Notes under the pieces: generated by a model | Database searches by the model: none | Seen by the model: only the letters and a program-made list of their open reading frames with translations | Told to the model about the DNA's origin: nothing | Translations under genes and position numbers: made by a program | Virus record (IMG/VR): IMGVR_UViG_3300007539_000039 | Location: 1-45,912 of that record | Origin: a virus | Length of the DNA: 45,912 bases | Strand: one strand, 5' to 3' | Part shown: piece after piece, positions 1-45,912 of the stretch | Numbering within the stretch: position 1 is the first letter of the stretch | Layout of the letters: every line of letters starts with the position of its first letter

Positions 1-102
1 ATCATAAGGCCATATATCGGATCCTTCGCGGAGAGACATACCGGCAATAAGCCGTTATCAATCCACATGGGATGAAACGCTCCAAATTGTCGAGGTGCGA
101 GA

Positions 103-119
103 AGGCAGGCGAACTGCCT
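103..119. other. small perfect stem-loop
   Basis: AGGCAG and CTGCCT form a perfect 6-bp stem around a GCGAA loop, upstream of the first gene. No T-run follows, so a terminator role is not supported. The rest of 1-158 shows nothing recognisable. Confidence 0.35.
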
Positions 120-158
120 CCTGCGTCTGACTATAGTAAGGTTTTGTAGGGCGAAAAA

Positions 159-911
159 TTGGACGCTGCAGACGTCCGCGGACTACTGGGCCTTTTGCTT
201 GCCGATGGCAGCTTGGTCCCATATCGCAGTCCTGGCGGGGGTTACATCCAACTGACCTTGACGGCGGGGGTCAAGGAATCGGCGTTTCTTGAAGAAAAGG
301 TCGTCGAATTCCGGCAATTCATCCCAACGCGAGCCCAGATTGTTCACTACAGGACCAAGCCACGCAGCAACGGCAGGAGTACGTCTGTACTGAGATTTCG
401 CGTCTCGACGACCAAGCTGCGCCCCGTCTACAACCTCCTCTACCCCAGGGGTGATCGCGAGATCACGCAGACCGCATTAGACATGCTTGGGGCGCAGGCT
501 GCGGCATGGCTCTGGGCCGAGGGTGCGCGCCCTGAAGAAGACGGCAGTGTTGACCTGGCCCGGGTGGGACACAGCTTCGAGGAAGCACTTCTGGTCTGTC
601 AATGGCTCGGCATGCTGACCGGCGCAGAGGCCTCGCTTGCTGAAACGCATGTTCGGCCACGGCTGCACTTCGATCCAGGAGAAGCCCGCAAGATTCGTGA
701 CTCGCTGCGCCCTTACGCGCCGAGCACCCGCATGTATCTATTCACCGACGAGGTCTGGGATGTCAGCGCCATTCGTAGCGCTCGCACTGAGCTACTGCTT
801 GGGTCTGGGGAAGATCAAGCTGCTGGGGCAGAGGAAAAGGCCCTGGCTGGAGATCATTCGGCCGGAGACGGATCTGACGTATTTGATTCATCAGAGCCGG
901 CAACTCCATAA
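159..911 (+). CDS. LAGLIDADG homing endonuclease-like protein, first copy
   Basis: A 250-residue frame with a TTG start. Residues 8-18 (GLLGLLLADGS) match the LAGLIDADG helix with its acidic residue. A beta-strand block follows (YIQLTLTAG), then LLYPRGDREI near residue 95, the counterpart of the WYP-x-G segment of LAGLIDADG_2 proteins. A second degenerate helix (AAAWLWAEGARPEEDGS) follows that. This family makes site-specific double-strand breaks and spreads as free-standing or intron-borne genes. Resemblance stops near residue 210; the last ~40 residues are low-complexity and probably out of the true frame, because the next domain continues in the +1 frame. Start codon and activity are uncertain. 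Confidence 0.6.
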   Translation: MDAADVRGLLGLLLADGSLVPYRSPGGGYIQLTLTAGVKESAFLEEKVVEFRQFIPTRAQIVHYRTKPRSNGRSTSVLRFRVSTTKLRPVYNLLYPRGDREITQTALDMLGAQAAAWLWAEGARPEEDGSVDLARVGHSFEEALLVCQWLGMLTGAEASLAETHVRPRLHFDPGEARKIRDSLRPYAPSTRMYLFTDEVWDVSAIRSARTELLLGSGEDQAAGAEEKALAGDHSAGDGSDVFDSSEPATP

Positions 912-1341
912 GTATCACGACGGGCCGCTCGATTTAGAGATTGACACGCTCGCAACAGAGGGGTTCTATGACGACAAGCGCCTGCGCTGTCATGGCGACG
1001 AACTCTACCGAGCCTATGAGCTGCTCTACCCCAGGGACACTCGCACATTGACGCCCGAGGTGCTTGCACTGACAGGGCATCGTGGTGTTGCCGCCCTCTG
1101 GTGCGACCGCGGCCGAGCCAAGCGCCAGGAGCTCGAAATCCTCTGCTGCGCTCGCAACCAGGCCAATGGCGAGACCAAGATGATTTTTGAATGGCTGCGG
1201 GGACTGGGGTACAGGCCCAATCCGTCGCGCTCAAGACTGACCGGTAGCTTGATCCGTTTCACTGGCAGTGGGGCTGATGACTTTGCCAGCAAGATGCGGA
1301 CGCTCCTACCGCGACATCGCTTGCATACATTGAAGCGTTAG
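760..1341 (+). CDS. LAGLIDADG-like second copy in +1 frame
   Basis: 193 residues from an ATG inside the preceding gene; the open frame itself reaches further back. It repeats the architecture of the first copy: a degenerate helix (SYCLGLGKIKLL), then YELLYPRDTRTLTPEVL parallel to YNLLYPRGDREITQTAL, then a helical C-terminal block. The acidic residue expected at the end of the first helix is replaced by Lys/Ile, and the second helix (AALWCDRGRAKRQ) is poorly conserved, so catalysis by this half alone is doubtful. The two frames together look like one tandemly duplicated endonuclease broken by a frameshift between about 770 and 805. A sequencing error, a decayed gene or two separate polypeptides are all possible. 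Confidence 0.55.
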   Translation: MSAPFVALALSYCLGLGKIKLLGQRKRPWLEIIRPETDLTYLIHQSRQLHKYHDGPLDLEIDTLATEGFYDDKRLRCHGDELYRAYELLYPRDTRTLTPEVLALTGHRGVAALWCDRGRAKRQELEILCCARNQANGETKMIFEWLRGLGYRPNPSRSRLTGSLIRFTGSGADDFASKMRTLLPRHRLHTLKR

Positions 1342-1403
1342 CGTACTTGGGCCGGCAATCGGCAGCCCCGAAGAAGAACGGCGTCAGGGGCCTAATTTCC
1401 AGG

Positions 1404-1432
1404 AGCTCAGGTTTTTGCCGTTTCCCTGAGCT
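1404..1432. other. stem-loop in intergenic gap
   Basis: AGCTCAGG and CCTGAGCT form an 8-bp perfect stem with a 13-nt T-rich loop, after the endonuclease-like genes. There is no 3' T-run on the plus side. It could end endonuclease transcription or separate it from the tail-fibre operon. Confidence 0.4.
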
Positions 1433-1499
1433 GGTAAGTGATCCGCCGTGCGTCTGATCAGCGTGCGGCGGCGCCTGGATCATGCTGCAGCAGACTTCC

Positions 1500-1506
1500 C
1501 TAGCAT
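1500..1506 (+). promoter_or_regulatory. late-type element CTAGCAT
   Basis: Matches the NTAGNNT element found before many late and antisense genes here. It lies 23 nt before the ATG at 1530. Confidence 0.45.
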
Positions 1507-1529
1507 GGCCATATCTTGGCGGGCATTAT

Positions 1530-1691
1530 ATGGCGAAGTCCGATGTGCGCGAGCAGCCCAATGAAGAGCGCCTGCCAGCTTCGAGCCGTGCCTCTAGTGA
1601 TGATCCCCTGGATTCCGGCCTAAGGCGGAAATTCCTGGCCTACTGCGAGGAGAATCCCGGCGCGGAAGAGTGCCGTTTGTACGAAGTCTGA
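1530..1691 (+). CDS. small conserved cyanophage-type protein
   Basis: 53 residues, start ATG after a late-type element. The C-terminal segment RRKFLAYCEENPGAEECRLYEV, with two cysteines bracketing an ENPxAxEC core, resembles short proteins I associate with cyanophages and cyanobacteria; the function is unknown. Its stop overlaps the next start (TGATG at 1689-1693), so it is probably translationally coupled to the tail-fibre gene and may be a virion or fibre accessory protein. The N-terminal half is polar and probably disordered. Confidence 0.6.
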   Translation: MAKSDVREQPNEERLPASSRASSDDPLDSGLRRKFLAYCEENPGAEECRLYEV

Positions 1692-3337
1692 TGGCTCAGT
1701 CGCAGTCTGCTGCATTCGAAGCCCTGCGCAAGAGCTACGGCGGTAGTGACCCGACCCTGCCATCGTTCCTGCGTCCGTACTACGTCAAGTACAACTCGAT
1801 CTCCAAGTCCAGCGATCTCGGCGCTACGGAGATCCTGATCGCAGACATCTCCGGCAGAGTAGGTTCGCAGGCCGGCGCAAATACTCTCTTCTTCAAGGTC
1901 ACACTCATCCGTGAGCTGGACCTTAGGGTGGTTCGCGTTTCGACAGGCAGCTTTACCGATCAATTCATCAGTGTCGGCATCCTGGACGAGGAGCGCCGGC
2001 CCCTGCCGATGACTCCAAACGGCTACGCCTACCTCAACGACATTCACAACACGCCGGTCGATGAATCTCTGAATCGCCTACCAGCCGGGACCTATTACAT
2101 CACAGTGTCCACCAATCAGTGGCAGTCGATCAATTTCGCGATCGCGGTCTTCGTTGGCAGCTATGCGTTACTAAGCGGCACGGCACTGGGCTCACTGGTC
2201 GCGACAGGTCGCATACCTCTGATCAAGCCTGTAGGAACACTACTCGGTTCAGCCCCGCTGCTGCTTGATGTTCTGGACCCGGCACGAGTCAAAACGCTGA
2301 TCCAAGACCTCGAGGGCTACAAGGCTCAAGCCACATTCACAGCCACTGGCGTTCACACCTGGACCGTGCCCGATGGCGTCACGTCGGTCAGCGCCGTCTG
2401 CGTCGGTGGTGGTGGTGGCGGAGCTGGCAACGACGGCACGCTGGACATGGGCGGCGGCGGCGGCGGCTTGTCCTACAAGAACAGTATTGTCGTCACACCG
2501 GGGCAGATCCTGACGATCACCGTCGGCGCCGGAGGCTCCGGCGGCTCGTCAGCAGCGGGGGGCACCGGCGGTGACTCCAGCATCGCTCAATCCGGCATCA
2601 CGCTGCTGCATGCCGGCGGTGGTGGTGGTGGAACGGGACTCAGCGGCGGCACGCTGAATAACGGCGGCTCAGGCGGCTCCACCTTGGGCTACGACGGCGG
2701 AGGCGACGGCGGGGGAGCCGGCACAGCAAGCGGGAACTCCATCGGTGGTGGCGGTGGTGGCGCCGGCGGTTACTCCGGTAATGGCGGCGATGGTGGCACC
2801 ACCCTCACCAATCCCACCGCAGGCGCTGGTGGAGCTGGCGGTGGTGGAGATAGAGGCGCTACCGCTGGTGGAGGCGGTGGCGGCGTCGGCATCCTAGGGG
2901 AAGGCTCAAACGGTGCAGCAGCCACTGGCGACGGTGGCGACGGCGGTGGCGGTGGCTCGGGTGGCGACAACGGCTCCGACTCTGGCAATGTCAACGGTGC
3001 AGGCGTTGGTGGCCTCTATGGCGGTGGCGGCGGCGGCGCTGACAACGTTGGCTCCGATGGTGCCAGCGGCGCAGTGCGCATCATCTGGGGCACCGGTCGC
3101 GCATTCCCCTCGACCAATACGGGCGAGCAGGTCGTTTTCCCGGATCTTGTACCGCTGGGAGGGGTTGCATTGCCTTCGCTGACGCTGACCATCATGCGCG
3201 GCGTTGCGCTCGGAACTATGACACCCTATGGCCGCCTGAAGAACACATGGCGACTTGACGGCGAAGCGACCGGCAGCGCACCCTGCAGCGCTACGTTGTC
3301 ATCTGAAACTCCCTATGGCGGGGGCTATGGCTACTGA
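1691..3337 (+). CDS. glycine-rich tail fibre / adhesin
   Basis: 548 residues from the ATG in the TGATG overlap; an upstream in-frame GTG at 1670 is less likely. The N-terminal ~210 residues are a mixed beta domain ending in helical segments. Around residue 218 a strand-rich motif (TFTATGVHTWTVPDGVTSV) leads into about 230 residues of Gly-rich repeats of the GGGGGGAG kind, closing with GAVRIIWG. This layout is known for phage and cyanobacterial glycine-rich tail-fibre tips, where polyglycine sandwiches carry receptor-binding loops. A short tail (residues ~450-548) follows. It sits with other fibre-type genes on the plus strand, opposite the main structural block. Likely role: host recognition. 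The receptor cannot be told from the sequence. Confidence 0.7.
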   Translation: MAQSQSAAFEALRKSYGGSDPTLPSFLRPYYVKYNSISKSSDLGATEILIADISGRVGSQAGANTLFFKVTLIRELDLRVVRVSTGSFTDQFISVGILDEERRPLPMTPNGYAYLNDIHNTPVDESLNRLPAGTYYITVSTNQWQSINFAIAVFVGSYALLSGTALGSLVATGRIPLIKPVGTLLGSAPLLLDVLDPARVKTLIQDLEGYKAQATFTATGVHTWTVPDGVTSVSAVCVGGGGGGAGNDGTLDMGGGGGGLSYKNSIVVTPGQILTITVGAGGSGGSSAAGGTGGDSSIAQSGITLLHAGGGGGGTGLSGGTLNNGGSGGSTLGYDGGGDGGGAGTASGNSIGGGGGGAGGYSGNGGDGGTTLTNPTAGAGGAGGGGDRGATAGGGGGGVGILGEGSNGAAATGDGGDGGGGGSGGDNGSDSGNVNGAGVGGLYGGGGGGADNVGSDGASGAVRIIWGTGRAFPSTNTGEQVVFPDLVPLGGVALPSLTLTIMRGVALGTMTPYGRLKNTWRLDGEATGSAPCSATLSSETPYGGGYGY

Positions 3338-3357
3338 ATTGAGCCCGTACTGGCTGA

Positions 3358-3364
3358 CTAGAAT
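3358..3364 (+). promoter_or_regulatory. late-type element CTAGAAT
   Basis: Best-form copy of the YTAGAMT element, 28 nt before the ATG at 3393. It is important because it shows the element on the plus strand before a clearly virion-type gene. Confidence 0.5.
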
Positions 3365-3392
3365 TTGAGCACCCCTGCCGGGCTCTTCTTAT

Positions 3393-3809
3393 ATGGCTTT
3401 TTCGCAGTATCTGGCAGACAAGATTCTCGTCTGGGTGAAGGGTTCAGCCTTCCCCAGCGCGCTGTCGACCGTCTACATCCAGCTCCACTCTGGCGATCCC
3501 GGCACTGCAGGCACCGCGAACAACGTCCACTCGACTGTCACCGGTAGCGCGAATCGGACGTCGATCACGACATCGACCTTCAGCACGGTGGGCTCTGCGT
3601 CCGGCGGTGGCTTTGAGATCACGAATACCGTGGCGACTCAGATCACGACCAACGCGGCCGGCGCTGCGACTGTGACTCATTTCGGGGTCTGGGATGCCGT
3701 AACAGGCGGGAATTTCCTCGCATCCGGAGCGCTCACCTCGTCAGTCGATGTCGTCGGTGGTGATACCGTTCAATTCAATGCCGGTGCACTGGCGATCCGC
3801 CTGGTCTGA
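3393..3809 (+). CDS. tail fibre-like beta protein
   Basis: 138 residues. An N-terminal helix is followed by VYIQLHSGDPGTAGTANNV, the hallmark of a common phage tail/fibre-tip family (LALHTxDPGxxGxNEV). Near residue 95 is THFGVWDAVTGGNFLASGAL, and the C-terminus is DTVQFNAGALAIRL. Both later motifs also typify that family, which forms short beta-structured virion parts. It ends in TGATG coupling to the next gene. The family assignment is fairly secure; the exact position in the virion is not. Confidence 0.7.
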   Translation: MAFSQYLADKILVWVKGSAFPSALSTVYIQLHSGDPGTAGTANNVHSTVTGSANRTSITTSTFSTVGSASGGGFEITNTVATQITTNAAGAATVTHFGVWDAVTGGNFLASGALTSSVDVVGGDTVQFNAGALAIRLV

Positions 3810-3937
3810 TGGCAAAGGTCAAGAGCTCTCCGACCGGCGCACGCCACAAAGAGCCGGTCGAGAAAACAACCCGCCAAGGCAACGGCAGACGCAGTAAAGC
3901 CAACCATGGCCGCAAGCAGAAACGCGGCCAGGGCTGA
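3809..3937 (+). CDS. small basic protein
   Basis: 42 residues, rich in Lys/Arg/Gly/Ser, beginning MAKVKSSPTGARHKEPVEK and ending in a basic tail. Small basic proteins of this shape with an SPTGxRHK start are found next to fibre genes in other phages. The start is fixed by the TGATG overlap with the upstream gene. It could bind DNA or occupy the capsid interior, but nothing in the sequence decides this. Confidence 0.6.
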   Translation: MAKVKSSPTGARHKEPVEKTTRQGNGRRSKANHGRKQKRGQG

Positions 3938-3948
3938 GCTATTGGCAG

Positions 3949-3979
3949 GTATCAGGCGAAATCGACTTCGACCTGATAC
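3949..3979. other. hairpin at convergent gene junction
   Basis: GTATCAGG and CCTGATAC (8 bp) enclose a further CGAA/TTCG pairing. The hairpin lies where plus-strand tail genes meet the end of the minus-strand late block and could stop polymerase from both sides, though a T-run is missing. Confidence 0.4.
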
Positions 3980-4401
3980 TTCAGCGTCGACTGGTCCTTG
4001 TGCTCCACGACCACCCAGAGGCGGTCACCATTCAGCACAGTGAACGGCCCAAGAGTCACGCTCGAGGTTCCGCTGGTCGGCTTCTTCCGCCCCAGGCATG
4101 CGATCGCGGCACCGGGAGAAGCAACGCCGTTGATCTGCCGCAAAACAGCGACATCACCGACGGCCCGGTGGGTTGCGGTAAATCCGTTTTCGCTGTAGGG
4201 CCGAACGGTCACCGTATAGTCACCGGCATTGGTTCCAGCGCCGTCTGTGATTTCGTACTGATCGACAGACCCGCTGATGCCGCTGAGTCGGCTGAAGTCG
4301 CTCTTGGTGTCACCAGACTTCGGACCGACCAGTTCACCGGGGCCAGTGATGACGCGCTTGCCGTCAATGCCCTTGCGGTTGACCTTATCAATGACGGCCA
4401 T
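3952..4401 (-). CDS. small beta-rich virion-type protein
   Basis: 149 residues, no recognised family. The sequence is Gly/Ser/Thr/Val-rich with alternating hydrophobic strands (QYEITDGAGTNAGDYTVTVRPY, SSVTLGPFTVLNGDRLWVVVEHK), like decoration, head-fibre or tail-tip modules. It is the last gene of the minus-strand late block and has its own late-type element. Too short for a usual HK97-fold capsid protein. Decoration protein is an inference. Confidence 0.6.
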   Translation of the reverse strand: MAVIDKVNRKGIDGKRVITGPGELVGPKSGDTKSDFSRLSGISGSVDQYEITDGAGTNAGDYTVTVRPYSENGFTATHRAVGDVAVLRQINGVASPGAAIACLGRKKPTSGTSSVTLGPFTVLNGDRLWVVVEHKDQSTLKYQVEVDFA

Positions 4402-4433
4402 CTGAATCGACCATTCCTATACGCGATAGACAG

Positions 4434-4440
4434 AGTCTAA
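4434..4440 (-). promoter_or_regulatory. late-type element TTAGACT
   Basis: Reads TTAGACT on the minus strand, 32 nt before the ATG at 4401, in the short gap after the endolysin gene. Confidence 0.5.
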
Positions 4441-4446
4441 CGGCGC

Positions 4447-5613
4447 TCAGTAATCCCAGATGGCGGCAGGACGGACGCCAGCTCGGGGATGGAACTTACC
4501 GCCGTTGCGCGTGTCGACATGAATGAAACCCTTGTCGCGCCCGTCCCCATAGCCGCCGCTCCAGCGCTGAACGAGCCACTGGTGGAACTTGCTGATTGAT
4601 TCACCGATCGGGTAAATGTCCAGTGCCATCCCCCGGACGTGGTAGCTGTTACGCGCGCCACCAACCTGCGTATTGATCGGCTCCGGACGATAGCCACTCG
4701 TCACGCCGAGAGGACCGCTCCAGGCCTGACGAATCGCATCAAACTGCTTGCAGACCTCAATCAGCGCTTTTTCTTCTGGACTACCAGGACGAGGTTTGCG
4801 GCGTGCATCATATTGCAGCACTTCGCCCACCGTGATGTACTTGCCCACGGGTGCACTGAAATCATCCCAGTGAATGGCGGCCGGCGGGGAAATCGCTGGC
4901 GTGGCGCCCTCTTCGAGCCAGTGGGGGAGGAAGATTGCCCAGACACCAGCACCGCCGTTCAATGTGACCCAGGCGTGACTACTGGCTGGAATCTCATCGA
5001 CCTTGGTGACAGCGAGCAGCTCACCCTTCTTGATCGGCTTCTTGCCGGCGTCCGAGAGGTAATGGCTGTCAATGGCTGCCTTCTTGAGCAGTGTGTCCTG
5101 CTGAGCGATGAATTTCATGATGCCGTCGTCCTCTTGCATCCAAATGGCCCCTTCCCGCGTACGCCGCTTCACGAGGCCCAGCAAGGTCTTGCCGCCTGCC
5201 TTGACGTACAAACTCAAAGCCTGAGGCATCTGCTGGTAAACCTCAGGCCGGAGCGCCCCGTCCCGCAGTACCCTGGTGATCGTTTCGAATCCCACGGCAC
5301 CGAAGAAATCAGCGCCGAGGTTCCACGCAAAGCTCAACAGGACAGCTTGCCGCTTGTGGCCCAGGCGAGACCACCCCGGGATGACCTCAAGCGCAGGGAT
5401 GAACTCCTTACGCAGTAAGCCCTCCAGGTGTCCCCGACAGACGCGAAGGTCGCAGACGTCACCCATCCGTACCGGTTCGCCGTTGGGGTAACGGGTCAAA
5501 CCAGCGCAGATTGTTGGGATGCCGACAGGATCGAGGTAAGCCTCGGGCTCAATGCCCTCGAACTCCTCAATCAACGCTGTCGCCAGCGAGAATGTCTGAG
5601 GATGGGTCACCAT
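4447..5613 (-). CDS. endolysin: GH24 lysozyme + M15 peptidase
   Basis: 388 residues. Residues 12-165 are a T4-type lysozyme (GH24): E19, D28 and T34 keep the E-x8-D-x5-T catalytic spacing of T4 lysozyme. The middle (about 175-235) looks like a beta, possibly SH3-type, linker domain. From about 255 to the end is a peptidase M15 domain with SYHVRGMALDIY (His and Asp ligands) and FIHVDTR (second His). The protein should therefore cut both glycan strands and peptide bridges of peptidoglycan, for lysis or entry. There is no signal peptide, so release would need a holin. It overlaps the upstream gene by 47 nt. Confidence 0.9.
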   Translation of the reverse strand: MVTHPQTFSLATALIEEFEGIEPEAYLDPVGIPTICAGLTRYPNGEPVRMGDVCDLRVCRGHLEGLLRKEFIPALEVIPGWSRLGHKRQAVLLSFAWNLGADFFGAVGFETITRVLRDGALRPEVYQQMPQALSLYVKAGGKTLLGLVKRRTREGAIWMQEDDGIMKFIAQQDTLLKKAAIDSHYLSDAGKKPIKKGELLAVTKVDEIPASSHAWVTLNGGAGVWAIFLPHWLEEGATPAISPPAAIHWDDFSAPVGKYITVGEVLQYDARRKPRPGSPEEKALIEVCKQFDAIRQAWSGPLGVTSGYRPEPINTQVGGARNSYHVRGMALDIYPIGESISKFHQWLVQRWSGGYGDGRDKGFIHVDTRNGGKFHPRAGVRPAAIWDY

Positions 5614-5881
5614 AGATCGCAGCGAAGCGACGCGTGGTCCTGGCCATGGGTTCGCGACCTTCCATCATTTCGACAGCAAGGTGCTGAGCTGCTGAATCGC
5701 TGTAGCCTTTGGACTGCAGCAACTCGTAGAGCCGGAAGAAGGTATCTGTGCGTGAGTCCACCGCGTCGGCATCGGTGATGGCCTTGGCGGCGAGATGACC
5801 AGCGGCGGCACGAGGAATGCCCTGGCCAGCGAATTGCCGAGCCAGGGCATCGAACATCTCGGGGCTGCCAGCTAAACGCAT
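5567..5881 (-). CDS. small Ala-rich helical protein
   Basis: 104 residues, unrecognised, mostly helical and Ala/Arg/Asp-rich (MFDALARQFAGQGIPRAAAGHLAAKAI). It has two similar stretches, AAGHLAAKA and AAQHLAVEMM, that may be a repeated helix-turn unit. Sits just before and overlaps the endolysin gene, with its own late-type element upstream. A virion or lysis-accessory role is possible. Confidence 0.6.
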   Translation of the reverse strand: MRLAGSPEMFDALARQFAGQGIPRAAAGHLAAKAITDADAVDSRTDTFFRLYELLQSKGYSDSAAQHLAVEMMEGREPMARTTRRFAAIYGDPSSDILAGDSVD

Positions 5882-5903
5882 TCACGTTTCACGCAGTAGC
5901 CCT

Positions 5904-5910
5904 AATCTAA
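5904..5910 (-). promoter_or_regulatory. late-type element TTAGATT
   Basis: Minus-strand TTAGATT, 22 nt before the ATG at 5881. Confidence 0.45.
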
Positions 5911-5922
5911 CTGCGCTGATCT

Positions 5923-6261
5923 CTAGGTCAGGACGATACCGATATTCTCGGTAATAGCATTGGAGCCGTCATCTCGCTGGGCTCGAGCGATGGTGGTCAG
6001 CCCAGGAAGCGCATCAGGATTACTCGCCGCTGCAGCCCGCTGAAGGTTTGACTTGGCATTGCTCAGCAGCACATTCGCCATTTGCTGGGATCGTGCCGTG
6101 AGGTTGTTTGCGGTCATGCCCTGCTGCGTCTGTTGAGCGGCTTGCTGTACCTGTGCAGCGCGGGGATCGACGACCTCAGCGCCGGCAGTGTTGCCATGCG
6201 CAGGTTGCCCCTGAAAGGCGAGGCCGCCGTTGAGGCTATATCCGCCAGGAACTCGTGTCAT
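5923..6261 (-). CDS. small Gln/Ala-rich virion-type protein
   Basis: 112 residues. Low-complexity N-terminus, then a Q/A-rich helical stretch (AAQVQQAAQQTQQG) and a helical C-terminus. No family recognised. It follows the scaffold-like gene by 12 nt and is probably co-transcribed with it. Candidate minor head or head-tail component. Confidence 0.6.
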   Translation of the reverse strand: MTRVPGGYSLNGGLAFQGQPAHGNTAGAEVVDPRAAQVQQAAQQTQQGMTANNLTARSQQMANVLLSNAKSNLQRAAAASNPDALPGLTTIARAQRDDGSNAITENIGIVLT

Positions 6262-6273
6262 CGTGGCCTCCGA

Positions 6274-7260
6274 TCAGCCTTCCGACACAAGCACCTTGCT
6301 GCGCAGGGCTTCAGGAGAAGCCTGGCTCAGCATCTGCCAGGCAGCGGCGGGGTTGCGCTCGCTGATCTGAGAGAACACGCTCCAGAAGTCGTCGCCGCCG
6401 CCGGCCTGCACGTCAGGGGCGGGCATGTCCAGTTGAGGCCGCTGGTATGCGGCAGGAGCAGGGGTGAAGCGGCGCTCGTTGGCGGCAACTTCAGCGGCCA
6501 GGCGATCCTGCGGCAGCTCCACGGGGTAAGGGCCCTTGGGTCCGAAGAACTCGTTGACGTAGCTCGACAGCATGTCGGGGTTCGTCAGCATCGTGTGATA
6601 AGCCGCGTTGTCTTCAGCAGCGGCGGCAATCACCGTGTGCGAGTTCTGCAGTTGCTGCTGCACGCCCTGGAGGTTCTGCAGAGCCTCGGCGGTCTGACGC
6701 GCCTGAGCAAGCAGGGCATCCTCGACGACACAGGCATAACGGTTCAGCAGTGCCGGGGCTTCAGCGCCGAAGTGCTGGAGGACCTCAAGGCTTTCGCTGC
6801 TGACGTTTTGCAGATACTCGTCGCTGGCGGCTGCGGTCGGCGCGCTGCTGTAGCTCGGCGCCTGTACCGGAATCGGCTGGGAATAGGCCTGCGTTTGTGG
6901 GAACGCTGAGGTCAGCGGCGCCGAAACGGACGGGGCCGCCTGGTAGCTCGCCTGTGCCTGCGGATAAGCCACCGGGGTAGGGGCCACCGGTTGGGTCGGA
7001 GCCGAGGAGTACGCCTGGGGCTGGGATTGCGGCGTCGCGCTCAAGCTGGCGAGGAGACCCTGGTACGCCGCCTGCCATGGATTGGCCTGCGGAGCCGAAA
7101 CCGGAGCCTCCGGGGAGTAAGCCGGAACCTGGGGCGTCGGGTACGAAGCGGGAGCTGCTTGCGGTGTCGACGGGGAGGCCGCGGTCGGCGCGGCCACGCT
7201 GGATGGGATCGAGGGCTGCGGGGTCGCCACTGCCGTCGCCATCGTTGTACTGTCCTGCAT
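6274..7260 (-). CDS. scaffold-like protein
   Basis: 328 residues. The first ~150 are Pro/Ala/Gln/Ser-rich and almost certainly disordered. Residues ~155-215 are a long helix (ALLAQARQTAEALQNLQGVQQQLQ) likely to form a coiled coil, and the end is a compact helical segment. Long disordered plus coiled-coil architecture directly after the portal gene is typical of capsid scaffolding proteins, which guide shell assembly and leave before packaging. The first 476 nt overlap the portal frame, out of phase. An internal ATG at 7242 is an alternative start. Confidence 0.6.
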   Translation of the reverse strand: MQDSTTMATAVATPQPSIPSSVAAPTAASPSTPQAAPASYPTPQVPAYSPEAPVSAPQANPWQAAYQGLLASLSATPQSQPQAYSSAPTQPVAPTPVAYPQAQASYQAAPSVSAPLTSAFPQTQAYSQPIPVQAPSYSSAPTAAASDEYLQNVSSESLEVLQHFGAEAPALLNRYACVVEDALLAQARQTAEALQNLQGVQQQLQNSHTVIAAAAEDNAAYHTMLTNPDMLSSYVNEFFGPKGPYPVELPQDRLAAEVAANERRFTPAPAAYQRPQLDMPAPDVQAGGGDDFWSVFSQISERNPAAAWQMLSQASPEALRSKVLVSEG

Positions 7261-8995
7261 AGGTCAGTTCTCTCTTGAGGAATTCGAGAGCTCGATAGAC
7301 GTAAGGAGTCAGGTCGAGCTTGGGGTCCGCCAGCAGGGGGAGATCCGGAGCCTGCGGGTGGGGGATCTGTCGCATGTTTTGGATTAGCGACAGGAAAGTG
7401 CCAATGCTTTGCTGAGTGGCTTGCGCCATGCGGAATGGGTAGCCACTGAGCATTGCGCTGCGCTCTTCGTCGGTCTTATCCGGGAAGAGATACCGCAGGG
7501 CTTCGATGCTATTGACACCGAGCTCCTGCAGGTTTCGCACAACAATGCTTGAGTTCAGTATATCTTCCGTGGAATCCTCAAAGACCGGTCCCTTCCACCG
7601 CCACTCGATCTTGCGGTCGCCATCAGGGATCAGTCCAACCACACCATCAGGGAGCTGCCTGGCTTGAACGGCTTCGCGAATCTTGGCGTCGAGCGTCGCC
7701 TCATATTGCTGATACGCCTGCTGGAATCCCGCCAGCGCCTGCTGGAATTGACTGTCGTCCGGGAGCTCTTCCCTCAGAGGAGCCGGCGGCGCCTCCAGGC
7801 CGATCGCTGCCGAGAACGAATCACGGAAGATGCGCTCCTCATGGAAGATCACCAAGGCCAGGAGCTTGCACAGGCCATAAGTCAGCAGCCCGCGGCACTT
7901 GCGCGCTGCCGTGGTTGCTGCCCGGCCGTAGAGGGATTTGATCTCGTAAGCCGTCGCGCCGGAGCTGATACCCAGCTCATCCACGCCGCCGAGGGCATTG
8001 CGCAGCTCCTCGCGGTACTGACGGGCGTAGAGGTTCTGGTCGCCTGAAACGGCATCAGGCGTGATGTAGCCAATGCGATCGGTTGCCTCGATGTTGGCGA
8101 TGATCCGTGGCACCTTGACGCCGCCAGGACCGCTTGAACCCAGGGGGCTGCTGACTCGCGTCGATGGTCGATTCGCGGCATAGAAGCCCGCCTGCGAGCT
8201 GATCGTCGGGCGCATCTCTTCGCTATCGCCCGATTCCAGGATGTCCTGCTTGGGTCGGCTGGCGTAGAGCGTTGGATTCCCGAAGAACGTGATGTTCGTT
8301 CGGATGTTGCGGACCAGGTCATCATGCGTGATGATGTGATCCGCCAGCCAATCAAACTCGCCGGTAGCGTCCATCCCGGTCGAGCGCATGTTGTTGAACG
8401 CTTCAACCGCCGGGATAAACCCCAGGCTGTTACGCAGAGTCCTGGTGCTGTTCGGCGCGTAGTTCAGCGACGCAATGCCGGCGTCGAAGCTTGGTTTCTC
8501 GGTCGTGATCGATTCTTTGATCGTGTCCCGCCGCACCTGCAGTTTGACGTAACGCAGCGAGCCCCCGTCGCCCGCAACACCCGGCACAGCAGCCAGGCCG
8601 TCGCGCACCGTGAAGCTGTAGATCAGTTCGACCTCTTCCAGTTCACCAGCAGCGTCGTAGTAAGCCCGGTAGTTGTCCTTGCTGAACCACATCAGCCGGT
8701 ACGTGTCCCGAACCGGGCGGAAATACCACAGACCCTTGCCGTCGATCAGGAAGTCATCGATGATCCCCTCGAGCCGGGCATCGATCTCATTCTCCTGGAT
8801 CAGCGTTGCCAGGAAGTTCTTACGGAACCCGAAAGTATCCTGCGCAGGGTAGAACTCAAGACCCTGGCGCAGCATGAACAACCGCATCTGCGCGAGATGC
8901 GAGTTCACGACCATCGTGTCGACCCCGGACGTCCCCTCCCGCTTGCGGGCGGATTCGAGGATACGGCGGAAGCGCTCAGTCTTGGGCTGGCTCAT
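6785..8995 (-). CDS. portal protein
   Basis: 736 residues, placed directly after TerL as in most tailed phages. The portal ring joins head to tail and passes DNA during packaging and ejection. Supporting features are the size, an N-terminal alpha/beta region with long charged helices, a central strand-rich part (ITFFGNPTLYASRP) and a Gln-rich coiled-coil helix (QALAGFQQAYQQYEATLDAKI) before a helical segment ending near residue 578. Beyond that the frame is Gly/Pro/Ser-rich and overlaps the next gene for 476 nt; this tail may be real or an open frame produced by base composition. No invariant motif proves the assignment. Confidence 0.72.
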   Translation of the reverse strand: MSQPKTERFRRILESARKREGTSGVDTMVVNSHLAQMRLFMLRQGLEFYPAQDTFGFRKNFLATLIQENEIDARLEGIIDDFLIDGKGLWYFRPVRDTYRLMWFSKDNYRAYYDAAGELEEVELIYSFTVRDGLAAVPGVAGDGGSLRYVKLQVRRDTIKESITTEKPSFDAGIASLNYAPNSTRTLRNSLGFIPAVEAFNNMRSTGMDATGEFDWLADHIITHDDLVRNIRTNITFFGNPTLYASRPKQDILESGDSEEMRPTISSQAGFYAANRPSTRVSSPLGSSGPGGVKVPRIIANIEATDRIGYITPDAVSGDQNLYARQYREELRNALGGVDELGISSGATAYEIKSLYGRAATTAARKCRGLLTYGLCKLLALVIFHEERIFRDSFSAAIGLEAPPAPLREELPDDSQFQQALAGFQQAYQQYEATLDAKIREAVQARQLPDGVVGLIPDGDRKIEWRWKGPVFEDSTEDILNSSIVVRNLQELGVNSIEALRYLFPDKTDEERSAMLSGYPFRMAQATQQSIGTFLSLIQNMRQIPHPQAPDLPLLADPKLDLTPYVYRALEFLKRELTYAGQYNDGDGSGDPAALDPIQRGRADRGLPVDTASSSRFVPDAPGSGLLPGGSGFGSAGQSMAGGVPGSPRQLERDAAIPAPGVLLGSDPTGGPYPGGLSAGTGELPGGPVRFGAADLSVPTNAGLFPADSGTGAELQQRADRSRQRRVSAKRQQRKP

Positions 8996-9004
8996 CTGTC
9001 CATG

Positions 9005-10549
9005 TTAGGTCCATTCGATATGCGCAGCCCCGCGACGCATCAGGCCCTGTACCACGATATTGAGGCTGTCGGCGCAGTCATCATGAGGGCTATGGCCGAA
9101 GTTCGTAATCTCATCGATCATGTAGCTGAAGTCCCGGTACTTGTTGAAGATGATCTTCTTGCCCTGAAACAGGCCCAGGATTCCCCGCAACCGGGCCAGC
9201 TTGTCGCCCCGGAAGCCCTTCACCGGTGAGACGTGCAGGTTATAGAGCTGCCATTCGTTGAACAGCACGCGCTTGAGGTCTCCCTCGAAGCTCTTCTGGT
9301 AGGCCACGACCTCAGGCCAGATCGTCACCGGTGAGTTGGTCTGGAAATACTGACCCTCATCGTTCGTGGCCAGCAGGTTCCACTCCAGCAATAGCTCGCA
9401 CAAGGCCTCGATCTTCTCGATATTGCCCATCGATCTCATGCGCCGGTAGTCGATGATGTAACACTTGTCGTCGACCCGCCCTGCCAGCGTGAAGACAGTC
9501 CAGTCGTTCCGCTCGCTCATGCCGGCCGAGAGATCGATACCGACGCCGATCGTGTCATACGTGTCAGGCACTTCGCCCCGCACAAACAACTCGGGACTGA
9601 TCCCCAACTCCGTGGAGCGCACCGGCTGGTTGAGATACTGATACGAGAATGCAATGCGATCGTCGCTCTGCAGTTTGAGCAGGTACTTCGTCGACCACAT
9701 CTCCGGCCAGTAGGACTTGGGTCTACCGTCCTCGTCGTAACGCAAGGCCGACTGCGTGATGCACTTCCACCCCTTCTTCTCGGTGAAGATCGTCGCGAAC
9801 AGGTCATCGAAGTGGAACCTGGTCCCTAGTGCAATCGCTCGAGCCCCCTGGAACATGGTCGGCACGATCACGTTTGTCCAGTTCGTTTCCATCTCCCGGC
9901 GGATGTCGGGATTCGCGATCGACGCAGCACTCTTGATCGCGTCATCCACAATGATCAGGCTGGAGCGCTTGGAGGTGATCGTCCCCTTCAGGCCAGCACA
10001 AGCGATCGTGAAAGCGTCTTCACCACGAACGTCGATGCCAGCGTGATCCCAGTCAATGCTCCAGAGCTCGTCAGAGGTCTTCGTCTTGGATAGTCGAACG
10101 CAGGGGAAGACCTCCTGATACTCCTTGGAGTTGATCAAATTCTTGATAGCTGCACTCTTGCCTCGGGCTACATCTTGGTTGTACGAAACGTAGAGAATAC
10201 GCAGTAATCTCTTGCTTAAAGCGTGTCTTCCAATTAGCCATCCCAGCAGAAGGCCGATCACAGTCGATTTTGCGCTACCCCTCGCGCTGAGCAAGCATGT
10301 ATTGGGGCCTGCAATATCTTGCAAATGATCATTGCTGAGCCCTGTAAGAATCTCCCGGTGCCACTCTTTCATATGACGGGCGGGAGGCTTGCCCATCAGC
10401 GTGCAGAAATATCCGAAGTTCTCGCGTGCCTTGAGGACGTGAGGCGGGATAACCTCCTCAACGACCTCGACCTCGGGCTCTTTCTTGATGTTCTGGGCTG
10501 CCTTGAGCGCGCTTCGCTTGCGCGCTAGGGCAATCGATACACCTGCCAT
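9005..10549 (-). CDS. terL: terminase large subunit
   Basis: 514 residues. It powers translocation of DNA into the prohead and cuts concatemers. Residues 88-96 (SARGSAKST) are the Walker A loop and 197-203 (SLIIVDD) Walker B with its acidic pair. ALGTRFHFDD (~240-249) fits the coupling region. In the C-terminal RNase H-like nuclease, GVGIDLSAG (about 336-343) supplies the first metal-binding Asp, and SPHDDCADSLN near the C-terminus gives the last acidic cluster. Length is normal. It follows the TerS candidate by 67 nt and precedes the portal gene. Confidence 0.95.
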   Translation of the reverse strand: MAGVSIALARKRSALKAAQNIKKEPEVEVVEEVIPPHVLKARENFGYFCTLMGKPPARHMKEWHREILTGLSNDHLQDIAGPNTCLLSARGSAKSTVIGLLLGWLIGRHALSKRLLRILYVSYNQDVARGKSAAIKNLINSKEYQEVFPCVRLSKTKTSDELWSIDWDHAGIDVRGEDAFTIACAGLKGTITSKRSSLIIVDDAIKSAASIANPDIRREMETNWTNVIVPTMFQGARAIALGTRFHFDDLFATIFTEKKGWKCITQSALRYDEDGRPKSYWPEMWSTKYLLKLQSDDRIAFSYQYLNQPVRSTELGISPELFVRGEVPDTYDTIGVGIDLSAGMSERNDWTVFTLAGRVDDKCYIIDYRRMRSMGNIEKIEALCELLLEWNLLATNDEGQYFQTNSPVTIWPEVVAYQKSFEGDLKRVLFNEWQLYNLHVSPVKGFRGDKLARLRGILGLFQGKKIIFNKYRDFSYMIDEITNFGHSPHDDCADSLNIVVQGLMRRGAAHIEWT

Positions 10550-10616
10550 GGCCCCAATCTACCCGTTTCTCACTATTCATGGGAGAGGTCGGGTGGCCCG
10601 GCGGAAAATTTTGCCG

Positions 10617-11126
10617 CTACTTCTCACTCTCCAGTTGAGCCCAGACCGATTCGAACGCGGCATCGAGGGCCGCGATGACCTCGTCATTGCCCTTGAAGAT
10701 CTGTCGCAGGGATCGCATCACGACGTCAGCGCCAGCCAGGATCAACCCCCGGCGGTCGGACGACTTGGTCATCCGGTCGATCTCGATGATATGCCCACGC
10801 AGCTCCTTGGACAGATGCGCAATACGACTAGCAGCAGCATCCGGCTTGACCAGATCCATCGCCACCTGTTCGCGCAAGAAGTCCACATCCGCCTCGAGTT
10901 TGCAGATTTCACTCAGCAACAGCTCGCGCCGGTTCAGCTTCTTGAAGTTTCTACCGATCCAGCGCTCAAGGTCGATGAAGCTTCCCTCGTATCCCAGGAC
11001 GTTCGCGTAAAGCCAGATCTCCACCACCGAGTACGTGTTCTCGGCGTAGTTCAGGAAGGCTTCCCTGCGATCATCATCCAGCGCGGCAAGAAAGCGCTGA
11101 ACAGCAACCTCATCAAGACTCCTCAT
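10617..11126 (-). CDS. small terminase subunit candidate
   Basis: 169 residues, almost all helical. Residues 20-55 could hold a winged or HTH-like fold (YSVVEIWLYANVLGYEGSFIDLERWI). A long heptad-like helix (ELLLSEICKLEADVDFLREQV) follows, with another pair of helices at the C-terminus. DNA-binding N-terminus plus oligomerising helices next to TerL is the usual TerS plan. Assignment rests on position and helix pattern only. It overlaps the upstream gene by 4 nt. Confidence 0.5.
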   Translation of the reverse strand: MRSLDEVAVQRFLAALDDDRREAFLNYAENTYSVVEIWLYANVLGYEGSFIDLERWIGRNFKKLNRRELLLSEICKLEADVDFLREQVAMDLVKPDAAASRIAHLSKELRGHIIEIDRMTKSSDRRGLILAGADVVMRSLRQIFKGNDEVIAALDAAFESVWAQLESEK

Positions 11127-11680
11127 CCGTAGAACCTGGCTCCCTGCGAACGGATTGCACCACGAGCGTCGGCGCGCAGCTTCTTCTCTTCCTCTGTCTT
11201 CTGCTGCAGTGTGAGGCGGTCTTGCTGACCCGTCAGTCCGATCTGTCGCTCCTGACTATCGAACCCGTACTTCACTCCGGCAAGGTTCGCGTTGGCTGTG
11301 TACTTCGTGCCAGCAAGATCCTGATCAGCAGTGTACTTCACGCCCTCCAGCGCCCGTCCACTGGTCATGTCAGTCAGGTCGCGTGCAATGGCACCTTCCT
11401 GCGCCATGAGCTGACTGGCGTTGGCTGTCTTGAGGTTCTCAAGCCCGTATTGATAATCGCCCAGAGAGCTCATGAACGCATCGTTGTACGCGACCGCAAG
11501 ACCCGTATTGGCCTGGGTCCTGCCGATGTCAAAGAGTGATCCAGCCCCGAGCCCTGTGATGGTCTCGTTGGTTGGATACTTGTTCATCAGATCGGTGATG
11601 ATCTGAGTACCGCTACTGACGTAGTTCCCCGCCGTTGTCTGCGGGTTCCAGGCGCCAGAGGGGTTTGCGTACGATGCCAT
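11123..11680 (-). CDS. internal virion-like protein with 11-residue repeats
   Basis: 185 residues, family not recognised. Residues 111-143 hold three tandem 11-residue units (LEGVKYTADQD, LAGTKYTANAN, LAGVKYGFDSQ) leading into a charged helix (EEEKKLRADARGAIRS). Repeats of this period favour a right-handed coiled coil. Located among Ala/Gly-rich late genes, it may be an internal or tail protein. Start ATG is 11 nt after the upstream stop. Confidence 0.65.
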   Translation of the reverse strand: MASYANPSGAWNPQTTAGNYVSSGTQIITDLMNKYPTNETITGLGAGSLFDIGRTQANTGLAVAYNDAFMSSLGDYQYGLENLKTANASQLMAQEGAIARDLTDMTSGRALEGVKYTADQDLAGTKYTANANLAGVKYGFDSQERQIGLTGQQDRLTLQQKTEEEKKLRADARGAIRSQGARFYG

Positions 11681-11691
11681 GATTTAGCGCC

Positions 11692-12276
11692 TCAAGCGAA
11701 TAGGGCCGCAGCGGTCGCGCCAAGCCCGGTCAGCAGCGAAGCGACATTCGAAAAGTTCGGGTTCCGTGCAGCGGCTTGGGCGGCACGGTTTTTGTCACCC
11801 TCTCTCTCGAGATAACCGATAAAAGCGTCACGCGTGCCTGTATCCATTTCAGCCAGCCTTGCTTCGTGGCCGGTCAGCCTGTCGAGAATCCCGCTCTTCG
11901 CACCAATCAGGCGCAGGTCATTATCAGTCTTCGCGTTTTCGATGCTGGTGGTCTGCCGCGTCTCGATATCCGAGAGCTGGCCTTTGGTATCGACAAGCTG
12001 CGGAAGCTGCCTGCCAACCATATCCATTGTTGCTTGCTGACCGCGCAGTCCAATGTCCTGGAAATCCTTGAAGCGCTGAAGGGCTAGCTGCCACTTCTGT
12101 GGGTCATTGGGATCCTGTCTAGCCGCCCTCAGTGCCTGCTCCGTCTGAGCCAGCTTGAGTTGACTCTCAAGATCCTCAATGCTGCCAGCAGGGTGCTTGC
12201 CGGTCAGTGTTGTCCTTGCCCGGTCCTTCAGGGCCTGAGCGAATTCCGAGAGCAGATTAGAGGCTTCGCCGGCCAT
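11692..12276 (-). CDS. helical late protein
   Basis: 194 residues, unrecognised. Mostly charged helices (ESQLKLAQTEQALRAARQD; DIETRQTTSIENAKTDNDLRLIGAK) with a short hydrophobic C-terminus (VASLLTGLGATAAALFA) that could insert into a membrane. Such an amphipathic protein with a membrane tail, in a run of similar genes, fits ejected or internal virion proteins. It carries its own late-type element. Confidence 0.6.
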   Translation of the reverse strand: MAGEASNLLSEFAQALKDRARTTLTGKHPAGSIEDLESQLKLAQTEQALRAARQDPNDPQKWQLALQRFKDFQDIGLRGQQATMDMVGRQLPQLVDTKGQLSDIETRQTTSIENAKTDNDLRLIGAKSGILDRLTGHEARLAEMDTGTRDAFIGYLEREGDKNRAAQAAARNPNFSNVASLLTGLGATAAALFA

Positions 12277-12302
12277 TGATTACCAAACCGTCCTGTGTGA
12301 TC

Positions 12303-12309
12303 ATTCTAA
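12303..12309 (-). promoter_or_regulatory. late-type element TTAGAAT
   Basis: Minus-strand TTAGAAT, 26 nt before the ATG at 12276. Confidence 0.5.
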
Positions 12310-12315
12310 GAAGAC

Positions 12316-12765
12316 CTAACCAAGCCCCCTGAGAAGCTCTGTGGCGTAAGTATTGCTGCGCAAGGTCCTCTCGGCTCGACTCCTGGCCTGCCCAAGCGAG
12401 AACTTCTGTAGCCGCTCGATCAGCGCCAGTGGGTCCTCGATCCCTACCCCGGCGACCTGATCACCTGGCATGGCATTCTGAAACATCTGCCCGGCCAGGC
12501 GAAGAGCACCAGCACGGCGGACAGCCTGGCGCTGGAGCTGGTTCTGAGCTGCGATCGCGTCAAGGTTCATCTCCAGACGCTGGTTTGCTCCAATCTCGCG
12601 TAGACCCTCCGCTGCGAGGTCGGCCTCCATTAGCGCGTTTTGAGCGGGGAGCTGCCCCAGCGTTGTCATCCCTTGAGTGCTCAGGACGTCGCCAAAACCC
12701 CGAACAGGCTCAACCGGGCGGAAGCTCGCTAGGTAAGACGCTGCAACACCGCCGTCAAATGCCAT
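12316..12765 (-). CDS. helical late protein
   Basis: 149 residues, unrecognised. Ala/Gln/Arg-rich helices (DAIAAQNQLQRQAVRRAGALRLAGQM) with no clear membrane segment. Begins 3 nt after the neighbouring gene, so it is co-transcribed and probably translationally linked. Its composition matches flanking internal-virion-like proteins. Confidence 0.6.
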   Translation of the reverse strand: MAFDGGVAASYLASFRPVEPVRGFGDVLSTQGMTTLGQLPAQNALMEADLAAEGLREIGANQRLEMNLDAIAAQNQLQRQAVRRAGALRLAGQMFQNAMPGDQVAGVGIEDPLALIERLQKFSLGQARSRAERTLRSNTYATELLRGLG

Positions 12766-12768
12766 GGA

Positions 12769-13515
12769 TCAAGCTCCCAGAATTGCGTTGGTCATCGCGA
12801 TCGCCTGCTGAGCGCCACCGCGTTGCTGATCAAGTAGCGCCTGCGCGACAGCCCGCTGCATGAACTGCTCATTCTCAATCTGAGCCATGGCACCACGATT
12901 GCGGATTGCGACCTGCGCGGCTTGATCCTGCAGAGGCATCAGCATCCGCAGGCGATCGGCCTCTGACTCGGCAGCGGCGCGAGCTATGGCCTGCTGATTG
13001 CGGATGGCTCGGGACTCTGGAGAACCTTCGAATGCATCTGCGGCCATAGATGCTAGGCCGTACCCCAGTTCGCCGCCCGTAGCTCCGCCGATCGCCGCGC
13101 CTACCAACGCCCCGACGCCCGGTACTGGAATCAAAGTCTGGCCAATAGCAGCGCCAGCAAGGCCTCCACCTACGCTACCGAGCCCTCTGCCGCCTGCCTG
13201 AGCCAGGTTCCTTCCTGCTGACTCGCTGGGATCATTGATCTCGTTGGCAGCAGCTAACAGCGCAAGGATCGTCCCCGCGCCAGCCAATTTGCCCGGTCTA
13301 ACCCCAGAGATCTTGCCGCCTTTCATCGCGAAGGGGTTCACGAACTCCAGTACCGCATCACCGGCATTACGCGCCTGCCCACCCATCCGACGCAGGCGGA
13401 TTTCAAAGTCAGACATCGGCTGGGCGTCAAGCACCTCGGCATCGCCCCGACCGCCAGTAGCCGCTGCCAGTACACCCGGCCGGCCCAGGTAGATGTCGTT
13501 GACGTCGTATGCCAT
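12769..13515 (-). CDS. Gly/Ala-rich membrane-active late protein
   Basis: 248 residues. The centre (about 95-160) has long Gly/Ala stretches (GGRGLGSVGGGLAGAAIG; GVGALVGAAIGGATGGELGYG) like glycine-zipper segments that line pores or cross membranes. The C-terminal third is a charged helix ending in a Q/A-rich stretch. Glycine-zipper proteins encoded beside terminase genes in short-tailed phages are often ejected to extend the DNA channel. That role here is an inference. Confidence 0.6.
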   Translation of the reverse strand: MAYDVNDIYLGRPGVLAAATGGRGDAEVLDAQPMSDFEIRLRRMGGQARNAGDAVLEFVNPFAMKGGKISGVRPGKLAGAGTILALLAAANEINDPSESAGRNLAQAGGRGLGSVGGGLAGAAIGQTLIPVPGVGALVGAAIGGATGGELGYGLASMAADAFEGSPESRAIRNQQAIARAAAESEADRLRMLMPLQDQAAQVAIRNRGAMAQIENEQFMQRAVAQALLDQQRGGAQQAIAMTNAILGA

Positions 13516-13544
13516 CTTCCAGGCGGGCGCTATCTTATCGCACC

Positions 13545-13551
13545 ATTCTAG
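13545..13551 (-). promoter_or_regulatory. late-type element CTAGAAT
   Basis: Minus-strand CTAGAAT, 29 nt before the ATG at 13515. Confidence 0.5.
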
Positions 13552-13570
13552 GAAGGAGAAACTCGACTGC

Positions 13571-13900
13571 TCAGGCGAACCACTTTGCGCCCGCGGCCTT
13601 CCCTAGACCGCCGCCAAAGCCACCCGCGAAGCCGCCCAAGACATCGCCGCCAAAGTCCAACAGCTTGTTACCGAAACTATTGGCCTCGCGTTGCGATTCC
13701 GCCTGCTTATCTGCGATGTATTGTTGCGCGAGCAGTTGCGCCCGTGCTGCCAGGGTATTACCAGCCAGCGCAGACTCAGCCTTATTTCGATCCCCGGCAA
13801 TGGAACCGAGGGCATTGGCAGCGCTATCCGATCTTACGGAGTCAAAACCAGGAGTCATCCCCGCCATGCCGTAGCTACCGCTAAGGGATCCGTAAGCCAT
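13571..13900 (-). CDS. small late protein with Gly-rich tail
   Basis: 109 residues, unrecognised. A helical centre (ESALAGNTLAARAQLLAQQYIADKQAESQ) is followed by a Gly-rich hydrophobic C-terminus (DVLGGFAGGFGGGLGKAAG), again like a glycine zipper. Located 5 nt after the upstream gene. Confidence 0.6.
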   Translation of the reverse strand: MAYGSLSGSYGMAGMTPGFDSVRSDSAANALGSIAGDRNKAESALAGNTLAARAQLLAQQYIADKQAESQREANSFGNKLLDFGGDVLGGFAGGFGGGLGKAAGAKWFA

Positions 13901-13905
13901 GAGTG

Positions 13906-15222
13906 TTACGCAGCGGGCAGAGTAGTTTGTTCCTCTTCTTGCTCTACGGGCGCTCTACCCTTAAGAGCTCGACGAATTGATTCTAGGGTCTGCCCTCCAA
14001 CGGCAGCTCCGCCCATACCAAGACTGCTATAGAGGATAGTCTGCAGCGCCACATCGCGCTCATTGCGCATCTGAGCGTTCTCGTAATCGTTGTAGGCCTG
14101 CGCGACGTCTCGCTCGCTAACGCCACTCTTCGGCTTCATTGCCTCGGCCTTCTTCTCTATCCAGGTATCCCGCAGGTCAGCGGCCTCGCGCAGTTTGTTG
14201 CCCTCACCCGTCAAACCGGCCAGGCGCCGGCCGGCCTTACGCGCGCCGTATCGGCCGCCCATGACCGCAGCAACCGCAGGCAAGATCCCCGTGGCTACAG
14301 GAATGCTCTTGCCCAGGAAGGTCACCTCAGGGCCATGGATCCCTTCCAGTGTGCCCTTCAGTGGGAGCGAGCTGCTGAACAGATAGGCCTTGTACGCTTC
14401 GTATTCGCCGCGAGAGACATCAGGGCGCTCCTTGACGAATTCGTCATACGGCAGCAGCGAACCAGAGCGCCCGAGGAAATAGCGCGATCCTGCCTCAGCC
14501 AGTAGGTCGGCAGACTGCGTCGGATCGGCCTCGCTCGGCACGGCTGCCTTGTATCCCGGCAGACGATAGGCATTACCGATGCCCATGGAGATCCCGATCA
14601 CCGCAGGCAGCGTGGTTGCCATGCGGACGTTCCGGTTCTTGATTAGCGGGGCCGAACGACCGGGCGCCTGGTACTGCTGCGCCACCTGCTGCGTACCCTG
14701 CAGCATGGCGAGCTGCGTCAGGGCCTGTGGGGCATTCAGGAACCACCAGATATTGCGCAGGCCGTCGGATGCAGCGTCAGCCACGGCAACCCCGGCAGCT
14801 TGTGCCGTCGCGGCACGGAAGCTGTCACCGGTAGGAACCTCGCCATCGACGGTCGGGATCTGCCCCACACGAACCGTATTGCGCTGAACCTCGGGATCCG
14901 CCGCCCGGGCCGCATCGATGATCTCGAGTTCTTTCTTGCTGTATCCACCAAGAGGCAGATTGCCGATCGCAGCTCGCACCTTGCTCGCGTCATCGGGCAG
15001 TAGGTCGACCAACCTCCTCCCGAGTTGAGTGGATCCGACGCTTTCGGGTATTCGCTGCCTGGCGTAGTTCAGTGCAGGGGATCCCTGGAGCATGTACTCG
15101 ACAGGGGTTCCTTCGTATTCTTCGCCCTTCTCGCGCCGCATCTTGGCCGCAGCCGTTCCCGGTACCGCAGTCGCAGAGCGCTCAAAGGCGTAAAGAAGCT
15201 GTTCCGGAGTGAATTCAGCCAT
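13906..15222 (-). CDS. internal virion-like membrane protein
   Basis: 438 residues, no family recognised. Soluble N-terminal ~140 residues, then hydrophobic segments near 150-175 (IWWFLNAPQALTQLAMLQG), 205-220 (TTLPAVIGISMGIG), 305-325 (IPVATGILPAVAAVMGG) and 395-410, and a charged acidic C-terminus. The mixture of soluble and membrane-prone parts in a late gene suggests an ejected channel component. Its start overlaps the upstream stop by one base. Confidence 0.6.
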   Translation of the reverse strand: MAEFTPEQLLYAFERSATAVPGTAAAKMRREKGEEYEGTPVEYMLQGSPALNYARQRIPESVGSTQLGRRLVDLLPDDASKVRAAIGNLPLGGYSKKELEIIDAARAADPEVQRNTVRVGQIPTVDGEVPTGDSFRAATAQAAGVAVADAASDGLRNIWWFLNAPQALTQLAMLQGTQQVAQQYQAPGRSAPLIKNRNVRMATTLPAVIGISMGIGNAYRLPGYKAAVPSEADPTQSADLLAEAGSRYFLGRSGSLLPYDEFVKERPDVSRGEYEAYKAYLFSSSLPLKGTLEGIHGPEVTFLGKSIPVATGILPAVAAVMGGRYGARKAGRRLAGLTGEGNKLREAADLRDTWIEKKAEAMKPKSGVSERDVAQAYNDYENAQMRNERDVALQTILYSSLGMGGAAVGGQTLESIRRALKGRAPVEQEEEQTTLPAA

Positions 15223-15749
15223 CAGCCATACAGAGACGCCGATCCAGGGGCCAGCAGGGACCCACTACCGGTCAGCACAGAACCCAGCAGCGCTTCCTGC
15301 AGCATGCGCTCCTGCTCCTGCTGGAGCATGGCCTGCTGCTCCTGTTGGCTCTGCTGCTCCATGGCGCGTTCGTAAACCCCAGAGGCAATCGGCCGCGGGG
15401 CGAACATCGGCAGCGGCGCGGCAAGGATGTCACCGGCAGTCATAGCCTGAGACAGCTTCTGCTGGTAGAGCTCCTGCCCCAGCTTCTCCGCTTGCTTCCC
15501 GTACAAAGCCTTACCGCCCAGGCGACCCAGGCCGCTGCCCAGGAAGGATGAACCCGTGCCGATCAGCATGTCTTCGGCGGCCAGCCCGAGACGCTCTCCC
15601 AGGGAAGCTCCCTCTGGGGCCATGAAAGCGCCGATCGTCGCAAAGCCAGCCTCAGGGCCCAGTCGCAAAGCCCACTCCCCTGCGCTGCGAGGCAGGATCT
15701 GCTCAAGGGAGCTCAGGAGCTTCGGGATACCAGCAGCGAGTCGTTTCAT
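15222..15749 (-). CDS. late protein with Gly zipper and Gln-rich helix
   Basis: 175 residues, unrecognised. Hydrophobic Gly-rich region at ~30-85 (GFATIGAFMAPEGASLGERLG; GTGSSFLGSGLGRLGGKAL), then a Q/E-rich helix near 130-150 (EQQSQQEQQAMLQQEQERM). Overlaps both neighbours by one base, so it belongs to a tight operon with 13906-15222 and 15749-16027. Confidence 0.6.
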   Translation of the reverse strand: MKRLAAGIPKLLSSLEQILPRSAGEWALRLGPEAGFATIGAFMAPEGASLGERLGLAAEDMLIGTGSSFLGSGLGRLGGKALYGKQAEKLGQELYQQKLSQAMTAGDILAAPLPMFAPRPIASGVYERAMEQQSQQEQQAMLQQEQERMLQEALLGSVLTGSGSLLAPGSASLYG

Positions 15750-16027
15750 CAGGCCACGCCTCCGTCATCAGGCAGTCCGGGGCTAAAAGGGCCCTGGGTC
15801 CAGAAGCTTGTCCAGTCCCGGAAATAGCTCTTGGATTTCTTGTCTTGCGTCTGCGACCCGAACTCCCCATTCATGCCGATATTCCTTCGTAGCTCCGCAC
15901 CAGCAAACCGGATTGGTGTGCCGCTCTCGTAGCCGAAAGTGACCGGAGCCTCCTGCCGGGTCTTCTTGTTGTCGACCCCTTGACCCAGGGCGACGCCAAC
16001 GTCCTTTCCGTCGTACTGGAAGGCCAC
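15749..16027 (-). CDS. short late protein
   Basis: 92 residues with a GTG start chosen because a late-type element lies 23 nt upstream. Polar and Gly-rich, without hydrophobic segments; no family recognised. First gene of the operon running down to 13906. Confidence 0.55.
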   Translation of the reverse strand: MAFQYDGKDVGVALGQGVDNKKTRQEAPVTFGYESGTPIRFAGAELRRNIGMNGEFGSQTQDKKSKSYFRDWTSFWTQGPFSPGLPDDGGVA

Positions 16028-16050
16028 TAAACGATCAGCCTATTGAGATC

Positions 16051-16057
16051 AGTCTAA
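16051..16057 (-). promoter_or_regulatory. late-type element TTAGACT
   Basis: Minus-strand TTAGACT, 23 nt before the GTG at 16027. Confidence 0.5.
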
Positions 16058-16114
16058 CGAGAGCTCTTGCTGATCACATTCTTGTAGAAGTTTGCCTTTC
16101 TGACCATCTTGTCC

Positions 16115-16135
16115 GAGTAGTTGTCCGGACTACTC
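16115..16135 (-). other. hairpin at end of the 1076-residue gene
   Basis: GAGTAGT and ACTACTC pair perfectly around TGTCCGG and overlap the stop codon at 16134. There is no T-run. It may trim or attenuate the long transcript before the next late-type element. Confidence 0.35.
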
Positions 16136-19100
16136 AGATCCCCCGAATCCGCTGAATTCGCTCGCGCGCCATGCGTTGCGCAGCGGTTTCAGCCTGCGGA
16201 GCTGGAGCGGAGTTCAGCATCGAGGGGTCCACGACTCCAGCGGAGGTTGTTGGCTGAGCCGTCGGTGTCGCAGGCGCGGGAGCGGCGTTCACCATGCCCT
16301 CGCTCAGGCTGGCATCTGCCGTGGTCTGCGGAGCCTCGGGGGTGGGCTTCGCCTGTGCACGACGAGCCAGCCAGTTACGCGTGCGGTTAGCCAGCGCCGG
16401 GTTCACCGAACCACCGCTACCACCGGGCCACCGGGTGGCCATGCGCTCCAGGTCTTCTTCGCTGCGGGCGTTATCCAGGGCCCGCGCGAATTGCATGCGA
16501 TCTGCCAGCAGCGCCATTGCGGCCTCTTGCTCGGGCGAGCCGACCTCGGCGCCAAGGTTGGCAGCCACGCTGGAATAGGGGATCCGCTGCCTCCGGCCCG
16601 TCTCCGGGCTGACACCCAGATCGAACGACCTCTGATACGCGGAACGGACAGCCTGCCGCGGTGGTTGCGCACCTGTGCCTTGAACCCTGCGACCAGCGAG
16701 TTCTTCCGCCAGTTCGCGCTTTCTCTTCTCGGACATCCTCATATCTCGGACCCCGGATGCTTTCATCTCCCGATTGATGCGTCCCTGGCGCCAACCTTCC
16801 AGGTTGGATCGCGTCCTCTCGAGATTGGTCCGATTCCGGGGGCGGATGCCTTCGCCCGCGTAGTCGCCCAACCCTGGGGACATGTTCACCGCTATCTCTC
16901 GACTGGGGACCTGGACCTGCCTGACCGGCGGAGCCATGATCTCAGCTAGCACTTCCTCCGCTGGACGCCCCTCCTGCACGGCAACGCGAGCGGCTAGATC
17001 CGCCATCATCTCCACCTGAGCGTCACTCTTCGGGGCGCCAGGCTGAAGCATGCCTTGAGCCGCAATTTGTAGCGCCCGGTCCTGCTCGCTGGCGAGCTCG
17101 GCGCTGCTGAGCTGTTTCACCCCAAAACCCCCGCCGTAGATGAAGTCCTCGTCTTCGGGGGCTAAGCCGAACGCCCCGTACCGCGCCTGCTCCTCCTGTC
17201 CAAGAGCCTCAAGAACGTCAGAGACATCCTCTGGCGACGACTGCTGCGCAGCCCGCACCCGCGGTTGTTGGCCCGCAGCACTTCTTGTCTTGACGCCTTC
17301 ATCCAGGATCCGCGCAGCGTTGGAGCCAGGCGCAAAGAGCTGCCTTGTGGCGCCGCCGCGTCCCATTTCGGCCGCAGCAGTCAGCACGCGCTGCGGATCA
17401 ACTAAGCCGGTCCTGGGCGAGAAGCTCTGCTTCGCCAGGTCCTGCGCCCAGGCAACCGCAACAGCAGTGGGGACTCCGCGGCCAGTCCTGGACTTGTAGT
17501 CCTCGAGAGCGCCGCGCAGTCTGGCGGCAGCGACCATGGTCGGATCGCCGGCAGCAGTCGCCAGGCGGTTGGTCAGGATCTCGGGATTGATGTTCCCTTT
17601 ATCCAGGATTTCCAGAACCTCGCCCGTCGCGTCCCGCAATGGAGCCTCTACTGCAAAGCGGCCAGCAGCAACTTCTCTCGCGAAGTCGGGTGTCGACATC
17701 CCGCCCTTAGCTTCCGCCTTGAGGCGAGTCAGCACGTCCTGCATCAGGGGTGCTACGCCCGACTCGACAGCGGCAAGGCCGTCCTCGACGATGTAGCCCA
17801 GGCCAGTCTGCTCGTTCCAGCGTGGGATCAGGCGGGTCTCGCTGCCATCCGATCGCACGGCGATGAGAGGCTTCATTGGATCGAACCCAGCGCCGACCAA
17901 GATCCCCTCGGCGGTGAACGCGTCAGGGCTGATCGGCGCGCCTTTCCGATGTCCAACGATCCGCCCGTTCTTCATCACTGGGACTTGCTCGAAATACCGC
18001 ACGCCAGAGCCCTCAGCGCTCGCTCGCAGGGCGCCAAGGCCAAGGATTGGCTTTGTGGAAACCTTCTTCGTCGTCGCAAGCGCGGGATCTTCCTCTCGAA
18101 TCCGTTCGACCAGCCGATTAGCGTCGCGACCGACACTCGAGCCGATTCGGTAACCATCCTCGCTGTCCGTAACACTCCTACTCAGCGGGGCATCAGGATC
18201 AGGGACTTCGCGCTTCAGCTTCAGACCGGATGGCCTGTACACCGGAACGGGGTCGCCGTTACCAGGAGGAGTCAGATAGCCGACAAGAGAGCCTTCCTGC
18301 CGCTCAGGCGGAAGGCGTACGAAACGCCCAGCAGCCTCCGCGGCGAGCAGAGCACTCTCTCCCATCACGGGAGTAGCGGTCTCCTTCAGAACCTGGCTGT
18401 AGCGCTCAGCCCGGGTCACCTCGCGAGTGCGCTCAGAGCTGTAGGGATTATCAGCATCACCTGTAATGGTCTCGATAATCTCCCGCGGATCGACCTGCAC
18501 TTCACGCCAACGGTTCTCGCCGGTTGAAACCAGTGCGGGAACCCTGTAATAGTCCGTACTATCCGCCGATCGACCACTCCGGACGCGCACTTCCGACGGG
18601 TCAACCGCTAGAGCATCAGCGGAAAACTTCGGATCATCGCGTAGGCGCTCGTTCAGTAGGTCCAGCTCCTGCGCCATACCCCCGAGATACTCCTTATAGG
18701 CCTCCCATTCGATGGGCCAAGACACCGATGTAGCCGGATCCTGCCCTCGAACGGCTAAAAAGTCCTCTGGAGTGAGCCTGAATGCCGCCGGATTGGGCCG
18801 AGGTCCGCGCTGCATCGCCGGATCGACCAGGACGACGCTGTCAACAGGTTCTCCGGCCGCGTTGACGCCGGTCAAAACGCCCTGAATGCCGCGATCCGGG
18901 GCGTTTTGAGGGTCAAATCCATTGGATTGACGCGCAAAACTGTCCTTCCATGCCAGTCGAGACCCGGGTAACAGTGCCTCGAAGCCGCGACGCGTGAAGG
19001 GAGACTCCGTTGCGCCGAGAGCAGCAGAACCGGCGGGGGCTTGGTCGCCGGCCAACCGGACATTGAGCGACAGCTGACCGTCTAGATCGCCGACAATCGC

Positions 19101-19364
19101 GCGGTCGCCGGTCAAAACCTGGCTTCCAGGAGGCAGATTGCGGGTCAATTCGCGCAATACAGCTTCCCGCGTCTCTGGAGCCTGGGCTGCCTGGCGGGCG
19201 AAATAACGCTGAACGCGATCGAGGTCTCCCTGAGCACCCGGAACGGCAGGGGGTAGACCCGGGATGTTGAGCTGCCCGGGTACGGGACCGAGATTGCGGC
19301 GAGGATCGGCGACATCTTCATCCTGCCAACGGAAATTCCCGACCCCACCGATTCGGAGCACCAT
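16134..19364 (-). CDS. very large late structural protein
   Basis: 1076 residues, the longest gene in the window and the first of the late block. No catalytic motif or family recognised. The body (about 1-700) is mixed alpha/beta with repeated VPV..GRIVG and PLIAVRSDGSETR type strands. The C-terminal 350 residues are highly basic and helical (MSEKRKRELAEELAGRR; RTRNWLARRAQAK), ending in an Ala/Pro/Thr linker and a short basic helix. Length and position recall large internal or ejection proteins of short-tailed phages, but this is only positional inference. Confidence 0.7.
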   Translation of the reverse strand: MVLRIGGVGNFRWQDEDVADPRRNLGPVPGQLNIPGLPPAVPGAQGDLDRVQRYFARQAAQAPETREAVLRELTRNLPPGSQVLTGDRAIVGDLDGQLSLNVRLAGDQAPAGSAALGATESPFTRRGFEALLPGSRLAWKDSFARQSNGFDPQNAPDRGIQGVLTGVNAAGEPVDSVVLVDPAMQRGPRPNPAAFRLTPEDFLAVRGQDPATSVSWPIEWEAYKEYLGGMAQELDLLNERLRDDPKFSADALAVDPSEVRVRSGRSADSTDYYRVPALVSTGENRWREVQVDPREIIETITGDADNPYSSERTREVTRAERYSQVLKETATPVMGESALLAAEAAGRFVRLPPERQEGSLVGYLTPPGNGDPVPVYRPSGLKLKREVPDPDAPLSRSVTDSEDGYRIGSSVGRDANRLVERIREEDPALATTKKVSTKPILGLGALRASAEGSGVRYFEQVPVMKNGRIVGHRKGAPISPDAFTAEGILVGAGFDPMKPLIAVRSDGSETRLIPRWNEQTGLGYIVEDGLAAVESGVAPLMQDVLTRLKAEAKGGMSTPDFAREVAAGRFAVEAPLRDATGEVLEILDKGNINPEILTNRLATAAGDPTMVAAARLRGALEDYKSRTGRGVPTAVAVAWAQDLAKQSFSPRTGLVDPQRVLTAAAEMGRGGATRQLFAPGSNAARILDEGVKTRSAAGQQPRVRAAQQSSPEDVSDVLEALGQEEQARYGAFGLAPEDEDFIYGGGFGVKQLSSAELASEQDRALQIAAQGMLQPGAPKSDAQVEMMADLAARVAVQEGRPAEEVLAEIMAPPVRQVQVPSREIAVNMSPGLGDYAGEGIRPRNRTNLERTRSNLEGWRQGRINREMKASGVRDMRMSEKRKRELAEELAGRRVQGTGAQPPRQAVRSAYQRSFDLGVSPETGRRQRIPYSSVAANLGAEVGSPEQEAAMALLADRMQFARALDNARSEEDLERMATRWPGGSGGSVNPALANRTRNWLARRAQAKPTPEAPQTTADASLSEGMVNAAPAPATPTAQPTTSAGVVDPSMLNSAPAPQAETAAQRMARERIQRIRGI

Positions 19365-19394
19365 TGTCCGCCACGTCGCGCACTCTGTCTGCCA

Positions 19395-19401
19395 AGTCTA
19401 A
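19395..19401 (-). promoter_or_regulatory. late-type element TTAGACT
   Basis: Minus-strand TTAGACT, 30 nt before the ATG at 19364. It forms a small palindrome with the AGTCT just upstream. Probable start of the leftward late block. Confidence 0.5.
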
Positions 19402-20330
19402 AGAGACTCAGCATGGGTCCCCAGCGAGCAGGGCCGACTTCGGGATGAAAATCGATTGTTTTGGTCCAAAGATATGCAAATCTCAGTAAATCTTTCGATC
19501 GTTAGCGCACACTCCAAGAGCAACTTTCATGACGACCTCAGCGCGCGCGCTTCTTCGTGCGTTCTTAGATATTCGCCTGCAGTGTTACAACTATTTTCGT
19601 CTGGCCAATATGCCATTTAGAGCGGCCTCGCGGGGTTTTCCACAGGTCAGAAAAAAATCGGAAAGTTTCACACGATGAAGCGTCGCCCTGATGCAGCTCC
19701 CCTGGGGCTGTAGCGTTTTTGTTGCGCCGCGCTGGATACATCAAACACCCCTTGTATGTCGAGAAGGGATGAGAACAAAAAAAGAAGTGAGAGAGGAAGG
19801 AAGCGAGTGATAGAGGGGGGAGCGCGTCACACGAACAGATGTCAGCGTATGCAGACATGAGAGAGCATGAGAGAGCGCGCCGCGCGTTCTTCACTCTTAT
19901 CCTTCCTTATTCTCACGCTTATCGCTTTCACTTCGCGCTGAATCTACAGACTCTCTCGCTTACTACCTATGCCCTCTTTTGTTACTCTAATCCCGCGCAC
20001 ACACGACACGCTCCGGGGCCAAACTCACCGAAATCCCAGGTGGGATGCGGGTTCTTGGCGGGAGTTTACTCTCCTTGCTCCGCTTATCTTAGCGCTTTCT
20101 TCATGCGTGCATGCTCAGCGTTGATGTCGCTATCGACTCCGCTGCCGCTCTCTTGTCGCCAGGCTGCCAGGAGCCTACTGCGCTGAACACCCCGAGCTTA
20201 TTGCGCGCATTCTTATCAACTTCACAATCTCTTGCGCCCTCGTGCGTAGGGTTGTCTACACCTGTCGTGCAAGCAGAATTCACTGTTTTTTCGGCTTTCG
20301 CGCACAGAGATCAGGAGCTTGCTCGTGTCC
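19402..20330. other. gene-free divergent control region
   Basis: About 0.93 kb with no convincing coding frame on either strand. It contains an AT-rich patch near 19446-19520, a purine-rich tract at about 19760-19821 including a run of seven A, then a pyrimidine-rich stretch around 19886-19990. The plus strand changes from pyrimidine-favouring to purine-favouring logic as transcription diverges on either side. Such regions often hold origins or divergent promoters; no protein-binding site could be identified with confidence. Confidence 0.5.
19857..19876. repeat. tandem 10-bp repeat
   Basis: ATGAGAGAGC occurs twice in perfect tandem at the 3' side of the purine tract, followed by a GC-only stretch. 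Could be an iteron remnant or chance within low-complexity DNA. Confidence 0.5.
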
Positions 20331-20364
20331 CCTCACAGCAGTGCATTGACGCTGCTTGACTCCG
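20331..20364 (+). repeat. early leader repeat, copy A
   Basis: First copy of the CAGCAGTGCAT leader. It runs straight into the ATG at 20365 and is the only copy among A-F without an upstream terminator, so it probably heads the rightward early transcripts. Confidence 0.65.
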
Positions 20365-20544
20365 ATGACTCGCCCCTTCATCGCTGCGCTGATTGCCGCT
20401 CCCGTCCTCGTGATGGCTGGCATTCACACCGCTGTCGCCCACCTCGACGCAGCAACACGCCGTCAATGCGCTGAGCAGGCTTGGCCAGTTCACCAGCATG
20501 CTGCGCACATGGAATACTGCCGCGTCTACATCGGCGCGCGTTGA
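20365..20544 (+). CDS. small exported protein
   Basis: 59 residues starting directly at the leader repeat. Residues 1-26 form a signal-peptide-like hydrophobic segment (PFIAALIAAPVLVMAGIHTAVA). The mature part is short with two cysteines (RRQC, EYCRVY) that could form a disulfide outside the cytoplasm. Function unknown; first gene of the early arm. Confidence 0.65.
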   Translation: MTRPFIAALIAAPVLVMAGIHTAVAHLDAATRRQCAEQAWPVHQHAAHMEYCRVYIGAR

Positions 20545-20557
20545 CCCAGCAGACAGA

Positions 20558-20594
20558 AGCCCTCACTCCGTTCTCTCGGGGTGGGGGCTTTTTC
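20558..20594 (+). terminator. intrinsic terminator T1
   Basis: AGCCC...GGGCT stem with internal CAC/GTG pairing followed by TTTTT. Its 3' arm GGGGTGGGGGCTTTTT is shared with T9 and nearly with T3 and T4. Confidence 0.75.
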
Positions 20595-20600
20595 GTTGAA

Positions 20601-20634
20601 CACTCACACAGTGCGTTTGCGCTGCCTGACTTCG
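20601..20634 (+). repeat. early leader repeat, copy B
   Basis: Differs from copy C at only a few positions and ends at the ATG at 20635. Confidence 0.65.
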
Positions 20635-20808
20635 ATGGCCAACTCCGCACAACTCCAGGCCGCACTTGATGCCGCCGATCGCGCTCGCATCGCCGATGAC
20701 GAGCCCACCTGGGAAGAGCTGCTTGATCACCTCAACGCTCTGGCCCAGGACGAGGCGGCTGCAGCCGACGCGGACTACTGGGCTCGCGAGTTCTATCCCA
20801 TCGCCTAG
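20635..20808 (+). CDS. small acidic protein
   Basis: 57 residues, Ala/Asp/Glu-rich, helical (QLQAALDAADRARIADDEPTWEELLDHLNALAQDEAAA). No cysteines or membrane segment. A one-gene cassette between T1 and T2. Small acidic early proteins often inhibit host enzymes, but there is no direct evidence here. Confidence 0.6.
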   Translation: MANSAQLQAALDAADRARIADDEPTWEELLDHLNALAQDEAAAADADYWAREFYPIA

Positions 20809-20813
20809 CCCAT

Positions 20814-20850
20814 CAGCCCTGCTCCCAGCACGGGAGTGGGGCTGTTTTTA
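20814..20850 (+). terminator. intrinsic terminator T2
   Basis: CAGCCC/GGGCTG outer stem with CTCCC/GGGAG inner stem, then TTTTTA. Five bases after the stop at 20808. Confidence 0.75.
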
Positions 20851-20855
20851 TGTCC

Positions 20856-20889
20856 CTTCACAGCAGTGCATTCGCGCTGCCTGACTTCG
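20856..20889 (+). repeat. early leader repeat, copy C
   Basis: Consensus-like copy: CAGCAGTGCATTCGCGCTG then CCTGACTTCG and the ATG at 20890. Confidence 0.65.
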
Positions 20890-21036
20890 ATGTTCAACAC
20901 CATCACTCGCTTCGCCGTCCGCTACCCGTTCACCTACCTCGGGCTCTGCGCAACAGGCGGCCTCGTGATCCGCTGGTTCTGGTGCGGCCAGGACATCTGG
21001 CGCTTCATCAACCCGATGGCGCCGCTCTTCGCCTGA
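20890..21036 (+). CDS. small membrane protein
   Basis: 48 residues. One likely membrane segment (about 13-33, PFTYLGLCATGGLVIRWFW) flanked by basic and aromatic residues. One-gene cassette between T2 and T3. Could be a holin-like or envelope-modifying protein; size alone does not decide. Confidence 0.6.
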   Translation: MFNTITRFAVRYPFTYLGLCATGGLVIRWFWCGQDIWRFINPMAPLFA

Positions 21037-21061
21037 CACCCCCTTCAGATTTCTGCCTCCC

Positions 21062-21095
21062 GGCCCTCACTCGCGCGCGCGGGTGGGGGCTTTTC
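21062..21095 (+). terminator. intrinsic terminator T3
   Basis: GCCC..CAC paired with GTG..GGGC around a CG-repeat loop, then TTTT. Near-identical in frame to T4. Confidence 0.7.
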
Positions 21096-21100
21096 TATTG

Positions 21101-21178
21101 CCCTCTTTCAGCAGTGCATCTGCGCTGTCTGACTGACGGCGCGCGGTTCTTTCGCCCCGGGCCTCCCGGGTTATCGCG
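21101..21178 (+). repeat. early leader, copy D, with 5' UTR hairpin
   Basis: Core CAGCAGTGCATCTGCGCTG is followed by GACGGC, GGTTCTTTCGCCC and a CCCGGG-CCT-CCCGGG hairpin (21156-21170), 8 nt before the ATG at 21179. Shares this long form with copy E. Confidence 0.65.
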
Positions 21179-21451
21179 ATGACGGAAGGCACTCTCTACC
21201 GTCTCAGCCAGCAACTCCGCCTCCTGGCGCGCGCTGGCATTGCCCTCGACCAAGAGGGCCGCAAGCTTCACGGCGAGATCAACGCCGAAGTCGAAGCCGC
21301 TCGGCTTCAGATCGAGGAGTTCATCGACCAACTGCTTGATGGCCATGGCCTCGCGCCCGGCCAGCAAGCCCACGTCACCTGGTGCCAAGAGCTCGCCCAG
21401 CTCAACCGCCCAGCCATACGCCAGCTCGAGCTCGAAGTCTGCCCCTTCTGA
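21179..21451 (+). CDS. helical early protein
   Basis: 90 residues, fully helical: YRLSQQLRLLARAGIALDQEGRKLHGEINAEVEAARLQIEEFIDQLL reads as a continuous coiled coil. Unrecognised. One-gene cassette with a structured leader. Confidence 0.65.
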   Translation: MTEGTLYRLSQQLRLLARAGIALDQEGRKLHGEINAEVEAARLQIEEFIDQLLDGHGLAPGQQAHVTWCQELAQLNRPAIRQLELEVCPF

Positions 21452-21465
21452 GCTCGGACTTTTCT

Positions 21466-21500
21466 CAGCCCTCACTCGCGTCTGCGGGTGGGGGCTTTTT
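21466..21500 (+). terminator. intrinsic terminator T4
   Basis: AGCCCTCACTCG pairs with CGGGTGGGGGCT, followed by TTTTT. Confidence 0.75.
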
Positions 21501-21507
21501 CATTGCC

Positions 21508-21580
21508 CTCCAACAGCAGTGCATTCGCGCTGTCTGACGACGGCACACGTTCTTTCGCCCTGGACCAACCAGGCCGCAAC
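21508..21580 (+). repeat. early leader, copy E, with 5' UTR hairpin
   Basis: Core CAGCAGTGCATTCGCGCTG, then GTTCTTTCGCC and a CCTGG-ACCAA-CCAGG hairpin (21559-21573) at the same place as the CCCGGG hairpin of copy D; stem bases differ but pairing is kept. Confidence 0.65.
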
Positions 21581-22096
21581 ATGGCAAACGCCACCAAAGC
21601 CACCCTCGAAGCACGCATCGCTGAGCTCGAGGCCCAACTCGCTGCCTCCAGCAGCACAACAGATCCCCGCGAAGCCGGCATGGTCCGCCTCGTCGGCATG
21701 CTCAAAGCTGTCAAGGACATCTCCCGCAACGGCGGGAAGTTCACCGTCTGCGCCATCCTCACCAACTCCACCACCGACAACCGCGGCGGCCAGGAGACCC
21801 GGATCGATCTGCCCATCGACTCGATCATCGCCACAGACAACGGCGTTGACATCGCTACCCAGATCTGGGACATCGCCCAGCAGACTGAGTGGGCACGCGT
21901 AGCCATCTCCGGCTACTGGACCGTCTTCGGGGAGGTCACCCGCAACGACCGCGGCTACCCCGTCGCACACCGGCGCCAGCTCCGCGCCCAGCGCATCGAG
22001 GTCCTCAACGCCAAGCCCTTCGGCGAGGAGCGGGCCATCACCCCCGAGGTGGTCCAGCCCTACGCCGAACCCACCGCAGAAGAGATCCCCTTCTGA
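21581..22096 (+). CDS. early protein with possible OB-like core
   Basis: 171 residues. Residues 1-28 are a coiled-coil helix (TLEARIAELEAQLAASSS). Residues ~35-150 are strand-rich (KFTVCAILTNSTTDNRGGQETRIDLPIDSIIA; WARVAISGYWTVFGEVTRNDRGYPVAHRRQLRAQRIEVLNA), a pattern compatible with an OB fold that binds single-stranded nucleic acid. The acidic C-terminus ends in EEIPF, reminiscent of the DxxPF-like acidic tip of SSB proteins. A DNA-binding role is plausible but not shown. Confidence 0.65.
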   Translation: MANATKATLEARIAELEAQLAASSSTTDPREAGMVRLVGMLKAVKDISRNGGKFTVCAILTNSTTDNRGGQETRIDLPIDSIIATDNGVDIATQIWDIAQQTEWARVAISGYWTVFGEVTRNDRGYPVAHRRQLRAQRIEVLNAKPFGEERAITPEVVQPYAEPTAEEIPF

Positions 22097-22102
22097 GCCC
22101 CA

Positions 22103-22137
22103 TCGCCCCACTCGCTCGCCGGGTGGGGCTTTCTTCT
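22103..22137 (+). terminator. intrinsic terminator T5
   Basis: GCCCCAC/GTGGGGC perfect stem, then CTTTCTTCTT. It lies 8 nt after the stop of the 171-residue gene. Confidence 0.7.
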
Positions 22138-22162
22138 TGTCAACCATTACCAAGCACGGCCT

Positions 22163-22330
22163 GTGGACCTGCGCCTCAAACTCAACCCTGACGAGGCCCT
22201 GGCTCTTCGTGATGCCATGGCCCTCTCCCTCAGCCACCGCATGGATACAACCCTCGCTCCCATCTGGGACGAGGTCGTTGACTTCATCCACAACTACGAG
22301 TGCCTTACGCACGAACCCGCGGAAGTCTGA
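22163..22330 (+). CDS. small early protein
   Basis: 55 residues with a GTG start (an in-frame ATG occurs at codon 19). Amphipathic helix LRLKLNPDEALALRDAMALSLSHRMD followed by TLAPIWDEVVDFIHNYE. No family recognised. The cassette lacks the CAGCAGTGCAT core. Confidence 0.6.
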   Translation: MDLRLKLNPDEALALRDAMALSLSHRMDTTLAPIWDEVVDFIHNYECLTHEPAEV

Positions 22331-22467
22331 CCTCAGTGCTATCCGCCTGAGGCATATTCGTATCCGCGTTCTTTGTCCTGTCAGGGCCGGGGCAGGCAAC
22401 AAGCCCTATATCCTCGGCCCGCAGGATTTTCATCTGTCCTATCGTCCTTCAACCCATCTCGACCTCG

Positions 22468-22698
22468 ATGCGCTATCTACTCCCCCTCGCTCTTCTGGCC
22501 CTCGCTCCTCTGCCTGCAGGCGCAATCGCTCGCAGCTCTGATGCATCATGCGCATCATCTGCAGCAGATCAACAGCTTGTCGCGCAGGGGCGCTGCTACC
22601 AGACAGCGTCCTACCTCAACCCCAACGCGCTCTACTGCCAGCAGACCGGGGAAGACCAGTTCGGTCGTCCCATCTGGCTCTGCTGTACTCCCTACTGA
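22468..22698 (+). CDS. small secreted Cys-rich protein
   Basis: 76 residues. Residues 1-19 are a signal peptide (RYLLPLALLALAPLPAGA) with a good AGA-type cleavage site. The mature part has five cysteines (DASCASS, GRCYQT, YCQQT, WLCCTPY), likely in disulfides in the periplasm or outside. The 137-nt leader contains a CCTCAG/CTGAGG hairpin and a GTTCTTTGTCC piece related to other leaders. A superinfection or envelope role is speculation. Confidence 0.65.
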   Translation: MRYLLPLALLALAPLPAGAIARSSDASCASSAADQQLVAQGRCYQTASYLNPNALYCQQTGEDQFGRPIWLCCTPY

Positions 22699-22740
22699 TC
22701 CTCCGCCCGTAGGCATCCCTCAAAATTCCACCTGCTGGCA

Positions 22741-22777
22741 CCCCTGCCCCGCTCGGTTCTTCCGGGTGGGGCTTTTT
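22741..22777 (+). terminator. intrinsic terminator T6
   Basis: CCCC..CGG pairs with CCG..GGGG around TTCTT, then CTTTTT. Confidence 0.75.
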
Positions 22778-22780
22778 CTT

Positions 22781-22833
22781 TGCCCTCCTGCAGCAGTGCA
22801 CCGGAGGGCCTTTCTTCGTTCTTTCGCCCCGTC
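22781..22833 (+). repeat. early leader repeat, copy F
   Basis: CTGCAGCAGTGCAC followed by CTTTCTTCGTTCTTTCG and CCCCGTC before the ATG at 22834. It defines the second conserved block (TTCGTTCTTTCG) shared with copy G. Confidence 0.6.
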
Positions 22834-23154
22834 ATGCGCAACACACTGATCACCATCGCCGCCTGGAGCGTCGCGATCGCCCTGGTCCTCTGGCAACGCG
22901 CCATCTGGCCCGGGCTCAAGACCTTCCTGCCCGGACTCGAAGACCTGGTCGCTGATATCCACTCCGGCGCGCAACCTCCCGCCCCCGCTCGAACCACTCA
23001 ACCCGTCACGCCTGCCGGGGAGAGGGAACCGCAACCCATCGCGGAATCGGCAGTGGTCGAGACCTACGTCATCGAGCGCAAAGTCCCAACTCCTAAGCGC
23101 GCTGCTCGTCCCGTCCCGAAGCGCGCAGCACAGCCCCTCGGCTTCGCCTCCTGA
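22834..23154 (+). CDS. N-terminally anchored membrane protein
   Basis: 106 residues. Residues 4-25 form a membrane anchor (TLITIAAWSVAIALVLWQRAIW). The rest is Pro/Ala/Arg-rich and probably extended, ending with a basic repeat (TPKRAARPVPKRAAQP). This could be an envelope-spanning or spanin-like protein, or bind nucleic acid through the basic tail. No family recognised. Confidence 0.6.
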   Translation: MRNTLITIAAWSVAIALVLWQRAIWPGLKTFLPGLEDLVADIHSGAQPPAPARTTQPVTPAGEREPQPIAESAVVETYVIERKVPTPKRAARPVPKRAAQPLGFAS

Positions 23155-23166
23155 TCCCTTTCTCTC

Positions 23167-23182
23167 TGTAAACCTGCTTACA
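23167..23182. promoter_or_regulatory. operator-like inverted repeat
   Basis: TGTAA-ACCTGC-TTACA, a perfect 5-bp palindrome 5 nt before the ATG at 23188. A regulator site or RNA hairpin masking the start is possible. Confidence 0.35.
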
Positions 23183-23187
23183 CTGCC

Positions 23188-23421
23188 ATGGTTCTCACTC
23201 AGTACACGTCCCAGCGCGAAGTCCTCCTCTCGGTCCGCGGCACACCCGATCAGCTCGAGCCCATCGGCCTGATCCTCGAGCAGCTCTTCCCGGGCAACGT
23301 CATCGTCAGCTCCGACGAGGAAGACGACCAAGAGCTTGACGACAGCCAGATCGAAGTGCTCGAGGCCATGTACGAGCGCACTCTTGAGGAGAGATACGCC
23401 TGGCCTGCTCCTGGTTTCTGA
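23188..23421 (+). CDS. acidic early protein
   Basis: 77 residues: strands (VLTQYTSQREVLLSVRG), a helix (LEPIGLILEQLF) and a strongly acidic stretch (SSDEEDDQELDDSQIEVLEAM). No family recognised. The acidity suggests a protein-binding or DNA-mimic role, which is conjecture. Confidence 0.6.
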   Translation: MVLTQYTSQREVLLSVRGTPDQLEPIGLILEQLFPGNVIVSSDEEDDQELDDSQIEVLEAMYERTLEERYAWPAPGF

Positions 23422-23441
23422 CCCCTGCCGCAATCCACGAC

Positions 23442-23624
23442 ATGCCATTCCAACTCACGATCGGAGCAATCAGCTTCTTTGCAACGCTCTTGGAGCAGGC
23501 AGAGGAAACCCAGTCGATCTGCGATGACGTCGCCATGTGGTGTGACGCAAAGCCGCACATCGAGGAGCTCTGGCAGCTCTATGCAGAGCAACTGGAGTCG
23601 GTCAAGCGCGCCGCTACCCACTGA
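23442..23624 (+). CDS. small helical protein
   Basis: 60 residues, helical throughout (ISFFATLLEQAEETQSICDDVAMWCDAKPHIEELWQLYAEQLESVKRAA), two cysteines. Follows its neighbour by 20 nt in the same cassette. Unrecognised. Confidence 0.6.
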   Translation: MPFQLTIGAISFFATLLEQAEETQSICDDVAMWCDAKPHIEELWQLYAEQLESVKRAATH

Positions 23625-23632
23625 AACCCAAG

Positions 23633-23663
23633 CCCCCCGGCTCCGCACGCTGGGGTTTTCACT
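23633..23663 (+). terminator. intrinsic terminator T7
   Basis: CCCC-GGC pairs with GCT-GGGG around a short loop, then TTTTC. Shorter than the other terminators. Confidence 0.6.
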
Positions 23664-23681
23664 CCTTATTATCTGGGATCA

Positions 23682-23849
23682 ATGCAACTCTTCCGCACCC
23701 TCAACGCTTCCGACGAGACCACATTCCGCGCCTGGGCTCGTCAGAACTACGAACCCTTCACCGACATCTCTGGCACCTGGCACCCTGTCGTTCAAGACGA
23801 ATGCCGCCGGATCAACGCCGAGGCTGGCAGCGAGTACACACCTGCCTGA
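23682..23849 (+). CDS. small early protein
   Basis: 55 residues (MQLFRTLNASDETTFRAWAR...), polar with a short helix (FRAWARQNYEPF) and a Trp-containing turn (ISGTWHPVVQDEC). Coding is supported by codon pattern and the start just after T7. It resembles small phage proteins of unknown function with an ARxNYxP core. Confidence 0.55.
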   Translation: MQLFRTLNASDETTFRAWARQNYEPFTDISGTWHPVVQDECRRINAEAGSEYTPA

Positions 23850-23865
23850 TACTCCACATCCCTCT

Positions 23866-23889
23866 CAATGTGTTGAAACCCTGACATTG
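23866..23889. promoter_or_regulatory. operator-like inverted repeat
   Basis: CAATGT and ACATTG, 12 nt apart, end 2 nt before the ATG at 23892. Could be a binding site or a start-masking hairpin. Confidence 0.3.
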
Positions 23890-23891
23890 CA

Positions 23892-24266
23892 ATGATGCAC
23901 ACTTCCGCCGCCGGGGGCACTCTTCCGGCGAATCTTCATCCCCTCGCGATCGTCAGCCAGGGAGGCTTCTCCGAGGGCTGTCTCCGAGGGTTCTGCCGAA
24001 CGACCTTCGCGTGCATGGTCGCGACGCTGGGCCAGCCGCATCTGGAAGACATCGATGGCAAAGTCAACGTTGAGTGGACCTTCCACTGCGCTGATGGGAC
24101 AACATTCAGTGTCTACGACTGGAAGCAATCCGCGATCCCAGTCGGCCCCTACGACTGGCACATCGGCGGCAATTCTGATCGAGCCCTGGAAGCCTTCACG
24201 CGCCACACAGGGCTCCCCACAACCCAACTCACATACAACCGCGCATACGATTATGCATACTCCTGA
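23892..24266 (+). CDS. conserved phage protein
   Basis: 124 residues. The central part, KVNVEWTFHCADGTTFSVYDWKQSA followed by YDWHIGG, matches a family I know from many phage genomes with a VxxEWxxxFxDGxxxxIYDxK...WHIGG pattern; its function is unknown. A second ATG lies at codon 2. The C-terminus overlaps the next gene by 14 nt. Confidence 0.7.
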   Translation: MMHTSAAGGTLPANLHPLAIVSQGGFSEGCLRGFCRTTFACMVATLGQPHLEDIDGKVNVEWTFHCADGTTFSVYDWKQSAIPVGPYDWHIGGNSDRALEAFTRHTGLPTTQLTYNRAYDYAYS

Positions 24267-24450
24267 TACGCTTCACGTCGAAGGGAAGCCTCTCGAGAAG
24301 ATCTTCATCGTCGGCAGCCTTGCCCTCGACTCCAACATCCATCTCGCCGCTGAAGCACGCGTTCTGCTTGACGTGGCCGCTTCGGTCTCAGACTGCGCCA
24401 AGCTCACCAAGGACATGCGTGCCACAATCCTCGGCGCCGATCTCTCGTAG
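24253..24450 (+). CDS. small early protein
   Basis: 65 residues from an ATG inside the previous gene. EKIFIVGSLALDSNIHLAAEARVLLDVAASVSDCAKLTKDMRATILGADL has an alternating strand-helix pattern. Unrecognised. Ends 10 nt before the convergent minus-strand pair. Confidence 0.6.
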   Translation: MHTPDTLHVEGKPLEKIFIVGSLALDSNIHLAAEARVLLDVAASVSDCAKLTKDMRATILGADLS

Positions 24451-24459
24451 TCGCCCCGA

Positions 24460-24717
24460 CTAGAGAGCTCTCGGTATCAGTGGAGCGGCATAGGTCTCCG
24501 GTGGCTGCACAGAACCGGTGGCAACGTACATCGGGTCACGCATCAGTCCATCGATGCGCAGTTCTCCAACCTGGGACCTCGGCATCTCCATCAACCTACG
24601 GAGGGGTTCAGCCCTGAATCCCTCCCTCAGCTCTCTCGGATCGATCCCCAGCCGGGACCCGGCCATGATCGTCGGGAAATCGCTATCCACCTCAAACGAG
24701 CTCGTTATTGCGCTCAA
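24460..24717 (-). CDS. virion-like protein, second gene of antisense pair
   Basis: 85 residues if the TTG at 24717 is used (an ATG at 24666 would give 68). Mostly helical with a Pro-rich C-terminus (SVQPPETYAAPLIPRAL). It overlaps the previous minus-strand gene by 26 nt, so it is presumably translated from the same antisense transcript. No family recognised. Confidence 0.5.
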   Translation of the reverse strand: MSAITSSFEVDSDFPTIMAGSRLGIDPRELREGFRAEPLRRLMEMPRSQVGELRIDGLMRDPMYVATGSVQPPETYAAPLIPRAL

Positions 24718-25177
24718 TCTCAGCTTGCTGCCCTTGCTGCATGTAATCCATCAGCGCCACAAGGCCTTGTCCTGCTGCGGTTAGGCCGGCCACCGTGCCG
24801 CCGCCGATCGCGCCGTAGGTCGCTACCTGGCCAGCGCGGCTCATCGCATCCGTCCCCGACAACATGTCGTTCAGGCGAACCTGCAGATTAGGAGCGGTTT
24901 GCGCAGCCGCCTGGCCATACAGAGCATCTCGCTTGCCCTGCGCACCACGAGCACGGCTTTTCAGTACGGACATGTAATCGTCCGGCTGGCCTTCCATGCG
25001 ATCGGCAATCGCTGCAGCCACACTTGCAAGATCAGGATTCGCGGCGCCCATCCGCTGGGACAGATCATCCCGTACCGCCTGAATCTGTTGCTTCCGAGCA
25101 GCCATCGCTCGCTCAGCCATGGACTGGCGGACGGCTTCGTCCATGCCCTGAATTTTTGCGCCGATGCCGCCGAACAT
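24692..25177 (-). CDS. internal virion-like protein, antisense island
   Basis: 161 residues. Residues 1-115 are charged helices (MAERAMAARKQQIQAVRDDLSQRM). Residues ~118-140 are a Gly/Ala-rich hydrophobic segment (ATYGAIGGGTVAGLTAAGQGLVALM), and a Q/E-rich end follows. The architecture is that of the late genes at 12769-15749 rather than of its early neighbours, and it has the late-type element. It is probably a displaced virion gene transcribed late, against the early direction. Confidence 0.65.
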   Translation of the reverse strand: MFGGIGAKIQGMDEAVRQSMAERAMAARKQQIQAVRDDLSQRMGAANPDLASVAAAIADRMEGQPDDYMSVLKSRARGAQGKRDALYGQAAAQTAPNLQVRLNDMLSGTDAMSRAGQVATYGAIGGGTVAGLTAAGQGLVALMDYMQQGQQAEIERNNELV

Positions 25178-25205
25178 GGCTGCGAGTGCTTACTTCGTTG
25201 AACTC

Positions 25206-25212
25206 ATTCTAG
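25206..25212 (-). promoter_or_regulatory. late-type element CTAGAAT
   Basis: Minus-strand CTAGAAT, 28 nt before the ATG at 25177, back to back with early leader copy G. Confidence 0.5.
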
Positions 25213-25229
25213 TTGGGTTCATCTTTGAC

Positions 25230-25279
25230 CTCTTACAGCAGTGCATGTAAGTGGTCTCACTTCGTTCTTTCGTTTCATC
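25230..25279 (+). repeat. early leader repeat, copy G
   Basis: ACAGCAGTGCAT then CACTTCGTTCTTTCG, ending at the ATG at 25280. No terminator precedes it on the plus strand, but a divergent antisense gene does. Confidence 0.6.
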
Positions 25280-25654
25280 ATGGAAATCAACCTCGGCCCC
25301 ATCTCCGCTCGCTTCTACTCCGGCAACAACTGGACCCACGCCGAATTGGCTTTCGTCTCCAACCGCAACGGCGGCATGGCTCGCCGTGAAACCGCAGTCA
25401 GTGCCGGCTTCAAGTCCGATCACCTGATCGATGTGGTTGGCACGGACAATCCAGCCGATAGCTTTGAGTGCCCGGAAACCGGCACCCTCTACTTCGGCAA
25501 GATCGTCCAGTCCCCCACGGGCGTTTACACGATCTCAGCCAAGGAGGTCTACACCAAGGCTCTCTACTCCAAGGCCGTCAAGCAAGGCCTTGCTGCAGCC
25601 GAGACCGCAACCGAGGCTGTAGCACCTGTTACTGCCGAGCCGGCCAAGGCCTGA
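25280..25654 (+). CDS. beta-rich early protein
   Basis: 124 residues. Residues 1-95 alternate as strands (INLGPISARFYSGNNWTHAELAFVSNRNGGMARRETAVSAGF; GTLYFGKIVQSPTGVYTISAKEV), and the last 25 are Ala/Glu/Pro-rich. No family recognised. A one-gene cassette bounded by leader G and terminator T8. Confidence 0.65.
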   Translation: MEINLGPISARFYSGNNWTHAELAFVSNRNGGMARRETAVSAGFKSDHLIDVVGTDNPADSFECPETGTLYFGKIVQSPTGVYTISAKEVYTKALYSKAVKQGLAAAETATEAVAPVTAEPAKA

Positions 25655-25662
25655 GCCGACCC

Positions 25663-25701
25663 TGCCCCGGTAGGCATCACGCCCGCCGGGGCTTCCCTTT
25701 T
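25663..25701 (+). terminator. intrinsic terminator T8
   Basis: GCCCCGG/CCGGGGC 7-bp stem with a 15-nt loop, then TTCCCTTTT. Confidence 0.7.
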
Positions 25702-25741
25702 CGCCAACATCAGTCACAATACGCAAGCCCCGCCTTGCACC

Positions 25742-25951
25742 ATGCGTGATGACCTCGATCTTCGGATCCACCCTCTGGTTGCTCTCCGTGCTGCAACGGC
25801 TGAGCTCCTGGAGGAAGCCCGCAAGGAACTCCGCGCTGGCTCCCTCTCCCAGGACCGGCACAGCGTTGCTCGCATCGAGCGGCAACTGGCGTCCTTTGAC
25901 CTCCACATCCAGCGGTCCCGGCGCTCGCTATCTCGTGCGACGCACCGCTGA
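25742..25951 (+). CDS. small helical protein
   Basis: 69 residues, helical and basic (ALRAATAELLEEARKELRAGSLSQDRHSVARIERQLASFDLHIQRSRRSLSRA). First of a four-gene run ending with the Gp157 homologue and its follower. Unrecognised. Confidence 0.6.
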   Translation: MRDDLDLRIHPLVALRAATAELLEEARKELRAGSLSQDRHSVARIERQLASFDLHIQRSRRSLSRATHR

Positions 25952-26117
25952 CACCAACCTCTACTCGATCTACATCCGTGACACCCGCACGACACTCACC
26001 TGGCGCTGCGACTTCTACACGCAGCACGAACGCAATACCTACCTCAACCAGCTCCGCTCAGGCACCACCGATCTCGTTCCGCAAATCCTCGTCCACCCCG
26101 ACCATGCCCTCCGCTGA
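25935..26117 (+). CDS. small strand-rich protein
   Basis: 60 residues from a GTG that gives a 17-nt overlap with the upstream gene; a TTG at 25896 would add 13 residues. Pattern NLYSIYIRDTRTTLTWRCDFYTQHERNTYLNQL suggests a small beta domain. Its end overlaps the Gp157-like start by 14 nt. Confidence 0.55.
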   Translation: MRRTADTNLYSIYIRDTRTTLTWRCDFYTQHERNTYLNQLRSGTTDLVPQILVHPDHALR

Positions 26118-26673
26118 GAACCCCAAGGGCGAGGGAGCATCCTCCCTCTACGCGCTAGGCATCCAGGCCCAGGACATCGCCGGCGAGATTGCCCTGGCCG
26201 CTGAGCTCCTCGACGGCGACCCCGAACACGAGGAGACCGCTGTCGCTCTGATCGAGACCTACCTCGAAGCGCAGGGGCACACGATGGCCCTGATCGAATC
26301 CAAGGCAGACAACATCTGCCGCTACGTCGATCACCTCAGTGCCGTGGCTCAGTTCCGCAAGGAGCAAGCCAAGCGCTTGGCCGACCTTGCCGCCGAGGAC
26401 GAGCGCAGAGCCCAGCAGCTCACGGACTACATGCTCAAGGTCTTGACCACGCTTTATCCGGAGCAGCTCAAGTTTTCACTGCCAACCCACGAGCTGCGGT
26501 CCCGCAAGTCAGAGGCCGTTGAGATCGATGACGAGGACATGATCCCCGATGACATGTTCCGCGAGAAGGTCACCCGTTCACCCGATAAGAGCGCCATTAA
26601 AGCCGCGCTCAAGGCCGGCCAAGACATCGTCGGCGCTCGCCTCGTCTCCCGCACCAACTGGACCATCAAGTAA
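26104..26673 (+). CDS. Siphovirus Gp157 family protein
   Basis: 189 residues. Helical N-terminal two-thirds with TYLEAQGHTMALIESKADNICRYVDHL, then RKEQAKRLADLAAEDERRAQQLTDYMLKVL, matching the coiled-coil core of Gp157 (PF05565). The C-terminal signature is nearly complete: IDDEDMIPDDMFREKVTRSPDKSAIKAALKAGQDIVGARLVSRTNWTIK. Gp157 members lie in replication/recombination regions next to SSB-type genes; a Streptococcus thermophilus phage member was linked to phage resistance when expressed. Molecular role unknown. Confidence 0.88.
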   Translation: MPSAENPKGEGASSLYALGIQAQDIAGEIALAAELLDGDPEHEETAVALIETYLEAQGHTMALIESKADNICRYVDHLSAVAQFRKEQAKRLADLAAEDERRAQQLTDYMLKVLTTLYPEQLKFSLPTHELRSRKSEAVEIDDEDMIPDDMFREKVTRSPDKSAIKAALKAGQDIVGARLVSRTNWTIK

Positions 26674-26693
26674 CCCGCATCCCACATCAACCA

Positions 26694-26918
26694 ATGCACG
26701 CAACTCAAATCGCCATGGCCGACTTCCAGACCTTCCTGGCTTACCGAGGCCGCACTGCAGATGCCATGCGCCGGCACGGCGGGGGCTTCGTCTCCTGCCT
26801 GGCCAGCGCACTGACTCGCGCCGACCAGAACAACGCCCGCAAGATTTACGACACCTGGCCGGAGATTGTCCGCGACTTCGGTCCAGGCTCTCGCTTCTTT
26901 GAGGCCACACCTCAGTGA
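26694..26918 (+). CDS. small early protein
   Basis: 74 residues (67 if the ATG at 26715 is used). Helical, basic, with FQTFLAYRGRTADAMRRHGGGFVSCLASALTRADQNNARKIYDTWPEIVRDFG; similar LASALxRADxxNxxKIxxxWPE blocks occur in small phage proteins of unknown function. Last gene before leader H. Confidence 0.65.
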   Translation: MHATQIAMADFQTFLAYRGRTADAMRRHGGGFVSCLASALTRADQNNARKIYDTWPEIVRDFGPGSRFFEATPQ

Positions 26919-26935
26919 ATCGCGTTGTTTCATGG

Positions 26936-26988
26936 CCACATACAGCAGTGCATGCGCGTGGCCTTTCTTCGTTTTCCTCTATCTGTTC
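26936..26988 (+). repeat. early leader repeat, copy H
   Basis: ATACAGCAGTGCATGCGCG, then GGCCTTTCTTCGTTTTC, ending at the ATG at 26989. No hairpin terminator is visible in the 17 nt between the upstream stop and this copy. Confidence 0.6.
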
Positions 26989-27606
26989 ATGACCGTCAGA
27001 ATTGCAACCTCCGATCCCAAGCCCTCCAGCAAGCCCGACCATCAGGGCTTTCTCTACTTCTACTACAACAAGCGCACAGCAAGCGGCGGCGAATGCGCTG
27101 CACTCATTCCAAGAGCTCTGCAAGACATCGTCAAGAAGGGCTTCACATTCGACGACAACGCGCTTGTCTTCGACACGGACCTCAAGGCTTCTCTTCTCCA
27201 ACTTGACTTTGACGAGCCGCCAATGGGCGATCCTTCGCTCCCTCCTGGAGAGGAAGGCTGGGCCGATCACGACCATCTCGCTGCCACAGGGTCCGCCGAA
27301 CCGCAGGCCCTCGCAGCCGTAGCCGAACGTACCGCCGTCATCCCCAATCGCGGCGTACGGCCAGCCACCGTACGCAAACGCAACGCCGAGTCCCGCGCCG
27401 CTGAGCACAATCTCGACCTCGAGCTGCTCATGCTTCTCGATCAGGCCTGTGCTGGCTTCAATTACGCCTGCAAACGCATCGGGACCGCAGAGAAACCTAG
27501 GGCCATGGAGGCTCAGAAGATCCTGGTGACCTGCATGATCCCCTGGCTCAAGCAGCGCGGGGTCCTTCTCTCTGATGAAGACGAGAAAGGGATGAACTTC
27601 TCATGA
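26989..27606 (+). CDS. early protein heading small-gene cluster
   Basis: 205 residues, unrecognised. N-terminal strand-helix part (QGFLYFYYNKRTASGGECAALIPRALQDIVKKGF), a Pro/Glu-rich linker near 80-100, and a helical C-terminal half (RAAEHNLDLELLMLLDQACAGFNYACKRIG...). First gene of a 4-kb run of tightly overlapping genes; it ends in ATGA with the next. Confidence 0.65.
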   Translation: MTVRIATSDPKPSSKPDHQGFLYFYYNKRTASGGECAALIPRALQDIVKKGFTFDDNALVFDTDLKASLLQLDFDEPPMGDPSLPPGEEGWADHDHLAATGSAEPQALAAVAERTAVIPNRGVRPATVRKRNAESRAAEHNLDLELLMLLDQACAGFNYACKRIGTAEKPRAMEAQKILVTCMIPWLKQRGVLLSDEDEKGMNFS

Positions 27607-27806
27607 GCGCACTCTCTCGCCGGATCTTCAGCAAGGATCCCTGCCTCCGGTATGCCATCGCCCTGGGGTTCTCCATCAGCCCGGGGCGCAAGCACTGGCA
27701 TGCCGCGCACCCGAACGGCAACCACACCATCATCCCCTTCGGTCGTAAACGCTCGCCCAGGGCAGAGCGCAACATCCTCGCATCCATTCGTCGCGCAGCA
27801 GCATGA
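27603..27806 (+). CDS. HicA-like small RNA-binding fold protein
   Basis: 67 residues. ALGFSISPGRKHWHAAHPNGNHTIIPFGRKRSPRAERNILASIRRA follows the HicA layout: strand, Gly-x-x-His turn, strand with HPxG, then a C-terminal helix with a spaced hydrophobic face. In HicA toxins the His on the second strand is catalytic in mRNA cleavage; here His occurs at HWHAAH. No HicB-type partner is adjacent. Many phages carry such solitary relatives. Confidence 0.6.
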   Translation: MSALSRRIFSKDPCLRYAIALGFSISPGRKHWHAAHPNGNHTIIPFGRKRSPRAERNILASIRRAAA

Positions 27807-28063
27807 CTACTCAATCACGCTCACTTCGCTTCGCTGATCAGTTAGCGGCTCACCCGTACGCATGGCCGGGCGGCTACCCGCTTTACGCCATCATGGACGA
27901 CGGCCAACCGCTCTGCAAGTGCTGCGCTGGAACCGAACGCGCGCAGATCGGCACCACAACCGGTTCAGACGGCTGGTGTATCCGCGGCCTCGACATCAAC
28001 TACGAGGACCGTGACCTGCTCTGCGCTCACTGCAGCACTCAAATCGAAGCCGCCTACAACTGA
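27803..28063 (+). CDS. zinc-binding conserved phage protein
   Basis: 86 residues. AAHPYAWPGGYPLYAIMDDGQPLCKCCAGTE...GWCIRGLDINYEDRDLLCAHCSTQIEAAY matches a widespread phage family with a PYAWPGGY(P)xY start and CxxC pairs; here CKCC and CAHC likely hold one zinc ion. Function unknown. Overlaps the HicA-like gene by 4 nt. Confidence 0.75.
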   Translation: MTTQSRSLRFADQLAAHPYAWPGGYPLYAIMDDGQPLCKCCAGTERAQIGTTTGSDGWCIRGLDINYEDRDLLCAHCSTQIEAAYN

Positions 28064-28074
28064 ATCACCTCACC

Positions 28075-28248
28075 ATGACACGACGCAAGAAGCCCAACTG
28101 GACCCCGGCGACGAACTTCACAGTCGTCAGGCTCAAGCCCAACGGACCCAAGCCAGGACAGTCCGTTGATGCGTTCATCTACGGGAAAGACAAGGGCTAT
28201 CAAGAGCTCGTTGACAACCCGAACACCAAGTTCAACGATCTTCCATGA
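28075..28248 (+). CDS. small basic protein
   Basis: 57 residues (MTRRKKPNWTPATNFTVVRLKPNG...), basic N-terminus then a strand-turn-helix. Ends in ATGA with the next gene. Unrecognised. Confidence 0.6.
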   Translation: MTRRKKPNWTPATNFTVVRLKPNGPKPGQSVDAFIYGKDKGYQELVDNPNTKFNDLP

Positions 28249-28541
28249 ACCACCCCTACCTCTACCCAGACCAGGCTCCCTGGACTGACGACTACCACGA
28301 ACTCATTCAAATCCGCTCACACTGCTACAACCCCATGCAAAACCTCGGCCAATTCCCCACTCGCTCTCAGTTCCACCTCGCGATCACAGAAGAAGAGCAG
28401 GACGCACTCGTCAATGCGCTCAGCTTCTTCTACGACTACTTCGGTCCCGGCCAAACATCCATCAGCGATTGGCGTGATGTCGCCAACGACCAACGCCTGG
28501 AGCTCTTCCAGCAGCTCTCCAAGAAGATCGCCACGCTCTGA
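28245..28541 (+). CDS. small acidic protein
   Basis: 98 residues, Tyr/Gln/Asp-rich: N-terminal coil, then LAITEEEQDALVNALSFFYDYFGPG and a C-terminal helix (QRLELFQQLSKKIATL). Unrecognised. TGATG coupling to the next gene. Confidence 0.6.
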   Translation: MNHPYLYPDQAPWTDDYHELIQIRSHCYNPMQNLGQFPTRSQFHLAITEEEQDALVNALSFFYDYFGPGQTSISDWRDVANDQRLELFQQLSKKIATL

Positions 28542-28699
28542 TGGACGCCCTCACCAAAGCACGCGAGGTCTGGCTGCTGCTCTTCCAGGCCGAGCAGCTC
28601 GTTATCAACGACCCCAACTACCACCCATCCATCCTCAACAACATCGACAACTGCATGACACAAGTCGAATGCCTCAAACAGGAGCTCGGCGATGAGTGA
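28541..28699 (+). CDS. small helical protein
   Basis: 52 residues (MDALTKAREVWLLLFQAEQL...), two amphipathic helices and two Cys. Start set by TGATG and end overlapping the next gene by 8 nt. Unrecognised. Confidence 0.55.
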   Translation: MDALTKAREVWLLLFQAEQLVINDPNYHPSILNNIDNCMTQVECLKQELGDE

Positions 28700-28949
28700 T
28701 CCCGCCATGAGCTTCCCTCCGGTTGCAGACGTCTCTGAAATGGAGGTCATCGACGGCGACCACGCGATGGCGTCGCGTCTGCGATCACTGGGTTGGAGCA
28801 CAGCAGAAATGTTTCACTCTTACACCATCTACAAAGCCCGCGACCGCGATACACGTCAGTGCCGCGTAATCGGAGTTACCCGCTTCCTGCCGGGACCCGC
28901 AGAGTGCGTGCACTACGCGCTTCCTTCACACCAAGGCGACAATGATTGA
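28692..28949 (+). CDS. small early protein
   Basis: 85 residues. Helix MASRLRSLGWSTAEMFHSYTIYKARDRDTRQCRVIGVTRFLPG then a polar end. Unrecognised. Overlaps both neighbours. Confidence 0.55.
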   Translation: MSDPAMSFPPVADVSEMEVIDGDHAMASRLRSLGWSTAEMFHSYTIYKARDRDTRQCRVIGVTRFLPGPAECVHYALPSHQGDND

Positions 28950-29124
28950 CACCACACACCAACCACGAGCCATCTGGCTTCATATCGAGGACGACGGCTC
29001 GATTTCAACCCTGGAGCAAGACGGCTCAGTCATCGCCAATGGCCTCAGTTGGCGTGACATGAACTGCCACATCGGCACTCTGGCGTCGCTTGCCCTTCGC
29101 AAGCCCGTGGATTACCTGCCATGA
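28942..29124 (+). CDS. small strand-rich protein
   Basis: 60 residues. AIWLHIEDDGSISTLEQDGSVIANGLSWRDMNCHIGTLASLALRK reads as strand-turn-strand-helix. Unrecognised. Overlaps both neighbours by 4-8 nt. Confidence 0.55.
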   Translation: MIDTTHQPRAIWLHIEDDGSISTLEQDGSVIANGLSWRDMNCHIGTLASLALRKPVDYLP

Positions 29125-29261
29125 CCTTTCTCTTCCGAGTTGAGGTCCACGACGGCCACGGCGCCTGGCCGCAAGCCGCTGAACAACGCATTCAGATGCG
29201 CGAGCACCTGAATGCGGAGCAGAAGTACCTCGAAGCCCACCTGATTCACCTAGGCGAATGA
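29121..29261 (+). CDS. tiny early protein
   Basis: 46 residues (MTFLFRVEVHDGHGAWPQAAEQ...), strand then helix. Both ends are ATGA overlaps, which fix the frame. Confidence 0.55.
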   Translation: MTFLFRVEVHDGHGAWPQAAEQRIQMREHLNAEQKYLEAHLIHLGE

Positions 29262-29491
29262 AAAGCTCTCCACTCACAATCCATGAAGCTTTGCGGCGTG
29301 TACTAACAGCCGCTGAGGCTCTCCCCGTCCCAGCAGAGGGCTTCTACGCCACTTGGCACGGTGTACTCGACGACGCCCGCGCGGTCCTAGCCGCCCATGA
29401 CTACGCCCGCCAACTGCGGCAGACGTACCCCTGCTCGTACGTCGCTGTTCGCCAGGCAGGGCAGCCGCCCCTTCCGATTTACGAATGCTGA
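29258..29491 (+). CDS. small early protein
   Basis: 77 residues. Helix IHEALRRVLTAAEALPV, then GVLDDARAVLAAHDYARQLRQTYPCSYVAVRQ. Unrecognised. Fixed by ATGA overlap. Confidence 0.55.
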   Translation: MKSSPLTIHEALRRVLTAAEALPVPAEGFYATWHGVLDDARAVLAAHDYARQLRQTYPCSYVAVRQAGQPPLPIYEC

Positions 29492-29506
29492 TCCTCACCA
29501 ACATTC

Positions 29507-29737
29507 ATGGCTAATTCAAATTGTCTGGCCGGGATTCGCTGTCCCATGCCATCCTGTAACAGCGAAGAGTCATTCATCATTGCGGTTACTGGCTCTCTAC
29601 GAGTGACCGACGACGGCTGGACTGGCATTCCAGAAGACTGCGATTGGGATGACGCGTCGTTCATTCGATGCGAAGCCTGCGGGCATGAAGGAACTGTCGC
29701 TCAATTTCACACCATCACCAACGAAGAGGAGCAATGA
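29507..29737 (+). CDS. zinc-ribbon-like protein
   Basis: 76 residues. CPMPSC and CEACGHEG form two CxxC-type knuckles about 40 residues apart around strands, as in a zinc ribbon; such domains bind nucleic acid or protein partners. Ends in ATGA with the next gene. Confidence 0.65.
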   Translation: MANSNCLAGIRCPMPSCNSEESFIIAVTGSLRVTDDGWTGIPEDCDWDDASFIRCEACGHEGTVAQFHTITNEEEQ

Positions 29738-29898
29738 CCGACTCAGCAACCCTCCGCAAAAACTACGGCACCTGGGGCGAGCACCCGGACTTCCCCTCCA
29801 GTGACTGGCAAGGCGAAGTCGCCGATGAAGCTACCCGCCTTGGGTACTGGGATTGGGTCGAAGCACAAATCGAGGCCCAGGAGGACTCCGATGACTGA
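29734..29898 (+). CDS. conserved small phage protein
   Basis: 54 residues. NYGTWGEHPDFPSSDWQGEVADEATRLGYWDWVEAQIEAQ carries the FPxxDWxxEVAxxxTRLGYWxWV pattern I know from short proteins in many phages. Function unknown. Confidence 0.7.
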   Translation: MTDSATLRKNYGTWGEHPDFPSSDWQGEVADEATRLGYWDWVEAQIEAQEDSDD

Positions 29899-30181
29899 CC
29901 CCTCATTCAACCTCGCCCAGCTTGAGCGGCGCCCCAACTGGTACGAGCACATCAGTGCCGTCGAGAACGCCATGGCCGCGCAAGATCAGCTCTATCGCAC
30001 ACGCTGGCAAGCCGGCTGGTCTTGCGACGAAGGTGGCTGGTACGCCCCTGACGGCACCCATGAGTCCGACTGGGAACTCGAGGCCTATCCCTTCCCGGAG
30101 GACCCCGGCTACCAGGAATGGGCTGATGCCTTCTGGCATCACGAACGCCTCGACAACGAAGATCCGATCACCACTCCATGA
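29891..30181 (+). CDS. small Trp-rich protein
   Basis: 96 residues, acidic and Trp-rich (RRPNWYEH; RTRWQAGWSCDEGGWYAPDG; WELEAYPFPEDPGYQEWADAFWHHERL). Unrecognised. Overlaps both neighbours by 4-8 nt. Confidence 0.6.
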   Translation: MTDPSFNLAQLERRPNWYEHISAVENAMAAQDQLYRTRWQAGWSCDEGGWYAPDGTHESDWELEAYPFPEDPGYQEWADAFWHHERLDNEDPITTP

Positions 30182-30411
30182 ACAACGAAGAAGCCAACTG
30201 CCGCGCGCAGGTTCCGATGTACGACCTACTCGACATCGCTTGCGCAGCCCAGGCCGCGGTCGAACACGAGACGCTTGCCGCCAAGGAGCATGCCTTCAAG
30301 CATGTCCTCAATCGTGTCTTCGGCTACATGACCCCGGAAGCCAAGGCCGAATTCCAGGCCTGGGTCGAGCGCAAGGGCTGGCGCGCCAAGGAAACCATCA
30401 TCCTCAACTGA
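30178..30411 (+). CDS. small helical protein
   Basis: 77 residues. YDLLDIACAAQAAVEHETLAAKEHAFKHVLNRVFGYMTPEAKAEFQAWVERKGW is one long helical hairpin. Unrecognised. Confidence 0.6.
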   Translation: MNNEEANCRAQVPMYDLLDIACAAQAAVEHETLAAKEHAFKHVLNRVFGYMTPEAKAEFQAWVERKGWRAKETIILN

Positions 30412-30412
30412 C

Positions 30413-30751
30413 ATGAACCAAGACATCAAACAGCGCTGGGTGGACGCCCTGCGCTCCGGCGAGTACAAGCAAGGCAAAGAATGCCTGCACGACTCCAGCG
30501 ACAACACCTTCTGCTGCCTTGGCGTGCTCACTGATCTCTACATCAAGGAGCACGGCCAGCAATGGCACAAGCCCGATGGCTCCACCCATCTCACCTTCGA
30601 GGATCAGGGAGGCGTACTACCTTTCAGTATCCGGACGTGGGCAGGCCTCGTCTCTTGCAGCCCCTACGTCAGCGGCCTCGATCTTGCCTCACATAACGAC
30701 AATGGCATGTCCTTCGACGAACTTGCCCAACTCATTGAAGACGAACTCTGA
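30413..30751 (+). CDS. conserved phage protein (FCCLGVL family)
   Basis: 112 residues. WVDALRSGEYKQGKECLHD...NTFCCLGVLTDLY...GGVLPFSIRTWAGL...LASHNDNGMSFDELAQLIEDEL matches point by point a family common in phage early regions; function unknown. Ends in TGATG with the next gene. Confidence 0.78.
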   Translation: MNQDIKQRWVDALRSGEYKQGKECLHDSSDNTFCCLGVLTDLYIKEHGQQWHKPDGSTHLTFEDQGGVLPFSIRTWAGLVSCSPYVSGLDLASHNDNGMSFDELAQLIEDEL

Positions 30752-30990
30752 TGAACCTCGCCGAGATCTCCGCTGCTGTCGACGCCGGTGACATCGTTCA
30801 CTGGCAGTCGCCCGAGTACACCGTCCACAAAGGGCCCGCGCACCCCGACACCCCGGGTAGCAACATCAACCCCGCCCTCAAGTACACCATCGATCACGTC
30901 AATGGCCAATCCATTGGCCTCACCTGGCGCGATGGCGTCACGCTGAACGGCAAAGAAGCGGACTTCTACCGCCCCTGCCCTCACAGTTAG
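30751..30990 (+). CDS. conserved small phage protein
   Basis: 79 residues. AAVDAGDIVHWQSPEYTVHK...LKYTIDHVNGQSIGLTWRDGVTLNGKEADFYR matches a short beta family seen beside FCCLGVL genes in other phages. Last plus-strand gene before the convergent Dps gene; the two stops overlap by 4 nt. Confidence 0.7.
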   Translation: MNLAEISAAVDAGDIVHWQSPEYTVHKGPAHPDTPGSNINPALKYTIDHVNGQSIGLTWRDGVTLNGKEADFYRPCPHS

Positions 30991-31514
30991 CCGCGCAGCA
31001 GGGCCTTCAGCATCCAGCTCACCTTGAAGGCGTCGCCCGTCAGATCCGCCATGTGGTTCTGCACGTCCGGCGCCTCCACCTCAGCCGCAACACGCTCGAT
31101 CTCCTTAGCGAGATACCCCATCGACTCGATGTTCACGTAGTACGCCATCAGCATCGAGCGCGTGTCGTAGCTGGTCACGTTCTGGAACGACGGCACCTGC
31201 TCCTTCAGGCCGCAGGCGCACATCGGCATGAAGTGATCCAGGCTCCGGACCAGTTCCGCCACGGTGTCGAACTGCTCGAGATGCTTCTCGTACCGCTTCT
31301 TCAAGAAGCGATGCAGCTCCAGAAAGTTCGGACCCTCCGCGTTCAAATGGATGAGATGAGCCTGCGTCTCCAGCTCCTTGAGCACGGCGGCCAACATCAC
31401 CAGATAGCGCACCAGCCGGGACACGCCGTCGCCGCACACTTCACTCTGGGATTGCGGCATGTCATCCGTGTCAGGGATCACTGGCATTAGCCCGCTTTGC
31501 ATCGCCTGACACAT
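30987..31514 (-). CDS. dps: Dps-like miniferritin
   Basis: 175 residues. Dps dodecamers bind DNA, oxidise Fe(II) with hydrogen peroxide and store iron. After a ~30-residue extension comes the four-helix body. H56 (in HLN), H68 (LELH), D83 (QFD) and E87 (AEL) reproduce the spacing of the E. coli Dps ferroxidase ligands (12, 15, 4). GPNFLELHRFL and the C-terminal KVSWMLKALL are also family marks. A Cys pair (MCACG) is unusual. It is the only minus-strand gene in this stretch and has a late-type element inside an inverted repeat, so it may be made late and against the early transcripts. Alternative starts: ATG at codons 5 and 10. Confidence 0.85.
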   Translation of the reverse strand: MCQAMQSGLMPVIPDTDDMPQSQSEVCGDGVSRLVRYLVMLAAVLKELETQAHLIHLNAEGPNFLELHRFLKKRYEKHLEQFDTVAELVRSLDHFMPMCACGLKEQVPSFQNVTSYDTRSMLMAYYVNIESMGYLAKEIERVAAEVEAPDVQNHMADLTGDAFKVSWMLKALLRG

Positions 31515-31523
31515 CTATCACTC

Positions 31524-31556
31524 TGACCACCAGTCTAATTGTGTCCTCGGTGGTCA
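31524..31556. promoter_or_regulatory. inverted repeat around late-type element
   Basis: TGACCACC (31524-31531) and GGTGGTCA (31549-31556) are a perfect 8-bp pair, 17 nt apart. The minus-strand element TTAGACT (31532-31538) abuts the first arm, 17 nt before the dps-like start. Looks like an operator overlapping the promoter. Confidence 0.5.
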
Positions 31557-31593
31557 AGCCCCTGCTCCGTTCACTCGGGGTGGGGGCTTTTTA
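31557..31593 (+). terminator. intrinsic terminator T9
   Basis: AGCCCC pairs with GGGGCT, with a CTCGGGGTGGGGGCTTTTT 3' half like T1. It has no plus-strand gene directly upstream, so it may catch readthrough or act as a cassette relic. Confidence 0.65.
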
Positions 31594-31594
31594 C

Positions 31595-31636
31595 GTGCAC
31601 ATTTTCATCGGTGCATTTGCGTTTCCTGTCGCTCTT
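31595..31636 (+). repeat. divergent leader, copy I
   Basis: CGTGCACATTTTCATC then GGTGCATTTGCG before the ATG at 31637. The GTGCATTTGCG part matches other copies; the upstream half instead resembles copy J. Confidence 0.5.
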
Positions 31637-32233
31637 ATGGCCGCCCTCGTTCCAACTGATGATGCTTTTCGACTCACACACCTTGACGACGATTTCGACC
31701 CCATTGCCCCACTGCCACCAAGGCCCAAGTTCAGGCGCTACGGGATCAACCAGCTCGGCCAGCTCTACGAGTACGGCGACACGCCAGCCACACCCAAGCG
31801 CATCCTCGACTCCAGCAGCGGTCTGCCGTTCCAGGGCATCCTCGACCTGGCGCTGAGGGAACGGGCCGGGGAGCGCCGCAAGCTCTACCTCGATACCACG
31901 CTCGCCACACGGCACCCCTACGTCATTGCCATCCTCGCGCTGCCGTGCTTCAACAGCAGCCCCGATCGCTGCTCCTGGCCCATCCGCTCATTACTCGGGG
32001 CGCTGACCGAGGCTTACAAAACCCTTGACCTGCACACCATGGCTGGCACAATTAGCTCACGGCGCGGCACCAAGCCCAATTCCCAGGGCTTTGTCGCCAA
32101 CTTTGTTGACCTCTGGATCGAAGGCGACCCCTTGCCCCTCCTGGCCCCTGCAATCGACCCCGATCGCCACAGCCTGGAGACCACCGTCAACCGCCTGCGT
32201 CGTGGCATGCAATTCGAACACCAGCCCCAGTGA
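31637..32233 (+). CDS. early protein of unknown function
   Basis: 198 residues. Acidic N-terminus, a Pro-rich stretch (IAPLPPRPKFRRYGINQLGQLYEYG), and a mostly helical remainder. No motif recognised. GTGA overlap with the next gene. Confidence 0.6.
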   Translation: MAALVPTDDAFRLTHLDDDFDPIAPLPPRPKFRRYGINQLGQLYEYGDTPATPKRILDSSSGLPFQGILDLALRERAGERRKLYLDTTLATRHPYVIAILALPCFNSSPDRCSWPIRSLLGALTEAYKTLDLHTMAGTISSRRGTKPNSQGFVANFVDLWIEGDPLPLLAPAIDPDRHSLETTVNRLRRGMQFEHQPQ

Positions 32234-32808
32234 CTGACACCCCTGAAATCCCAGATAGCGTCTCACCCGAGATGCTCGACAGTTTTCTGCGCAATCGCAA
32301 CCCGTTGCCCACCAGCGAGCTGATACCCGCACTGAATCTCGGGGGTGAATCCGGAGGCCCTTGCGACCTCCAGTTCGCCATCTCTCAGATCATTGAACGA
32401 TCCACGCTCGGCGCCAGTCTTCTTCAGCGCCTGGTTGCCTCGATCTACCTGTTGGCTCAGATCGAGGACTCGTTCTCCGCTCGTCTGGAGGATCTCATGC
32501 TCGAGCATCCTCCCTATGACGAGATGACTGGCCACGAGCAACAGATCGCTGGCAACTTCCTGCGCTCGCATCTCATCGCCCTGCGCGTCAGTCTCCAGCA
32601 AATGGAGCAGCTCCTCGCTGAGATCAGCATGCCCTACTACGACATGCGCGCCAAGACCCTGATCCGGGACGTCTTCAAGGGACGTCCCAGGTCCCTGCGC
32701 GACTTCCGCTCTCACATGCTGATCTCAAGCGAGTTACTCGATTCGCTGCAGATCGAGCGCGATGCCGTCACAACCTACCTCGACCAGATTCAACCTCAAA
32801 CACCATGA
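32230..32808 (+). CDS. helical early protein
   Basis: 192 residues, GTG start set by the 4-nt overlap. Helical, with QIIERSTLGASLLQRLVASIYLLAQIEDSFSARLEDLM and NFLRSHLIALRVSLQQMEQLLAEISMPYYDMR. Partner of the upstream gene; ATGA coupling to the DUF932 gene. Distantly similar in pattern to the 144-residue protein at 42345, but not clearly related. Confidence 0.6.
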   Translation: MTDTPEIPDSVSPEMLDSFLRNRNPLPTSELIPALNLGGESGGPCDLQFAISQIIERSTLGASLLQRLVASIYLLAQIEDSFSARLEDLMLEHPPYDEMTGHEQQIAGNFLRSHLIALRVSLQQMEQLLAEISMPYYDMRAKTLIRDVFKGRPRSLRDFRSHMLISSELLDSLQIERDAVTTYLDQIQPQTP

Positions 32809-33794
32809 CCAACCTCACTGAAACCGATCGCAAGCTCTTCCGCGGCACCGCTGCTGAAGTCCTGCCCTTCATGAGCAACGAGGAAATCCTCGCCTCCATC
32901 GGCTGCAACTTCAACGTCATTCGCCGCCCCGCTGAATCCGGCGGGCGTTCCTACAGCGACTGCCAGCTCTGGCTGCGTGATGACACCCAGGACATGCTCG
33001 GCTTCTTCGGCACCAAGCGGCAGATCATCCAGCCCGGCACCTTCGTCGACTACTTCCGCAGCTTCTGTACCTCTGCCGACAAGCAGATCAACTTCGACGT
33101 GATCGGCTCCTACAACAACGGGCGCACCCTCTATATGGGCGCCAAGCTGACCGGCAATAACGCTGCTGTCCTCAGCGCCGGCGGGGGTCTGAACATCTCC
33201 CGCCCAGGACACAGCGCCTACATCCCCAGTGAAGACCGCACTGATCACTGGCTGATCCTCACCGAGTCCTTCGGTGAATCGCTGCGCCCCCGCGTCACGG
33301 TCCTCTCCTCGGAGCTGGTTTGTACCAATGGACTAGCCAAGCGCGTCACCGAATGCGAGGCCAAGCTCAGCCACTACTCGGCGATGAGCGCTGACATCGT
33401 TCACGCCGTCCTCGATCACGCCATGCGCCAATGCCGCGCCTACGACCGCATCAAGGAGCGCCTGATCGAGACTCCGATCTCGATGGATACCGCCCGAGCT
33501 GCACTCCGTCAATTCTTCGATGACGAAGACGGCAAGACCAGCACCGTCAAGCGCCTCGAGCAGATCTACGCCTCGGATCTGATCGGCGGCCAGCTCGACA
33601 CCCGCACAGCCAATGCCTGGCGTCTGGCCTCGGCCGTCACCGAATACACCAGTCACGCCCGGGTTCGCAACGAAGAGACCGCCTTCCGCTCCCAGCTCGA
33701 AGGCTCCAGGGCTCGCACCGCCAACAGCTTCATGCAGTTCCTCGAGGAGCAGTTCCTCGACACCTCGACCCTCCCCCAGCTCGCTACTGCCTGA
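32805..33794 (+). CDS. DUF932 phage/plasmid-like protein
   Basis: 329 residues. The plan is that of DUF932: N-terminal strands, MLGFFGTKRQIIQPGTFVDYFRSF, the central HWLILTESFGESLRPRVTVLSSELVCTNGLAKRV (vxxxRxVCxNgl), then long C-terminal helices. Members are frequent on phages and plasmids near replication genes; the function is unsettled. Most conserved product in this sub-region. Confidence 0.8.
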   Translation: MTNLTETDRKLFRGTAAEVLPFMSNEEILASIGCNFNVIRRPAESGGRSYSDCQLWLRDDTQDMLGFFGTKRQIIQPGTFVDYFRSFCTSADKQINFDVIGSYNNGRTLYMGAKLTGNNAAVLSAGGGLNISRPGHSAYIPSEDRTDHWLILTESFGESLRPRVTVLSSELVCTNGLAKRVTECEAKLSHYSAMSADIVHAVLDHAMRQCRAYDRIKERLIETPISMDTARAALRQFFDDEDGKTSTVKRLEQIYASDLIGGQLDTRTANAWRLASAVTEYTSHARVRNEETAFRSQLEGSRARTANSFMQFLEEQFLDTSTLPQLATA

Positions 33795-33799
33795 TCATC

Positions 33800-34183
33800 A
33801 TGCGTCGCCGCATCTCCATCCGCAAAGAAGACCGCATCTGGAATCTTCGCTGCCAGGGCTACACCTACGACACCATCGCCCGCATCACCAACGTCAGGCC
33901 GTCCAGCGTGACGGAGGTTTTGCGCAGGGTTCGGCGGCGGCCTCCCTTCGAGGAGGACCCCATTCGCCGCGGGAGGAGATGCGGCTTTCTTGACGACTAC
34001 CAGATCAACGACATTCGCTTCAGCCGAGCCCGCGGTGAAAAATACGCTTCAATCGCAGCTCGCTACCACGTCACGCCTCAGGCCATCGTGGCGATTTGCG
34101 TCGGCCGGACCTACAGGCAACCGGAATACACAGCCGACGAGGGCTACCCCTTCTCCTTCGGCAATCGCCTCCAGGTCGCTTGA
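33800..34183 (+). CDS. protein with two helix-turn-helix units
   Basis: 127 residues. Two tandem HTH-like segments: RIWNLRCQGYTYDTIARITNVRPSSVTEVLRRVRRR (~11-46) and INDIRFSRARGEKYASIAARYHVTPQAIVAICVGRTYR (~69-106). Highly basic. The pairing resembles bipartite DNA-binding domains of resolvases and transposases without a catalytic part. Probable phage transcription regulator. Confidence 0.7.
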   Translation: MRRRISIRKEDRIWNLRCQGYTYDTIARITNVRPSSVTEVLRRVRRRPPFEEDPIRRGRRCGFLDDYQINDIRFSRARGEKYASIAARYHVTPQAIVAICVGRTYRQPEYTADEGYPFSFGNRLQVA

Positions 34184-34192
34184 TCTCTATCC

Positions 34193-34221
34193 GGGCGCAG
34201 GTTTGCTTGCGCCCTTCCTTC
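34193..34221 (+). terminator. hairpin terminator T12
   Basis: GGGCGCA/TGCGCCC perfect 7-bp stem, then TTCCTTCC, ending 1 nt before the ATG at 34223. The T-tract is interrupted, so termination may be partial or the hairpin may act on translation. Confidence 0.55.
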
Positions 34222-34222
34222 C

Positions 34223-34417
34223 ATGGCATTCAACAAACTCAAACCCACCAGTGATGACGACTACCAGGCCTACTCCAACTACATCGCCAAGCTTGCCGCC
34301 GCTGCCGCGCCGAACGATCCGCCGGTCACGCCCTTCCGCATCTGGTTCCTGTGGCGGCATGGCGCTTTCCCGGCGGACTTGCTCATCGGCAACGCCCCAT
34401 CGTCAACCGCGGCGTAG
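34223..34417 (+). CDS. small early protein
   Basis: 64 residues. DDDYQAYSNYIAKLAAAAAPNDPPVTPFRIWFLWRHGAFPADLLIGN: helix, then an aromatic strand. Unrecognised. Starts directly after hairpin T12. Confidence 0.55.
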   Translation: MAFNKLKPTSDDDYQAYSNYIAKLAAAAAPNDPPVTPFRIWFLWRHGAFPADLLIGNAPSSTAA

Positions 34418-34433
34418 CCCATCACGCCTCCGG

Positions 34434-34547
34434 TTGGTTCAACTCGCGGCGCTCTTTGCCAGCAGTCTCATCCTGCTAAACACTCCCTGGCCTGACCGCT
34501 ACACCGAGGGCCCGCCACCAGCGAACGGACTGCTGACCGGACCCTGA
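34434..34547 (+). CDS. possible tiny membrane protein
   Basis: 37 residues from a TTG start (MVQLAALFASSLILLNTPWP...). One short hydrophobic helix then a Pro-rich tail. There is no ribosome-binding site, so this is a weak call. Confidence 0.3.
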   Translation: MVQLAALFASSLILLNTPWPDRYTEGPPPANGLLTGP

Positions 34548-34550
34548 GGA

Positions 34551-34742
34551 TCACTCCACGTCTGATCCGCTCAGCACGCCCCAATGGCCTGGCTTGCCAC
34601 TGCACTCGTAACGCACACCGCGGTATACGCAGGCAGCGCTTCCCAGGCCGTCAACCTGCATCTGCCGGCGGCGCACCACACGATCGAATTCACGCTCCAG
34701 GCTCAGGCGCCGGAACATATCCAGGTTCAGAGGTTCCATCAT
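34551..34742 (-). CDS. small antisense protein
   Basis: 63 residues (62 from the second ATG). PLNLDMFRRLSLEREFDRVVRRRQMQ is a basic helix, followed by a strand part with two Cys (ACVYRGVRYECSGKPGHWGV). Minus-strand single gene inside the early arm. A second minus-strand frame (34608-34824 region, 44 codons from an ATG near 34822) overlaps it and cannot be excluded. Confidence 0.5.
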   Translation of the reverse strand: MMEPLNLDMFRRLSLEREFDRVVRRRQMQVDGLGSAACVYRGVRYECSGKPGHWGVLSGSDVE

Positions 34743-34813
34743 CGAACAGAGAGTCAGCGTCCCCGTCGTCTGACGCCTGGTTCTGCAGCCTGTAAGGCCC
34801 GACGATTTCCCTC

Positions 34814-34820
34814 ATTCTAT
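34814..34820 (-). promoter_or_regulatory. late-type element ATAGAAT
   Basis: Minus-strand ATAGAAT, 71 nt before the start at 34742. Spacing is longer than elsewhere, so confidence is lower. Confidence 0.35.
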
Positions 34821-34822
34821 TC

Positions 34823-35023
34823 ATGCTGCATCTCACTCCCTTCCTGCAAGCCAAAGCACGCATTGATCGCCTCGCTCGCTACTCTTCCCGGATCCGCTCT
34901 CTTGCTCGTCGTTATCCGGCACTGACCTATCCACTACTCCCGCCGCATGCCCTGCTGCTATGGCTCACCCGACGGGAGCAGAACAAGATCTCGCGCCTGG
35001 TTGAACGCAAGCAACGCCGCTGA
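34823..35023 (+). CDS. small basic protein
   Basis: 66 residues, very basic with an amphipathic N-terminus (MLHLTPFLQAKARIDRLARYSSRIRSLARRYP), a Pro/Leu stretch and a basic end (RREQNKISRLVERKQRR). TGAATG spacing to the next gene. Confidence 0.55.
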   Translation: MLHLTPFLQAKARIDRLARYSSRIRSLARRYPALTYPLLPPHALLLWLTRREQNKISRLVERKQRR

Positions 35024-35557
35024 ATGGCCAACAAACCATCCCGTCAACGCAAACCGCGCTACAAGGCGCCTGATTGCCCACATTGCTGCAGCCAGTACAC
35101 CTTCGCGCTGCGCTCCAAAATCCGATCCAATGGCACCCGCCTGCGCCGGCTTGAATGCCACGCCTGCCAGCACCGCTGGACTGAGGCCGATAACTCTCTC
35201 CCTCTGCGGCGCGGGGGCGTTCCCTCCAAACGTGGCCACGCCATCACCCCGGACGAGGTCAAGCTGATTCTCACTTCGGAGCTCAGTAACTACAAGCTCG
35301 GCAAGCAACTGCAGATTCACGCCAGCACTGTCAGCAAGATCCGTGTTGGCCGCATCCATCGCCGCATCCACCCGGAGATTCCACGTCGAGACCAGTTCAA
35401 GGTCCTGCAACTGGTCCGCTCCTGCCTGCAATGTCAGCACTGGGGCCACGGACGCTGCCGCTACGACTTCCCCGACCCACTGGAAGAAGGGCCGTCCTTC
35501 GCGCAGGACTGCGACCTCTTCTCTGACTCCACACAACCCGCTTCAATCGCCGCCTGA
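35024..35557 (+). CDS. zinc-ribbon + HTH + Cys-cluster regulator
   Basis: 177 residues. Residues 18-52 hold CPHCCS...LECHACQHRW, a zinc ribbon like those before transposase and transcription-factor HTHs. Residues 70-125 (TPDEVKLILTSELSNYKLGKQLQIHASTVSKIRVGRIHRRIHPE) are an HTH. Near the C-terminus CLQCQHWGHGRCRYDFPDPLEEGPSFAQDC has four spaced Cys that could hold a second zinc or an Fe-S cluster. Combination suggests a DNA-binding, possibly redox- or metal-sensing, regulator. TGAATG to the upstream gene. Confidence 0.7.
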   Translation: MANKPSRQRKPRYKAPDCPHCCSQYTFALRSKIRSNGTRLRRLECHACQHRWTEADNSLPLRRGGVPSKRGHAITPDEVKLILTSELSNYKLGKQLQIHASTVSKIRVGRIHRRIHPEIPRRDQFKVLQLVRSCLQCQHWGHGRCRYDFPDPLEEGPSFAQDCDLFSDSTQPASIAA

Positions 35558-35561
35558 ACCC

Positions 35562-35738
35562 ATGATCCCGGTTCCTCCCGATTACCGCCGCACCAGACGC
35601 GTTTCGATCGTCATTTCCGGTTTGCTGCATGACCGCCTGATCCTGCGCTCCAACACCGAAGGTCGCTCACTCTCCAACCTCTGCGCTTTCTTACTGGAAA
35701 ATGCCCTGAGCGATGAACAAGGCAGGGCGCAGCGTTGA
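35562..35738 (+). CDS. ribbon-helix-helix regulator
   Basis: 58 residues. RRVSIVISGLLHDRLILRSNTEGRSLSNLCAFLLENALS fits the CopG/Arc fold: a basic beta strand, then two helices with a Gly/Ser turn. These dimers bind operators. Last gene of its cassette before T10. Confidence 0.7.
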   Translation: MIPVPPDYRRTRRVSIVISGLLHDRLILRSNTEGRSLSNLCAFLLENALSDEQGRAQR

Positions 35739-35762
35739 GCCCACAACCCAACACATTCCACC

Positions 35763-35794
35763 AGGCCGTCTCGCACTCGCGGGGCGGCCTTTTT
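35763..35794 (+). terminator. intrinsic terminator T10
   Basis: AGGCCG/CGGCCT stem with inner CGC/GCG pairing, then TTTTT. Confidence 0.75.
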
Positions 35795-35795
35795 G

Positions 35796-35817
35796 TCGTG
35801 CACTTCTTCATCTGTGC
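35796..35817 (+). repeat. divergent leader, copy J
   Basis: CGTGCACTTCTTCATC then TGTGC, merging into the ATG at 35818. Closely related to copy I. Confidence 0.5.
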
Positions 35818-36096
35818 ATGTACCCACGTCCATCCTCCGTTTCCATCCGCCTCAGTGCGCAACAAGCCGAGACCATCTACTGGGAATTGCTCGGCATCCT
35901 GGAGCACTATCGCGGCCTGAAAAACAACCTCGAGCCTGACGACGAGGGGGCGATCCTCTCGGCCATCACGCAGCTTGAGACCGGCATCAAGCGCGCAGAA
36001 GCGATTGCAGACAGCCAGCTCGAGCAACTGCGTCGCTGCTATCTCGATGCCCAGGTCAAGCGCGGCAACATCACCGGCACCCAGGAGGACGCATGA
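35818..36096 (+). CDS. helical early protein
   Basis: 92 residues. RLSAQQAETIYWELLGILEHYRGLKNN then ILSAITQLETGIKRAEAIADSQLEQLRRCYLDAQVKRG form a long helical hairpin. ATGA coupling to the Gp88 gene. Confidence 0.6.
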   Translation: MYPRPSSVSIRLSAQQAETIYWELLGILEHYRGLKNNLEPDDEGAILSAITQLETGIKRAEAIADSQLEQLRRCYLDAQVKRGNITGTQEDA

Positions 36097-36869
36097 GCAT
36101 GCTCCTGAAGTTCAACCACGGCAATGCCAAGCTGCCCGACAGCACCATGACCTTCGCGCTGCCGGCGGGTCACACGTGCCCGGGCGCACTGCATTGCCTC
36201 TCCAAGGCTGACCCCGAAACGGGCAAGATCGCCGACGGTCCCTGCACGATCTTCCGCTGCAGTGCCGCCAGCGAAGAGACCCGGCCCTCCGTTCGTAGCT
36301 CCCGCTGGCACAACCAGCGCCTGCTGGCTCAGCTCAACACCGGTGGCATGGTCGACCTGCTCGACATCTCCCTCCGTGCGCACCGGTTGACCTTCACCGA
36401 GCGGGTCCGCTGGTTCACCTCCGGCGACTGCTTCAACGTTCACTTGCGGGATGCCCTCATCGAGATCGCCCGCAGGCACGACGATCTGCTGTTCTACCTC
36501 TACAGCAAGAATCTACCCCTCTGGCTTGAGAACGGCAGCCCACTCCCTCTGCCGGACAACCTGGTCATGACCGCGTCCTGGGGTGGTCGCTACGACTTCC
36601 TGCTGGCAGACGGCCTGTTCCCCCGCACGGCACGGGTGGTCAACACGGAAGACGAGGCGTACACTCTGGGCTTGCCCATCGACTTCACCGACGCCTACGC
36701 CTACCAGCCCACACCGACCCACTTCGCTCACCTGGTCCATGGCACGCAACCAGCAGGCTCCGAGGCCGGACGAGCCATCCGGGCGCGGCGCAACGCCGGC
36801 AAGTTCTCGGGCTATTCACGCAAAACCCAACCCCATGTTCATCCACTACCCCTCCCTGCCGGCTCCTGA
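36093..36869 (+). CDS. Gp88 family protein
   Basis: 258 residues. The opening LLKFNHGNAKLPDSTMTFALPAGHTCPGALHCLSKADP, then CTIFRCSAASEETRPSVRSSRWHNQRLL, is the signature of the phage gene product 88 family (PF17338), including two Cys pairs. The middle continues the family pattern (VRWFTSGDCFNVHLRDALIEIARRH; LFYLYSKNLPLWL). Members are common in actinophages and cyanophages; function is unknown. Ends inside the next gene. Confidence 0.85.
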   Translation: MSMLLKFNHGNAKLPDSTMTFALPAGHTCPGALHCLSKADPETGKIADGPCTIFRCSAASEETRPSVRSSRWHNQRLLAQLNTGGMVDLLDISLRAHRLTFTERVRWFTSGDCFNVHLRDALIEIARRHDDLLFYLYSKNLPLWLENGSPLPLPDNLVMTASWGGRYDFLLADGLFPRTARVVNTEDEAYTLGLPIDFTDAYAYQPTPTHFAHLVHGTQPAGSEAGRAIRARRNAGKFSGYSRKTQPHVHPLPLPAGS

Positions 36870-37011
36870 TCCCGCGATCGAGCTACGCCACGGGGTCGAA
36901 CTCCGTGACATCATCAAAACCTGCGCAGACAATGACGTTCCCTTCCGATTTGCCTACAAACACAGCGGACGCTTCCGCTACTACAGCGACCAGTGCCGAT
37001 CCAGTCGTTGA
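36835..37011 (+). CDS. small early protein
   Basis: 58 residues (MFIHYPSLPAPDPAIELRHGVELRDIIKTCADNDVPFRFAYKH...). Overlaps the Gp88 gene by 35 nt and the next by 80 nt; the frame reads naturally but no family is known. Confidence 0.55.
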   Translation: MFIHYPSLPAPDPAIELRHGVELRDIIKTCADNDVPFRFAYKHSGRFRYYSDQCRSSR

Positions 37012-37324
37012 ACTCCGGCTGCACTCCAGTCAGATCCTGGCCTTCGGGGCGATTCTGCCCCATGAGGCCGCGGGGCTCCTGCTCGGCGAGTATTCGCCTA
37101 CGCGTCAACTGAACCTTGCCACCGGTCGCTGCTGGAGTGCCTGGCAATGGCAGCAAGTCCTTAGGGATCACTACGAACGCATCACAGGTCCCACACCAGC
37201 AACCTGTCCACATGCACCCGATACCTTGAACACGAACACAACTCCACCCCATGCCAGCGCCTCTGGACACAACCTTCATCCCCACGGTTCGCAGTTACCT
37301 CCTCGGGCGCACGGTTCAGCTTGA
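36932..37324 (+). CDS. possible early protein
   Basis: 130 residues from the ATG at 36932. Convincing only in its middle (VVELRLHSSQILAFGAILPHEAAGLLLGEYSPTRQLNLATGRCWSAWQWQQVLRDHYERI); both ends overlap neighbours and are low-complexity. The start may be wrong. Confidence 0.45.
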   Translation: MTFPSDLPTNTADASATTATSADPVVELRLHSSQILAFGAILPHEAAGLLLGEYSPTRQLNLATGRCWSAWQWQQVLRDHYERITGPTPATCPHAPDTLNTNTTPPHASASGHNLHPHGSQLPPRAHGSA

Positions 37325-37517
37325 CCAGCTCGAGGACCTCGTTACCAAGGACCTTGAGCTCCTGAACATCGAAACCTTGGCTGCGCTCCAGGAAGCACGC
37401 CACCAGCACAGCCTGATTGAAGACAAGCAATCAGAGGACGCTGGCAGCGAGTACAAGCGCATCAAGGTCAACGGCTACTTTCAGGCCGCCATTCAACTGG
37501 AACTGAACCGACGTTGA
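37251..37517 (+). CDS. helical early protein
   Basis: 88 residues. TVQLDQLEDLVTKDLELLNIETLAALQEARHQHSLIEDKQSEDAGSEYKRI is a coiled-coil-like helix. Unrecognised. Ends 5 nt before T11. Confidence 0.6.
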   Translation: MPAPLDTTFIPTVRSYLLGRTVQLDQLEDLVTKDLELLNIETLAALQEARHQHSLIEDKQSEDAGSEYKRIKVNGYFQAAIQLELNRR

Positions 37518-37522
37518 CTGCT

Positions 37523-37557
37523 CGCCCGGCTCCTGCTCAGGGGTCGGGCTTTTCTTT
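37523..37557 (+). terminator. intrinsic terminator T11
   Basis: GCCCG/CGGGC stem with partial inner CTCC/GGGG pairing, then TTTTCTTTT. Confidence 0.65.
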
Positions 37558-37578
37558 TGTCCATCCGGTGCATTCGCC

Positions 37579-37740
37579 ATGCCCTTCCTGCCACGTGATT
37601 CAGCTCGCTGCCACGATCAGACCTGCGAGAAACGCAAATACTGCCTACGCTGGCTGGACCGGCACATCGACGGCGAGGCTGTTCACGTTCAATCGCTACG
37701 TGAGAATGACCAGCACTGCCCCGAGCTCATCCCTATCTGA
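37579..37740 (+). CDS. small Cys-rich protein
   Basis: 53 residues. CHDQTCEKRKYCLRWLDR plus a later Cys (DQHCPEL) give four cysteines and a basic helix, likely a zinc knuckle. Preceded by CCGGTGCATTCGCC, a short remnant of the leader repeat. Coding is supported by natural composition. Confidence 0.6.
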   Translation: MPFLPRDSARCHDQTCEKRKYCLRWLDRHIDGEAVHVQSLRENDQHCPELIPI

Positions 37741-37752
37741 TCCCGGCAACCC

Positions 37753-38076
37753 ATGAATACCCTCAATCAACCTCACCGCCTACGCATCACTCTCGAAACC
37801 CCCGGCGGTGACGGACTCGATGATGCCAACGCTATCCAGGTCGAGCTCTCCATGGACCTGAACGACTGCAGCGTCCATGGCTACTTCCGATTGTTTGAGA
37901 TGATCCTGGCGCTCGAGGGCTTCCAAGAGCGCGTGATCATGGGCGGCGCCGCGCGTCTGGCCTTCAACGAGATGCGCAACGTCGACATGATGCGCTCAGT
38001 GGCTCAGGAGTACAGCCTCGTCCTCGAAGAAGACCTCAACGCCCGTGCACCCCTCGCAACTGAAGTCACTACTTGA
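37753..38076 (+). CDS. early protein
   Basis: 107 residues. Strand-rich opening (HRLRITLETPGGDGLDDANAIQVELSMDLNDC), then helices (YFRLFEMILALEGFQERVIMGGAARLAFNEM). Unrecognised. Overlaps the following membrane-protein gene by 32 nt. Confidence 0.6.
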   Translation: MNTLNQPHRLRITLETPGGDGLDDANAIQVELSMDLNDCSVHGYFRLFEMILALEGFQERVIMGGAARLAFNEMRNVDMMRSVAQEYSLVLEEDLNARAPLATEVTT

Positions 38077-38170
38077 GTTCGCCGTGCTCTACACCATCCT
38101 GTGCTGGACCATCCACGCGATCGCCAGCGCGGGATTGGTCCATCTCAAGGCGGCAGGGGGGCGGCGTTAG
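38045..38170 (+). CDS. single-span membrane protein, holin-like size
   Basis: 41 residues from GTG (MHPSQLKSLLEFAVLYTILC...). One membrane segment (about 7-31) and a basic tail (KAAGGRR). Such miniature proteins can be holins or membrane toxins; unproven. Confidence 0.5.
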   Translation: MHPSQLKSLLEFAVLYTILCWTIHAIASAGLVHLKAAGGRR

Positions 38171-38171
38171 C

Positions 38172-38324
38172 TCACAGCCGCCGCTGAGACGTCTCGCCGC
38201 ACTTGACACAGCGCAAAGTGAGTTCATCGGCGACATGTCGCCCCTTATCCTCCACCCGGACCCTGGTCACACACTCCCACTGATGCCAACAACCGCTCAG
38301 CATTGACGCAATCAGTCGTCGCAT
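38172..38324 (-). CDS. zinc-knuckle antisense protein
   Basis: 50 residues. CWHQWEC in the N-terminal part and LRCVKCGETSQ near the C-terminus give a CxxHxxxC / CxxC set suited to one zinc ion. Last of a minus-strand group; its start overlaps the previous stop. Confidence 0.6.
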   Translation of the reverse strand: MRRLIASMLSGCWHQWECVTRVRVEDKGRHVADELTLRCVKCGETSQRRL

Positions 38325-38620
38325 GGCACTTCGCGCTGAGCAACCTTGTCCAGGACATAGGCCGGAGAAACCTCGCCCTCATTACAGAGGCGGCCCAGCA
38401 GCTCGTTCGTGAACTTCTCGAACAGCTCAGGATCACCCAACGGCGCCCACTTGCTGTCATCAGCCCAGTCGAAATCCAGCACGTACTGGTCGTCGACCTC
38501 GTAGGCCGCAATCGTCAGGCCGTCGTCTTCAACGACAAACTCGGGCTCATACTGAGAGAGATCGAGCTCCTCCTCCGGCGCAGCATCAACCTCAGGCATG
38601 GGGCAGACTTGATCGCTCAT
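38312..38620 (-). CDS. strongly acidic antisense protein
   Basis: 102 residues, rich in Asp/Glu (EEELDLSQYEPEFVVEDDG; VDDQYVLDFDWADDSKW). The acidity and aromatic spacing resemble DNA-mimic or inhibitor proteins, but no family is recognised. Has its own late-type element. Confidence 0.6.
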   Translation of the reverse strand: MSDQVCPMPEVDAAPEEELDLSQYEPEFVVEDDGLTIAAYEVDDQYVLDFDWADDSKWAPLGDPELFEKFTNELLGRLCNEGEVSPAYVLDKVAQREVPCDD

Positions 38621-38641
38621 CGCTCGTCAGCATGCAAGCTG

Positions 38642-38648
38642 TATCTAA
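38642..38648 (-). promoter_or_regulatory. late-type element TTAGATA
   Basis: Minus-strand TTAGATA, 21 nt before the ATG at 38620. Confidence 0.4.
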
Positions 38649-38675
38649 TCAATGTAGTCAAGACGGCCAGCCCAG

Positions 38676-38936
38676 TCACTGATCATCAGCTTGACGACTC
38701 AACGAGATCAGTGTCGTCAGCAGAGCCATCAGCGCAGCGACAGAGCGACCGCTGGCGTCTTCGCATCCGACCTGCGGCATCCGCACCTGCTCAGCGACAT
38801 CCGTGCCCTTGTAGCGCGCGTACCACGGCCAGACCTTGGGCAGAACATAGAACGTGCAAGCCGTCCACTGCAGAATGACCAGCAGCGCCGTGGTAGCCGA
38901 GACGCCGACGATCGATCGCCACAGCCACTTCGGCAT
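38676..38936 (-). CDS. two-span membrane protein, holin candidate
   Basis: 86 residues. Membrane segments at ~8-32 (SIVGVSATTALLVILQWTACTFYVL) and ~66-82 (SVAALMALLTTLISLS), joined by a WPWYxRYK loop. Size, two spans and probable late expression suit a holin that would release the endolysin encoded at 4447, though it lies far from it. Confidence 0.6.
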   Translation of the reverse strand: MPKWLWRSIVGVSATTALLVILQWTACTFYVLPKVWPWYARYKGTDVAEQVRMPQVGCEDASGRSVAALMALLTTLISLSRQADDQ

Positions 38937-38939
38937 TGC

Positions 38940-39158
38940 TCAGTCTCGGTCGTAACCGCCGTTGGCTGCATCGCCATCTGCTGGATCCACCCTGCGCTCC
39001 AGGAATTCCGTCCGGATCTCCCCATCGGCCGATTCGCAGACCAGGGTCACGCCACTGCGTTCGAGATGCATGCGCACCCAGCGGAGGCCAGGTTGGGACA
39101 GCAGTTCAAACCGCCGCTGGTAGGCACGGTCCAGCAGGTCTTCGTCGCACCGGTCCAT
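38940..39158 (-). CDS. small antisense protein
   Basis: 72 residues: N-terminal helix (DEDLLDRAYQRRFELLS), strands (VRMHLERSGVTLVCESADGEIRTEF) and an acidic Gly-rich tail. Ends 3 nt before the holin-candidate start, so both are probably one transcript. Confidence 0.6.
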   Translation of the reverse strand: MDRCDEDLLDRAYQRRFELLSQPGLRWVRMHLERSGVTLVCESADGEIRTEFLERRVDPADGDAANGGYDRD

Positions 39159-39181
39159 TCACCATCAAGCCGGGCCCTCCG

Positions 39182-39188
39182 ATCCTAC
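39182..39188 (-). promoter_or_regulatory. weak late-type element GTAGGAT
   Basis: Minus-strand GTAGGAT, 23 nt before the ATG at 39158. Correct spacing, weak sequence. Confidence 0.3.
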
Positions 39189-39262
39189 GCACGCCAGATC
39201 GTGCAAAATGCTGGAGACAGGAGTCAGGCTCCCTAGCCTTGAGGGCCGCCAAAGACTCCCGG

Positions 39263-39460
39263 ATGGAGCGCCGCAGAGCCGAAATGATCGATGTCCGCAC
39301 CGGTCAGCCCCTTGATCCCAACTGGAAACCCTGCCTGGCCCTCGATGAACTCGAGCCCGCCAATGCCCTGATGCGCAAAAACGCCCTCTCGTACCAGTGG
39401 CGCTGGGTTCCGCAGACTGCCCAGCTTTGCGGCGTCGCTCAACTGTCCACCATGCGCTGA
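39263..39460 (+). CDS. small early protein
   Basis: 65 residues from ATG; an in-frame TTG at 39236 is possible. RRRAEMIDVRTGQPLDPNWKPCLALDELEPANALMRKNALSYQWRWVPQT reads as a small mixed fold. Stop is 4 nt before the clamp-like gene. Confidence 0.5.
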   Translation: MERRRAEMIDVRTGQPLDPNWKPCLALDELEPANALMRKNALSYQWRWVPQTAQLCGVAQLSTMR

Positions 39461-39464
39461 GCCT

Positions 39465-40082
39465 GTGCTGCAGTTCAATTCCGCGTTGCTGGCTGCTGTC
39501 GGCTCATTCACCGGTCAGTACGCCCCATTTCAGGCTGTACACATCCGGCCCCACCATGGCGGGATCCTTCTGGCAGCCAGCGATCAAGGCAAGGTCACAG
39601 CTCTTGGCTTCGATCCCCAGGGGCGCGGCGATCAGAGCGTCACCATCATCCCCAGCAACGAGCTCCTCAAGGCCAGCGCAGGCATCAAGACAGCCGAGCG
39701 CGGCCTTGTCATCGATGGCGATACAGCCATCGTCACCACCTACTACAAGACCAGCAACAACAAGGGCAAAGAGATCCCGATCCAGCACAGCGTCGTCCCA
39801 TTCCCACCGGTCGAAGAGGCCATCGCAGCCTGCCTGGAGCGCTGGGGAGCCACGCCAACACTCTCTGCCACGGCCGGGCGCTACAACCTGGCCTACCTCG
39901 AGCGTGCCATCAAGAACGCCGGGCTGTACAGCGATGCCCTGGTCCTATCAGCCTTCGATGGCGGCCCGCTGCGCATCCAGGGCGAATCGATCGAGCTAAT
40001 GATCCTGGTCATGCCGCAGACTGCTGAGCCGATCCCGCCTGTCCCGAGTTGGATCGCAAGCATGCGCAGGCAAACTGCTTGA
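39465..40082 (+). CDS. sliding-clamp-like protein
   Basis: 205 residues, GTG start. HGGILLAASDQGKVTALGFDPQ followed by SVTIIPSNELLKA, and the repeat of strand-rich units (GLVIDGDTAIVTTYYK; SIELMILVMP), resemble the modules of DNA polymerase processivity clamps; length is like T4 gp45 rather than bacterial beta clamp. Directly before the SSB gene, which fits a replication role. The resemblance is by pattern only. Confidence 0.45.
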   Translation: MLQFNSALLAAVGSFTGQYAPFQAVHIRPHHGGILLAASDQGKVTALGFDPQGRGDQSVTIIPSNELLKASAGIKTAERGLVIDGDTAIVTTYYKTSNNKGKEIPIQHSVVPFPPVEEAIAACLERWGATPTLSATAGRYNLAYLERAIKNAGLYSDALVLSAFDGGPLRIQGESIELMILVMPQTAEPIPPVPSWIASMRRQTA

Positions 40083-40099
40083 CGAATCGCGCTGGCTGG

Positions 40100-40106
40100 C
40101 TAGTCT
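40100..40106 (+). promoter_or_regulatory. late-type element CTAGTCT
   Basis: CTAGTCT 22 nt before the GTG of the SSB gene. If real, SSB could also be made late. Confidence 0.3.
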
Positions 40107-40128
40107 GGCTTGCGCCCTACAACAGCAC

Positions 40129-40788
40129 GTGAGTACCGCAACACTCGTTGTGGCCCTTGCGGCGCCGCCTGTTGACGCACTCGCTAACGACAAGCAGGTC
40201 CTCGAGGTCTTTGCCGCCACCAGCGGCTCCGATCAGATCCCGGTCCTGCTCCGTTGCAGCGCTGACAGCCACGCCGCTCAGGGGCTCAAGTCAAAAACCA
40301 CCGGCGATTACCTGATCGTTGCCGGTGACCTCTTCCTCGAGGGCGACCAGGCCGTCCTTTACTGCCGGACCTACTGCGACACAACCGCCGAAGCCTACGT
40401 CAACGAGGTCACTGTCGTCGGCAGGCTCGCCAGTGAGGCCCGCGTCGCCGAAAGCAACAAGTCAGCATCACGCTCCCTGGCCGTCAATCGACGTGCCAAA
40501 GGCGAAGACGTGACCGACTGGTTCAAGATCCGCGGCTACGGCTACTTGATGGAGAAGCTCATCAACACGCCGAAGGGCTCACTGGTGATGGTTGCTGGCT
40601 CCCTGGACCAGCGCACCAACCGCGAAGGCAACCCCTACGTCGAGATCAAGGGCCGCACCATCCGCGTCCATGAGCGCGGCAAGGGCAGCGGCCAACGCAA
40701 CATCGCCGGCAACACCAAAGCCGTGGGTTACGACCACGAGAGCTTCGTCAACGCCGGCAGTGACATGCCCACCGAGTGGAACGACTGA
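40129..40788 (+). CDS. ssb: single-stranded DNA-binding protein
   Basis: 219 residues, GTG start. Residues ~98-190 are an SSB OB fold: YVNEVTVVGRLASEARVAESNK, SLAVNRRAKGEDVTDWFKIRGYG, LINTPKGSLVMVAGSLDQRTNREGNPYVEIKGRTIRV. Residues ~20-90 (VLEVFAATSGSDQIPVLLRCSADS...GDYLIVAGDLFLEGDQAVLYCRTY) look like a second, diverged OB fold. The C-terminus is acidic-poor except for a short TEWND. It coats ssDNA during replication or recombination. Neighbours are the clamp-like gene and the 234-residue protein. Confidence 0.8.
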   Translation: MSTATLVVALAAPPVDALANDKQVLEVFAATSGSDQIPVLLRCSADSHAAQGLKSKTTGDYLIVAGDLFLEGDQAVLYCRTYCDTTAEAYVNEVTVVGRLASEARVAESNKSASRSLAVNRRAKGEDVTDWFKIRGYGYLMEKLINTPKGSLVMVAGSLDQRTNREGNPYVEIKGRTIRVHERGKGSGQRNIAGNTKAVGYDHESFVNAGSDMPTEWND

Positions 40789-40826
40789 CCATCACAACCC
40801 TCTGACGCATCCTTTCTCCAGCAACC

Positions 40827-41531
40827 ATGGGATTCTTTCCGACTGACTACCGCCCCACCTCCGCCAGCACAGAGACCAACGACCCCAGCAACAAGAACCG
40901 CTACTACGACCCCGGCAAGCGCCTGAAGGACGGCGAGAGCACGACCTTCCGCATCTGTGGCCTGCATGACACCGGCCACGTGATCCAGGGCTACAGCTAC
41001 TTCACGATGGAGGGACGCCCCCGCCGCTTCCCGAAATTCCCCCAGGACTACGCCGAGGACATCGGCCTGAGCTACGACGGCAAGGTCAACGGCACGGGCG
41101 AGAAGGATAAGCCCCGCTACTTCCTGTCCTTCGTGGGACTCTCCAAGGAAGAGGACGAGTTCCTGATCTTCACGTTCCAGCGCAAAGACCTGCGCGAACA
41201 GCTTGAAGAGGTCCTCTACCTGGAGGACTACACGATCCTGCCGTCAGGCCTAGCCAACTTCTACCTGACGCTCAAGCGTAAGGGCAGCAAGGAAAACACG
41301 GCCTACACGCTGACCCCGACACTCAAGGTCCCCACCAAGGCCGATGAGAAGCGCTGGGCAGAGACCGCTGATTCCATCTGGTTGCCTGCTCTTTACGCCG
41401 GCGGTGATCCCTTTGCCGGCAAGCCCGCCAACGGACGCCCCGAAGGACTGCCGCCGACGCATCGCGATGAACTCGGCGCTGACCATGAAGTCGCCACAGC
41501 CGAAGCCGAGGTCATGCCCGCTGGCTGGTAA
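40827..41531 (+). CDS. probable ssDNA/replication accessory protein
   Basis: 234 residues. NRYYDPGKRLKDGESTTFRICGLHDTGHVIQGYSYFTMEGRPRRFPKF follows the LxDGExxFRIxx..IxGYxYF...GxPxR pattern found in phage proteins coded near SSB and often guessed to bind ssDNA. A strand-rich middle (RYFLSFVGLSKEEDEFLIFTFQRKDL) and a disordered acidic tail follow. Located 38 nt after ssb, before T13. Confidence 0.6.
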   Translation: MGFFPTDYRPTSASTETNDPSNKNRYYDPGKRLKDGESTTFRICGLHDTGHVIQGYSYFTMEGRPRRFPKFPQDYAEDIGLSYDGKVNGTGEKDKPRYFLSFVGLSKEEDEFLIFTFQRKDLREQLEEVLYLEDYTILPSGLANFYLTLKRKGSKENTAYTLTPTLKVPTKADEKRWAETADSIWLPALYAGGDPFAGKPANGRPEGLPPTHRDELGADHEVATAEAEVMPAGW

Positions 41532-41551
41532 CTCTTCTTACAGAGACTCTC

Positions 41552-41587
41552 AGCCCTCGGCCCGCCCGAGGGCTTTATGCGTTTTCT
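41552..41587 (+). terminator. intrinsic terminator T13
   Basis: AGCCCTCGG/CCGAGGGCT, a 9-bp perfect stem with loop CCCGC, then TTATGCGTTTT. Confidence 0.7.
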
Positions 41588-41628
41588 GCATCGTCATCAA
41601 TTCTTTGTAGACCGCGTGTACCATCTCC

Positions 41629-41904
41629 TCACTCGTGAGGCGCCCTTAATGCCTTCAACAGCTTCTCGGACGACTCTGCGCTCCACGGCTGACCGGCCAG
41701 ATTCCTAGCCGCTTCGCGGGACAGGAAGCGCAGCGCAGCGGGGTAGACCACCAAGACCTGCTCTGCCATTTTGCGCGCGATCTCACGCAGCTCGGCCTCA
41801 TTAGCACGCTCCAACCCCTGCAGAAACTGCGCCAGTCGCAGATGTTCCCCCACAGTGGGTTCCAAGCCGCTATCCTGCTCACGCTCCGGGTGCTTCTCGC
41901 TCAT
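41629..41904 (-). CDS. small antisense protein, possibly NblA-like
   Basis: 91 residues (an upstream ATG would add four). TVGEHLRLAQFLQGLERANEAELREIARKMAEQVLVVYPAALRFLSRE aligns without gaps to the two-helix pattern of NblA: a short start, a first helix, a polar turn with NEAEL, then a second helix. NblA adaptors bring phycobilisomes to Clp protease in cyanobacteria, and several freshwater cyanophages carry nblA. Identity is low, and a generic helical hairpin is the alternative. Confidence 0.55.
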   Translation of the reverse strand: MSEKHPEREQDSGLEPTVGEHLRLAQFLQGLERANEAELREIARKMAEQVLVVYPAALRFLSREAARNLAGQPWSAESSEKLLKALRAPHE

Positions 41905-41928
41905 GCCGGTGCACACATTTTGCTCACT

Positions 41929-41935
41929 ACGCTAG
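41929..41935 (-). promoter_or_regulatory. weak late-type element CTAGCGT
   Basis: Minus-strand CTAGCGT, 24 nt before the ATG at 41904. Confidence 0.3.
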
Positions 41936-41937
41936 CC

Positions 41938-42180
41938 ATGTCTGCCGCCACCACTGCTTCACCTGAAACACTCGCCGCGCATTTCCAGCAGCTAATCGCC
42001 ACTAGCAGCCCGTTCGTACACTCCACTGCAGGCGACTTGCATCTGCTGCCTCCACTGACAGGCTGCAGCGAAAGCCAACACCACGCCGCACTGACCAGCC
42101 TCGTCGCCCTCGGCGTACTCTCTGAATACCGATACATTGACTCAAAACCCCAACCCGCGATCCTTGCCATCAAGGCCTGA
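41938..42180 (+). CDS. small early protein
   Basis: 80 residues. TASPETLAAHFQQLIATSSPF...GCSESQHHAALTSLVALGVLSEYRYIDS has a winged-helix-like end (helix, then LGVLSEYRYI). Divergent from the NblA-like gene with a 33-nt gap. Confidence 0.55.
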   Translation: MSAATTASPETLAAHFQQLIATSSPFVHSTAGDLHLLPPLTGCSESQHHAALTSLVALGVLSEYRYIDSKPQPAILAIKA

Positions 42181-42370
42181 CCCGCGAATTGTCAAGGAGC
42201 TCAGCGCTGCGTCCCGTAGCGCTGACATCCGCTCGATTCAGCAGCGTTACGAGGCCAACGACATTCACGCCTCCTGGCCCGAGGTGCCTTACGTCCAACG
42301 TGCTGCCTTGCTACTGGCACGCGCCTTACACGGAGACATCCTCCATGACATCGATACCTCCGATTTCTGA
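42137..42370 (+). CDS. small early protein
   Basis: 77 residues with a TTG start inside the previous gene. IVKELSAASRSADIRSIQQRYEANDIHASWPEVPYVQRAALLLARALHGDIL is helical. Start uncertain. Confidence 0.5.
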   Translation: MTQNPNPRSLPSRPDPRIVKELSAASRSADIRSIQQRYEANDIHASWPEVPYVQRAALLLARALHGDILHDIDTSDF

Positions 42371-42779
42371 GAACCTCACGCTCTTCGAGACCAGCAAACT
42401 CCTGCTGGCGGAGCTCAAGGTCACCAATCAGCTCCTCTTAAAGCTCCACAGCAACCAGCACACACAGAGCGAGCAACTCGATCAGCTCCTCTACCTGGTC
42501 AATGGGTTCACCTCGGGCGGGGCTTCCTTCTCCGCCTACCAGTGCGATCAGATGACCCTGGCCTACCTGGCGCTGATGGGGCCACTCCTGGCTCAACGCA
42601 TGGACATGGGCGCTGCTGACATCAACGAGCTGATCAAGGGCGGCACGATGCTTGCCCGACAGCTACTCGACGAACTCAGCGCTTACAGATCCGAGCAAGG
42701 GAGCTTTGACTACCTCGAAGAACAAGCCGAACTGATCAACGACCCCTGGCAGCAGCGGGAGGATCAGCCCCATGAGTAG
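42345..42779 (+). CDS. helical early protein
   Basis: 144 residues. FETSKLLLAELKVTNQLLLKLHSNQHTQSEQLDQLLYLVNGF is a coiled coil; LAYLALMGPLLAQRMDMGAADINELIKGGTMLARQLLDEL follows. No family recognised. Overlaps both neighbours by 8-26 nt. Confidence 0.6.
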   Translation: MTSIPPISENLTLFETSKLLLAELKVTNQLLLKLHSNQHTQSEQLDQLLYLVNGFTSGGASFSAYQCDQMTLAYLALMGPLLAQRMDMGAADINELIKGGTMLARQLLDELSAYRSEQGSFDYLEEQAELINDPWQQREDQPHE

Positions 42780-43020
42780 CCCACTGGAGATCTACCGGCT
42801 CTGGCGGGGCATGCAGGATGCCCAGATCGCCTATCAGGACGCAAAGACCAACCTGCAGATCATTGCTCGAGAGAACTCCGGCATGACGTCCCTGGTCGAC
42901 GCTGACGGATGTCGCTGGAAAGTCTCTGTCGGCTACGGCCCAACGCCACCGATTCTCGTCCAGGCCATCGCCCATCTCAGCGATGTCAACGGCCCGCCAA
43001 CATTCGTCCCAGAAGAGTGA
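42772..43020 (+). CDS. small early protein
   Basis: 82 residues: helix (LWRGMQDAQIAYQDAKTNLQIIARE), strands (SLVDADGCRWKVSVGYG), then a Pro-rich end. Unrecognised. Confidence 0.55.
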   Translation: MSSPLEIYRLWRGMQDAQIAYQDAKTNLQIIARENSGMTSLVDADGCRWKVSVGYGPTPPILVQAIAHLSDVNGPPTFVPEE

Positions 43021-43061
43021 TGTGACGACTTCGTTACATTAAGCTCAGTTGCCAATGCCGG

Positions 43062-43850
43062 GTGTCACTGCCGACGCGCTTCAACGTCAATGGCACCCGT
43101 TACTATCGCACTGGCGACAATCCAGACAAGGCATACCCCTCGGTCACAACGATCCTGGGAAAGACCGCCTCAGAGTTCAGCAAGAAATGCCTGCGCAGTT
43201 GGCAGGAGAAAAATCCCCAGGGAGCAGAGCTTGCAGCCCAGCGCGGAACAGCGATCCACGCCGCCTGCGAAGCTTACATCCGTGGTCTTCCAACCAACAT
43301 CCCGGACGAGTACCGGCCCTACTGGGATGGACTGGCTAAGCACCTCGACAAATATGACTACTTCGTCTGGTCTGAGAAGCCGCTGCAACCTGACTGGAAA
43401 TTCTGCACCGGCGATGACGGCATCTCTCGCATCTGGTCTCACCAGTACGGCTATGCAGGTTGCCCCGACCTGATCGGTGTCCGCAACGGCGTCACAATCC
43501 TGGCAGACTTCAAAACCTCCGTCGCTCCCTACTCCCGCTACTACCCCAAGGAGCAGCGCAGGGATATGTTCGCCGGCGCCAACAAGTTCTACAAGTGTGC
43601 CACCCAACTCGCGGCCTACGCCCTGGCCAGCAAGGAGACCCTCGGACTGCAAATCGACTGCGCGCAGATCTTGGTTTCAACACCTGAGATCGATCAGTCG
43701 TTCTTCTTGCACGGCGACGACATTCAGCACTTCAAGGTCAAGTGGTTACAGAAGGTTCGGCTCTACGGCGAGCTCATCGAACAGGAAGCTGCCGAGCAGG
43801 CCGAGCTCGACGCCAAGGCCGGCGAATGTCGTGTCTTACAGACCGCCTGA
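43062..43850 (+). CDS. PD-(D/E)XK exonuclease, RecB/Cas4-like
   Basis: 262 residues, GTG start. YPSVTTILGK (25-34) opens the fold; H66 in RGTAIHAACEAYI is the motif-I His; GCPDLIGVRNGVTILADFKTS gives D136, D149 and K151 (the PD and DxK active site); QLAAY (182-186) is the downstream QxxxY motif. No Cys cluster of the Cas4 iron-sulphur type is seen. Such phage nucleases process DNA ends in recombination or replication, in line with Gp157, SSB and the clamp-like gene here. Confidence 0.85.
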   Translation: MSLPTRFNVNGTRYYRTGDNPDKAYPSVTTILGKTASEFSKKCLRSWQEKNPQGAELAAQRGTAIHAACEAYIRGLPTNIPDEYRPYWDGLAKHLDKYDYFVWSEKPLQPDWKFCTGDDGISRIWSHQYGYAGCPDLIGVRNGVTILADFKTSVAPYSRYYPKEQRRDMFAGANKFYKCATQLAAYALASKETLGLQIDCAQILVSTPEIDQSFFLHGDDIQHFKVKWLQKVRLYGELIEQEAAEQAELDAKAGECRVLQTA

Positions 43851-43920
43851 CAGGCAGCACGCAATACCGCACACACCGTACGGCACGGCTTACGCTGGGT
43901 AGCCCCTATCAGGAGGATTC

Positions 43921-44925
43921 TTGGCGAACATCGACCGCCAGAACCAGCGCGAGGCAGAATTCGACGCCTCGCAATTCAAGCTCCAACCCGACGGCACCTT
44001 CCGCATCTCCATCCGCGGCATGGCCTCTATGGCCGGAGTCGACCATGCCGGCATCGTCCGCAGCCTCAAATCTGCTGGTGACGAAAACCCCCTCCCCTGC
44101 GCGAGATCCCTTCTCGCGCAAGGCTTTTGCCCTGGTGACGTCTCAGCATGGGGAGAGACCGGAGGGATCCCCGAGGACAGTGCTCCCTTCATCCTCGAGC
44201 ACTACGCCTTCACTGCCAAGGCTCCCTCGAAGCAAGCGCGCGCCGTCCTGCTTGCCTTCAGCCGGGTTGGCATCAACGCCTACCTGAAGGACCGCCTGGG
44301 TATCGCGCAGCGGGAGAGCGCGCCTGCTTCTACGCCCCGCCTGGCGGACATCAACGCGGCTCTTGAGATCGTCAAGTTCGGCTGGGAGCTGCTGGAAGAG
44401 AAGGGCATGTGCGACGACCGGGATCGTCTCGACTTCAAGCGTGACGCCCGGATGCTCGTCCAGGCGGCGGCCATGGCTTCCGGGCAGCTTCCTGGCACCA
44501 ATGCAGGTGTCCTCGGCCCGGCAGAGGAGCTCCCTCGACTCGACGGCAAGGTGGTCGACCCTGAGACCCCGCTGACCATCATCGAGTTCTCAGCTTGCTA
44601 CCTGGCCTCAAACGAGAGCCGCGCGGTCAGCCGCTCCGATTCCAATATCGGACGCAGTGTTCACTCCGCCTACAAGGCGCGCCACGGCAAGGAAGCCTCC
44701 ACCACGACTCACCTGTCGGTCCAGGCTGGAGCGGGTCGCAAGCGCCTCAGCCTGCCGGTACTGGGTTCCGCGCGCAATGGCAATGCCGTCAGCCCGCGTG
44801 TGTACAGCCCCAGTGATTGGGACCTGATCATCGAAGACCTGCGCCTTCGCTCCATCCTCACCCCCGATCGGGCTGCTGCACTCCGCTCCGAGCTGCAGCA
44901 GTTCCGCCACGGTCAACCCGCCTGA
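43921..44925 (+). CDS. antirepressor-like / cyanobacterial-type regulator
   Basis: 334 residues from a TTG with a strong AGGAGG 4 nt upstream, the best ribosome site in the window. FRISIRGMASMAGVDHAGIVRSLKSAGDE resembles the N-terminal specificity helix of Rha/KilA-N-like antirepressors and of related cyanobacterial proteins. ILEHYAFTAK..KQARAVLLAFSRVGINAYLKDRLG continues this pattern. Residues 145-334 are a helical C-terminal domain. It may control a lysis-lysogeny or late switch; no repressor or integrase is visible here. Confidence 0.65.
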   Translation: MANIDRQNQREAEFDASQFKLQPDGTFRISIRGMASMAGVDHAGIVRSLKSAGDENPLPCARSLLAQGFCPGDVSAWGETGGIPEDSAPFILEHYAFTAKAPSKQARAVLLAFSRVGINAYLKDRLGIAQRESAPASTPRLADINAALEIVKFGWELLEEKGMCDDRDRLDFKRDARMLVQAAAMASGQLPGTNAGVLGPAEELPRLDGKVVDPETPLTIIEFSACYLASNESRAVSRSDSNIGRSVHSAYKARHGKEASTTTHLSVQAGAGRKRLSLPVLGSARNGNAVSPRVYSPSDWDLIIEDLRLRSILTPDRAAALRSELQQFRHGQPA

Positions 44926-44931
44926 TCGCTC

Positions 44932-45138
44932 ATGGACATCAACACCGAACTACAACCCCGCAAGTTCGACAGCATTACTCGTGCTGTCTACACCATTGAT
45001 CTCGGCGATGGGCCTGTGACTTTCCATACGCTGGACGCCATTGCATGTGATGGCACGGCGTGGTGGAAGCTGATCGCGCCGACCGAGGAGCACTCCAGCG
45101 ACTGGCAGCGCCACGACGATCTACCGTCATGCCAATGA
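44932..45138 (+). CDS. small beta-type protein
   Basis: 68 residues. FDSITRAVYTIDLGDGPVTFHTLDAIACDGTAWWKLIAP is strand-rich; acidic end. Six nt after the regulator gene, so probably one transcript ending at T14. Confidence 0.6.
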   Translation: MDINTELQPRKFDSITRAVYTIDLGDGPVTFHTLDAIACDGTAWWKLIAPTEEHSSDWQRHDDLPSCQ

Positions 45139-45180
45139 CCGCGTAGACGAACGCACTGACCAATAGCTAACTCGCCGGCG

Positions 45181-45216
45181 GCCGCAGCTCCCTTATCGGG
45201 ACTGCGGCTTCTTTTT
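45181..45216 (+). terminator. intrinsic terminator T14
   Basis: GCCGCAG/CTGCGGC with inner TCCC/GGGA around TTATC, then TTCTTTTT: the longest stem of the set. Confidence 0.8.
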
Positions 45217-45490
45217 GCCTGTACAACCTATGCACGTCACCAGTCCGCGCACAAGGCGTGGGAGCGCCTTTGCGAGAGCCACGACAAGTGCTGACGCCTT
45301 GTCAGCACTTCCGGTTACCGGGTCGACGAGAGCGACTGCATCCCTAGGCACCGTTGTCGAAACATCCGGAATTCGGATGTTTCATCAGATCCATCCACTG
45401 TGGACGAAACCTTCATGGCCTGCCCGAGACCCTTTTTTTCCAGCACAAGAGCCCTGCCCCGCGAACGCTGCAAGCTAGAGCCGTGCCCGC
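45217..45490 (+). ncRNA. candidate structured RNA or DNA-site cluster
   Basis: 274 nt without a natural coding frame. Three perfect stem-loops follow each other: AAGGCG/CGCCTT (45253-45270), AAGTGCTGAC/GTCAGCACTT around GCCTT (45286-45310) and GAAACATCCG/CGGATGTTTC around GAATT (45359-45383). A seven-T run lies at about 45429-45435. The head is a degenerate leader repeat (ACCTATGCACGTC). It could be a small phage RNA running from T14 to the T-run, or protein-binding palindromes. Confidence 0.4.
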
Positions 45491-45724
45491 CTACGCGATA
45501 AGTGGCGAGAATGAGATGGACGGACTGCTCGTTTCATCCTTCTTCCTCTCGCCCCAACCGCTCTTCGGCTTTTCCGTTCGCAACACCGGAAGCTCCATCA
45601 GCGCGTCACGCCGCAGCAGCTCGCAGTGCTGGCCCACCTGCATCGCCATCTCCTTGTCTTGCTCCTCCCGAGACAGCACCGCAAAGCGCGCTGCTTCAGA
45701 TTTGAGGATCTCGGCGCCGGTCAT
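45491..45724 (-). CDS. small charged antisense protein
   Basis: 77 residues from the ATG at 45724. Helix AEILKSEAARFAVLSREEQDKEMAMQVGQHCELLRRDALMEL then a basic disordered tail (RTEKPKSGWGERKKDE). No family recognised. Upstream is a weak late-type element. Confidence 0.5.
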   Translation of the reverse strand: MTGAEILKSEAARFAVLSREEQDKEMAMQVGQHCELLRRDALMELPVLRTEKPKSGWGERKKDETSSPSISFSPLIA

Positions 45725-45761
45725 ACTACTACAGCAGACGACAACCAATGTACCAACCAGA

Positions 45762-45768
45762 TCTCTAG
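45762..45768 (-). promoter_or_regulatory. weak late-type element CTAGAGA
   Basis: Minus-strand CTAGAGA, 37 nt before the ATG at 45724. The last base departs from the consensus. Confidence 0.25.
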
Positions 45769-45788
45769 TTGCAGACGCAGCCTTCTCC

Positions 45789-45795
45789 CTAGACT
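45789..45795 (+). promoter_or_regulatory. late-type element CTAGACT
   Basis: Plus-strand CTAGACT, 21 nt before the ATG at 45817. Confidence 0.45.
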
Positions 45796-45816
45796 TCACT
45801 GACATGCAGCGCGTGG

Positions 45817-45912
45817 ATGCTCTCGACACAAACCCGGCTGCGGGTTGAGTTCATCTGCGATCGAATCGCCAAAGGTGCGCCCGTTGCGCTCAATGACATG
45901 AGCTGGGTGCAG
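45817..45912 (+). CDS. partial gene cut by window edge
   Basis: First 32 codons only. RLRVEFICDRIAKGAPVALNDMSWVQ resembles the N-terminus of short cyanobacterial and cyanophage proteins with an IAxRIAxGxxVxLxDMxWxQ pattern. It shows the genome continues to the right; joining it to base 1 gives no matching continuation. Confidence 0.5.
   Translation, partial: MLSTQTRLRVEFICDRIAKGAPVALNDMSWVQ

Follow-up and report, generated by a model that had tools for sequence, protein, structure and literature searches.

What kind of signal is the short repeat that precedes one early gene after another in this virus: a promoter, a binding site on the DNA or a part of the RNA? The window analyzed here is a whole viral record of 45.9 kb, in which the minus strand carries the late genes, up to position 19364, and the early genes begin on the opposite, plus strand at about 20330; the divergent region separating the two arms is non-coding. 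Its terminase and one structural protein match Synechococcus phage S-EIV1, the nearest named relative, at ~50% identity, and many IMG/VR contigs at 67–99% identity; the DNA comes from an S-EIV1-like phage. The host is probably a cyanobacterium, because of the relationship to S-EIV1 and a weak NblA-like match in one relative (G010).

A previous sequence-only reading of this stretch had described a repeated leader with a common core in the early arm, and such a leader is indeed present, on the early strand only and in nine strong copies. The element is 21 nt long, with the consensus TG-NN-C-N5-CA-N-C-N-GTGCAT; the upstream half of this motif (TG at -10/-9, C at -6) had previously been overlooked, even if the TG, lying exactly 10 nt ahead of the core, is found in 138 of the 146 copies counted across contigs. 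The element also shows partial dyad symmetry (TGYAC-N10-GTRCA), the left half being degenerate in most copies. With up to one mismatch, CAGCAGTGCAT has seven plus-strand copies (20336–26943) and two minus-strand matches, both coding, the chance level in Markov-shuffled sequence being about one per strand; it is a genuine, one-way repeat, well in excess of chance. A weight matrix (PWM) scan, with a score of at least 14 as the threshold for a strong copy, places nine cores on the early strand (20336, 20861, 21109, 21514, 22791, 25236, 26943, 31606 and 35809) and none on the opposite strand of the window or in its reversed controls. The divergent forms that had been noticed at 31595 and 35796 are thus real (cores 31606 and 35809), while the copies listed at 20601 and 37561 exist in decayed form only, the former having lost one base and reading GTGCG, the latter being shortened by loss of the inter-block spacer, which brings the window to nine strong and two decayed copies. 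The form claimed at 45217 does not match the element and was rejected. Nor does the GCGCTG..CTGACTTCG block, taken earlier for a general 3' part of the repeat, belong to the element: it characterizes one leader group and is replaced in relatives. The three copies said to run unchanged into the ATG (A to C) nearly do so, being equal in length and differing by a few substitutions.

That most copies follow an intrinsic terminator, as also claimed before, is borne out, 27 terminators having been found versus 12.1 ± 3.4 in shuffles. The first element of the early arm (20326–20346; core CAGCAGTGCAT, PWM score 29.1) has no terminator upstream. It is followed by a terminator (20566–20593) and the decayed copy with the 1-nt deletion (20597–20616, recognized by its sequence), by a terminator with a 13-pair stem and five Ts (20814–20849) and the highly scoring element at 20851–20871 (PWM score 29.9), and by another 13-pair-stem terminator (21062–21095) ahead of the family F4 element (21099–21119), the hairpin of which is predicted at ~-22 kcal/mol (z -4.6). 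The terminator at 21467–21500 precedes the PWM-detected element of family F0 (21504–21524), and the F0 gene itself (21581–22096) is present in 12 contigs and element-led in every one; its product ends in EEIPF, a C-terminus that appears to resemble an SSB tip. Next come a terminator (22746–22777) and the family F5 element (22781–22801), a GTGCAC variant set in a co-varying 11-bp hairpin. Two elements then lack a terminator: that of family F2 (25226–25246), which has a divergent gene upstream and a co-varying hairpin, and the PWM-detected one at 26933–26953. The only candidate for a sigma-70 promoter near an element, an ambiguous CATTCTA/TAGAATG block upstream of F2, fits a late minus-strand promoter equally. 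Further downstream, the PWM-detected elements of families F1 (31596–31616, with perfect TGCAC/GTGCA arms) and F7 (35799–35819) follow terminators at 31559–31592 and 35763–35795 (12-pair stem), respectively, and a terminator at 37524–37557 directly abuts the degenerate, shortened copy recognized by its sequence at 37558–37573. The copies at 20601, 20861, 21109, 21514, 22791, 31606, 35809 and 37561 are therefore post-terminator, and those at 20336, 25236 and 26943 are not. The spacing is tight as well: among the 117 copies with a T-run, the run ends 2 nt ahead of the TG in 60 and 1–3 nt ahead in 92.

The core is conserved in related phages, with 17 of the 26 contigs examined carrying the element and 146 matrix matches on their early strand, two of which look like chance, leaving ~144 copies. 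In these 17 contigs, which span 41–62% GC, it occurs on the early strand only, and the AT-rich relatives (41% GC) retain CAnCAGTGCAT intact. Orthologous genes keep their element (families F0–F5, with F1 doing so across 12 contigs). Additional contigs found by the pattern of the element also encode relatives of the S-EIV1-like group, the exceptions being L184 (a terminase match alone, ~23%) and L197 (no match within its 4 kb), and a prophage/host search for the element returned matches in archaeal and actinobacterial MAGs only, which are probably mis-binned virus contigs. In two relatives (G018 and G013), GTACA replaces GTGCA in all copies, mostly with T at -8; this pairing of the half-sites, GTGCA to GTACA with C to T at -8, has a covariation score reached in 0/500 shuffles. 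Such a genome-wide switch of the core implies a trans-acting reader, as well as coupled element halves. When presence/absence profiles were searched for that factor, four ORFs proved to be restricted to element-bearing genomes, none of them with a regulatory domain; no reader protein emerged from the comparison, and no repressor was so restricted.

How the element relates to gene exchange can be seen from the early cassette order, F3-[variable]-F4-F0-F5-F2-F1-F7, where the variable genes are inserted between elements. Cassette F18 is present in G010 and G011 and absent from G024, and the alignment puts its junction within an identical stretch, GGTGGGGGGATTTTTCATGTCCTCTCTCAGCAGTGCATT, of two adjacent terminator-plus-leader modules, as expected of a product of homologous recombination between modules. 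G010 and G011 likewise share the sequence upstream of their first copy and its core, and then continue into different genes. Whole early genes are gained and lost via recombination inside the terminator-plus-leader module, so the earlier suggestion of a swappable unit following the logic of T4 holds, with gene gain and loss in relatives bounded by the element, and its role as a portable gene-boundary module is well supported.

Start codons lie 1–60 nt downstream of the element, and between -18 and -4 an SD-like tetramer is found in 0/144 element-led genes versus 94/298 large late-strand ORFs. The absence of SD at element-led genes is supportive only as backing for a leader role, since early genes are SD-poor overall (37/276 of those without the element, at a composition background of 4%).

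The core with its flanks folds better than flank shuffles do (Stouffer Z -11.8 for n = 86 non-redundant sites, versus 0.2 at random sites), and most copies, including all GC-rich-clade leaders inspected, form a hairpin from the core and gene-specific flanks. In F1 leaders the core pairs with a TGCAC arm upstream; most F3/F0-type leaders use a GCGCTGC arm downstream of it instead, and F2 and F5 leaders form outer stems from sequence to either side. Although these alignments are small, F5 (6 rows, with one unpaired base removed from two of them for the count) is 98.5% paired with four pairs changed on both sides (0/500 shuffles), and F2 (5 rows) is 92.7% paired with an A-U/G-C exchange (7/500 shuffles). 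As the co-varying helices span -9 to ~+20, transcription ought to begin ahead of the core, which makes the element likelier a leader than a promoter; the RNA probably contains the core. G-U pairs contribute little to the folding signal of the element, in contrast to the upstream terminators, and the lowest-GC copies fold poorly (several with z > 0). The core is, moreover, invariant even though it sits in the stem of some hairpins and in the loop of others, which is odd for an RNA–protein site and fits a DNA site, so a DNA-level role of the core is possible. No curated Rfam 15 model matches the element, and no riboswitch or RNA family was recognized; attenuation with the upstream terminator is ruled out, the element lying downstream of it.

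The mechanism that seems to be the best single one, and that we would grant about an even chance, is a PeSL-like module of a terminator and a 5'-leader RNA whose core is read by a putative factor. The intrinsic terminator would end the upstream early gene, and the element, ~2 nt past the T-run, would open the next early message, acting in the 5' leader RNA rather than as a promoter; the core might be read in the RNA by a factor that the phage encodes or modifies and that sets the translation or stability of the SD-less early genes, with the 5' hairpin positioning or protecting the core. Transcription could come from a cryptic start of the module's own or from terminator read-through from upstream promoters. 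The cassette might instead combine the terminator with a phage-specific promoter, at which a phage factor redirects the host RNA polymerase. This is possible, if rather unlikely: the element does sit behind terminators and divergent genes, exactly at the points where transcription has to resume, and its strict orientation, its conservation regardless of RNA context and the genome-wide co-evolution of the core all suit a promoter, but co-varying hairpins extend across the core to both sides, and start codons down to 1–5 nt past the core would require leaderless mRNAs. Sigma-70 hexamers are also missing, such promoters within the element or ahead of it being no commoner than chance: the early arm has two sites versus 3.6 expected from shuffles, none within the modules. 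That no other promoters are visible in this arm, on the other hand, counts against the leader reading. Neither a T7-like polymerase nor a polymerase motif was found, with no PF00940 match in 13 genomes (a search in which the control was likewise silent), motif B seen among the large ORFs only in S-EIV1's own DNA polymerase and no convincing case of the DxDGD motif of YonO/multisubunit-type polymerases. A 1076-aa virion-arm protein was considered as a T7/N4-type RNA polymerase and rejected, having no Pfam, PHROG or PDB match and no motif B. Of the two options left open by the sequence-only reading, an unusual promoter or an RNA-level element, the latter is thus the better half.

Two further explanations concern what happens to a transcript once begun, or whether it begins at all. 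Hairpin RNA at the start of each unit, directly past each terminator, would suit a nut/put-like antitermination site or an RNA-processing site, the early genes being read past the terminators as one polycistronic transcript, and would explain the positions without extra promoters. To our knowledge, however, one site per operon suffices in nut/put systems, as opposed to the 7–14 element copies seen here, and the element cannot act on the terminator immediately upstream of it, which makes this explanation very improbable. An operator or stoperator, at which a phage regulator would bind the imperfect inverted repeat TGYAC-N10-GTRCA and keep transcription of each early gene from initiating or elongating, would account for the partial dyad symmetry and for both halves changing together; G010 encodes a serine recombinase and an HTH protein, and the intergenic placement in one orientation recalls L5-type stoperators (PMC9283540). 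It is nonetheless improbable given the mostly degenerate left half, the close association with terminators and start codons and the lack of a repressor unique to element-bearing genomes, and it gives no reason for the surrounding co-varying hairpins of variable sequence.

Promoter-early stem-loops (PeSLs) carry a sigma-70-like early promoter. They are known from T4-type phages (Arbiol 2010 and Comeau 2014, as cited in PMC4503421), and the window resembles them in having many copies of a terminator stem-loop and start module before early genes, as well as in the gain, loss and swapping of early genes that the module mediates; unlike them, its module has a 21-nt element with co-varying hairpins and is devoid of a sigma-70-type promoter, and the phage is S-EIV1-like and unrelated to the T4-type (Straboviridae-like) phages. 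The SAS/ESAS of cluster K mycobacteriophages, short asymmetric repeats of unknown function just 5' of start codons (consensus GGGATAGGAGCCC, purine-rich, at the translation start), likewise keep to one orientation, sometimes come with an inverted repeat and are conserved across subclusters with a lineage-shifted consensus (PMC3203893); the element of the window shares their position and one-way orientation, yet differs from GGGATAGGAGCCC in sequence, is SD-less (0/144), comes after a terminator in most cases and delimits gene swaps. Cluster A stoperators, many intergenic asymmetric 13-mer sites aligned with transcription and bound by a known repressor (PMC9283540), are similarly distributed, but differ from the element in sequence and are not tied to terminators or RNA hairpins. 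The intergenic repeats of halovirus HF2 are also virus-wide and conserved in position and orientation, but are proven archaeal promoters with TATA boxes (PMC8707807). The PeSL principle, by which a terminator joined to a start signal forms a mobile boundary between genes, thus arises in a phage lineage not related to T4, and the crossovers can be traced to the base; the evidence points to a start signal at the RNA level in place of a sigma-70 promoter. With the genome-wide switch from GTGCA to GTACA, the hunt for a reader protein becomes directly testable.

S-EIV1 lacks the window-type element and instead has seven copies of a different leader, GTCCnnAGCATGACnTTAAACTGC, ahead of early genes. 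This leader is an H-type pseudoknot in which the crossing stems S1 and S2 are conserved (93.7% paired, eight double-changed cells, 0/500 shuffles), and the F21 gene, which is element-led in G015 and G016, has its S-EIV1 ortholog behind one of these copies. For the window-type element, a general pseudoknot fold was rejected: stem 1 occurs throughout, but most AT-rich copies lack stem 2. The pseudoknot in the leader of T4 gene 32 is another 5'-leader RNA structure of a phage, serving a single gene (PMC3014915), and, lying ahead of an early gene, is analogous to the leader of S-EIV1 itself; the window element, by contrast, forms mainly hairpins, serves many genes and differs in sequence. It is tempting, albeit doubtful at present, to regard the window element as a new phage 5'-leader RNA class, read by a co-evolving phage factor, that replaced a widespread undescribed pseudoknot leader in one lineage; if so, each early gene would travel with its own terminator and RNA start signal and need neither promoter nor Shine-Dalgarno. 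The S-EIV1-type pseudoknot has no match in Rfam 15, and its pattern matches at least 120 IMG/VR stretches; the stop codon of the upstream ORF lies 4–11 nt before it in 49/70 sites (mode 6), the free closing pair is complementary in 60/74, and the pattern also occurs in named phages of unrelated hosts.

Synechococcus phage S-EIV1 (KJ410740; L098 and L097), the nearest named relative of the window, is devoid of the 21-nt leader repeat and instead has a leader of its own, GTCCnnAGCATGACnTTAAACTGC, an H-type pseudoknot showing strong covariation, whose S-EIV1 copies are found on the minus strand at 43012, 39528, 38809, 33602, 30513, 29169 and 25919, with others at loci L198-L277. This pseudoknot leader, to which no Rfam family corresponds, is widespread in phages (at least 120 IMG/VR stretches), including those with very different hosts. 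In most cases, it lies 4-11 nt (mode 6) after an upstream stop codon and is followed by a start codon 9-37 nt downstream, and such stop+6 spacing resembles that of recoding or termination-coupled elements. Two further repeated and structured leaders, one consisting of CTGATCCGTCAAAGCGGGT and a hairpin and the other of CCCTGGGC...AAGTCCCAGGA, were seen in S-EIV1 upstream of 43732, 43419, 41408 and 40711 (minus strand).

Within the window, the divergent region upstream of the F2 leader contains a conserved CATTCTA (~25206-25212; TAGAATG on the minus strand), kept at homologous positions of the related contigs G003, G002, G010, G004, G005 and G007. This block may be the -10 box of a late promoter on the minus strand. 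The protein of the element-led F0 gene (21581-22096), for which Pfam and PHROG gave no convincing match, ends in EEIPF (EEVPF or DEVPF in relatives), resembling the C-terminal tip of SSB proteins. The 1076-aa late-arm protein (16134-19364) had no sequence match in Pfam, PHROG or PDB and is not recognisable as a polymerase.

As for the relatives, the near-complete G010 encodes a serine recombinase (L100:16466-17743; Resolvase and a weak zinc-ribbon match) adjoined by a possible NblA-like domain (L100:15556-16152), a pair possibly linked to a temperate lifestyle or a mobile element. Structural protein relatives of 69-76% identity were also seen on MAG contigs labelled Euryarchaeota and Acidimicrobiales (L176-L180), which are probably mis-binned virus contigs.

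Follow-up and report, generated by a model that had tools for sequence, protein, structure and literature searches.

The ferroxidase site of Dps mini-ferritins lies between subunits, with two histidines supplied by one subunit and an aspartate and a glutamate by the other. In E. coli Dps these ligands are H51, H63, D78, and E82; D67, four residues after H63, is often counted as a fifth residue of the site. A lysine-rich flexible tail is a trait of DNA-binding Dps proteins of the E. coli type. The PDB entry for Agrobacterium tumefaciens Dps (1o9r), in contrast, is titled as DNA protection without binding. Dps is already annotated in phages generally, and the family considered here is represented by a DNA-binding ferritin-like protein annotated in Synechococcus phage S-EIV1 (KJ410740, AHV82153). 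In the open literature, we found no study of the S-EIV1-like Dps gene and no paper tying a Dps gene carried by a phage to any class of expression. To the existing annotations we add near-universal retention of the gene in its lineage, an altered surround of the ferroxidase site, two types of tail, a promoter class, an antisense layout, and a conserved inverted position.

The window is the whole stretch of DNA that was analyzed, 45,912 nt of IMG/VR record IMGVR_UViG_3300007539_000039 (positions 1 to 45,912), in which gene starts were called by hand. A sequence-only reading had assigned its minus-strand ORF at 30987–31514 to Dps. This ORF runs for 175 codons from ATG to TAA, and its GC content by codon position (0.62/0.34/0.85) is the strongest coding signature of the neighborhood. 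A 145-aa plus-strand ORF over the same gene (31053–31490) was dismissed as a shadow ORF of the Dps reading frame. Values of dN/dS were 0.24–0.29 against the three nearest relatives, which shows purifying selection on the gene. The protein matches Pfam PF00210 (Ferritin; E = 3e-9, 37.3 bits versus a curated cut-off of 24.5) and phrog_3636 (E = 7e-23), and its top sequence matches in the PDB are Dps and NAP proteins. Together with the structural model described below, these matches bear out the assignment: the ORF encodes a genuine Dps.

An AlphaFold monomer model, built with 51 family sequences, had a mean pLDDT of 86.5, with most of the core at 90 or above. Residues 28–174 were predicted well and form helices at 28–58, 64–91, 118–145, and 149–174, preceded by a disordered, acidic N-terminal tail (residues 1–27). 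The model is thus a four-helix ferritin-like bundle without a fifth C-terminal helix, the fold on which the Dps assignment had been staked; in the long BC loop, where Dps proteins have a short helix, only residues 104–106 are helical in the model. Solved Dps proteins ranked top in Foldseek and in a second aligner (Z 20–23 over ~145–157 residues), including MrgA (Z = 22.8), Thermosynechococcus Dps (TeDps, 22.3), TpF1 (22.2), and Nostoc Dps4 (21.7), and Listeria Dps was also among the structural matches. E. coli Dps shares the four-helix fold at ~15% identity in a structural match. Agrobacterium Dps and other cellular Dps proteins without a tail share the predicted Dps cage at ~17–18% identity.

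The terminases of the window and S-EIV1 are 51% identical, and the S-EIV1 Dps is 43% identical to the window protein over 98%; S-EIV1 was the sole record in the phage collection matching the window Dps. By sequence the virus is assigned as S-EIV1-like, and because of the relatedness of both proteins to those of S-EIV1 its host is probably a picocyanobacterium. Relatives of the window Dps are encoded in at least 181 IMG/VR stretches. Among 38 records with a related TerL, all six of at least 80 kb carry Dps (G005, G007, G010, G017, G019, and G035), and of two records of ~66 kb one has the gene and the other lacks it; Dps is nearly universal in the S-EIV1-like lineage. Outside it, Dps was found in records of Streptomyces, Lactobacillus, and Campylobacter phages and in a small number of further phage records. 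Three different queries gave 125, 145, and 45 Dps matches in 50,697 phage records, and some of the bacterial-like matches lay in short unannotated records. The view that Dps is uncommon in phages therefore stands for isolates, at no more than ~0.3% of records per query, but not for this lineage.

As had been noted from the sequence, the Dps gene is inverted against its surroundings, a run of plus-strand genes. SSB, exonuclease, and Gp157/Gam-like genes are among them, and the plus-strand side is consistent with early or replication functions. At its 3′ end, Dps overlaps by 4 nt a conserved convergent gene of 79 aa (30751–30990, plus strand), and beyond its 5′ end lies a conserved divergent neighbor (31637–32233, plus strand); neither neighbor has an assigned function. 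In every window-type relative examined, Dps sits between the same neighbors and is always transcribed against them (L015–L019, L064, L065, L082, and L089, and less completely L095 and L096). The S-EIV1 Dps is likewise opposite in strand to its neighbors, but on one side, and its neighborhood is different. There, a gene annotated as sulfate adenylyltransferase directly follows Dps (L013, 20534–22000). As a conserved partner of Dps this enzyme was rejected, being present at 3 of 84 Dps loci and absent from the window. Elsewhere in the window, a two-domain endolysin with phage lysozyme and peptidase M15 domains is encoded at 4447–5613 on the minus strand.

An intrinsic terminator, a GC hairpin followed by a T-run, is located at 31556–31592 on the plus strand, opposite to Dps and just past its 5′ end. 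No other plus-strand terminator was found between 29500 and 33000, and most relatives have comparable hairpins at this position. Because the sole plus-strand terminator lies beyond the 5′ end of Dps and the convergent gene runs 4 nt into its 3′ end, early plus-strand transcripts may traverse Dps as antisense RNA, and the terminator would then stop them; silencing of Dps by this read-through is something that we infer from the layout.

A promoter-like box of the −10 type, TAGACT, is present at 31532–31537 on the minus strand, 17 nt ahead of the Dps start codon (ATG). The recurrence of TAGANT was first noticed upstream of minus-strand structural genes in the window (examples on that strand at 4434, 5904, 10556, 12303, 13545, 16051, 19395, 25206, and, for Dps, 31532). 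The motif is rarer in the window than expected, with 17 copies versus 27.6 from shuffles, yet it lies within 60 nt upstream of 9/18 minus-strand starts, Dps included, versus 1/46 plus-strand starts; these counts come from the same sequences in which the motif was spotted, and an 82-kb relative provides the independent check. When 18 starts were placed at random 100,000 times, the count peaked at six and never reached nine. The 82-kb relative has a Dps 70% identical to that of the window, and across the 36 kb examined TAGANT preceded 8/17 minus-strand genes versus 0/15 plus-strand genes, occurring at homologous genes and at Dps. The 16.2-kb Dps-side piece held just two copies, one preceding Dps and the other a second minus-strand gene. 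In one piece of the more distant relative G007, the box was clear at the terminase gene only; among 80 relatives, 52 have it before that gene. The terminase box lies only ~12 nt before the ATG, and the mRNA would be nearly leaderless. The box of the S-EIV1 Dps is TAAAAT, which is not late-specific, and in the AT-rich S-EIV1 genome boxes related to TAGANT are not restricted to late genes. Since Dps has the TAGANT box of the structural genes, late expression, which the sequence-only reading had proposed, gains independent support that is repeated in the 82-kb relative.

The plus-strand modules carry a different element, CAGCAGTGCA, often just after a terminator. In the form CAKCRGTGCA it has eight copies in the window, all on the plus strand (20336, 20861, 21109, 21514, 22791, 25236, 26943, and 31606), versus 0.9 expected. 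The last of these belongs to an inverted repeat, TGCAC..GTGCA, at 31596–31615 (plus strand), which heads the plus-strand gene next to Dps. CA(G/T)C(A/G)GTGCA often lies between an intrinsic terminator and a plus-strand gene, and it probably serves this virus group as an early promoter or operator.

We favor, at a probability of roughly 0.6, a Dps-type scavenger of iron and peroxide that acts late and without tail-mediated DNA binding. Early plus-strand transcription through Dps may silence the gene until the late program, when the mini-ferritin would be made. It is predicted to form a hollow dodecamer whose intersubunit sites would use H2O2 to oxidize Fe(II). Storage of the iron would suppress Fenton damage as the infected photosynthetic cell fails, at a time coinciding with replication and packaging of phage DNA, and because the window protein has no basic tail it would act mainly in solution rather than as a coat on DNA. 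Almost all members of a large group of uncultured viruses from aquatic habitats have a mini-ferritin gene, and it shares the promoter box of the particle genes, which suggests that late phage development in photosynthetic hosts includes control of iron and oxidants. The gene is also relevant to whether bioavailable iron is present in phage particles or lysates. A more ambitious proposal, which we regard as speculative and hold only tentatively, is that this Dps forms a lineage specific to viruses, its ferroxidase surround redesigned (Trp to Leu, Asp to Lys, and a fixed Cys), and that S-EIV1-like cyanophages have it as a near-core late gene, silenced early by antisense transcription and required for survival of DNA in the light, with the protein possibly carried in the virion.

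The late-type box shared with structural genes would also be expected of a virion protein, and Dps could be a head component that protects packaged DNA inside the particle or is delivered with it. A link between heads and Dps is hinted at elsewhere, in that several "prohead protease" proteins of other uncultured phages contain a Dps-like fold, but these database matches are only 17–24% identical and are known by name and fold match. The gene is also placed among the putative early genes, apart from the structural cluster, and we consider a virion role unlikely. The entries in question (BFVD A0A6J7WPK9, A0A6J7XDU5, and A0A6J7WIS1, each named as a prohead protease) may represent a head-linked Dps.

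Binding and compaction of host or phage DNA in the manner of E. coli Dps is plausible for one branch of the family. The S-EIV1 Dps differs from that of the window in its basic KPRSPAKSK tail; relatives on the S-EIV1 side, which form one clade on the tree and are the only members with a basic tail, have tails that end in a lysine-rich KPKxPxKSK-type sequence and carry a net charge of +1 to +3. The window protein, in contrast, lacks the lysine-rich tail: residues 1–30 contain no Lys or Arg and five acidic residues (net charge −5), and the whole protein has a pI of 5.2 and a net charge of −8. Tails of its near relatives are also free of lysine, with net charges of −1 to −5 across the group, except in L002, where the start is uncertain. 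The window Dps is therefore not expected to bind DNA through its tail, and the earlier suggestion of host DNA compaction is weakened as far as it relies on the usual basic tail. The close structural match to Agrobacterium Dps, with its title of protection without binding, argues in the same direction, and compaction is in our view an improbable role here. This natural split between basic and acidic tails makes the DNA-binding and iron-oxidizing roles separable for testing.

The ferroxidase ligands had been described as intact. By alignment, H56, H68, D83, and E87 correspond to the four E. coli ligands with the same 12/15/4 spacing, and the GPNF and WML motifs are present, all as first read. 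Loss of these ligands in related phages would have counted against the assignment; they are invariant in 67/67 distinct viral family sequences, the window included. The wider site is altered. The position of E. coli D67 is K72, so that 4/5 classical positions match, and across the family H68+4 is Lys in 61/67 sequences and Gly or Arg in the rest. The residue after the first His, W52 in E. coli, is L57 in the window and Leu, Val, or Phe in 67/67, whereas it is Trp in 11/11 cellular and 5/5 other phage Dps proteins compared. C99, a further difference from E. coli Dps, is invariant in 67/67. Trp after the first His and an acidic H+4 residue are conserved, although not strictly defining, Dps traits, and both are absent here. 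The S-EIV1 Dps has the same four ligands and Leu after the first His, while the Dps proteins of Streptomyces (Stanwilliamsviridae), Lactobacillus, and S-SRM01 phages keep both the ligands and the Trp. Because of the changes from Trp to Leu and from an acidic residue to Lys, the chemistry of S-EIV1-like Dps may differ from that of E. coli Dps. A cage whose ferroxidase is slow or absent, and which serves another metal or as a scaffold, could account for these family-wide substitutions and the invariant Cys, but fixation of all four direct ligands would be unexpected if metal chemistry had been lost, and cellular Dps proteins are themselves variable at H+4 (D, E, M, and Q). Such a change of function therefore seems rather remote, and the late scavenger is retained as the preferred reading.

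The tree included 11 cellular Dps, 5 other phage Dps, and 19 viral family members, with one cyanobacterial sequence. A branch with 99/99 support sets the viral family apart from the other Dps proteins, and the stem is very long. The window and S-EIV1 proteins share this clade and its signature of L/V/F after the first His with invariant C99, and the Stanwilliamsviridae, Lactobacillus, and S-SRM01 proteins lie outside it, mixed with cellular Dps. The deep branching order is unsure owing to long branches and the single cyanobacterium. A non-essential gene newly captured from the cyanobacterial host is very unlikely, even though the Dps of the cyanomyovirus S-SRM01 is closer to a cyanobacterial one, because the only cyanobacterial sequence in the tree, from Synechococcus PCC 7502, lies outside the viral clade at only ~23% identity to the window Dps, and the gene is retained almost throughout the lineage; recent host origin was rejected on these grounds. 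Two contigs binned in a "Euryarchaeota" MAG, L095 (PAZU01000034.1) and L096 (PAZU01000030.1), were treated as mis-binned S-EIV1-like viral contigs: both have Dps and neighboring genes in common with the phage loci, and the Dps of L096 resembles that of the TerL-bearing viral record G038.
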